Shown here one piece after another: positions 1 to 36,148 of a DNA stretch of 36,148 nt. The stretch comes from an uncultured Pseudomonadota bacterium (lineage in GTDB: Bacteria; Myxococcota_A; UBA796; SXON01): NCBI GenBank assembly GCA_903921785.1, contig CAIXRH010000230.1:1-36148 (forward strand), given 5' to 3'. The notes below the pieces were generated by a model. The model saw nothing but the letters and a program-made list of their open reading frames with translations. It had not been told where the DNA came from and searched no databases. Within the stretch, counting starts at the first letter, position 1. Each line of letters begins with the position of its first letter. The position numbers and the translations under genes were made by a program.

Positions 1-1
1 G

Positions 2-118
2 ACGCTCGAGCTGGCCGGGCTCCCCACGGAGTCGCTGGAAGAACACTTCGTGAAGGGGCGCGGGAGCCCGGTGCGGATGCGGCGGATCGGCGCGCCGGAA
101 GCGCCCGTGCCGGTCTGA
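2..118 (+). CDS. C-terminal fragment of an unidentified protein
   Basis: The frame is open from the window edge to a TGA at 116-118 and gives the last 38 residues of a protein, ending RIGAPEAPVPV. Its amphipathic ELAGLPTESLEEHF stretch and strong G/C third positions look like real coding. The fragment is too short to assign a family, and I see no diagnostic motif. It runs convergently toward the glycosidase gene that ends at 225, with a GC-rich hairpin between the two stops. Confidence 0.5.
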   Translation, partial: TLELAGLPTESLEEHFVKGRGSPVRMRRIGAPEAPVPV

Positions 119-155
119 ACGATCGGGGGTTGTCCGGGCTGATCCTCATGGGGCA

Positions 156-174
156 GGGGGCCCCCGGGGCCCCC
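156..174. terminator. GC hairpin between convergent genes
   Basis: GGGGGCC at 156-162 pairs with GGCCCCC at 168-174 around a 5-nt loop. It lies between a plus-strand stop at 118 and a minus-strand stop at 225, so it could end transcription from both sides. No T tract follows, so intrinsic termination is not proven. Confidence 0.4.
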
Positions 175-224
175 CGCTACGCCCCCCGGGCTCGGGCTCG
201 GCGGGCATCGGGACCGCCGCGGCG

Positions 225-2078
225 TCAGCGCTCCAGGACCAGCACCACCGCGCTGCCGGGCGGGAGGTCGAGGGTCCACGGGGCGGCGCCGGAGGGGAGC
301 ACGGCGGGGTCGTCGCGCGTCCAGCGCAGCCAGACGTCGCCAAGCTGCGGGGACCAGGCGGGCGCGGCGTTGGCGGGGAGGGTGACCCGGAGGGAGCGGG
401 TGCCGGCCGGGAACGCGGGGACCTCGACCTGGTGGCGGTTCCACCCCGGGGCGGTGAGCGCCTCGGTCTGCGCGGGGGTCTCCCAGGCGGCGCCGTCCAC
501 GGACGACTCCACCCGTACGGAGACCGGGGCCGCCCCGTTCCACGACCACGCGACGATCCGGGCGGAGGTGAGGGCGCCGCCGGGCGTCCAGGTCATCGCG
601 GCGTCGTGGTCCGCGGTGCGGAAGGCGCGGTGGCCGTCGTCTGCGAAGTAGGCGGCGTTGGTGGTGTCAAGGTCGAGGGCGGCGTCGGGGGTGGCCTGCG
701 CGAGGTCGTAGAGCTCGTCGCGGAGGAGCTGGTCCGAGGTGGCAAAACCGCGGGCTTCACGGAGTGTCCACCCGCCGGTGACCCCCACCGTGCGCTGGAG
801 CCGGTCGGCCCCGTCGTTGACCACCAGCACCGCGCCGCGCGTCGCCCCGAGCACCGCGACCGCCGGGACGTCCGCCGCGGCTGGGCGGACCGTGCCGCCA
901 TCCGCGGGCAGGGCGGTGGTGAAGGCGGCGAGGGCCTCGTGGAAGCGGCGGGGCTCGCCGTCCGCGCCGAGCATGCCCCAGCGGCTGCATTCCCACGACT
1001 GGTCCGCGGCCTCCCAGAACGAGATCGCGTCCGCGCCGGCGGTGAGCGCCACGGCCACGTGCGCGAGCACGCGGATGGCGTAGCCGTCGGACTCGGCCGC
1101 GGCGCCGCAGCCGCTGTTGTCGGGAGTGTCGTAGGTGGCGCCGTCGAAGACCGTGTCCTTGCTCCCCATCTCGGTGGCGAAGATCGGCTTGGTGGCGTCC
1201 CGCGCCTCCACCTGCTCCACGAAGATCTGCCAGCGTTCTTCGAGGAAGAGGTGCCCTTCGCCAGCCTCCGCGTAGTCGTCCCAGGTGTGGACGGACCAGC
1301 CGTCGAGGCTGGCCACCGCTTCGTCGGAGAGGGTGGGCACCCACAGCGGCGGGTCGGTCCAGCCGCCGAGCACGGCGAGCCCGGGGCCGAGGAGCTGGAG
1401 GTCCGGGAGCCCGGCGGCGTCGAGGTCGGCGCGGGTCTGCACCACCAGATCGCTGTAGTCTTCGGGCGGGATGTAGCTGTTCCAGTCGCCGTCGGGCTCG
1501 TTGGCCAGCTCGATCCAGGTCGGGTGAACGCCCTGGTCGTCGAGCCAGCGGTAGAGCGCGGCGGTCATCGCGGCGAAGTCATCCACCCGATCGGCGCGGA
1601 GCACCCCGCCCGCCTCCCAGGCCGGCGGCGCCTCCCACTGGTGGGCGATCCACCGGAGGCCGCGGGCGTCGGTGAGGGCCTGGGTGACGAGGAGATCGTC
1701 GACGAAGGTCGGCGCAGCGTCGAGGGCGTGGGCGTCCATCCAGGCGTCCCACTCGGCGGCGGTCGCGTCCACCGGCAGGTGCACCGCGGAGGAGCCCAGG
1801 TTGGCGTTGAGCGCGATCCGGACGATCCGGGCGTCCAACGCGTCGAGCGCGGGGGTCCACGCGGTGTCGCCCGCCCAGACCTGCGCGCCGACGCCGAGGA
1901 GCGGCGGCGGGGCGGCGGTGCCATCGAAGAGCAGGTCCGCGGTGAGCGTGCCGGAGTCTCCGGAGTCGGCGCTGTCGGACGTGTCGCCCGTCTCGCCCGA
2001 GTCAGCGGTGTCCTCCGCCGCGACGCCGGTGTCGGAGCCGGTCGGCGTCGTCGCGGTGCAGGCCAGGAGGAGGAGCAT
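225..2078 (-). CDS. Clan-A glycoside hydrolase lipoprotein
   Basis: This is a 617-residue predicted surface lipoprotein. The signal peptide is only MLLLLAC, with Cys7 as the lipid site, followed by an Asp/Ser/Thr/Gly linker to about residue 45. Residues 60-400 look like a (beta/alpha)8 glycosidase: IELANEP places a likely acid/base Glu194, and IFATEMGS places a likely nucleophile Glu303, as in GH5/30/39-type clan-A enzymes. WSVHTWDDY (about 261) and ISFWEA are further active-site-like strands. About 470-590 resembles a galactose-binding-type beta-sandwich. The substrate cannot be read; GH39- or GH30-like xylosidase or glucanase activity is possible. The ATG start is firm, because an in-frame TAG lies three codons upstream. 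The gene begins 9 nt after the stop of the preceding membrane-protein gene, so the two are probably co-transcribed. Confidence 0.75.
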   Translation of the reverse strand: MLLLLACTATTPTGSDTGVAAEDTADSGETGDTSDSADSGDSGTLTADLLFDGTAAPPPLLGVGAQVWAGDTAWTPALDALDARIVRIALNANLGSSAVHLPVDATAAEWDAWMDAHALDAAPTFVDDLLVTQALTDARGLRWIAHQWEAPPAWEAGGVLRADRVDDFAAMTAALYRWLDDQGVHPTWIELANEPDGDWNSYIPPEDYSDLVVQTRADLDAAGLPDLQLLGPGLAVLGGWTDPPLWVPTLSDEAVASLDGWSVHTWDDYAEAGEGHLFLEERWQIFVEQVEARDATKPIFATEMGSKDTVFDGATYDTPDNSGCGAAAESDGYAIRVLAHVAVALTAGADAISFWEAADQSWECSRWGMLGADGEPRRFHEALAAFTTALPADGGTVRPAAADVPAVAVLGATRGAVLVVNDGADRLQRTVGVTGGWTLREARGFATSDQLLRDELYDLAQATPDAALDLDTTNAAYFADDGHRAFRTADHDAAMTWTPGGALTSARIVAWSWNGAAPVSVRVESSVDGAAWETPAQTEALTAPGWNRHQVEVPAFPAGTRSLRVTLPANAAPAWSPQLGDVWLRWTRDDPAVLPSGAAPWTLDLPPGSAVVLVLER

Positions 2079-2087
2079 CGGGGCCGA

Positions 2088-3263
2088 CTAGGTGTACTGG
2101 TGCCCGCCGCCGTGCGGATCGTCGGGGTGGGGGGCGCTCTTGAAGATCATCCGCACGATGAACCCGAGGGCCGCGAGGAGGAGCAACCCCGGGATCAGCA
2201 CCGTGGGGTGGGTGCGGTCGTAGGTGAGGCGGTGGAAGAGGAGCGCGCCGAAGGGCGCGTTCGGCGTGGCCTCGGGGGTGAGCTTGAAGGTGCCCACCGC
2301 GGCCCGCGCCGCCTCGCCGAGCGCCGCGTCGTCCGCGCCGCGGCCGCTCACCCACACCGTCTGCATACCCTGGGCCGTGGCGAGGCCGCCGGTCCACAGG
2401 CCCTCGTTGCCGTGGAAGAGGATCGCCACGTCCTCGCCGCGCGCGACCCGCTCCGGGGGCGCGAGGGTCGCGGCGCTCTTGCCGAAGAGGCGCTGCCCAT
2501 AGAGGGTGGCTTCGTCGTCGAAGCTGTTGCCGTCGAGGATGCCGCCCGAGCCGAGGTCGGGGCAGGCGAGGAGGATGTCGGCCTCGCCTCCCACCCGGGG
2601 GCGGATCGCCGGGGTGCACTCCTTCGGGTCCTTCGCGGCGGTCTTTCCGAACAGCGGCGCCACGTACGCGGCCTCCGAGGGCAGCGGCGTGCGCCAGCCC
2701 GCCGGGAGCGCGAGGGAGCCGGCCTTGGTCTTGAGCTCTTCGGTGCCGGCGAGGTTGGCGGCCGGCTTGTCGATCTGGACCTTGCCGAGGAGGGTCTCCA
2801 GGGCGTCGAGCCCCTTCTGCCGCGTCTGGGCGGTCGAGAGCGTGGCCACCTGGGCGATGAGCCCGTCCGTCGGGAAGGCGGCGGCCGCGTACGCGCCCTT
2901 GATGCCGGCGCCGGTGGTCAGCGAGAGCTGCGCGCGCACCCGCTTCGCGCCGGCGACCTCCTCCACCTTCACCGAGTCGATCGTGACGTCGGTGGCGTGT
3001 TCTTCTTCTTCGAGCTTCGCCTTCCATGCGTCGGCGAGGGCCTTGGCCGTGGTGTCGTCGAGCGTGAGCTGGTAGGACGTGCTCCAGGCGCTGGCGAAGA
3101 CGGTGTTGTCCCCGTTGTGCCCCTTGAAGTCGTAGTCCGACCAGCGGGACATGTGCCAGCCCGGCGCCACGAGGGTGTAGCCGGAGTCGGGGAGGGCGTA
3201 GCGGCCGTCGGCCGGCTCGTCACCCGCAAAAGCCAGGCACGTCGCGAGCAGGAGGGAGAACAT
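2088..3263 (-). CDS. Exported single-pass membrane protein, function unknown
   Basis: A 391-residue protein with an N-terminal signal peptide (MFSLLLATCLAFAG; the LATC is a poor lipobox, so signal peptidase I cleavage after AFA is likelier). A large extracytoplasmic region contains paired cysteines such as ECTPAI and LLACPD. One hydrophobic helix, about residues 343-365 (LIPGLLLLAALGFIVRM), is followed by a short His-rich tail, HPDDPHGGGHQYT. I recognise no family. Type I topology with a cytoplasmic His-rich tail is inferred. GAGGAG lies 4 nt before the ATG. It is the gene upstream of the glycosidase lipoprotein and may be its operon partner. The MFS gene stops 65 nt upstream of it. Confidence 0.6.
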   Translation of the reverse strand: MFSLLLATCLAFAGDEPADGRYALPDSGYTLVAPGWHMSRWSDYDFKGHNGDNTVFASAWSTSYQLTLDDTTAKALADAWKAKLEEEEHATDVTIDSVKVEEVAGAKRVRAQLSLTTGAGIKGAYAAAAFPTDGLIAQVATLSTAQTRQKGLDALETLLGKVQIDKPAANLAGTEELKTKAGSLALPAGWRTPLPSEAAYVAPLFGKTAAKDPKECTPAIRPRVGGEADILLACPDLGSGGILDGNSFDDEATLYGQRLFGKSAATLAPPERVARGEDVAILFHGNEGLWTGGLATAQGMQTVWVSGRGADDAALGEAARAAVGTFKLTPEATPNAPFGALLFHRLTYDRTHPTVLIPGLLLLAALGFIVRMIFKSAPHPDDPHGGGHQYT

Positions 3264-3280
3264 GGGGCTCCTCGGGGAGC
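3264..3280 (-). promoter_or_regulatory. Shine-Dalgarno inside a small hairpin
   Basis: On the minus strand GCTCC (3280-3276) and GGAGC (3271-3267) can pair around a CCGA loop. The GAGGAG ribosome site of the gene starting at 3263 lies within this hairpin, so initiation could depend on translation coming from the upstream MFS gene. This is inferred from sequence only. Confidence 0.3.
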
Positions 3281-3328
3281 GCGCACGTAGTGCCCGGGCG
3301 GGGCGTCAGCAAGCGGTCCTCACCCTCC

Positions 3329-4491
3329 CTACACAGTCGCCGCCGCTCGCCTCCCCGCGAACACCGACAACGCCGCCGCCACCAGAAGCACCGCCCCCGC
3401 CGCGACAAAGGGCATGGACGGCTTCCACTCGAAGAGGAAGCCCCCCATGATCGGGCCGGCGGCGCGGGCGAGCGCGCTCATGGACTGGTTCGCGCCGAGG
3501 ATCTCGCCCTGCTTGTCCGCCGGGGCGCCGCGGCTGATGAGGCTCTGCAGCGCCGGGGAGACGATGCCCTGGCCGAAGGCGATGAGCGCGAAGCAGCCGG
3601 AAAGGCGGGCGCCGAGCGGGGCGAACGGCATGAGTGCCACCCCGATCGCGGTGAAGACGAGGCCGATCGGGATGAGCGGCGCCTCGCCGAAGCGCTTGAC
3701 CAGGCGGCTGATGAGCCCGCCTTGCACGATCGCGCCGACCACCCCGATGATGCCGAAGAGCCGACCGACCTCTTCGGGCTTCAGGCCGTGGGCGTGCTTC
3801 GCGAAGAGGGTGAACGTGCTCTCCATGCCGGCGAAGGCGAGGATGAACACGAAGGTGGTCACGATCGCGAGGCCCACGCGCTTGTTGGCCATCGCCTCCA
3901 GGAGCGCGAGCGGGTTGATGGGGCGCCGCTCGGAGTGGCCGCCGGGGCGGCGCGTCTCCGGGAGCATGACGATCCCGAGGAGGAAGTTCACCAGGGAGAG
4001 CCCGGCCGCGACCCAGATCGGCACGGTGAGGCCCCACTTCGCGAGCTCGCCGCCGAGGAACGGCCCGAGGGTGAAGCCGATGCCGAAGCCGGCGCCGATG
4101 AGCCCCATGCCCTTGGCGCGGGTCTCGGGCGTGGTGAGGTCGGCCATGCACGCCTGGGCGATGGCGATGTTCGCGGTGAACACCCCGTGCAAGGTGCGGA
4201 AGACGAAGAGCATGAGCAGCGACTGCGCCGAGGCGAACCCCGCGAGCATGACCGCCGTCATGAAGATGGACGCGAGCAGGAGCGGGCGGCGGCCGAAGCG
4301 GTCGGACGCCTGGCCCCAGAGCGGCGCCGCGAAGAACTGCGCCACCGAGTAGCAGGTCATCAACCCGGTGACCTCCACCGCCGACGCCCCGAAGGACTCG
4401 GCGTAGAAGGTCAAGAGCGGGATGACGAGGCCGAACCCCAGCAGGTCGAGGACGACCGTGAGGAAGATGACGAGCATCGGGCGACGGGACA

Positions 4492-4492
<1 letters not shown>
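3329..4492 (-). CDS. MFS drug exporter, TetA-like (DHA1)
   Basis: A 387-residue major facilitator with about 12 hydrophobic segments. The motif A loop between TM2 and TM3 reads GQASDRFGRRP. The N-terminal VVLDLLGFGLVIPLL and the central LIGAGFGIGFTLGPFLGG (antiporter-type motif C region) match the TCR/TetA branch of proton-coupled exporters. Substrate is not predictable; tetracycline resistance should not be assumed. I start at the ATG at 4492-4490, whose A is the last base of the upstream phosphatase stop (TGATG). A GTG directly before it is an alternative. The overlap implies translational coupling with the phosphatase. Confidence 0.85.
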
Positions 4493-5265
<773 letters not shown>

Positions 5266-5298
5266 GGTCGGTCCGAGAGGGGCGCCGCCTAACCCGGC

Positions 5299-5328
5299 CC
5301 TCGGCTCCCGAGGACGTGGGAGCCGGGG
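5299..5328 (-). terminator. Stem-loop after FG-GAP gene
   Basis: Positions 5299-5309 pair with 5318-5328 in an 11-bp stem with one G-T wobble and an 8-nt loop. It lies 46 nt past the FG-GAP gene stop (minus strand) and before the phosphatase start, so it probably insulates the two. There is no U tract. Confidence 0.5.
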
Positions 5329-5373
5329 CTCGCGGTCAACTCCGGTCACACGACGGTCACTGCGGCCCGCCGC

Positions 5374-6732
5374 TCACTGCGAGCGGCTGCGCTGACGCAC
5401 GAGGAGCACCAGCTCCGCGAAGCCGTCCCCGTCGAGGTCTCCGGCGACGAAGGAGCGGCCGGCGCGCAGGAACGCCCGGTCGGCGGAGAAGCTCCAGCCC
5501 GCGACGCTGGCCCCCACGGTCCCGGAGGTCGCCCCCAGGCCGGTGAAGGCGTACACGCCGCCGACCTCGAGGGTGCCGTCCGGCGCGTCTTGTCCGGGCG
5601 CGCCGACGACGACCTCGTCCAGGCCATCGCCATCGAGGTCCGCGCACGCCACCTCGGCGCCGAAGCGTCCCCCCGGGGCTTCCCCACGGACGGTGAGTGT
5701 GGGCGTGGCGCCGTCCACCAGCGCGTCGCGACCCGGGAAGATGTACACCGCACCGTCGCCGCCTTCGGCCTCCGGCGCGCCCACCACCAGGTCTGCGCGC
5801 CCCGCGCTCACGGCGCTCCGGAGCGTGCACGTCGCGACCGCCGCGCCGAACGACTCCGCCGCGCCCGCGCTGCTGCTGCCGACGGCGTGCGCCCGTACCG
5901 TCACCTCCGGCGTGCCCGCCGCAACGCCCGCGGCGGTGTAGACCCGCACCACCCCCTCGCCGAGCCCGTCCCCGGCGCCTCTGGCGAAGGGCACACCGAC
6001 GACGAGGTCGGCGTTGGAGTCGCCGGTGAGGTCGTGGGTACAGGAGAGCGCGTCGCCGAAGCCTTCGTTGGCCTCCACACCGTTGATCGGCGCGCGGGCC
6101 GCGGCGTCGCCCGCGGCGGCGTCTACCGGGATCACGTAGACGCGCCCCCGTGGCGGGACGGACGCGAGGGCCACGGGGTCCCCCGCGCTGTCCACCAGCT
6201 CCGTGGGGTCGACCTCGAAAGGCGCGCTGGCCGCCACCTCGTGCACGCCGTCGCCGTCGAGGTCCGCGCACCCGGCGAGGGCGCTCCCGAGCCGGCCCTG
6301 GCTGATCGTCCCGTCGAAGCGCGCACTGCCGCCGACGCGCAGCAAAGCGCCTGCCGCCGCGAGCTCGGGCCCGGCGTTGGCCTCCGGGGCCGCCACGAAA
6401 ACCGTGGTGCCCTCGGCCGCGACGGCCCCCCCGAACCGCTCGGTGAGGTTGCCCGACGCGAGGACTTCCCCGCCTGCGGCGTCGTTGCCGTCGAGCACGT
6501 AGCGTCGGACCTCCCCCGCCGCCGGCACCCCGGCGATCACCGCGCCTTCTCCCACCGCCAGCGCCCAGTCGTGCCCGTCGGCCGTCGCCCCTTCCACGAC
6601 CACGGCGCCGTCGCGCGGGTCGTAGGCGCCGGGCGCGAGGGTGGCGCCGTCGAAACGGACGAGGTCGGCCGAAGGAAAGCTGGCGCCCGCTTCGTTGGCG
6701 ACGCAGGCGGCGAGGGCGGCGAACATCCACAC
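5374..6732 (-). CDS. FG-GAP repeat (beta-propeller) lipoprotein
   Basis: A predicted surface lipoprotein of about 452 residues. Integrin-alpha-type FG-GAP repeats are visible as ADLDGDGVHEVAASAPF, HDLTGDSNADLVVGVPFA, ADLDGDGLDEVVVGAPGQ and GDLDGDGFAELVLLV; these Asp-rich loops usually bind calcium. Less clear blades precede them. The start is taken as GTG at 6732 (MWMFAALAAC, lipid Cys10). ATG at 6726 gives an even shorter signal peptide. The open frame runs to 6885, but its extra residues are Arg/Pro-rich. A TACGCT box sits exactly 6 nt before the GTG and there is no Shine-Dalgarno, so the mRNA may be leaderless. It is divergent from the small lipoprotein and AEC carrier. Role inferred as adhesion or matrix scaffold. 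Confidence 0.75.
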   Translation of the reverse strand: MWMFAALAACVANEAGASFPSADLVRFDGATLAPGAYDPRDGAVVVEGATADGHDWALAVGEGAVIAGVPAAGEVRRYVLDGNDAAGGEVLASGNLTERFGGAVAAEGTTVFVAAPEANAGPELAAAGALLRVGGSARFDGTISQGRLGSALAGCADLDGDGVHEVAASAPFEVDPTELVDSAGDPVALASVPPRGRVYVIPVDAAAGDAAARAPINGVEANEGFGDALSCTHDLTGDSNADLVVGVPFARGAGDGLGEGVVRVYTAAGVAAGTPEVTVRAHAVGSSSAGAAESFGAAVATCTLRSAVSAGRADLVVGAPEAEGGDGAVYIFPGRDALVDGATPTLTVRGEAPGGRFGAEVACADLDGDGLDEVVVGAPGQDAPDGTLEVGGVYAFTGLGATSGTVGASVAGWSFSADRAFLRAGRSFVAGDLDGDGFAELVLLVRQRSRSQ

Positions 6733-6738
6733 GCGCAG

Positions 6739-6744
6739 AGCGTA
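6739..6744 (-). promoter_or_regulatory. Putative -10 box, leaderless FG-GAP gene
   Basis: On the minus strand TACGCT is followed by 6 nt and then GTG TGG ATG. A start of transcription 6-7 nt after a -10 box would fall on the start codon. No convincing -35 hexamer is visible. Confidence 0.35.
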
Positions 6745-6829
6745 GCGCGCTGGGGGGCCACCATCCGGCCTGCGACGGGGCGCAGCACGGCTGGCGCTGC
6801 CGCCGGGAGCGCGCGATAGGCGCCCGGTG

Positions 6830-6919
6830 ATGCTCCTCGGCCTCCTCGCCGCCTGCGCCACGAGGCCGTCGTCGGCCCCCGACACCGGCGCGCTGACCGG
6901 CCCCCGGCCCCCCCGATGA
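6830..6919 (+). CDS. Very small predicted lipoprotein (29 residues)
   Basis: ATG at 6830 opens a 29-codon frame that reads MLLGLLAAC and then ATRPSSAPDTG, ending PRPPR with TGA at 6917-6919. A hydrophobic run, an LAAC lipobox (Cys9) and a PDTG linker copy the N-termini of the larger lipoproteins in this window. The stop overlaps the ATG of the AEC carrier (ATGA), which suggests translational coupling. It may be a real tiny lipoprotein, a leader peptide for the carrier, or the remnant of a longer lipoprotein. A GTG codon lies directly upstream in frame. No Shine-Dalgarno is evident. Confidence 0.45.
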   Translation: MLLGLLAACATRPSSAPDTGALTGPRPPR

Positions 6920-7788
6920 GCGCCCTGCTCCTCGTGGCCCTCTGCCTCGGCGCGGGCGTGGTGGCCCGGCGGTTCCTCGAGCCGGCGGCGCTCTCCGGCT
7001 ACGTGCTCTACGTCGCCCTACCGGCGTTGGCGGTGGGGAAGCTCCACCAGCTCGGGAGCGTGCCCTGGCTCGGGGTCGGCTGTGTGTGGCTGGTCTTCGG
7101 CGGGGCGTGGGGCGGCTACACGCTCGCCGGCCGCGCCTTCGGCCTCTCCCGCGCCACGGTGGCATGCCTCGTCTTGCTCACCGGCCTCTGCAACACCTCC
7201 TTCCTCGGCTTTCCGCTCCTCGAGGCCCTGGTCGGTCCCCAGGCGATCCCGCTCGCCCTGCCGCTGGACCAGCTCGGCTCCTTCCTCCTCACCTGCACCC
7301 TCGCCCCGCTCGTCGTCGCCCACGCCCGCGGCGCCGGGCTCGAGCTGCGCGCGCCGCTGGGTGCGATCCTCCGGTTCCCCGGCTTCTGGGCGATGCTCCT
7401 CGGCCTCGCCCTGCGCGGCGTCGCGGTGCCCGAGGCGATCGACGGCGCGCTGGACCGCATCGGCGCCACCCTCTCGCCGGTGGCCCTCGTGGCCGTGGGG
7501 GCGCAGCTCGCCTGGCCGCGCGCCCGGGACGCCGGGCTGGTTGCGGTCGGGCTCGGCTACAAGCTGCTGATCGCCCCCGCGCTGGTGCTCGGCGTGCTCA
7601 TGCTCGCCGAGCAGCCGCACGACGCGACCTTCCGGGTGACGCTCCTGGAGTGCGCGATGGCCCCGATGGTGACGGGCGCCATGCTCGCCGTGCGCGCCGA
7701 CCTCCGCCCCGACCTCGCGCAAACGCTCCTCGCGGTGGGGATGCCGCTCTCGCTGGCGACGGTCTGGGCGTGGGCCCAGCTCGGATAA
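6916..7788 (+). CDS. AEC-family (auxin efflux carrier type) transporter
   Basis: A 290-residue integral membrane protein with about 10 hydrophobic segments. CNTSFLGFPLLEALVG (residues about 94-109) matches the NTGFLG-type signature of bacterial AEC permeases, and the C-terminal half carries CAMAPMVTGAMLA. Family members export or exchange organic acids such as malate or malonate; the substrate here is unknown. Its ATG overlaps the stop of the 29-codon lipoprotein. Its TAA is 3 bp from the convergent stop of the MopE/FG-GAP gene, leaving no room for a separate terminator. Confidence 0.82.
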   Translation: MSALLLVALCLGAGVVARRFLEPAALSGYVLYVALPALAVGKLHQLGSVPWLGVGCVWLVFGGAWGGYTLAGRAFGLSRATVACLVLLTGLCNTSFLGFPLLEALVGPQAIPLALPLDQLGSFLLTCTLAPLVVAHARGAGLELRAPLGAILRFPGFWAMLLGLALRGVAVPEAIDGALDRIGATLSPVALVAVGAQLAWPRARDAGLVAVGLGYKLLIAPALVLGVLMLAEQPHDATFRVTLLECAMAPMVTGAMLAVRADLRPDLAQTLLAVGMPLSLATVWAWAQLG

Positions 7789-7791
7789 TCC

Positions 7792-9831
7792 CTACTCCAC
7801 CTCGTGCATCACGTACACCGCGCCCGCGCCCGCGCCGCCGGTGGCTTGGTAGGGCGCGCCGAGGATGAGCTCAACGGCGCCGTCGCCGTCCACGTCGCCG
7901 GTGGCGAGGCCGACCCCGAGGTTGTCGCCGGCGGCCTCGGCGTAGAAGGCGGCGTCGCCGTCGGAGAAGACGTAGGTGCCGGGGGCGGGGTTGGCGAAGA
8001 GGAAGGCGGCGCCCGCGTTCTTGCCGACGGTCGGGTCCCCCTGGGCGCCGAGGAGTAGCTCCTGGACCCCGTCGCCGTCGAGGTCGCCGAGGGCCACGCC
8101 GCCGCCGTACTGGCCGGCGGTGTCGCCGCGGAAGGTGAGGTCGGCGTGGGAGAGGTCGCTGTCGGCGTTGGCGGGGCCGAGCACGACGAAGGCGGCGCCC
8201 GCGGTCGTGGCGAGCGTGTCGTCGTACGAGCTGGCGACGATGTCCGCGAGGCCGTCGCCGTCGAGGTCGCCGGTGGCGAGCCAGAGGCCGGCGTAGCCGT
8301 TGGCGGTGGCGCCGGAGTAACGACCGTCGGCGCCCGAGAGGTCGAGGGTGCCGGGCAGGGGGGAGCTCACGACGTAGAAGCCGCCGGACGCGGGAGCATC
8401 CATCGTGCCCAGGCAGGCGACGACGAGGTCGCCCAAGCCGTCGCCGTCGAGGTCGGCGCCGCCGCTCACGGTGCGTCCGGCGTACACCGAGCCGGACTCG
8501 CCGGTGAGGGTGACGTCGGCGTCGGTGTCGAGCACGAGGTCCCCGGTCAGCGGGCCATACGCCACGAAGGTGAGCCCTCGCCGGTCGGAGGTGTAGTAGG
8601 CGCCGACGACGGCGTCCGCGACGCCGTCGTCGTTGAGGTCGCCGCTGAGGTCGGAGCCATGGCCTCCGTAGGTGTTCGTGGGCGCGAGCAGGTGCGCGAC
8701 GGACGCCTCGCCCAGGGAACGATCCGCCGTGACCGGTCCGAACGCCACGTAGAGCCCGCTCTCCGCGCCGTCGTAGGGCGCGCCGACGCCCACGTCGAGG
8801 GCGCCGTCGCCGTCGACGTCGCCGAGGGAGAGCGAGCGGCCGGCACCCGCGCCGGCTTCGGCGCCGGTGAGGCGGGCACCGACGGACTGGGCCACGCTGT
8901 CGCCGGTGAGCGGTCCGGGGAGCACGAAGGCGCCGCCGAGCTTGCTGTCGGCGAGGAACGTCGCGGCCACCACGTCCTCCTGACCGTCGCCGGTGACGTC
9001 GCCCACCCGCACGATGCGGCCGAGGTCGGTGGCCGCTTCGTCGCTGTAGATGCGCGCGCTCGCGTCCGCCACGCTGCTCACGCCGGAGTAGCCGCAGGTG
9101 GGATCCACGGTGTCGCAGTCGGCGTCGACCCCGTCGCCGCAGGCGTCGTCCGCGCCGGGGAAGACCGCGTCGTCTGCGTCGTCGCAGTCGTCGCCGGTGG
9201 CGGCCCAGCCGAGCCCCGGGTCGCACGCCGTGAGGGGAACGGCGGGGTCGCCGTGACCGTCGTGATCGACGTCCGCATAGCCGGGGGACTCGTGGCCGAG
9301 GTCGGCGACACCGTCGCAGTCGTCGTCTTCGCCATTACAGGCCTCCACCGCGCCAGGATGGACCGCGCTGTCGCCATCGTCGCAGTCCGTGGCGTCCGCC
9401 ACGGTGCCCGACGGCAGCGCGCACACGGCCTGACCCGTGGCCGGATTGCCGAAGCTGTCGCCATCTGCGTCCGCGTACGCGATGACGCCGTCGGTGCGCG
9501 CGTCGCCGTCGCAGTCTTCGTCGCGGCCGGTGCACGTCTCCACGCCGCCGGGGTGTACGGCGGGGTCCATGTCGTTGCAGTCGGTGGCGTCTGCCACGTA
9601 CCCGTTCGGGGCGGCGCAGGCCGAGATCACGGCCGCGGGGTCGCCGTAGCCGTCCATGTCCGCGTCGAGCGCCCAATCGGCAAACACTCCACTGTCGGGA
9701 CAGGTCGCGACAGCGGAAATGTTTGGCCGCGCTGCGGTGTCGGGAGCGGGGGTGGCGCAGCCGGCGGCGAGGAGCAGCGCGAGCGTGGTGACGACCGAAA
9801 CACGGCGCCGAAGCTGGGGAGCGGGGGTCAC
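7792..9831 (-). CDS. MopE-motif and seven-blade FG-GAP lipoprotein
   Basis: A 679-residue predicted surface lipoprotein. The signal peptide MTPAPQLRRR...LALLLAAGC has Cys25 as lipid site. About residues 45-260 hold MopE-type metal-binding repeats (DADMDGYGD, DATDCNDMDPAVHPG, DEDCDG, DADGDSFGN, DVDHDGHGD), known from copper-binding or otherwise Asp-rich secreted proteins of Methylococcus and myxobacteria. They are followed by seven FG-GAP blades: GDVTGDGQED, GDVDGDGALD, GDLNDDGVAD, ADLDGDGLGD, GDLDGDGLAD, GDLDGDGVQE and GDVDGDGAVE, the number expected for one closed propeller. GTG 9831 is preferred over the longer frame to 9942 because it gives an Arg-containing n-region and a proper lipobox. 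Role: calcium-stabilised adhesin or matrix protein (inference). Confidence 0.8.
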   Translation of the reverse strand: MTPAPQLRRRVSVVTTLALLLAAGCATPAPDTAARPNISAVATCPDSGVFADWALDADMDGYGDPAAVISACAAPNGYVADATDCNDMDPAVHPGGVETCTGRDEDCDGDARTDGVIAYADADGDSFGNPATGQAVCALPSGTVADATDCDDGDSAVHPGAVEACNGEDDDCDGVADLGHESPGYADVDHDGHGDPAVPLTACDPGLGWAATGDDCDDADDAVFPGADDACGDGVDADCDTVDPTCGYSGVSSVADASARIYSDEAATDLGRIVRVGDVTGDGQEDVVAATFLADSKLGGAFVLPGPLTGDSVAQSVGARLTGAEAGAGAGRSLSLGDVDGDGALDVGVGAPYDGAESGLYVAFGPVTADRSLGEASVAHLLAPTNTYGGHGSDLSGDLNDDGVADAVVGAYYTSDRRGLTFVAYGPLTGDLVLDTDADVTLTGESGSVYAGRTVSGGADLDGDGLGDLVVACLGTMDAPASGGFYVVSSPLPGTLDLSGADGRYSGATANGYAGLWLATGDLDGDGLADIVASSYDDTLATTAGAAFVVLGPANADSDLSHADLTFRGDTAGQYGGGVALGDLDGDGVQELLLGAQGDPTVGKNAGAAFLFANPAPGTYVFSDGDAAFYAEAAGDNLGVGLATGDVDGDGAVELILGAPYQATGGAGAGAVYVMHEVE

Positions 9832-9876
9832 CGGGGACCCGTAACGCGCGGTGGCCGGCGAGCGCGCGGCGGCGCC

Positions 9877-9930
9877 GCGATTGGCAGCCAACCCACGCCG
9901 CCGCCACGCGGACCGTGATCCGCCAATCGC
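9877..9930. promoter_or_regulatory. 9-bp inverted repeat upstream of MopE/FG-GAP gene
   Basis: GCGATTGGC (9877-9885) and GCCAATCGC (9922-9930) are perfect inverse copies separated by 36 nt, in the 126-nt gap between the GGDEF stop and the MopE/FG-GAP start. It could be an operator pair or a transcript hairpin closing the GGDEF gene. The segment ATCGCCCAGATG next to it recurs at 22484-22495. Confidence 0.35.
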
Positions 9931-9957
9931 CCAGATGAACATCCACTCTCCGAAGGA

Positions 9958-11583
9958 TCAGTCGGCGGCGGTCGGCGCCCCGTCCATCGGCGCTACCACC
10001 ACCCGCGCGCGCCCGGCGTGTTTGGCGCTGTAGAGCGCCTGATCCGCGAGTTGCAGGAGCGAGGCCACCTGGAGCTCTCCCGTGGGGTCCGCCGCGATGC
10101 CCACCGAGATCGTGAGGTTCACCGAGACCCCACCGGCCGCGAACGGCGCCTCGGCCACCACTCGGGCGAGGCGCTCCCCCAGCGATTGCGCGTGCATGGC
10201 GGGGGTGTTCGGCATCGTGACGCAGAACTCCTCGCCACCCCAGCGCGCCACCGAGTCGCTTCCTCGGAGGCATCGCTGAAGTCGCGACGCCAGCTCCACG
10301 AGGACGGCGTCCCCGACGGCGTGACCGAAACGGTCGTTCACCGTCTTGAAATGATCGACGTCGACCAGGGCCAGGGCGAGCGCCGGCGCCCGGTCGAGCC
10401 CGTCGAGCACCGCTTGCTGGTGGCGGCGGTTGGGGAGCCCGGTGAGCACGTCGGTGCGCGCCAGCGCTTCGAGCTGGCCCTGAAGCAACTCCCGCTGGGC
10501 CAACGCGGCGGCGAGCTCCTCGTTGAGCCTCTGCAACTCCGTGGACCGTACGCGCTCGCGAGCCGCCTCCCGGCGCATTGTCTCCGCCTCCAGCCGCAGC
10601 TCCGCGACCCGCACCCGATCGGCGACGTGCGCCGCCGCCTCCGTGCCGCGGGTGCCGAGGTGGGCCCAGAGCGCCTGGAGCGCGCCGGCGGCGTCCCCCA
10701 TGCCCTCGCGAGCTTGCGCGAGGTACTGGAGACAGTTGGCCTCGATGGAGCCAAAGGCCCGGGCCCGGGCGGCAGCGAGGCAGGCCTCCAGTCGGTCGGC
10801 CGCCGCGTCGAACCGGCCGATCTCCACGAGGTGCCGCCCGATGATGAACTGGTGGCGCGTGTGCTGCCAGACGTCCCCGAGGCGGGTGAGGATGCGGAGG
10901 CTCTCTTCGTAGGACGCCAGCCCGTCGTCCACCCGCCCTTCCTGGATGAGCACCCCGCCGAACCCGGCGTGGTAGAGCGCGTGGCCGTTGGGCCAGTCCA
11001 GCGCGAGGGCGAGCGGCAGCCCCTCTTCGTAGCAGGAGCGGGCTTCCGCGGTCCGTCCGGCGCGCTGCAGGGCGCCGCCGAGGTTGCAGAGGGCGTGGGC
11101 GATGAGCCGCGGCTCGCCGACTTCCCGCAGCAGCTCCAGCGCCCGACGCGTGTAGCGCTCGTAGGGGCCCGGCTCGTCGTGCTCCCCGTAGAGAAACCCG
11201 AGGTTCGCCGTAAAGGTTGCCTCCTGCCGGAGCTCGCCCAGGTGATGCGCGAGGTCGGCCGCGTCGTGCCAGGCGCGCGCGGCCCGGGCGACGTCCCCGA
11301 GGTGGGTGTAGGCGACGGCCAGGGCCGAGCGCGCGGGGAGGTCCAGGGAAGGATCGGGCTCGGCGGCGAGGTGATTCACGCCTCGCTCAAGGAGCACCGC
11401 GGCCTCCGTCGTGGCGCCGAGGGCATCCCACACCACGCCGGCGAGCACCTCTTCCCAGGCGGTCGCCCCGGTCGGCCCCAGGAGCGCAGGGTCGTCCCGA
11501 ACCCGGTCTGGCGCGGTGGAGACGATCGCCCGCACCAGCGCGACCGCCAGCTCCCGCTCCGCGCGCTTCGGTGCGCTCTCCAC
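9958..11583 (-). CDS. TPR-GGDEF diguanylate cyclase
   Basis: A 541-residue soluble protein. Residues about 85-310 are tetratricopeptide-type helical repeats (for example ALCNLGGALQRAGRTAEARSCYEEGL and AGFGGVLIQEGRVDDGLASYEESL-like units). Residues 320-372 form a coiled coil. Residues about 374-535 are a GGDEF domain with DVDHFKTVNDRFGH (metal Asp), RWGGEEF (catalytic GGEEF 449-453) and the RGSD inhibitory I-site (440-443), five residues before GGEEF. It should make c-di-GMP with product feedback; the TPR part presumably senses a partner protein. No signal peptide or membrane helix is seen. The annotated GTG is the first usual start in the frame, yet the frame stays open and partly coding-like for about 60 codons upstream with only CTG candidates, so the N-terminus is uncertain. 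Confidence 0.88.
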   Translation of the reverse strand: MESAPKRAERELAVALVRAIVSTAPDRVRDDPALLGPTGATAWEEVLAGVVWDALGATTEAAVLLERGVNHLAAEPDPSLDLPARSALAVAYTHLGDVARAARAWHDAADLAHHLGELRQEATFTANLGFLYGEHDEPGPYERYTRRALELLREVGEPRLIAHALCNLGGALQRAGRTAEARSCYEEGLPLALALDWPNGHALYHAGFGGVLIQEGRVDDGLASYEESLRILTRLGDVWQHTRHQFIIGRHLVEIGRFDAAADRLEACLAAARARAFGSIEANCLQYLAQAREGMGDAAGALQALWAHLGTRGTEAAAHVADRVRVAELRLEAETMRREAARERVRSTELQRLNEELAAALAQRELLQGQLEALARTDVLTGLPNRRHQQAVLDGLDRAPALALALVDVDHFKTVNDRFGHAVGDAVLVELASRLQRCLRGSDSVARWGGEEFCVTMPNTPAMHAQSLGERLARVVAEAPFAAGGVSVNLTISVGIAADPTGELQVASLLQLADQALYSAKHAGRARVVVAPMDGAPTAAD

Positions 11584-11781
11584 CTCCGCGGCTTCCCTTA
11601 CGATTCGAGCGAGCTCGGTCCGAACGGCCGGGGCATTTGCGGACAGATGGGTCGCCAGATCGGACCAGACCGGGCCCAGGATGCGAAGAACGTACTTCGG
11701 AAGCTCGGGAGTCTTGGCGGGCGGGGGCGTCAGCGGAGGGGCGGGGAGGGGCGCGCGCGCGCTCTATCCGGGTGGGGCGGG

Positions 11782-11803
11782 GGTGTCGCGTGGGGGCGAC
11801 ACC
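11782..11803 (-). terminator. Stem-loop at GST stop
   Basis: GGTGTCGC (11782-11789) pairs perfectly with GCGACACC (11796-11803) around GTGGGG, and the stem touches the GST stop codon. Position and strength suggest 3'-end formation for the GST message. A GC-rich run, not a U tract, follows. The rest of 11584-11781 holds a small CGAAG/CTTCG inverted repeat (11684-11699) and no other recognised gene. Confidence 0.5.
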
Positions 11804-12519
11804 TACCCATCCAGCTCCGGATACCGCCGGAAGATCCCATGCTCGTTGAACGCCTGCCTCCGCGGCGACAGGAGGTACGCGGCGATGTTCGGCAACGCCG
11901 CGACCCGCTGACGCAGCACCTGAAGCTCCGCCGGGACCTCCCGGGCGTAGGCCAGCGGAAATGCGTAGTCCAAACCGGACAGCACCTGGAACAGCGACAG
12001 GTCCACGTAGCCGCGGGTGGCCCCGAGCAGCCACGGCCCGCCGCTCGCGGCGAGCACCCGCCGGAAGTAGCTGAAGAAGGCGGGCATCCGCTCGGTGCGG
12101 AACTGAGCGGCCTTCACCGCCGCCGCCTCCCGTTGCTCCTCGTAGTATTTGCCGATCGCCAGCGGGTGGTGAGTGTCGTGGGCCTCCGCCACAAGGTCCA
12201 TCACCGTGAGCTGGAGCTGCACGGCGTGGGCGCGGGCTTCGGGGTCGGCGGGGACGAGCCCGTGCCGCTCGCCGATCCACGCGCAGATCGCCGCGGTCTG
12301 CGCGAGCACGAGGTCGCCCACCTGGAGAATCGGGGGTGCGAAGGGAGGGATTCCTCCCAGCGCGCCCTTGCGCGCCGCGACCACCGCGCCCGCGCCGCCG
12401 CCCTCCGACGCCGGCAGTCGGCCCACGTCCACGTAGGGGGCGCCCGCTTCTTCGAGGGCGAGACGGACGAATTCGCCACGACCGGGAAGGCCGGGCCAGT
12501 AGTAGAGGCGGTAGGGCAT
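11803..12519 (-). CDS. Glutathione S-transferase family protein
   Basis: A 238-residue cytosolic enzyme. The N-terminal thioredoxin fold reads MPYRLYYWPGLPGRGEFVRLA, with Tyr6/7 as candidate catalytic Tyr; PILQVGDLVLAQTAAICAWI carries the cis-Pro (P63-type) and the glutathione gamma-glutamyl site (Q-T/S). The C-terminal all-helical domain contains YVDLSLFQVL, the N-capping region. The GRGEFVRLALEEAG and Tyr pattern resembles sigma/alpha/pi-type GSTs. It may detoxify electrophiles or isomerise metabolites; the partner substrate is unknown. ATG at 12519 matches the usual family start. No Shine-Dalgarno is visible, but a TACTGT box lies 20 nt upstream. Confidence 0.85.
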   Translation of the reverse strand: MPYRLYYWPGLPGRGEFVRLALEEAGAPYVDVGRLPASEGGGAGAVVAARKGALGGIPPFAPPILQVGDLVLAQTAAICAWIGERHGLVPADPEARAHAVQLQLTVMDLVAEAHDTHHPLAIGKYYEEQREAAAVKAAQFRTERMPAFFSYFRRVLAASGGPWLLGATRGYVDLSLFQVLSGLDYAFPLAYAREVPAELQVLRQRVAALPNIAAYLLSPRRQAFNEHGIFRRYPELDG

Positions 12520-12539
12520 GGGGCGCTCGGGGGGGGACG

Positions 12540-12545
12540 ACAGTA
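12540..12545 (-). promoter_or_regulatory. Putative -10 box of GST gene
   Basis: TACTGT on the minus strand (preceded by CGCGC) lies 20 nt before the GST ATG. The same hexamer precedes the Pro-rich lipoprotein gene at 25612-25617. No clear -35 is seen. Confidence 0.3.
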
Positions 12546-12574
12546 GCGCGGCGGGGGGGCCGGCGCGCCCACGA

Positions 12575-13300
12575 TCACCCGCAGCTATACGCCCCCGCCA
12601 GGTCCGTGCCCTGGGGCTCCATTCCGTCGAGCTTCGGCGCCGGGGGCTCGTAGATCATCTCGAAGCTCAAGGTGTCGCTGGCGCCGCCGCCGCAGTCCAT
12701 CACCTCCTCCGGCGGATCGGTGACCACGAAGGCGGTGTGCACCACCGCGCGCCACGTCGCCCCGTCGATCGTGAGCTCCACCGGCGCTCCGGCGGTCGCG
12801 ACAACCTCGCCATCGTCCGTCTGGAAGACGACGTCGTGGTACTCCACGCCCCACGCGCCGCTGACCTCGATGGTGCCGGTGCCGACGGCGTCGCCGTAGT
12901 CCACGAAGCCCTCCCCGAAGGCGTCGGTGGCGAGGCCGAGGGCGTGTACCTGCGCCACGAACATCGGCGCGGGGGGCTCGTCGCCCGCCACGGTGTCGAT
13001 CTCCACGTCACGGGGGTTGCTGCCCCACACCGCGCCGAGGGTGGTCGCGACGTCCACGCCGTGGAAGACGGAGAGGTCGGACGCGCCGGGCGCGTGGACG
13101 TCCACCTCGCCGGTGGTGCCGTCGCCGAGGTCGACGGAGAGCGCCCAGTCGCGACCCTCGCCCGTGACCGTCGTGAGGCCCTCGTAGCTCGCTTCGTCCC
13201 AGGAGTCGGTGCCGTCGGACGCGCGGAGCGACTCGAGGCGGGTGGTCTCCCCGGACTCCGGGGTGGCGCAGGCGGTGAGGGCGAGGGCGACGAACAGCAT
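12575..13300 (-). CDS. Predicted lipoprotein, function unknown
   Basis: A 241-residue protein starting MLFVALALTAC (lipid Cys11) and ending YSCG. The body is beta-rich (for example WALSVDLGDGTTGEVDVHAP, GTIEVSGAWGVEYHDVVF) with few cysteines (a CGGG and a C-terminal Cys). I see no known motif. The ATG at 13300 has GGAG six nt upstream; the longer open frame to 13597 reads through the dispersed repeat and is Arg/Pro-rich, so I reject it. The next minus-strand gene upstream is the metzincin, 322 nt away, so this is probably its own transcription unit. Confidence 0.6.
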   Translation of the reverse strand: MLFVALALTACATPESGETTRLESLRASDGTDSWDEASYEGLTTVTGEGRDWALSVDLGDGTTGEVDVHAPGASDLSVFHGVDVATTLGAVWGSNPRDVEIDTVAGDEPPAPMFVAQVHALGLATDAFGEGFVDYGDAVGTGTIEVSGAWGVEYHDVVFQTDDGEVVATAGAPVELTIDGATWRAVVHTAFVVTDPPEEVMDCGGGASDTLSFEMIYEPPAPKLDGMEPQGTDLAGAYSCG

Positions 13301-13544
13301 GGGAGGCTCCGGTTGGCAGCCGAAACTGCAAGCCCCATGCCATCGCGGGAGAACGTGCTGAACTCGCGGAGGGGGCGGGGGCGGCAGGGCGCGGGTGCCG
13401 TGGGCAGGGCCTGGGGCGAGGCCGAGGGCCATGACCAGGGAGCGGCGCGGGTGCCCCGCCTTGCCCACCGGCCGACGTCGGCGGTCGAGGAGCCGCGGTC
13501 GGCGAGAAGGGCGGGGCGGGCGGGGCGCGCCACGGCGGCGCCGC

Positions 13545-13600
13545 GCCGACGCCTGTCGTGGCTCGCGACGGTGCTGCCGAGACGGGAGGGGGGACAAAAA
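13545..13600 (+). repeat. Dispersed intergenic repeat, copy A
   Basis: It reads GCCGACG, then TGTCGTGGCTCGCGACGGT, then CTGC, then CGGGAGGGGGGAC, then an A run. Copies B (15768-15853, plus) and C (22484-22580, minus) share the same order of blocks. A and B lie in the same orientation on either side of the three-gene Ig/HEAT/metzincin group. It may be a mobile non-autonomous element or a conserved RNA/protein target. Confidence 0.5.
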
Positions 13601-13611
13601 GCCCCCTTCCG
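13583..13611 (-). terminator. Stem-loop after metzincin gene
   Basis: Positions 13583-13592 pair with 13602-13611 (10 bp, one G-T) around a loop with five A on the plus strand. It starts 11 nt past the metzincin stop on the minus strand. It overlaps the end of repeat copy A. Confidence 0.45.
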
Positions 13612-13622
13612 CCTCGCGAAGC

Positions 13623-14738
13623 TCAGTCCGGGATGGTGATCGGGTTGCGCGCCACCACCCAGCCCTGATCGGCCGAGAAGGTGGTCGCGGTGCCGACCTG
13701 AGCGGTCGGCCACATCACGTTCTCCGCGCCGCTGCCGGCGCACTCGGCGCTGGTGAGCGCGCCGTCGCCGTCGGAGTCGCTGCACTCGGGGGTGTCGTCG
13801 AGCGGGTCCACCCCGGTGAGGTCCTTCTCGGTGGGGTGGAACAACCCCAGGAAGTGCCCGCCTTCGTGCGCCATGATGAGCGCGATCTCGTCCGGAGAGG
13901 CGTCGAGGTCGGCTGCGTTGATGACCACGCCCGACTTCGAGGTGCCCCCGTAGCCGGCGACGCCCGGGGGGCCGCCGGAGAGGCCGAGGATCGAGGCGCC
14001 GTCGCCGAGATCGATGTCCTGCACGAAGAAGAACGTGAGCTCGGGGCCGTCGCTCGCGGTGCGGAGCAGGTCGCCGAACTCTTCGGCGCCCTCGATGGTG
14101 GTGTAGGTGTCGGTGGCGCCGTCGAAGTCGGTGTAACGGACGTTCCCCACGGCCAACCCGAGGTCGGACCAGAGGTCGTCGAGCGTGGTGAGCGCCGACT
14201 GCAGCCCCTCATGACCGGCGCCGCTCTGGGCGTTGAGGCCGGCGGAGAGGCCGTCGACCCCCACGAAGACGAGGTTCACGTCCACCGTGTTGGTGGCCGC
14301 GGTGTCGCCGATGCGGTTGATCGCCGCGCAGCTCACGGTGGTGGGCAGGTCGGAGGCCGAGATGTACAGCCCGAGCGTCCAGGTTCCGGCGGCCGCCTCG
14401 AGGTTCGGCGACACGGGCACCAGCACCGGGAGCGTGTCGTCGAGCACGCTCACGCGGAGCCCGCCGGAGGAGGGCGCGTCGTCGTCGTACACCGCGGAGC
14501 CGCTGGCGTCGGTGACGTCGTCCGCCGTGGCGAGCGTGTCGTAGCCGTAGGGCCCGCAGAAGACCTCGCTGCTCACGACGCCCTCGGGCATGTCCCAGGG
14601 CACATCGACCAGGCCATCGGCGTCGGTCTTGAAGGGGCCGAGGTCCTCGTAGCTGAGGTTCTCGGCGTTCTGTCCGGTGCCGCTGTCGCAGCCGGCGAGG
14701 AGGAGGGCGAGCGTGGCCCCGACCAGGAGGCGGCTCAC
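13623..14738 (-). CDS. Metzincin-type zinc protease lipoprotein
   Basis: A 371-residue predicted lipoprotein. Signal peptide MSRLLVGATLALLLAGC gives lipid Cys17. A beta-rich N-terminal half runs to about 150. The catalytic region contains HEGGHFLGLFH (His291, Glu292, His295, His301), an exact HExxHxxGxxH zinc site, and NVMW with Met342 as probable Met-turn. These are the hallmarks of metzincins such as the pappalysin and matrixin groups. A DSDGDGALTS calcium-like loop (321-330) lies between the helix and the Met-turn. It probably cleaves extracellular protein while tethered to the membrane. It starts with GTG overlapping the stop of the HEAT gene (GTGA), so the pair is translationally coupled. 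Confidence 0.82.
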   Translation of the reverse strand: MSRLLVGATLALLLAGCDSGTGQNAENLSYEDLGPFKTDADGLVDVPWDMPEGVVSSEVFCGPYGYDTLATADDVTDASGSAVYDDDAPSSGGLRVSVLDDTLPVLVPVSPNLEAAAGTWTLGLYISASDLPTTVSCAAINRIGDTAATNTVDVNLVFVGVDGLSAGLNAQSGAGHEGLQSALTTLDDLWSDLGLAVGNVRYTDFDGATDTYTTIEGAEEFGDLLRTASDGPELTFFFVQDIDLGDGASILGLSGGPPGVAGYGGTSKSGVVINAADLDASPDEIALIMAHEGGHFLGLFHPTEKDLTGVDPLDDTPECSDSDGDGALTSAECAGSGAENVMWPTAQVGTATTFSADQGWVVARNPITIPD

Positions 14739-15286
14739 GGCTTCACCCCCTTCTTCAGCACGGCGAGGACGTTGGTGTCGGTCTCCACGGCGGCGCGCGC
14801 CTGGATCGCGGCGGTGGCGGACGGGTCCTTCACCTTCACCAGCGCGCGGGCGGCGGAGAGGCGCAGGTTACTGTCGGCGTCCGCGAGGGCGACCGAGAGC
14901 TCGGGCACCGCCGCCGCGCCCCAGCCGTGGCCGAGGCCGGCGCAGGCCTTCCGGCGGAGCAGCACGGGCGTCGAGTGATCGGCCAGGGTGGTGCTCAGGA
15001 AGGTGTGCGCGGCGTCGCTGGGGAAGAAGCCGAGGGCGACGAGGGCGTTGCCCCGCTGGGTGGGCACGCCTGCCGGATCTTTCGCGATCGTCACGAGCTC
15101 GGCCTCGGCCTCGGGGCCGAGCGCCTTCCACTCGGCGGCAGTGGCCGGCTTCTCCATCCCGGAGAGCAGCTCCACGACCTTCTGGTGGAGCGTGGTGGCG
15201 GCGGGAGCGGCGAGGGTCGTAGGGGCGGCAGAGGCGGCCGTCGCCGGGGCGCCTGCGAGCGCCAGGGACGTGAGGAGGAGGAACAT
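14735..15286 (-). CDS. Exported HEAT-repeat protein
   Basis: A 183-residue protein with signal peptide MFLLLTSLALAGAPA followed by an Ala/Thr/Pro segment. Residues about 45-183 are HEAT-like helical hairpins (RGNALVALGFFPSDAAHTFL, LLRRKACAGLGHGWGAAAVPEL, NLRLSAARALVKVKDPSATA). Such solenoids usually bind other proteins; no catalytic motif is seen. It is the middle gene of the Ig-like/HEAT/metzincin group: it starts 10 nt after the Ig-like lipoprotein stop, with GGAG seven nt before its ATG, and its stop overlaps the metzincin start. A scaffold, chaperone or inhibitor role for the protease is a reasonable guess only. Confidence 0.7.
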   Translation of the reverse strand: MFLLLTSLALAGAPATAASAAPTTLAAPAATTLHQKVVELLSGMEKPATAAEWKALGPEAEAELVTIAKDPAGVPTQRGNALVALGFFPSDAAHTFLSTTLADHSTPVLLRRKACAGLGHGWGAAAVPELSVALADADSNLRLSAARALVKVKDPSATAAIQARAAVETDTNVLAVLKKGVKP

Positions 15287-15296
15287 TCGCGCTCCG

Positions 15297-15710
15297 TTAT
15301 CCGGTGATGCGGTTGGGGGTGAAGGTGACGGGGACGGGGATGCTGGCTGGCTCGCCGTCGGTGTCGATCTCGAAGGAGGTGGAGACGTCGGTCCCTTCGG
15401 TCCCTGGCGGGTAACCGCACAGCCCCACGGTGAAGACGTAGGCGCTTCCCGGGTGGACCACGTCCAGGTCTACCGGGAACTCCTGCGTGGTGAACCCGGC
15501 GATGCAGAACACGTCGGGGTCGGGCTCGGGGAGGCTGAGGTTGCCGTCCGTCTCGCCGGTGTTGGTGACGTGCAGCTCCATCTGGGCGTAGCCGCCCTCG
15601 GGCATCTGGTCGGCGGAGGGGAAGTCCACCGGGCCGAAGTCGAGGCTCTCGGGGGTGAGGGAGAACGACACCGTCTCGGTGCCGCAGCCGAAGGCGAACA
15701 GCAGCAACAT
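15297..15710 (-). CDS. Small lipoprotein with ASH/DUF1573-like Ig domain
   Basis: A 137-residue predicted lipoprotein, MLLLFAFGC with lipid Cys9. The rest is one Ig-like sandwich of the ASH/DUF1573 kind: SLTPESLDFGPVDF followed by MELHVTNTGETDGNLSL is the usual first-strands signature. It has paired cysteines (FCIAGF, GLCGYP). The frame extends to 15854, but those extra 48 residues are Pro/Arg-rich and cover repeat copy B, so I start at the ATG at 15710. A TACACT box ends exactly 6 nt before this ATG with no Shine-Dalgarno, suggesting a leaderless mRNA that then runs through the HEAT and metzincin genes. Confidence 0.7.
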   Translation of the reverse strand: MLLLFAFGCGTETVSFSLTPESLDFGPVDFPSADQMPEGGYAQMELHVTNTGETDGNLSLPEPDPDVFCIAGFTTQEFPVDLDVVHPGSAYVFTVGLCGYPPGTEGTDVSTSFEIDTDGEPASIPVPVTFTPNRITG

Positions 15711-15716
15711 CCGCGT

Positions 15717-15722
15717 AGTGTA
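15717..15722 (-). promoter_or_regulatory. Putative -10 box, leaderless Ig-like lipoprotein
   Basis: On the minus strand TACACT, then ACGCGG, then ATG. The context GCGCTACACT resembles GCGCTACGCT before the FG-GAP gene. Confidence 0.4.
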
Positions 15723-15767
15723 GCGCGGTGGTGGGCGCCCCGGCGACGCGTCTGGCCCGGGGGAGCG

Positions 15768-15853
15768 GCCCGGAGGAAAGCCGACGCGGGTCGTGGCTCG
15801 CGAGGGTGGAGGAGGGCCGAGAGGGGGGACCCACCCCGAGATCCTGGGCGTCA
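15768..15853 (+). repeat. Dispersed intergenic repeat, copy B
   Basis: It begins GCCCGGAGG, then GCCGACGCGGGTCGTGGCTC, GCGAGGGT, GAGAGGGGGGACCCA and ends ATCCTGGGCG. Copy C has the same block order, including the starting GCCCGGAGG and an ending ATCTGGGCG. It lies 60-140 nt upstream of the Ig-like lipoprotein gene. Confidence 0.5.
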
Positions 15854-16087
15854 TACCGACCCGCCGTGTTCACCGCTCGTCCGGCGAGGACGCGGCGCCG
15901 GGGGGGCGGGCTTCCCGGCGTCGCGAGTTGCACCACTGTCGCCTCGGTGAACGTGAGGGTTGGCGCTGGGTCCTGCCGCCACGAGCGCCCGGCCCTCGCT
16001 GCGCTCGGCCGGTTCGCCCGTGACGTCACCCGCACCGTCGCCTCACCCTGAACCGTCGGCGAACAAGGACGAGGTTTTCACTCGCCG

Positions 16088-16104
16088 CCGGGAGGCCCGG
16101 TTTT
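16088..16104 (+). terminator. Orphan intrinsic-terminator-like hairpin
   Basis: CCGGG, AGG, CCCGG and then TTTT on the plus strand is a compact terminator shape. No plus-strand gene lies upstream, so it is either fortuitous or ends a small RNA. Confidence 0.3.
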
Positions 16105-16171
16105 GCTTGCTGCACGGACTCGCTCCGCGTCGGCGCGACGGGGGAGCGATCCTCATCCGTCATGGACCGTA

Positions 16172-16618
16172 TCAGCCGGCGCCGTCCACCACTCCATGCA
16201 CCACCAGCGGCAGCGACTCGTGGCCGTCGATGTCGGTGACGATGAACGCGAAGTCGTAGGTCCCGACGGCGATCGTGTCACACTCCAGGTCGGGGCCGTC
16301 CTGGTCCTTCCAGCTCCCGTTGCAGGTGCCGCCGGCGCAGACGAGCGCTTCCTCGCCGAGGTCGCCGCGGGCGTCGCTCACTTCGATCCTCGCCATCGTC
16401 TCCACGGTGTCGCTGCCCTGCTTGTCGGAGACGGTCGCCGCGGCGGTCCACTGGATGTAGTGGTCGCCGGTGGTGTGCTCGTAGCAGGTGACCTGCGCGG
16501 AGGTGACGACGGGGGCGTCGGGGTCGACGACGACGGCGGTGTCGGCGCTGTCGCCGCTGTCGGGGGCGGTGCCGCACCCGCCGAGGGCGAGGGCGGCGAT
16601 CAGTTGCAGGTGTTGCAC
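16172..16618 (-). CDS. Small predicted lipoprotein
   Basis: A 148-residue protein starting with GTG as MQHLQLIAALALGGCG (lipid Cys15), then a SGDSADT linker. The remainder looks like one Ig/beta-sandwich domain: YIQWTAAATVSDKQG and TYDFAFIVTDIDGHESLPL, with three inner cysteines (CYEH, VCAGGTC, LEC). The function is unknown. The start lies 19 nt inside the end of the beta-helix lipoprotein gene in another frame, so it is almost certainly its downstream operon partner. The long frame upstream to 16876 is a shadow of the beta-helix gene. Confidence 0.62.
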   Translation of the reverse strand: MQHLQLIAALALGGCGTAPDSGDSADTAVVVDPDAPVVTSAQVTCYEHTTGDHYIQWTAAATVSDKQGSDTVETMARIEVSDARGDLGEEALVCAGGTCNGSWKDQDGPDLECDTIAVGTYDFAFIVTDIDGHESLPLVVHGVVDGAG

Positions 16619-18309
16619 GGTCCCAGTCCGTTGTTCGCGTAGGTCACGTCGGTGAGGTCCGGCGCGCTGTCGCCGTTGAGGTAGAGACCCCACTCCTCGC
16701 CGTCGTGGAGGTACACGGTGTCGAGCACCGGGGACGCGTCCACGAGGTGGAGGTTGCCCTTGAGCGTGGTTCCACCGGCGTAGCCGATGGTGAGGTGGGA
16801 GAGCCGCGACCCGCCCGCCACCGTGTTCTCGTAGAGCCCCAGGCCGCCCCACGCGCCTGGGGTGTTGGCCGACCACGGCTCCATCGTGACCGGCGCCGCC
16901 GCCGTGCCGTCCACCACGAAGCCCGCCGCGCCGTTGCGGCCCACGTAGAGGCCGACGTTGTTGTCGAGGAGGAGGTCCACCCCCGCGGACAGCGTGACGA
17001 TGGCCGGGGCGTCAGCCTTGCCGTCGACCGCCACGTCGTCCACCAGCCAGTAGGGGACGCCGGGGTCGGGCCAGGTGCCGGACTCGGACACCGCGGCGTC
17101 GCCGGAGACCTGCACGGCGTTCACGGTGTTGCCGGTGAAGCTCGCGCCTGTCGTGGGGAGCGACGGCACCGAAGCGGGCGGCAGCACCACCGGGAGGCCG
17201 CTGTCGCTCACCGCGAGGCCGGCGCTGCCGGTGGCGAAGACCGCGGACCCCCGCAGCTCCACGCCCGCCCCGGCGGACCCGGTGATGGAGAGGTCGTCCA
17301 GCAAGACCGGCGTGTCGTTGACGGTGAGCGCCGCGCCGGCGCCGCCCGCCCCGGAGATCACCACTTGGCTGAGCAAGACCTCGTCCGCCCCCCGGTCGAC
17401 CTCGAGGCCGTGCCAGTACCCGGCGATGTCGGCGCCGAGGGCGTCGAAGGTGACGGGCGCGTCGACCGAGCCGGTCGCCACGAGCTGCGACGCGTCGCCG
17501 AGGCGGGAGAAGCGCAGCGCGCGGTCCCGCTCGAAGCGTACGGTCGTGCCCTCGGTGAAGGTGAGCACGGCGGGGGCGTCGGCCGTGCCCGCGACGTCCA
17601 CGTTCTCGGCGATCACGTAGGGAACCCCCAGGTTCTCCCAGGTGGCGGCCTCGTTGAGCTGGCTGCCGGTGAGGTACACGCCGTCCGAGGCGTTGCCGGT
17701 GTAGCGGCTGGCCGACGCGGGCAAGGACGCAGCGCTCCGTACCTCCCCGCATACTCCCCAGCTCGCGGCGCCGGTCACGGTGAGGCCGGTGGCGCCGTCG
17801 GCGAACTGTGCGCCTTCATCCATCGTGAGCCCGCAGCCCTCCGAAGCGCCGTCGATCGACAGGCTCCCAAGGGTGACCTCTGCGCCCACGATCCGCACCC
17901 CCGCCGTGGTTCCCTTCACTGAGAGTCCGGAGATCGCCACGTTCTTGGCGGTGTCCCCGACGGTGATGCCGTCCCAGGTGAAGTCGCCGTCGGGGCTGAA
18001 GACCACGCCGGAGGAGCTGCCGTCCACCACGAAGGAGGCTTCGTAGTCGGCGGTGCCGATGGAGAGGCCGGTGTTCTCCGCGAACGTCACCGACGCGCCG
18101 GGCTCCACGGTGAGGGTCCCCTGCTCCACTTCCACGTCGCAGGTGACGAGGTGCGCGCGCTTGGCCTTCCACGTCTCATCGGCGGTGATGGCGCCGCAGT
18201 GTTCGAGCGGGGGGAGCTCTCCGGTGTCCTCGACGGCCGTGTCTTCGTCGGGGATGTCGGGGATCTTCGAGTCGATCGGGCCGCAGGCGCCGAGGAGCAG
18301 CAGGAACAT
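16600..18309 (-). CDS. Parallel beta-helix lipoprotein with three internal modules
   Basis: A 569-residue predicted lipoprotein, MFLLLLGACG with lipid Cys9 and an acidic DEDTAVEDTG linker. Three related modules begin near Trp47, Trp224 and Trp413. Each has a W...GVPY-type strand, a V-V-G-ADAPA turn, and later an APVTF...W-GL motif (about 285-302 and 473-490). The many short G/N/T turns between V/L/I strands are typical of right-handed beta-helix (pectate-lyase-like) proteins. I see no catalytic residues of a known lyase, so a surface binding protein is likelier. It starts 7 nt after the upstream lipoprotein stop without a Shine-Dalgarno, so coupling is likely. It ends CNTCN, overlapping the next start by 19 nt. 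Confidence 0.7.
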   Translation of the reverse strand: MFLLLLGACGPIDSKIPDIPDEDTAVEDTGELPPLEHCGAITADETWKAKRAHLVTCDVEVEQGTLTVEPGASVTFAENTGLSIGTADYEASFVVDGSSSGVVFSPDGDFTWDGITVGDTAKNVAISGLSVKGTTAGVRIVGAEVTLGSLSIDGASEGCGLTMDEGAQFADGATGLTVTGAASWGVCGEVRSAASLPASASRYTGNASDGVYLTGSQLNEAATWENLGVPYVIAENVDVAGTADAPAVLTFTEGTTVRFERDRALRFSRLGDASQLVATGSVDAPVTFDALGADIAGYWHGLEVDRGADEVLLSQVVISGAGGAGAALTVNDTPVLLDDLSITGSAGAGVELRGSAVFATGSAGLAVSDSGLPVVLPPASVPSLPTTGASFTGNTVNAVQVSGDAAVSESGTWPDPGVPYWLVDDVAVDGKADAPAIVTLSAGVDLLLDNNVGLYVGRNGAAGFVVDGTAAAPVTMEPWSANTPGAWGGLGLYENTVAGGSRLSHLTIGYAGGTTLKGNLHLVDASPVLDTVYLHDGEEWGLYLNGDSAPDLTDVTYANNGLGPCNTCN

Positions 18310-18316
18310 GGCGGCA

Positions 18317-19579
18317 TCATAGCCGGTCGCGGCGACGCCGCCCGAGCAGCAGCACCAGCCCGGCCCAGCCGAGCGGAAGCGCGCCAGAGACGACGCTGCA
18401 CGTCGGGTCCCCGCCCGTGGTGACCTCGGCGGCCGAGAGCCCCGGGATTGCCGGGGCCGCGATGTCCTCGACCTGCACGGCCACGCAGTAGGGGCTGCCG
18501 TCGGGGCACGCGGTGCAGGTGTCGCCGAAGCTCGCGATCAGGTCGCAGATGGCGCTGTCGGGGCCGCTGGGGTCCATGAGCGGGGCGAGCGGGGCGGTGT
18601 CCAACGCGCCGGTGATCGTCACGTGGGACAGCTCGTCCCCCGAGGGGGCGAACGTGCCGCTCACCGTCGGCGCGAAGAAGGTGGTGGACGCGCCCATGAG
18701 CTCCACGGTGAGGTCGCTGGCCGTGGCGGTGAAGGCGGGGTCCGCCGAGAAGTCCGCGCCGACCACGTCCACGGTGTTCGTCGCGAGGTCCTGCGCGAGC
18801 GTGGTCGGGTCCACCGCGCCGAAGCGGAGGTCGATCGTGCCGCCACCCTCGCCGGTGACGCCGATGAGGAGGTCGCTGGTGAGGTAGCTCGCCATGAGGC
18901 TGCCGGTGCCGGCGGGCTCCGTCCACGTCGCGGTGGCGAGCTGCCCGTCGTAGGCCTGGTCCACCAGGGCGGCAGGGTCCGCCACAGCCGAGCCGTACGT
19001 GCTGGTGGTGAAGGTGGTGCTCTCGATGCCCCAGCACCCGCTCACCGACACCGTGTACGTCGTGCTGCTCGCGAGCGCCGGGCTGGGCGTGAAGGTGACG
19101 ATGTTCCCGGCGATCGAGCTGCTCCCTGGGACGGTGGTGACGATGGTGGCCGTCGCGTCCGGGCGCATGAGGGTGAACGCGACGTCGTCCTGGTACCAGA
19201 CGTCGGTGGCGCCGTCGCGGGGCACCACCCTGCGGACGGAGTTGCGACACGGGGGCGTGCTGGTGTCGAACGTCGGCGAGTCCCCGGAGTCCACCCATCC
19301 GGAGTCGCTGGTGTCGGGGGTGCCGGTGTCCTTGCCGGTGTCGGCGGTGTCCTTGCCGGTGTCGGCCGTGTCCTTGCCGGTGTCGGCCGTGTCCTTGCCG
19401 GTGTCCTTGCCGGTGTCGGTGTCGGCGGTGTCGGTGCTGGTGTCGCGCCCGCTGTCCTTGCCGGTGTCCGCGGTGTCGCCTGCGCCAGTGTCGTGCCCGC
19501 CGGACGGGGTGCTGGTGTCGATGGGCGGGGTTGCGCAGGCGAGGGCGAGGATCGGGGCGAGAGGGAGCAGGAGGCGCAT
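18317..19579 (-). CDS. Asp/Thr-repeat lipoprotein with MYXO-CTERM-like tail
   Basis: A 420-residue protein starting MRLLLPLAPILALAC (lipid Cys15). Residues about 25-105 are an Asp/Thr/Gly/Lys linker made of DTADTGK repeats. An Ig-like domain of the Big_5/SbsA kind follows (RRVVPRDGATDVWYQDDVAF ... GNIVTFTPSPALASSTTYTV), then a beta-rich region. The C-terminus has CSVVSG, a hydrophobic stretch GALPLGWAGLVLLLG and RRRR, resembling MYXO-CTERM sorting tails. Having both a lipobox and such a tail is odd. A TATCGT box lies exactly 6 nt before the ATG; AAGGAG is 12 nt away, too far for a good ribosome site. It leads the operon with the beta-helix and small lipoprotein genes. Confidence 0.7.
   Translation of the reverse strand: MRLLLPLAPILALACATPPIDTSTPSGGHDTGAGDTADTGKDSGRDTSTDTADTDTGKDTGKDTADTGKDTADTGKDTADTGKDTGTPDTSDSGWVDSGDSPTFDTSTPPCRNSVRRVVPRDGATDVWYQDDVAFTLMRPDATATIVTTVPGSSSIAGNIVTFTPSPALASSTTYTVSVSGCWGIESTTFTTSTYGSAVADPAALVDQAYDGQLATATWTEPAGTGSLMASYLTSDLLIGVTGEGGGTIDLRFGAVDPTTLAQDLATNTVDVVGADFSADPAFTATASDLTVELMGASTTFFAPTVSGTFAPSGDELSHVTITGALDTAPLAPLMDPSGPDSAICDLIASFGDTCTACPDGSPYCVAVQVEDIAAPAIPGLSAAEVTTGGDPTCSVVSGALPLGWAGLVLLLGRRRRDRL
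19326..19412 (-). repeat. 21-bp tandem repeat coding DTADTGK
   Basis: Three near-identical 21-bp units start at 19326, 19347 and 19368 (GTGTCCTTGCCGGTGTCGGC plus one base) and continue in truncated form. They encode the flexible linker of the lipoprotein. Such in-frame repeats can expand or shrink by slippage. Confidence 0.8.
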
Positions 19580-19585
19580 GGACGC

Positions 19586-19591
19586 ACGATA
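19586..19591 (-). promoter_or_regulatory. Putative -10 box, leaderless lipoprotein operon
   Basis: Minus strand TATCGT, then GCGTCC, then ATG. The upstream 25 nt (about 19592-19620) are unusually AT-rich for this window, as expected of a promoter. Confidence 0.4.
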
Positions 19592-19638
19592 CTCCTTTTC
19601 ATGGATTTGGAGCTAGAAAGTCGGGCCCGCGTTCGCGC

Positions 19639-20418
19639 TCAACACCCCCCGCCCGCCGCCACCTCCACGTCGGTCCCCTTCTGGGTGACGTGCACGTAGG
19701 AGCTGCACCCTAGCGGGAACTCCCAGCCCCGCATCCCCTCGGAGACCAGCATGCTCACCTCGCCGTCGTCGGTGTGCAGCGTGGGCGACGGTCCCGAGGC
19801 GGTGGGCAGGCCCTCGTTGCTGAAGTCCAACTCGGTCTTCATGCACTGCCGGGCCGCGGCCCACACGGCGTCCGAGGTGGTGTTGGGGATGTGGATGGTG
19901 TCGGAGCCCCACTCGTAGCCGGCGTTGGTCTCGAGCCAGGCCTGGCCGTTGAGCGGCGTGCGCTTGGTCGTGTCGCAGTCGCCCTCCATCTCCACGCCCA
20001 TCGTGCTGCACGCCTGCTTGGCGATCACCGTCTCCGGCCCCGCGAAGCCGATGGCGAGCGCCCACGCGCTCAGGTTGGGGCAGTCGACCGGCGGCGGCGG
20101 CACGGGCAGCAGGAACCCGTCGAAGGCGTAGCCGGACTGGCCCGCGTACCACACCGGCGCCCAGCCGCCACGGATGTTCGACGCCACCTCGCTCCCGGTC
20201 GACGCCCCGGTGACGATCACCGTGGCGCCGCGCGGCACCTCCGCCAGCGTGGCCGCCGCGGTGCTCGGGCTGGCGCGCAGCTTCAGCGTGCTCGCCGAGA
20301 CGACGTAGCGGGGCTGGCCCGCGGGCGGAGTGTTTGGATCGACGCCCGTTTCCGGGAGACCGCAGCAGAGGCCGCCGGCGATGACGAAGGCGGCGGCGAG
20401 GGTGAGGCGGGGGAGCAT
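19639..20418 (-). CDS. Exported SH3b-domain protein
   Basis: A 259-residue protein with signal peptide MLPRLTLAAAFVIAGGLCCG. The twin Cys do not form a standard lipobox, so lipidation is uncertain. Residues about 38-103 are a bacterial SH3 domain: YVVSASTLKLRASPSTAAAT, then VPRGATVIV and WAPVWYAGQSGYAFDGFL. The second half has six or more cysteines (DCPNLS, KQACST, GDCDT, RQCMK, LGCSS and the final GGGC), suggesting a disulfide-rich domain of unknown fold. SH3b domains usually bind cell-wall peptides or other proteins. It is divergent from pyrD, and TAGACT sits 7 nt before its ATG with no Shine-Dalgarno. Confidence 0.72.
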   Translation of the reverse strand: MLPRLTLAAAFVIAGGLCCGLPETGVDPNTPPAGQPRYVVSASTLKLRASPSTAAATLAEVPRGATVIVTGASTGSEVASNIRGGWAPVWYAGQSGYAFDGFLLPVPPPPVDCPNLSAWALAIGFAGPETVIAKQACSTMGVEMEGDCDTTKRTPLNGQAWLETNAGYEWGSDTIHIPNTTSDAVWAAARQCMKTELDFSNEGLPTASGPSPTLHTDDGEVSMLVSEGMRGWEFPLGCSSYVHVTQKGTDVEVAAGGGC

Positions 20419-20425
20419 GCGGCGC

Positions 20426-20431
20426 AGTCTA
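20426..20431 (-). promoter_or_regulatory. Putative -10 box, leaderless SH3b gene
   Basis: Minus strand TAGACT, then GCGCCGC (7 nt), then ATG. It lies in the 46-nt gap to the pyrD start. Confidence 0.35.
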
Positions 20432-20464
20432 CCCGACGCGACCCGCAGCGAGATAGCGGCGGCC

Positions 20465-21508
20465 GTGCTCGACGCCCTCTACCGCCTCGTCCGCCCCCTG
20501 CTCTTCCGCCTGGATGCCGAGACCGCCCACGAGCTGGTCTTCCGTGGCCTCCCGCTGGTGCCGTTCCTGGCCGGGAACCGGCGTCCCGACCCGATCCTCC
20601 GCCGCACCGTCGCCGGTCTGGAGTGGGGCGGGCCCGTGGGCCTCGCCGCCGGGCTCGACAAGGAGGGCATCGGCGTTCGCGCCTGGGAAGCCCTCGGCTT
20701 CGGCGCGATCGAGGTCGGCACGGTCACGGCGCTCGCGCAGCCTGGCAACCCCAAGCCGCGGCTGTTCCGGCTCGTGCCCGAGCGCGGGCTCATCAACCGC
20801 ATGGGCTTCAACAACGCCGGCGCCGTGGCGCTCGCCGCCACCCTCTCCCGGCTCCGCGCAGCGGGCGGCTGGCCGAAGGTCCCGGTGGGGGCGAACCTCG
20901 GGAAGTCCAAGGTCACGCCGAACGAAGACGCCGTGGGTGACTACCTCAACAGCGTCGGCGCGCTGCGCGGGAAGGCCGACTACTTCGTGGTGAACGTCTC
21001 CTCGCCGAACACCCCCGGGCTGCGCGCGCTGCAGGACCGCGAACCGCTCGCGAAGCTGCTCGGCGCCGTCGTGCCCGCCGCCGAGCGCACCCCGGTCTTC
21101 CTCAAGCTCGCGCCCGACCTCGAAGACGACGCGCTCCGGGAGGCCGTTGAGGTGGCGCTGGAGGCCGGCTGCGCCGGGATCATCGCCACGAACACCACCG
21201 TCACCCGCCCCGGCGAGACCGGCCGGCTCGACCAGTTCGGCGGCCTCTCCGGCGCCCCGCTCCGGACGCTCTCCCGGGAGAAGCTCCGCGTGGTGCTCGA
21301 CGCCGTGGCCGGCCGCGCCCCGGTGATCGGCGTCGGCGGCATCTTCACGGCGGACGACGCCCTGGAATACCTCCGCATGGGCTGCGCCGCCGTGCAGGTC
21401 TACACCGGGTTCATCTTCGAGGGGCCGGGCCTCGTGGCGCGGCTGCACCGCGAGCTCGCCGCGCGCGCCCACGCGGCCGGCGGGTTCGACGCGCTCCTGC
21501 GCGGCTGA
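20465..21508 (+). CDS. pyrD: Dihydroorotate dehydrogenase (quinone), class 2
   Basis: A 347-residue FMN enzyme oxidising dihydroorotate to orotate with quinone, the fourth step of UMP synthesis, at the inner membrane face. Motifs in order: GLAAGLDKEG, EVGTVTALAQPGNPKPRLFR, INRMGFNN, VNVSSPNTPGLR (catalytic Ser, class 2), FLKLAPDL, IIATNTT, GGLSGAPL, IGVGGIF and the final VYTGFIFEGPGL. The N-terminus YRLVRPLLFRLDAETAHE is the membrane-associating helix region of class 2 enzymes. I chose GTG at 20465 because it matches the family N-terminus; ATG at 20417 would add 16 residues and overlap the divergent SH3b start. Three nt separate it from the DMT gene. Confidence 0.93.
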   Translation: MLDALYRLVRPLLFRLDAETAHELVFRGLPLVPFLAGNRRPDPILRRTVAGLEWGGPVGLAAGLDKEGIGVRAWEALGFGAIEVGTVTALAQPGNPKPRLFRLVPERGLINRMGFNNAGAVALAATLSRLRAAGGWPKVPVGANLGKSKVTPNEDAVGDYLNSVGALRGKADYFVVNVSSPNTPGLRALQDREPLAKLLGAVVPAAERTPVFLKLAPDLEDDALREAVEVALEAGCAGIIATNTTVTRPGETGRLDQFGGLSGAPLRTLSREKLRVVLDAVAGRAPVIGVGGIFTADDALEYLRMGCAAVQVYTGFIFEGPGLVARLHRELAARAHAAGGFDALLRG

Positions 21509-21511
21509 GGC

Positions 21512-22393
21512 GTGCTCACCCCCCGCACCGTCCTCGCGCTCGTCGTGGTGCAGGTGCTCTTCGGCCTCCACCCGATCTTCTCCAAGCTCGCCTTCCCGTA
21601 CTTCGGGCCGGGGGGCGTCTCGGCGGCGCGGGTCATCGGGGCGGCGGTCGTCTTCCAGGCGGTGCGGCTGGCGCGCCGGGAGCCAGGGCTCCCGTGGGCC
21701 ACCCACGCGCGCATCGCGGTGGCGGCGCTCTTCGGGATCTCCGCCAACCAACTACTCTTTCTCTACGGGCTCTCCCACACCTCCGCGACGCACGCGGTGC
21801 TGCTCATCGTGTGCGTCCCCGTCGTGACCCTCGTGGCCGCGCTCCTGACCGGGCGCGAACGGGCGAGCGCCGCGCGGGTTTTGGGCATCGCGGTGGCGTT
21901 CGCCGGGGCGGCGCTGGTCATCACCGGGCGCGGGACGATGGCCGACGGGGAGCTCGTCGGCGACCTGATGATCCTCGGCAACGCCGTGGCCTACGCGATC
22001 TATCTGCTCCAGGTGCGGGACCTCCTCGGCGTCGTCCCGCCGTGGTCCCTGGCGGCGGCGCTGTTCACCTGGGGCGTGCCGCAGGTGCTGGTGGTCACGG
22101 GGATCCCGGCCATCCCCGACGCCCCGCCTGCGGCGTGGGGCGCGCTGGCGTTCGTGGTGCTCGGGAGCACCGTCGCCACCTACCTCCTCAACCTCTTCGC
22201 ACTGCGGTCGGTGCCGGCGAGCGTGGTGGCGGTTTTCGTGTGCATCCAGCCCACGATCGCGGCGGCGCTGGCGTGGCCGCTCCTCGGCGAGCGCCTCGAC
22301 GGTCGTACGCTTCTCGCGGGCGGGGTGACGATTGTGGGGATGGTGGTCGCGACGCGGCGGGTGCCCGAGCGGACGGCCGCAGCCGCCGGGTAA
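21512..22393 (+). CDS. EamA/DMT-family exporter
   Basis: A 293-residue membrane protein with ten predicted helices in two EamA halves. The end of the first half is seen in YGLSHTSATHAVLLIVCVPV followed by ARVLGIAVAFAGAALVI; the second repeats the pattern in LFALRSVPASVVAVFVCIQP and LLAGGVTIVGMVV. Drug/metabolite transporters of this group export amino acids, nucleobases or drugs; the substrate here is unknown. GTG start 3 nt after the pyrD stop implies one transcript and coupled translation, but a link to pyrimidines is only a guess. Confidence 0.87.
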   Translation: MLTPRTVLALVVVQVLFGLHPIFSKLAFPYFGPGGVSAARVIGAAVVFQAVRLARREPGLPWATHARIAVAALFGISANQLLFLYGLSHTSATHAVLLIVCVPVVTLVAALLTGRERASAARVLGIAVAFAGAALVITGRGTMADGELVGDLMILGNAVAYAIYLLQVRDLLGVVPPWSLAAALFTWGVPQVLVVTGIPAIPDAPPAAWGALAFVVLGSTVATYLLNLFALRSVPASVVAVFVCIQPTIAAALAWPLLGERLDGRTLLAGGVTIVGMVVATRRVPERTAAAAG

Positions 22394-22483
22394 TCTCGCC
22401 GCCCCATCCGTAGGCCGGAGGGCCGCGGCGGCGCCGCGATGCGCAGCGGAACGCGCCCGGTGAAGGCGGCGCGTGTTTCGCGC

Positions 22484-22580
22484 ATCGCCCAGATGGTTGT
22501 TTGTTCCCTTGTTTTGGGTCCCACCTCCCGGTGGCGCAGGACCGTCGCGAGCCAAGACAGACGTCGGCGGCGCCTCCGGG
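22484..22580 (-). repeat. Dispersed intergenic repeat, copy C
   Basis: Read on the minus strand it starts directly at the subtilase stop: GCCCGGAGG, GCCGACG, TGTCTTGGCTCGCGACGGT, CTGC, CGGGAGGTGGGACCCA, an A/C-rich stretch, then ATCTGGGCGAT. Blocks match copies A and B. The segment 22491-22520 is a small low-GC island. The gap 22394-22580 between the convergent DMT and subtilase genes holds nothing else that I recognise. Confidence 0.5.
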
Positions 22581-24794
22581 CTATCGTCGCCGCCGCCCCA
22601 GGAGCGTCGCCAGCCCGAGGAGCCCCCCGAGGCCGGCCGCCAGGGGCTCCCCGCCGGTCTCGCAGCCGCAGCCCGTCGGCGCCTCGCCGCCCGTCGGCGT
22701 GCAGTTCGCGTCGTAACCGGGGGCGCTCGGGTACACGTCGGGGTCGGCGTCGTCGCAGTCATCGGCGGTGGCGGTGAGGTCTTCCCGGCTGTCGTCGCAG
22801 GTGAGGACGGCTGCGCCGGCGCCATGCCCGTCGCCGTCTGCGTCTGTGTAGCGGGTGAGGGTGTCGGTGGCGTCGGGGTCGCTGAAGCCGGGCAGGCCGT
22901 CGCAGTCGGCGTCGAGGTCCACGTTCACGCAGGCCTCGGGCGCGCCGGGGAAGACCGCGACGGCCTGGTCGTCGCAGTCGGTGGCGTCCGCGACGTAGCC
23001 CTCGGGCGCCACGCACGCGGAGGTGCTCACGGCCGCGTCGCCGAAGCCGTCGCCGTCGGCGTCGGCGTACCAGGGGGCGGGATCGGTGGCGTTGGCGCCG
23101 TCGATCTCGCCGTCGCAGTCGTCGTCCACCCCGTTGCAGGTCTCCTCGGCGTCGGGGAAGACGGCGTCGTCGGTGTCGTCGCAGTCGTCGCGGCGGTCCA
23201 CTCCGTCGCCGTCGTCGTCCACGAAGCAGTTGAGCGAGAAGGTGGCGTCGGCGTCGTCGCCGGCGTCGCCGTTGAGCGAGATCGTCACAGTGATCGTGGC
23301 ATTGTGGTCTTCGGCGCAAGCCGCGGAGACGTCGAACGGCACGCCAGGGATCGTCGCCTCCACGCCCGGGTCGATCGTTCCGAGGGGGAAGGCCGTGCCG
23401 TCCACCCCCAGGTCGGGGTCCTCGGTGGAGAGGATCACCACCGCGTCTTCGAAGGTGCCCGGCCCCTTGTTCTCCACGGTGACCGCCATCGTCGCCGCGG
23501 TGCCGGCGTAGAGCCCGCCGGTGGTCTCCAGGTCGAGGTTGGTGATCTTGAGGTCGGCGAGGTCGCCCGCGAAGGCGGTGACGAGGTCCAGCCGCGGGTA
23601 GCTGTAGGCGGTGGTGCCGCGGGTGTCGTTCACCGTGGTGGCGCTCCGGGCCAGCCACTCCCCGAGCTTCTTCGGGGTTGTCCCTGGCATGGCCTGGGCG
23701 AGCAGCGCCGCGGCGCCTGCCACGTGCGGCGCGGCCTGGCTGGTGCCCGACATCGTCTGCCCGCCGGCCACGATGGTCGTGCCGGGAGCGGCGACGTCGA
23801 TCATGGCGCCGCCGTTGCTGGAGCAGTTGAGCGTGTCGACCTTCGGGGCGCTGTCGGTGCAGTAGCTGGCGCAGCTCTCCCCGAGGCACCAGCTCTGGGC
23901 GCTGGTGTCGGCGTCGTAGGTGTTGGCCACGGCGAGCGCGCGGCGGAGGCAGGCGGGGAAGGAGACGTTGTCCTCGTCTCCGTCGTTCCCCGCGGAGACC
24001 ACGAGGAGGACGTCCGCGGCGTAGACGCTGGTCATCGCCGTCTCGGTCGCGGTGCCGGTGCCGTCGCACTCCACGCTGGTGCGGTAGTCGCTGGTGCCGA
24101 GCGACATGTTCACGCTGACGATGTTGTACGTCGCCGCCTGGAGCACCACGTCGTCGAGGGCTGCGGCGATGGCGTCGTCCGTGGAGTCCGAGCAACCAGA
24201 GCCGGAGAAGACCTTGTAGGCCACGATGTTCGCGCCCGGCGCCACGCCGGCGGTGCCTGCGGCGATGGCGGCCACGTTGGTGCCGTGGCCGTGGCAGTCG
24301 GTGGGGTCGGCGTCGCCGTCGGCGAAGTCGTAGCCGTACACCACCTTGCAGCCGGCGCCGAAGCAGCCGCCGACCTCACTCTGGGTGTAGGTGATCCCGG
24401 TGTCGATGATCGCCACGGCGGTGCCCGTGCCGTCCCAGCCGAGGTCGGCGTGCACGGTGTCGGCGCCGATGAGCGGGACGCTCTCCGCGAGCGTGGGCGC
24501 GAAGTGGCGGTTGGGGGACACCGCCTCCACGCCGGGGCACTCGCGGGCCCGGGCCGCGGCCGCGGCGTCCATCCGGAGGAAGAGGATCGGCGTGGCCCGG
24601 TAGGTGCGCAGCATGGCCGCGCGCGCGCCCGCCGGGCGGATGCACGCGAGCGCCGCCGCCTGCTCCGCGGCGATGTCCGCCGTCCACCGCGCGAGCTGGT
24701 GGGGCGAGCCCGCGGGCTGGCGGAGGGAGACGAGCAGGTCCTGGGTGGGCGCCGCCGCCGCGGCGGACAGCCAGAGCAGCAGCGCCGGGGCCAC
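22581..24794 (-). CDS. Secreted subtilisin-like protease with MopE repeats and MYXO-CTERM
   Basis: A 737-residue S8 peptidase. Signal peptide MAPALLLWLSAAAAAP; residues 17-110 resemble an inhibitor-type propeptide. Catalytic triad: Asp131 (AIIDTGI), His170 (GHGTNVAA), Ser352 (SGTSQAAPH), with oxyanion Asn270 (SAGND). Residues about 425-530 form a CARDB-like domain (DLKITNLDL ... VENKGPGTFEDAVV). About 535-700 are MopE metal-binding repeats (DDDGDGVDRRDDCDDTDD, DDDCDG, DADGDGFGD, DATDCDD). The C-terminus GCGCETGG, a hydrophobic helix and RRRR form a MYXO-CTERM tail, which in myxobacteria is processed by a rhombosortase-like myxosortase for surface display. It starts with GTG 2 nt after the Pro-rich lipoprotein stop. 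Role: extracellular proteolysis. Confidence 0.88.
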   Translation of the reverse strand: MAPALLLWLSAAAAAPTQDLLVSLRQPAGSPHQLARWTADIAAEQAAALACIRPAGARAAMLRTYRATPILFLRMDAAAAARARECPGVEAVSPNRHFAPTLAESVPLIGADTVHADLGWDGTGTAVAIIDTGITYTQSEVGGCFGAGCKVVYGYDFADGDADPTDCHGHGTNVAAIAAGTAGVAPGANIVAYKVFSGSGCSDSTDDAIAAALDDVVLQAATYNIVSVNMSLGTSDYRTSVECDGTGTATETAMTSVYAADVLLVVSAGNDGDEDNVSFPACLRRALAVANTYDADTSAQSWCLGESCASYCTDSAPKVDTLNCSSNGGAMIDVAAPGTTIVAGGQTMSGTSQAAPHVAGAAALLAQAMPGTTPKKLGEWLARSATTVNDTRGTTAYSYPRLDLVTAFAGDLADLKITNLDLETTGGLYAGTAATMAVTVENKGPGTFEDAVVILSTEDPDLGVDGTAFPLGTIDPGVEATIPGVPFDVSAACAEDHNATITVTISLNGDAGDDADATFSLNCFVDDDGDGVDRRDDCDDTDDAVFPDAEETCNGVDDDCDGEIDGANATDPAPWYADADGDGFGDAAVSTSACVAPEGYVADATDCDDQAVAVFPGAPEACVNVDLDADCDGLPGFSDPDATDTLTRYTDADGDGHGAGAAVLTCDDSREDLTATADDCDDADPDVYPSAPGYDANCTPTGGEAPTGCGCETGGEPLAAGLGGLLGLATLLGRRRR

Positions 24795-24796
24795 CG

Positions 24797-25567
24797 CTAC
24801 TTCTTCCCCTTGCCCTTCTTGCCTTTGCCGCCCTTCTCCCCGCCGTACGTCGTCGTCGTCGTGCCCTTGGTGCCCGTCGTGCCGTAGTGGGTGGTGGAGG
24901 TCGTGCCGGTGTGGGTCTCGGCCGTGGTCTTGGTGGGGTCCTTGGCCGGGTCCCTCGCGGGGTCCTTGGCCGGGTCCTTCGCGGGGTCCTTCACCACCTG
25001 GCGGACCGGCTCGGTGTCGCCGGAGAGCACGCGGTGCACCACGGCATCCACCCCCTGCTTCGCGACGGCGCCATCCACCTTCTGGAGGTCCTCGGCGTAG
25101 ACATAGGCCACGCCGTCTACCGTGCCGCGGGCGATGGCGAGGTGCTGGTCGCCCTTGTCCCAGGCTTCGCCCGCGTCGCCTTCGCGGGAGAACGGGGTGC
25201 CCGCGCGGTAGCCCGCGGCGGTGAGGGCCTGCTCCCAGCCGGAGTAGAGCGGCTCGGTGGTGGTGGCGACCGTGGAGATCGGCGCCGTGAGCACCACCTG
25301 GCCCGGATCGACCCGTTGCACCGTGGCGTTACCGTACGTGAGGCCGAGCTCGCCCCAAGGCGGCGGCAGCAGGTCCGTCGGCGCGGGCGGCGTGACCGGC
25401 ACCGTGACCGGCGGGGTGACGGGCGGCGTGACCGGCGGGGTGACCGGCGGCTCCACCTTCACCTCGGGCGGCGGCGGCGGGGGCGGCGGCGGGGTGGTGG
25501 ACGTGCCGCTGCACGCGAAGAGCGCGGCGCCGAGGGCGGACAGGACGGTGAGGCGACGGATGTGCAT
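24797..25567 (-). CDS. Low-complexity Pro/Thr/Lys lipoprotein
   Basis: A 256-residue predicted lipoprotein: MHIRRLTVLSALGAALFAC (lipid Cys19). Next come nine Pro in a row and a PPVT tandem repeat (12-bp DNA units near 25384-25455). Residues about 65-190 are a compact domain (LYSGWEQALTAAGYRAGT, AYVYAEDLQKVDGAVAKQG) without a known motif. KDPA repeats (12-bp units near 24945-25000) follow, then a Thr/Gly stretch and a strongly basic GKGKKGKGKK end. The repeats look like spacers across the cell wall, and the basic tail could bind peptidoglycan, LPS or DNA. GAGGAG precedes the ATG. Co-transcribed with the subtilase, 2 nt apart; a partner role is inferred. Confidence 0.65.
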   Translation of the reverse strand: MHIRRLTVLSALGAALFACSGTSTTPPPPPPPPPEVKVEPPVTPPVTPPVTPPVTVPVTPPAPTDLLPPPWGELGLTYGNATVQRVDPGQVVLTAPISTVATTTEPLYSGWEQALTAAGYRAGTPFSREGDAGEAWDKGDQHLAIARGTVDGVAYVYAEDLQKVDGAVAKQGVDAVVHRVLSGDTEPVRQVVKDPAKDPAKDPARDPAKDPTKTTAETHTGTTSTTHYGTTGTKGTTTTTYGGEKGGKGKKGKGKK

Positions 25568-25611
25568 GGACGCTCCTCGGGCGGAGCCGGCAGGTGCGGC
25601 TCGACGGCGGC

Positions 25612-25617
25612 ACAGTA
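25612..25617 (-). promoter_or_regulatory. Putative -10 box of Pro-rich lipoprotein/subtilase operon
   Basis: Minus strand TACTGT preceded by CCTGGA, 44 nt before the ATG at 25567, leaving room for a leader with a normal ribosome site (GAGGAG). It lies in the 116-nt gap after the aminopropyltransferase-like gene; the rest of that gap shows only GC-rich inverted repeats near 25665-25683. Confidence 0.35.
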
Positions 25618-25683
25618 TCCAGGATCACGGTCGCGTGAGGGGCGGCGGCAGACGAGGGCGTGCCGGCGCCCGCCGCGGGCCCC

Positions 25684-26346
25684 TCAGCGCCGCCGGGCCA
25701 CGTACACCACGTGGCGCGGCCCGCTCGGCGGCGGGGGCACCCGCTCGGACACGAAGCCGGCCCGGCCGAGCCGGGCTTCGAAGGCCGCGTCGGGGTCCTC
25801 GGACCAGACCGCGAGGATGCCGCCGGGCCGCAGCGCCGCGCGGGTACGCTGCAGCGCCGCCGGACCGTAGAACGGGTCCTCCCGCGACTGGGTGGCGGCG
25901 TGGGGACCTTCGTACAGATCAAGGATGATCGCGTCCAGTGGGGCGGGCGGCCGGGCGATGACGGCCGCCACGTCGCCGAGCACGAGGGTGGTGCGCGGGT
26001 CGTCGAGCGGACGGCCGGTCGTCTCCGCGAGCGGGCCGCGGCACCAGCGCTCCACCACCGGGTTCATCTCCACCACGGTGACGGAGGCGGAGGCCGGCAG
26101 CGCGTCGAGCGCCGCGCGCAGCGTGAACGCCATCCCGAGGCCGCCGATGAGCACCCGCGGCGCCGGGACGCCGCCGAGGCGCTTGCAGGCCTCCTCCGCC
26201 ACGGCGCGCTCGGTACGCGTGGCGGTGCTGCTCATGAGCACGCGCCCGCCCACCACGATCAAGAAGTCTTTCGGCCCGCGCTGACGGAGCTCCAGCGGCC
26301 CCTCCGGGGTGTCCACCCGCTCCACGACGGCCCAGGGGCGCGGCAC
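25684..26346 (-). CDS. Spermidine synthase-like (aminopropyltransferase-fold) protein
   Basis: A 220-residue Rossmann-fold enzyme. VLIGGLGMAFTLRAAL is the nucleotide (SAM or decarboxylated SAM) binding loop, TVVEMNPVVERW ends with the ribose-binding acidic residue, LVLGDVAAVI and DAIILDLYEG supply the conserved Asp residues, and ALRPGGILAVWSED closes the fold. It lacks the full N-terminal beta domain of SpeE, so it may be one of the many spermidine-synthase-like proteins without proven polyamine activity. Start GTG at 26346 follows the upstream stop by 4 nt; the frame further upstream is a shadow of that gene. Probably co-transcribed with the membrane protein before it. Confidence 0.75.
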   Translation of the reverse strand: MPRPWAVVERVDTPEGPLELRQRGPKDFLIVVGGRVLMSSTATRTERAVAEEACKRLGGVPAPRVLIGGLGMAFTLRAALDALPASASVTVVEMNPVVERWCRGPLAETTGRPLDDPRTTLVLGDVAAVIARPPAPLDAIILDLYEGPHAATQSREDPFYGPAALQRTRAALRPGGILAVWSEDPDAAFEARLGRAGFVSERVPPPPSGPRHVVYVARRR

Positions 26347-26350
26347 CGCC

Positions 26351-26824
26351 CTACCGCCGCTCCAACATCGCCTTGAAGCTGCTCGCGCCTTCGCCTTCGT
26401 TGAACGGGCACACGATGGTGCCGGTGCTCGCGGTGATGGTGACGGTGGCCTCGTTCCCTTCGAGCCCCGTGATGTCCGCGTACTGGATCGTCTGGGCGCC
26501 CGACTCCGCCGAGAGCCGCACCACGCGGGTGCCCACCAGCGCACAGGCGGCCGAACCATCGGGTGCCTCGGCGTGGTAGGCGTCGGGAATCTCGCTTTCG
26601 CCGAGGAGCTTCGCGGTGCGCAGCGGGGCGAGCACCGCGGGGTCCACCACGCCGCCGTAGCTGGTGCGCAGCGGCGAGAGCTGCTGGCTCCCGGCGACGA
26701 GCGAGTACCACGACACGGTCATTCCTACCGCGCCGACGCCGGCAATCGAGAGGATGAGGAGCACGTAGGCGGCCAGGCCACAGCCAGGGAGCTTACGGGG
26801 GTTGGAGTCTTCCGGGGTGGACAC
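26351..26824 (-). CDS. Single-pass membrane protein, function unknown
   Basis: A 157-residue protein. A short N-terminal tail MSTPEDSNPRKLPGCG precedes one strong membrane helix (AAYVLLILSIAGVGAVGMTV, about 18-37). A soluble domain follows whose end, VGTRVVRLSAESGAQTIQY then ADITGLEGNEATVTITAS, resembles the strands of bacterial PH-like domains; this is a weak similarity judged by eye. Start is GTG, only 23 bp from the divergent thiD start. It leads the aminopropyltransferase-like gene by 4 nt. Confidence 0.55.
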   Translation of the reverse strand: MSTPEDSNPRKLPGCGLAAYVLLILSIAGVGAVGMTVSWYSLVAGSQQLSPLRTSYGGVVDPAVLAPLRTAKLLGESEIPDAYHAEAPDGSAACALVGTRVVRLSAESGAQTIQYADITGLEGNEATVTITASTGTIVCPFNEGEGASSFKAMLERR

Positions 26825-26831
26825 GCGCCGC

Positions 26832-26841
26832 GGGTTATCCC
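26832..26841. promoter_or_regulatory. Overlapping divergent -10-like boxes
   Basis: GGGTTATCCC carries TATCCC on the plus strand, 6 nt before the thiD ATG, and TAACCC on the minus strand, 7 nt before the GTG of the divergent membrane protein. Only 23 bp separate the two starts, so both promoters must share this spot or lie inside the opposite genes. Neither box ends in T, so they are weak matches. Confidence 0.3.
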
Positions 26842-26847
26842 GGGAAG

Positions 26848-27588
26848 ATGCGCGTACGCACGGCCCTCACGGTGGCCGGCTCGGACTCCGGCGGTGGCGC
26901 CGGCATCCAGGCCGACCTCAAGACCTTCCTCGATCGCGGCGTCTTCGGGATGTCCGTGGTCACGGCGATCACCGCACAGAACACCACCGCGGTGCGGGCG
27001 GTGTCCCTCGTCGGGCCCGACATGGTGCGCGAGCAGCTTCGTGCCGTGTTCGATGACCTCCCGGTCGACGCGATGAAGACCGGCATGCTCGCCGACGCCG
27101 CCACGGTGGACGCGGTGTGCGATGTGCTAGAGGCCCTCTCCCACCGCCCGATGCTCGTGGTCGACCCGGTGATGCTCGCCAAGGATGGCAGCGCGCTCTA
27201 CGACCCCAAGGCGTTGGACGCGCTCAAGTCCCGCCTGTTCCCGCTGGCCACGCTGGTCACGCCGAACATCCCGGAGGCCAAGGCGCTCGGGGTGCTCACG
27301 GTGCCCACGCTGCTCAAGGGCGGTCATGGGTCGGGGCCGTTCGTCTCCGACGAGCTCCGGGTCGGCGGGAAGAGCCGCCGCTGGCACCACCCGCGCACCG
27401 ACACCAAGAACACCCACGGCACCGGCTGCACGCTGTCCGCGGCGATCACCGCCGAGCTCGCCAAGGGCGAAGCGCTGGAGACCGCCTGCGCCACCAGCCT
27501 CAACTACGTCGCGGCGTTGGTCCGCGGTGCCACCGAGAGCCTGGGGTCCGGTCACGGGCCGCTGCTCCATGGGCTGCGCAAGGGCTGA
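26848..27588 (+). CDS. thiD: Hydroxymethylpyrimidine/phosphomethylpyrimidine kinase
   Basis: A 246-residue ribokinase-fold enzyme that phosphorylates HMP and HMP-P for thiamine synthesis. Motifs: [20 protein letters not shown] (substrate and phosphate loop), [40 protein letters not shown] and [13 protein letters not shown] (anion hole and catalytic base Asp-equivalent region). Length is slightly below the usual 260-270. ATG at 26848 with TATCCC 6 nt upstream and no clear Shine-Dalgarno. No thiE, thiC or TPP riboswitch lies nearby, so the pathway is scattered or the enzyme works in HMP salvage. Confidence 0.93.
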
Positions 27589-27612
27589 GCGCCGCGCGGG
27601 CCGCGCATCAGC

Positions 27613-27633
27613 CCTGCGGCGACTTGTCGCAGG
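27613..27633 (+). terminator. Stem-loop after thiD
   Basis: CCTGCG (27613-27618) pairs with CGCAGG (27628-27633) around 9 nt, with an alternative inner GCGAC/GTCGC pairing. It lies 24 nt past the thiD stop. No T run follows. Confidence 0.45.
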
Positions 27634-27680
27634 CCGCGGGAGCGTCAGCCCACGATGATCCACCGCGCACGCCCAAACCG

Positions 27681-27709
27681 CGGAGAGCCCGATCGGAACG
27701 TGCTCTCCG
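27681..27709. promoter_or_regulatory. 8-bp inverted repeat upstream of chemoreceptor gene
   Basis: CGGAGAGC (27681-27688) and GCTCTCCG (27702-27709) are perfect inverse copies 13 nt apart. A second pair, GGAGCGC (27777-27783) and GCGCTCC (27797-27803), ends just before the GGGAG ribosome site. They could be operator sites or 5' leader hairpins. Confidence 0.3.
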
Positions 27710-27813
27710 GGGTTCGTCCCCGTCGCGCTCGCTCCCGACGGTGAGGGTACAGATCGGCGCGGCCCGGACCGATGAAGGAGCGCGCGTGTCTCGCATGCGC
27801 TCCGGGAGTCCAC

Positions 27814-29817
27814 ATGCCCAGCCTCGACGACCTCAAGCTCACCCCCAAACTGGTGGCGATCCCTGCCATCCTGTGCGCGGGGATGGTCTTTGGCGGAGGC
27901 TTCGCGCAGTACTCGCTCGGCGAGTCGGCGCGCGCGACCGGGGAGCTGTACGCGCAGCAGGTGGCCCCGCTCCAGGCGTTCGCGGAGCTCACGGAGTCCC
28001 TCCAACGAGCGCGGTCCACCGTGCTCGACGCGGTCTCCACCGACGACCCGACGGTGCGCACCCGCCTCAAGGCCGACGCCGCCGCGAGGTGGAAGGACCT
28101 CGACGAGGCCTTCGAAGGCTATGGCGCCGGCCTCACCAGCGATGAAGACCGCGAGGACTACGCCGCCCTGAAGGCAGGCTTCACCGACTACCGCCGTGCG
28201 CTGGACGGCGTGTGGGCGCGCCTTGACGCGGGGGACGAAGCGGGCGCCCGTGCGGTGTGGCACGCGGACTGCGAGCCGATCGCCCAGAAGCTCCAGGAGG
28301 CCTTCGACGAGACTGCGGACGACGACATGGTCCAGGGGAAGGCGCAGTTCGAATCGGCCACGAACAACGCCGCGCAGCTGCGCACCCTGCTCATCGCCTC
28401 CACCGCCATCGCGGCGCTCGGCGGGCTGGGCGGCTCCCTCTTCGTGGTACGCGGGCTGGTCGCTCGCGCCCAGGTCCTCGCCCGCGCCGCCCGTCGGGTG
28501 GCGCTCGGCGAGCCGGTCGACGTGAACGTGGACGGCAAGGACGAGCTCGCCGAGGTCGCCCACGCCTTCCACGCCGTCGCCACCTCACAGACGGCGCTCG
28601 CCGAGGCGGCCACCCGCGTCGCGGCCGGCGACCCGACCGCCGAGGTGGAGCCTCGCGGCGCCCAGGACGCCCTCGGCCACGCCTTCGTGCGCCTGCTCGC
28701 CACCACCCGCGGCCTCACCGAGGTCCTCGGCGATCTGGTGAAGGCCGCCGACCGCGGCGACCTCTCCGCCCGCGGCGACACCAGCCGCTTCTCGGGGAGC
28801 TACGCCACCATGGTCGGCGGCGTGAACTCGCTGCTCGACGCGATCTCCGCCCCGATCGCCGAGGCGTCCATCGCGCTGGGGCGCGTCTCCAACCGTGACC
28901 TCACCGCCCGGATGTCTGGCGCCTACGAGGGCGACTATGACCGGATCAAGGTGGCGCTGAACACCTCCGTCGGCACGCTGGAGTCGAGCCTGCTCCAGGT
29001 GCAGGAGGCCGCGGGGCAGGTCACCGCGGCGGCCGGGCAGATCGCCGAGAGCGCCCAGTCGGTGGCGCAGGGCGCGTCCACCCAGGCGAGCGCCCTGGTG
29101 GAGACCTCCGCGAGCCTCGAAGCCATGGCCACCGAGACCTCCAAGAACGCCCAGCGCGCCCACGAGGCCAACGCCCTCGCCCAGGACGCCCGCGGCGCCA
29201 CGGAGATGGGCACCTCGGCGATGCAGGAGATGGACGACGCGATGGACCGGATGCGGCAGGCCGCCGAGGGTACCGCCGCGATCATCCGCGACATCAACGA
29301 CATCGCCTTCCAGACGAACCTCCTCGCGCTCAACGCCGCGGTGGAGGCCGCCCGCGCGGGCGAGGCCGGCCGCGGCTTCGCGGTCGTGGCCGAGGAGGTG
29401 CGCAACCTCGCGATGCGCTCCAAGGAGGCCGCCCGGAAGACCGAGAGCCTCATCCAGCAGTCGGTGGACCTCGCCCGTCAGGGGCAGGACGTGAGCCGCA
29501 ACGCGGGCCGCAACCTCGGCGCCATCGCCGACTCGATCAGCAAGGTGAGCGCCATCGTGGCCGACATCGCCGAAGCGAGCGCCACCCAGACCGGCGGCAT
29601 CCGTGAGGTGACGCGCGCCGTCTCCGACATGGAGCGCGTGACCCAACAGAACGCGGCGAACGCGGAAGAGGCGGCGGCGGCGGTGGAGGAGCTCTCCGGG
29701 CAGGCCCGCGAGCTCTCCGGGATGGTCGCCGGGTTCCGCCTCAAGGGCGCCGACGCGGGCCGCGCCGGGCGCAGCCGCCAGCCGCTCCGGCTCGTCGACC
29801 GGGTGGCGCACGGGTAG
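27814..29817 (+). CDS. Methyl-accepting chemotaxis protein
   Basis: A 667-residue chemoreceptor. TM1 is at about 13-31. The periplasmic region 32-188 is mostly helical ([20 protein letters not shown] ... LDEAFEGY) and fits a four-helix-bundle sensor. TM2 is at about 190-212 ([21 protein letters not shown]). A HAMP domain spans about 213-265, followed by one or two more HAMP-like segments to about 400. The cytoplasmic signalling hairpin contains [20 protein letters not shown], then [20 protein letters not shown], the CheA/CheW contact tip. No C-terminal CheR-binding pentapeptide is seen. ATG at 27814 has GGGAG 5 nt upstream; the earlier ATG at 27772 adds 14 unlikely residues. The ligand is unknown, and no che genes are adjacent. 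Confidence 0.92.
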
Positions 29818-29819
29818 TC

Positions 29820-29845
29820 GGGCGGCCCGCCGTTGCGGACCGCCC
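29820..29845. terminator. Strong bidirectional hairpin
   Basis: GGGCGG pairs with CCGCCC (29820-29825 with 29840-29845); after one mismatch, CCGC pairs with GCGG around a CGTT loop. It sits between the convergent chemoreceptor and peptide-transporter stops. Confidence 0.6.
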
Positions 29846-29859
29846 GCCCGGCCCCCGCC

Positions 29860-31326
<1,467 letters not shown>

Positions 31327-31349
31327 GGTCGACTCTCCGAGGCGGCGCG

Positions 31350-31359
31350 AGGGTAGCAC
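31350..31359 (-). promoter_or_regulatory. Extended -10 box of peptide transporter
   Basis: Minus strand GTGCTACCCT contains TGC followed by TACCCT, a TG-extended -10. Its end lies 23 nt before the GTG at 31326. The identical 10-mer occurs in mirror position before the radical SAM gene. Confidence 0.45.
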
Positions 31360-31447
31360 GATCGCCCCACAGCCGTCCCGCTTCCGTAGCCGTGTGCACC
31401 AAGGGTGGCGTCCGCGGCGGCGCTCACGATCCCGGCGGGGCCCGGAG

Positions 31448-31457
31448 GTGCTACCCT
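31448..31457 (+). promoter_or_regulatory. Extended -10 box of radical SAM gene
   Basis: Plus strand GTGCTACCCT, identical to the box facing the transporter. TACCCT lies 24 nt before the ATG at 31482. CGCCTCG follows both copies a few bases downstream. No -35 is apparent. Confidence 0.45.
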
Positions 31458-31481
31458 TTACGCCTCGAAGCAGGTTCCGGC

Positions 31482-33047
31482 ATGAACGATCGTATCGCCC
31501 GCCTGGTCCAGAAGACGCAGGGCCGCCCCGTCCGTTTCGGCATCGTCTCGATGTACGACGTGGAGAACAACGCGGTGCGCATCCTCGCGGCGGCGCTCCG
31601 TCAGGCCGGCCACCACGTCGCCGAGATCTACTTCAAGGACTGGATCAGCAACCACCTCGACCCGGCCACCGACGAGGAGCTGCAGAGCCTCATCAAGGTG
31701 ATCGCCGACGAACACCTCGACACGGTGTGCCTGAGCATCCGGGCGAGCGCGTACTACAACGCCGCGCGCATCCTCACCGACCACATCCACGACGTGATGG
31801 ACATCCCGGTGCTCTGGGGTGGGATGCACCCCACGCTCATGCCCACCGAGTGCATCCAGACGGCCGACATGGTGCTCCAGGGCGAAGGCGAGCTCGCGCT
31901 CACCGAGCTCTGCGACCGGCTCCAGGCGGGCACCGACGTGCTCGACACCGCGAACATGCTCTTCCAGACCAAGGACGGCGTGCGGAAGAACGCGCTTCGT
32001 CCCTTGATCGAGAACCTCGACACGCTCCCGTACCGCGACTACGTCACCCACGACCACAAGTACTTCATCTGGGGCAAGAAGATCGAGAAGGGCGACCCGA
32101 TGCACGGGGACCCGGTCTTCCAGATGATGGGCAGCCGCGGCTGCATCTACAAGTGCAGCTACTGCTACAACAGCACCTACAAGAAGGACGTGTACCCGGG
32201 CCAGAAGTGGTTCCGCGTGCGCTCGCCCGCCTCCATGGTCGACGAGATCAAGGAAGCCAAGAAACACTGGGACTTCAAGCGGATCCGCTTCGACGACGAG
32301 GTCTTCAACTTCCAGCACGACTGGCTGGTGGAGTTCTGCGACCTCTACCCCAAGGAGATCGGCCTCCCGTTCGAGGTCTTCATCGAGCCGAAGCTGGTGA
32401 ACGAAGAGCGGATGACGATGCTCGCCGCCGCGGGGCTCAAGAACGTCTACATGGGCGTGCAGAGCTCCGAGCGGGTCACCGGGCACCTCTACGATCGCCG
32501 GGTGAAGAACACCACGATCAACGACATCGCCGACCTGTTCAAGAAGCTCGGCATCAAGGGCCACTTCCAGCTCATCTTCGACGATCCGGTCTCCACGGTG
32601 GAGGACAAGGCCGCGCTGTTCGACATGATCAGCCAGTTCCCCCACCCGTTCGACCTCTACCTGTTCTCCATGACGGTCTTCCCGGGCTCGGAGCTCAACC
32701 ACAAGCTCCTGGAGTCGGGCCTCATCAGCGAGTACGACATCGAGGGCCTCGCCACCAAGACCTTCTACCAGCACCGGGTGAACCTCGAATACCCGCGCCC
32801 GGTGGAGGACACCTTCTGGATCGCGATGACGCAGATGCTCTCGAAGCCCTTCGTGCCGCGCGCGATGCTCCGCCCGCTCACCAAGGTGGAGTTCCTCAAG
32901 AAGCACCCCTGGCCGGTCATCCAGATGGCGCACGCCAGCAACTACGTGAAGATGGGGACCACCGCGGTGTCGATGGCCGCCAACGGCGAGATGACCAAGA
33001 CGCTCATGCGGCGCTGGCTCTCCTTCGATCGGGTGATCACGACCTGA
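31482..33047 (+). CDS. B12-binding-domain radical SAM protein
   Basis: A 521-residue class B radical SAM enzyme. Residues about 15-150 form a cobalamin-binding Rossmann domain (VRFGIVSMYDVENNAVRILA; TVCLSIRASAYYNAARIL; IPVLWGGMHPTLMP; DMVLQGEGELALTEL), typical of BchE/phosphonate-methyltransferase-like families, which lack the DxHxxG cobalt ligand. The radical SAM core begins at GSRGCIYKCSYCYN, with Cys221, Cys225 and Cys228 as [4Fe-4S] ligands (CxxxCxxC). KRIRFDDEVF, GLKNVYMGVQSSE and GHFQLIFDDPV are barrel strands. The substrate is unknown: methylation, cyclisation or lipid/bacteriochlorin chemistry are all possible. ATG at 31482 is chosen because the 30 upstream codons are not conserved-looking. 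It stands alone, with no peptide-precursor gene visible next to it. Confidence 0.88.
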   Translation: MNDRIARLVQKTQGRPVRFGIVSMYDVENNAVRILAAALRQAGHHVAEIYFKDWISNHLDPATDEELQSLIKVIADEHLDTVCLSIRASAYYNAARILTDHIHDVMDIPVLWGGMHPTLMPTECIQTADMVLQGEGELALTELCDRLQAGTDVLDTANMLFQTKDGVRKNALRPLIENLDTLPYRDYVTHDHKYFIWGKKIEKGDPMHGDPVFQMMGSRGCIYKCSYCYNSTYKKDVYPGQKWFRVRSPASMVDEIKEAKKHWDFKRIRFDDEVFNFQHDWLVEFCDLYPKEIGLPFEVFIEPKLVNEERMTMLAAAGLKNVYMGVQSSERVTGHLYDRRVKNTTINDIADLFKKLGIKGHFQLIFDDPVSTVEDKAALFDMISQFPHPFDLYLFSMTVFPGSELNHKLLESGLISEYDIEGLATKTFYQHRVNLEYPRPVEDTFWIAMTQMLSKPFVPRAMLRPLTKVEFLKKHPWPVIQMAHASNYVKMGTTAVSMAANGEMTKTLMRRWLSFDRVITT

Positions 33048-33056
33048 TCGCGCGGC

Positions 33057-33190
33057 GGAGGGCACAGGGCGGCCCGGCGGCCGGAGGCCGCCGTCGGTGC
33101 CCTCCAGGCTCGCGGCGGAGCCCCGAGCGCGCCGGTCGTACCCGGTCGGCGGCCCGCGGGGCCGGCCGCCGACGGCCCGCTGCGCGGGCC
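33057..33190 (+). terminator. Array of three strong hairpins
   Basis: Hairpin 1: GGAGGGCAC (33057-33065) pairs with GTGCCCTCC (33097-33105), enclosing a second 8-bp stem (33075-33082 with 33086-33093, GGA loop). Hairpin 2: GTCGGCGGCC (33145-33154) pairs with GGCCGCCGAC (33164-33173). Hairpin 3: GGCCCGC (33174-33180) pairs with GCGGGCC (33184-33190). All stems are perfect. The array starts 9 nt after the radical SAM stop. It may be a compound terminator or mRNA 3' stabiliser. Confidence 0.55.
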
Positions 33191-33261
33191 CCTTCCGGTG
33201 GCCTGCTGCGTCGTCGTCGGGCCGCTTTCGCCGCGAACCTCACGATCCGGGAACCGTGGGG

Positions 33262-33267
33262 TATCCT
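33262..33267 (+). promoter_or_regulatory. Putative -10 box of lipoprotein gene
   Basis: TATCCT, the best -10 match in the window, lies 23 nt before GTG 33291 with a GGAGG ribosome site in between. Confidence 0.45.
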
Positions 33268-33290
33268 TGAGCGTGGACGCGGAGGGGCGG

Positions 33291-34439
33291 GTGCGGCTCG
33301 GGAGTCGGAGAGCGGGCGGGGTCGTGTGGTTGCTGCTCGGCGCGGGCGCCCTGGGGTGGGCGGTCGCGGCGTGCTCCGCTCCCGAGCCCGCTTGCGTACG
33401 CGTAGTCGAGGAGACCGGGTCTCCCGTGGAGGGGGTCGAGGTGAAGGCGGTGTGGAGCGGCCTGGAGGGGCTCTTCGCCCCGGGCGCGCGCTCGAACGAC
33501 GCGGGGTTGGCCTGCTTTCCGGCGCCGGCGACGGAGGTTTTCGCCGAGGGCCTCGGCTGGGACCTGGGCGCCGTCATCCCGTCCGCGCCCCCGTACCCCG
33601 ACCTGCGGGTGGCGCCGGTGTGCCATCGGAAGGTGACGGTGGACTGGGGCGCCGCTGCCGGCGTGGTGAACGCCACCTACGCCCGGGTGCAGCTCCGCGG
33701 CGGCTTCGGCGTCGCCGCTCGGCTTGGGCCCGACGATCCCGAGGACGGGGAGCCCCGGGGGCTCCCGTGCGTGACCCTCGCGGCGCGCGTGAGCGAGGCG
33801 CGGGGCTGGTCGGTGGAGCCGGCGGTGGTGCCTGCGGGAACGGAGGACATCCACCTCTGGGTCGTCGAGTCGGCCAACCGGCCCGCGGACGTTCCCGGGC
33901 GACTCCCGGCCGACGTCGCTGCGGTCCTGGCGCCCGGGACGGGCGAGCTCGCAGTGGCCGCGGCGGCGGGCTCCCAGCCCGGGACCCTGTGGAAGGTCGA
34001 CGGGGCGGAGGCGATCCTCCTGGGGCCGCCCGGACGGCGCGAGGCGGGCCGCGCGGTGTGGGCCGCGCTCGCACCGGGAGCGTACGTGCTGCTCGGTCAC
34101 GATTCAGTGGCGCTCGGGCCGTTTTCCCTCGACGAGGGGGAGCATCGGGACGTTCAACCTGTGTCGATGGCGGACGGCGTACCCCGTTCGTTCGGCAGCG
34201 ACGGGCTGGGGGGCGGGCCGGCGGCCGTCGTGACGTGCCCGGGGAGACAACAGTTCGTCCCGTTCGTGCAGCCCACCCTCACGTTGCCCGTGGGCGAGGA
34301 TTGCACCGTCACCCTGTGCGGGTCCACCGCCGGCTGTGCCGTGGACGCGGATGGGCGGTGCGCTCCGGACTCCGCCTTGGCGTGCCCGAACGGGGTGGAC
34401 GTGCAGGGGCACCAGGTCGGAGATCGCGAGCCGCGCTGA
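33291..34439 (+). CDS. Predicted lipoprotein, function unknown
   Basis: A 382-residue protein with a classical lipoprotein signal: MRLGSRRAGGVVWLLLGAGA, then a VAAC lipobox with Cys28. Residues about 32-95 (CVRVVEETGSPVEGVEVKAV ... NDAGLACFPA) look like a carboxypeptidase-regulatory-type beta-sandwich; the rest is beta-rich without a family I know. The C-terminal 60 residues carry six cysteines (TCPG, DCTVTLCGS, GCAVD, RCAPD, ACPNG), probably disulfide-bonded. GTG at 33291 has GGAGG five nt upstream. The frame is open back to 33198, with TTG and GTG alternatives at 33267 and 33273. Convergent with the sulfatase-like gene, 9 nt between stops. Confidence 0.65.
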   Translation: MRLGSRRAGGVVWLLLGAGALGWAVAACSAPEPACVRVVEETGSPVEGVEVKAVWSGLEGLFAPGARSNDAGLACFPAPATEVFAEGLGWDLGAVIPSAPPYPDLRVAPVCHRKVTVDWGAAAGVVNATYARVQLRGGFGVAARLGPDDPEDGEPRGLPCVTLAARVSEARGWSVEPAVVPAGTEDIHLWVVESANRPADVPGRLPADVAAVLAPGTGELAVAAAAGSQPGTLWKVDGAEAILLGPPGRREAGRAVWAALAPGAYVLLGHDSVALGPFSLDEGEHRDVQPVSMADGVPRSFGSDGLGGGPAAVVTCPGRQQFVPFVQPTLTLPVGEDCTVTLCGSTAGCAVDADGRCAPDSALACPNGVDVQGHQVGDREPR

Positions 34440-34448
34440 GCCGCGAGG

Positions 34449-35939
34449 TCACCGCGGCGCGTCGCCCTCCGCCTCCGCCCCCGGTGCCGCCTCCCGCGCC
34501 TCCGGCGACCAGTAGCCCCGCTCCTGGAGCGCCTTGCGGAGCTCTGGCGAGATCGGCGCGCCCGTGTCGAGGGCGGGGTGGATGGCGCCGCGCCAGCCCA
34601 CGATGGCCGCGGCGAGCGCCGCGGCATCGCCAGCCTGCTCCCTGGGAATCTCCGCGCCGAAGGCGGTGTGCGCGGCGCCCACGCCGAGCTCGTTCTGGGG
34701 GTCGAGCGCCGGCCGCGTCGCCAGCTCCGGCGCCCCCGCCGCGAGGTGGGCCTGGTGTTCGGTGAGCCGCACCCGCCCGTCGGTAGCCGAGACCATGTCC
34801 ATCACCCCCTCGGCGAAAACGCACGGGTCGCCGCCGCCGGCCTGGAGCGGCTTCGCCACCACGCCCTCGGGCATCGTGCCCTGCGCCGCCGTGACCAGGG
34901 TGGGGAGCACGCGACGGAGGTCCACGAGGTCGTCCTTCATGCCGCCGCCGGTGAACCCGGGCCCGGCGACGACCAGCGGCACGTGGAGCGTGGAGTCCCA
35001 GAGGCCGGCGCGGTGGTTCATGTAGCCGTGGTCGAGGAGGTCCTCGCCGTGGTCGGCGACCACGACGACCAGGGTGGTGGTGAGGTCGACGTGGGCGAGG
35101 AGCTCGCCGAGCCAGAAGTCGCCGTAGAGCAGGCCGCTGTCGTAGTGGTCGCGGAGGTGGGCGACCTCGGCGTCGGAGAGCTTCACCACCCGCTCGTCGG
35201 GGCCGGGCTCGGCGGGGAGGGTGTAGAAGTCGGTGCCGAGGACGGTGCGGCCGGCGGCGTGGACGAAGTCGGCGGGCTTGCGGTCGGGGAAGAAGAGGTT
35301 CCCGCGGAGCTGCTCCACGGCGAGCGGGTCCGCCGCGAGCGCCTCCACCAGGTCCGTCGCGCCGGTGGTGCCCCAGGGGTGGTGGAACGGGCCGCGCTGC
35401 ACGTAGGGCGAGTGGGCGTCGTAGCCGTGGACGAAGGCGAACCACGGGTGGCCGGACTGCGCCGCGATCCAGCGTTCGGCGCGGGGCACGCTGTCGAAGA
35501 AGGAGCCGAAGCGGGTGGCGCCCGAGGCGGCCTCGAAAACCTGGAAGCCCTGGTCGAACCCGAAGTCGGCCACGATGTGGCCGCCACCGGTGAACGCGCC
35601 GGTGCTGTAGCCGTACGCCTGGAGCACCTTCCCGATCGTCTGGGCCGTGGCCGGGACGCCGTAGCTCCCGTAGTCGGGCAGGGCGATCTCCGAGGGGTAA
35701 CGCCCGGTGAGCAGCGCCGCGTGGCTGTAGAGCGACTCGTTGCCGACGGAGTAGGCGCGGGTCCAGGTGGTGCCGAGCTTCGCGAGCTTCGCGAGGTTCG
35801 GCGTGGTGTCCCGCTTGCCGCCCAGGCTGGTGTGGTCGTACCGGACGGTGTCCATCGAGACCAGGAGCAGGTTCGGCGGGCCGGAGGGCGCGGTCGGCGC
35901 GGAGGTGCCGCAGCCGAGGAGCAGAAGGAGCAGGTTCAC
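34449..35939 (-). CDS. Sulfatase-superfamily lipoprotein with altered active site
   Basis: A 496-residue predicted lipoprotein, MNLLLLLLGC with lipid Cys10. The alkaline-phosphatase-fold core shows LLLVSMDTVRYDHTSLGG (metal ligand Asp30), then YSHAALLTGRYP, HGYDAHSPY, and VVVVADHGEDLLDHGY (metal Asp/His). In true sulfatases the motif before AALLTG is C/S-x-P-S/x-R, whose Cys or Ser becomes formylglycine. Here it is S69-L-Y-S-H73: Ser replaces Cys, Tyr replaces Pro and His replaces Arg, so formylglycine formation is doubtful. It may act as a phosphohydrolase, phosphotransferase or non-classical sulfatase. The start is GTG at 35939, overlapping the stop of the upstream gene (GTGA); GTG at 35975 is an alternative. 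Confidence 0.8.
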   Translation of the reverse strand: MNLLLLLLGCGTSAPTAPSGPPNLLLVSMDTVRYDHTSLGGKRDTTPNLAKLAKLGTTWTRAYSVGNESLYSHAALLTGRYPSEIALPDYGSYGVPATAQTIGKVLQAYGYSTGAFTGGGHIVADFGFDQGFQVFEAASGATRFGSFFDSVPRAERWIAAQSGHPWFAFVHGYDAHSPYVQRGPFHHPWGTTGATDLVEALAADPLAVEQLRGNLFFPDRKPADFVHAAGRTVLGTDFYTLPAEPGPDERVVKLSDAEVAHLRDHYDSGLLYGDFWLGELLAHVDLTTTLVVVVADHGEDLLDHGYMNHRAGLWDSTLHVPLVVAGPGFTGGGMKDDLVDLRRVLPTLVTAAQGTMPEGVVAKPLQAGGGDPCVFAEGVMDMVSATDGRVRLTEHQAHLAAGAPELATRPALDPQNELGVGAAHTAFGAEIPREQAGDAAALAAAIVGWRGAIHPALDTGAPISPELRKALQERGYWSPEAREAAPGAEAEGDAPR

Positions 35940-36148
35940 GGCGCGGCCCCCGGGAGTGATCGGGCCGTGGCCCACGCGGCGAAGCCCCAGGCGAGCCCCA
36001 CCGCCGACATCAAGACCACGCTGGGATCGAGCTTCGGCGGCTTGCTCCGGCGTGTCGCGACCGTCGCGACCGTCGCGACAGATGTGCTGCTCGCGTCCCG
36101 CATGCCCGAGGCGCCGGCTCCACCGCCCGCGCCGAACGCCCCGCCCGC
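35936..36148 (-). CDS. C-terminal part of a membrane protein, cut by window edge
   Basis: The frame is open from the window end to TGA at 35938-35936 and encodes about 70 residues: a Gly/Ala-rich stretch, a VATVATVAT repeat (three 9-bp units, GTCGCGACC-like on the plus strand near 36054-36080), a basic RRSKPPKLD turn and one hydrophobic helix (VVLMSAVGLAWGFAAWATA) close to the C-terminus. The family is unknown. The basic stretch just before a terminal helix suggests a tail-anchored or last-helix arrangement. Its stop overlaps the sulfatase-like start, so the two are coupled. Confidence 0.5.
   Translation of the reverse strand, partial: AGGAFGAGGGAGASGMRDASSTSVATVATVATRRSKPPKLDPSVVLMSAVGLAWGFAAWATARSLPGAAP

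Follow-up and report, generated by a model that had tools for sequence, protein, structure and literature searches.

The window, meaning the whole stretch of 36,148 nucleotides that was analysed, carries 29 genes and derives from a GC-rich, uncultured lake bacterium, a Myxococcota relative. In keeping with membership of this group, the source genome contains 74 matches to MYXO-CTERM sorting tags, 56 of them over the cut-off, and none over the cut-off was found in 14 control genomes. The assembly of the source genome lacks 16S rRNA. The following genes and upstream boxes lie on the minus strand of the window.

5374–6732, minus strand: FG-GAP repeat protein with a short lipoprotein-type signal (VWMFAALAAC)
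6739–6744, minus strand: TACGCT, a -10-type box of GnTA form, 6 nt before GTG 6732
9838–9843, minus strand: TACGGG, a weaker box (GTTACGGG) with TA at -12 of GTG 9831
15297–15710, minus strand: small lipoprotein-type gene (MLLLFAFGC), orthologues found family-wide
15717–15722, minus strand: TACACT box, 6 nt before ATG 15710, kept in the genus while the start codon moves
16600–18309, minus strand: lipoprotein-type gene (MFLLLLGAC)
18316–18321, minus strand: TATGAT box, 6 nt before ATG 18309, overlapping the upstream gene's stop codon
18317–19579, minus strand: lipoprotein-type gene with a Big_5 domain
19586–19591, minus strand: TATCGT box, 6 nt before ATG 19579
19639–20418, minus strand: lipoprotein-type gene with an SH3_3 domain
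20426–20431, minus strand: TAGACT box, 7 nt before ATG 20418 (6 nt in orthologues)

A previous sequence-only reading had listed the boxes before 6732, 15710, 19579 and 20418, all with the positions and spacings found here, but had overlooked the identical fifth case at 18309. Its expectation that TAnnnT at a fixed spacing should be rare by chance is borne out, as 5 of the 29 window genes carry the box at 6–7 nt when the TANNNT rate at remote positions across the remainder of the sampled genome predicts 0.11 (P ~9e-8). The statement that no Shine-Dalgarno lies at normal distance needs qualification at 19579, where AAAAGGAG is found just upstream of the box, 12 nt from the ATG, a distance too great for normal Shine-Dalgarno use. 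The weaker cases that it proposed at 9831, 26824 (GATAACCC) and thiD 26848 (GTTATCCC) hold up, all having GnTA at -12 or -13.

Statistics are based on 842,665 bases (0.84 Mb), or 11% of the window's genome, with 649 genes (620 outside the window), for which a home-made gene finder assigned the start codons; whole-genome pattern counts agree with the statistics of this sample. A histogram of distances to the start codon, as suggested in the sequence-only reading, has a sharp TANNNT peak at 6 nt, where the box occurs in 44 of 649 called genes compared with ~1.2 expected, and in 40 of the 620 genes outside the window (P ~1e-46). The same peak appears when raw codons are counted without gene calls, both for ATG (47 at 6 nt and 24 at 7 nt versus ~10 elsewhere) and for GTG (36 in the peak versus ~21 elsewhere), and there is no peak for raw TTG and CTG codons in these 842,665 bases. 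Annotated E. coli starts, used as a negative control, carry the box in 1 of 169 cases. Across the whole genome, GNTANNNTN6ATG occurs 249 times versus 36 for the reversed pattern, and most family genomes show a comparable excess.

TA is positioned at -12 in 92 of 649 genes (background ~7), and this is exactly the modal position, with some boxes at -13 or -14. A G two bases ahead of TA, at -14, is present in 68 of the 92, giving the usual form GnTAnnnT. This layout of T-12, A-11, and T-7 is that of a -10 element, to which the G of an extended -10 is added. G-14 is present, but the T of a full TGn, at -15, has a frequency of just 0.09–0.14; the box therefore works like an extended -10 without being classed among the classical TGn elements. 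Among 162 aligned promoters, no TTGAC was found at -35 spacing. Cytosine is favoured at -1, directly ahead of the purine start. A coding artefact, with a TAN codon in frame at -4, was considered and rejected, as TAG and TAA occur alongside TAC and TAT and boxes are also found at 7 nt.

Shine-Dalgarno motifs are depleted in genes with the box (8 of 77, near the level in a control window) relative to genes without it (327 of 816; P 5e-8), and TTG starts are found in 0 of 105 boxed genes versus 54 of 1719 others. Among the orthologues of 15710, start codons lie at 0, -6, or -12 and the box still precedes them by 6 nt; in other genera, GGAG/GAGG stands in place of the box. A second class with the box 23–24 nt upstream, also proposed previously, is real, although the gene at 33291, cited then as a lipoprotein, has no lipobox cysteine near the start of its frame. 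In the sample, this leadered class is visible as a TA excess at -30 to -22 in ~11% of genes, forming a cluster separate from that at -12. Two examples lie in the window.

31452–31457, plus strand: TACCCT, leadered-class box, 24 nt before ATG 31482 (radical SAM/B12 protein)
33262–33267, plus strand: TATCCT, leadered-class box, 23 nt before GTG 33291, with GGAGG in between

The position, motif, context, and conservation of these sequences are demonstrated. They very probably represent GnTAnnnT -10 elements of the primary, sigma-70-type polymerase that start leaderless mRNAs in the absence of a conserved -35. The leaderless reading is supported by all available sequence tests, namely the sharp peak, the absence of the box inside operons, the Shine-Dalgarno depletion, and the tracking of the start codon by the box, and the leaderless share is best read as roughly 22% of the genes of the window's genome. 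That polymerase starts at these sites, which sigma factor reads the box, and how ribosomes engage with the transcript are inferred. In such a mechanism, the primary RNA polymerase would read the extended -10 and transcription would begin at the initial nucleotide of the start codon, or no more than 1–2 nt away. The resulting mRNAs would have no leader or Shine-Dalgarno, and 70S ribosomes presumably bind the 5'-terminal AUG or GUG. In other genes, the same box would lie ~11–18 nt further from the start codon, with an intervening Shine-Dalgarno.

The weaker boxes of 26824 and thiD are two faces of one GGTTATCC, with 23 bp between the divergent starts.

26351–26824, minus strand: uncharacterised gene to the left of the shared box, no Pfam match
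26833–26840: shared box GGTTATCC, TA (26836–26837) at -12 of thiD 26848 (plus strand) and -13 of 26824 (minus strand)
26848–27588, plus strand: thiD-type phosphomethylpyrimidine kinase to the right of the shared box (PF08543, 2.5e-74)

Between divergent starts, GGTTATCC has 123 placements in 22 family genomes, with spacing peaks of 22 at 7/7 nt and 19 at 8/7 nt and mostly 0–3 in cells away from them. The motif is near-symmetrical and places TA at -12/-13 of both starts on both strands; the divergent start codons of these pairs are 23–24 bp apart, and transcription start sites there are predicted. It adjoins serS, dapF (dapF/NAD kinase), coaX, truB, thiD, and others, and in several pairs the start codons are pinned by Pfam domains beginning at residues 1–3 (SerRS, DapF, CoaX, glutathione synthetase). 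Among 141 genomes of the phylum, the shared box was counted 24 times in the 8 genomes of the window's family (control 2) and 46 times in the other 133 (control 27), and it is therefore mainly a family trait. A loose shared-TA pattern (CAY-N9-GNTANC-N8-RTG) showed no excess over control; the specific GGTTATCC core alone did. GGTTATCC thus looks like a bidirectional promoter giving two leaderless mRNAs. At the thiD locus and in several dozen family placements, one GGTTATCC would act as the -10 both ways for two divergent leaderless genes with a common intergenic region of 22–23 bp. It is likely that, in the family, this two-way -10 serves unrelated and often essential gene pairs (serS, dapF/NAD kinase, coaX, truB, thiD), both genes being leaderless, so that the 22–23 bp between the starts form the entire promoter and leader region of both and the two initiations would be mutually exclusive.

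It is unlikely that GGTTATCC is instead the operator of a regulator and not a shared -10. The element is nearly palindromic, sequence-specific, and mainly confined to the family, as an operator might be; however, its TA is found on the two strands simultaneously, at the -12/-13 position known from single leaderless genes, and the pairs of genes that flank it are functionally unrelated. GGTTATCC could also be operator and -10 at once.

For the boxes as a whole, a reading as ordinary -10 elements whose transcripts carry short leaders (3–10 nt), with an approximate 6 nt spacing and conventional translation, is improbable. Boxes at -13 or -14 would give leaders of 1–3 nt, but at the modal -12 there is no room for a leader carrying a Shine-Dalgarno, and leadered genes cluster separately. 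It is still less probable that the box acts in translation, as an AU-containing mRNA element read by the ribosome, and not as a promoter. Although a ribosome signal would also keep a fixed distance to the start codon, it would be expected inside operons too, yet the box is found in 0 of 327 genes that overlap an upstream operon gene, 41% of which have Shine-Dalgarno motifs, and this reading was rejected on the basis of that result. Moreover, the motif has the layout of a -10 with the extended -10 G, and the shared box appears to function in either direction. Chance or a start-calling artefact in GC-rich DNA is practically negligible and is ruled out by the distance histogram, for although the motif was picked after the fact from few genes (four full matches as listed), the peak is overwhelming outside the window, persists in raw counts free of gene calls, and recurs in most family genomes and not in E. 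coli.

With regard to the GnTAnnnT -10 boxes of leaderless genes, the proposed link to lipoproteins is strong in the window's genome but weaker in relatives, and not all leaderless genes encode lipoproteins. When the histogram is split by class, the box is found in 24 of 128 lipoprotein genes versus 20 of 521 others (odds ratio 5.8), and in relatives the pooled odds ratio is 2.0 (P 0.019), where lipoproteins are not separable from secreted proteins in general. The 128 lipoproteins fall into 105 clusters, with a cluster-weighted leaderless fraction of 15%. The bias is lost with a canonical, stricter lipobox (4 of 46), a filter that leaves out the LLAC type common in the window's genome, and "leaderless means lipoprotein" was rejected as a rule; the association is a bias. 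Signal peptides of leaderless lipoproteins are shorter as a trend only (P 0.08).

Leaderless expression via TANNNT is known, and predictions of it already exist for delta-proteobacteria. Zheng et al. 2011 (PMC3160421) described leaderless genes with a TANNNT "TA-like signal", including 8 of 33 delta-proteobacterial genomes with an average of 15.8% leaderless. The TANNNT core ~12 bp before the start codon, high GC, and lack of a Shine-Dalgarno are alike, but leaderless genes there are fewer in cellular-process and signalling categories, whereas in the window's genome they are over-represented among secreted and lipoprotein genes. In Deinococcus-Thermus, a "-10 region adjacent to the ORF" at similarly fixed spacing has been shown experimentally to drive leaderless transcription of ~30% of ORFs (PMC12340547); that is another phylum, and the motif described here has an upstream G, and its leaderless transcripts are predicted from sequence. 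Streptomyces coelicolor is comparable in that ~21% of primary start sites are leaderless, with AUG preferred and membrane genes and TetR regulators included, but its promoters have a -35 consensus alongside the -10 (PMC4895711), in contrast to the 162 aligned here.

Bidirectional promoters of E. coli and Salmonella have a symmetrical -10 read both ways, with divergent starts 7–25 bp apart, 18 bp being commonest and 10 and 23 bp also common (PMC10268837, PMC12825309); the term "leaderless" is absent from the text of PMC12825309. The start-codon distance of the shared-box pairs matches the 23 bp class. In the family, by contrast, one motif, GGTTATCC, recurs and both predicted mRNAs begin at start codons, and thus box and two spacers make up the whole intergenic region. 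The shared box for two leaderless genes appears to be a compact twist on known leaderless expression.

Sequence evidence for large-scale leaderless expression now reaches an uncultivated lake lineage of Myxococcota. The shared-box pairs are a natural example of promoter geometry and start-codon position determining one another, and they would be good compact test objects for orientation choice by the polymerase and for use of 5'-terminal start codons. Finally, GnTAnnnT at -12 provides a rule that fixes start codons overlooked by gene finders, for example that of pyrD in the window, for which GTG 20465 is the likelier start.

20454–20459, plus strand: possible box GATAGCGG, 5 nt before GTG 20465

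We identified the four TANNNT boxes claimed by the sequence-only reading (candidate sigma-70-type -10 elements) at the positions and spacings it reported, before the minus-strand start codons at 6732, 15710, 19579 and 20418, and a fifth of the same form (TATGAT-6 nt-ATG) at 18309. Within the window, 5 of the 29 genes carry such a motif at 6-7 nt, far more than chance would give (P about 9e-8). The distance histogram, named beforehand as the refuting check, covers 842,665 bases of the window genome in 61 stretches and contains a sharp peak at 6 nt. On raw codons, independently of gene calls, TANNNT precedes ATG 47 times at 6 nt and 24 times at 7 nt, with about 10 at other distances, and precedes GTG 36 times at 6 nt versus about 21 elsewhere; in the same histogram the peak is absent before TTG and CTG. 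Gene-level counts, which sample 11% of the genome with start codons from a home-made caller, give 44 of 649 called genes with TANNNT at 6 nt where about 1.2 are expected. Outside the window the count is 40/620 (P about 1e-46), and among E. coli annotated starts it is 1/169. Across the whole window genome GNTANNNTN6ATG occurs 249 times and the reversed pattern 36 times, an excess that is similar in most of the family and patchy across the phylum.

TA stands at -12 in 92 of the 649 genes (background about 7), 68 of which have G at -14, and T is the commonest base at -7 in boxed genes. C is favoured at -1, and an alignment of 162 cases shows no -35 hexamer. This layout is that of an extended -10, with transcription predicted to begin on the start codon's first base. 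Judged by the excess of TA between -14 and -11, about 22% of genes in the window genome are of the leaderless type, and 12-22% in the relatives sampled. TA clusters again between -30 and -22, representing promoters with short leaders, which bears out the suggestion that two promoter classes coexist. Recognition of the boxes by sigma-70 and translation of leaderless mRNAs by 70S ribosomes are presumed.

Five samples, with 1824 genes in all, place the box in none of the 327 genes that overlap a same-strand upstream gene, 41% of which have a Shine-Dalgarno motif, while 3%-9% of genes with other upstream spacing carry it. Where genes have their own upstream region, Shine-Dalgarno motifs accompany 8/77 boxes versus 327/816 genes without a nearby TA (P 5e-8). 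A ribosome signal would not be expected to show this absence from overlapping genes or this rarity of Shine-Dalgarno motifs beside boxes, and the same observations argue, at the level of sequence, for the leaderless reading. Leaderless genes with TANNNT are already well described (PMC3160421, PMC12340547, PMC3898074, PMC4895711), and for 8 of the 33 delta-proteobacterial genomes surveyed a share of 5.7-20.6% leaderless genes had been predicted (PMC3160421); thus, our main finding is a further case of a known mechanism.

The start codon of the 15710 lipoprotein lies at 0, -6 or -12 across species of the genus (L154, L155, L158, L159, L160), and despite these shifts the box is always 6 nt before it, so that the two shift as a unit. 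The box is also present in another genus (L171), and at 6 nt in the 20418 orthologues L120, L121 and L122. It lies 9 nt away in the 15710 orthologues L162 and L163, and neither box nor GGAG/GAGG is clear in genus members L156 and L157. In genera g2, g4 and g6, GGAG or GAGG takes the place of the box. Among L154-L173, 15710 orthologues would switch between leaderless (g1, g3) and Shine-Dalgarno (g2, g4, g6) initiation inside one family. Opposite 20418, the probable start of pyrD is GTG 20465, not ATG 20417; solved quinone-type dihydroorotate dehydrogenases align from four residues past this GTG, and GATAGCGG is immediately upstream of it (region 20405-20524). If so, 46 bp would separate the divergent starts of lipoprotein 20418 and pyrD.

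Two weaker boxes, TAACCC (26824) and TATCCC (thiD), are opposite strands of one GGTTATCC:

26824, minus strand: start codon, TA of GGTTATCC at -13
26848, plus strand: thiD start codon, TA at -12
26822-26850: region with the 23 bp between these start codons, GGTTATCC inside

CAY-N8-GGTTATCC-N7-RTG occurs 19 times in the family versus 2 for the control. With free spacing, the 123 placements in 22 family genomes peak at 7/7 nt (22) and 8/7 nt (19), and distant spacings mostly hold 0-3. At most of the loci inspected the frames to the left and right are open, and 18/43 loci in the expected spacing class versus 3/24 outside pass a strict coding threshold derived from the window genome. The paired genes are mutually unrelated across the family, and several start codons are pinned by Pfam domains starting at residues 1-3.

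Gene pairs flanking a shared box
SerRS / EamA
DapF / NAD kinase
CoaX / histidine phosphatase
TruB / FAD oxidoreductase
glutathione synthetase / AAA ATPase
DNA polymerase III delta'-type protein / hexapeptide protein
glycosyltransferase / amidohydrolase
FG-GAP lipoprotein / another lipoprotein-type gene

These start codons are 23-24 bp apart; in bidirectional promoters of E. coli, 23 bp is among the known separations of transcription starts (PMC12825309). The simplest reading is a single two-way -10 that would yield two leaderless mRNAs; an operator role for GGTTATCC is possible. In the literature searched, with one main bidirectional-promoter paper outside it, we saw no account of two leaderless genes served by a single -10, and we offer the novelty of this arrangement as a probability, not a claim.

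The proposed lipoprotein link holds in the window genome but is not lipoprotein-specific in relatives. By a crude predictor (a stricter lipobox gives 46), the box stands 6 nt before 24/128 lipoprotein-type starts versus 20/521 others (odds ratio 5.8, P 1e-7), a bias that persists in every gene-neighbourhood class. Four sets from relatives give a pooled odds ratio of 2.0 (P 0.019), with no difference in box use between lipoproteins and other secreted proteins. The link is a real bias in the window genome and a mild bias to secreted proteins in general; chaperone-like and ATPase genes, judged by N-termini, are also among the leaderless genes. The loose lipoprotein-type N-terminus in 128 of 649 called genes, about a fifth, is a very high share. 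In many such genes the signal reaches the cysteine after just 6-10 residues and lacks a basic n-region (MLLLLAC, MFLLLLGAC, MFALLLLAC), as at 2078, 6732, 15710 and 18309 and many more in the genome sample; leaderless boxes back several of these starts.

The window genome (7.48 Mb in 362 contigs, the window being contig C230) has lake 'Deltaproteobacteria' MAGs as its nearest named relatives; a 16S rRNA gene was not found in the assembly (96% complete). Its 56 MYXO-CTERM matches over the cut-off assign it to Myxococcota; 14 control genomes gave none. The subtilase at 22581-24794, which has MopE-type metal-binding motifs, carries a C-terminal MYXO-CTERM sorting tag (22584-22673). Four MAG records (L055, L060, L064, L067) with a gene 75%-81% identical to that of the window lineage are titled Klebsiella pneumoniae or Bifidobacterium breve, and these titles look wrong.
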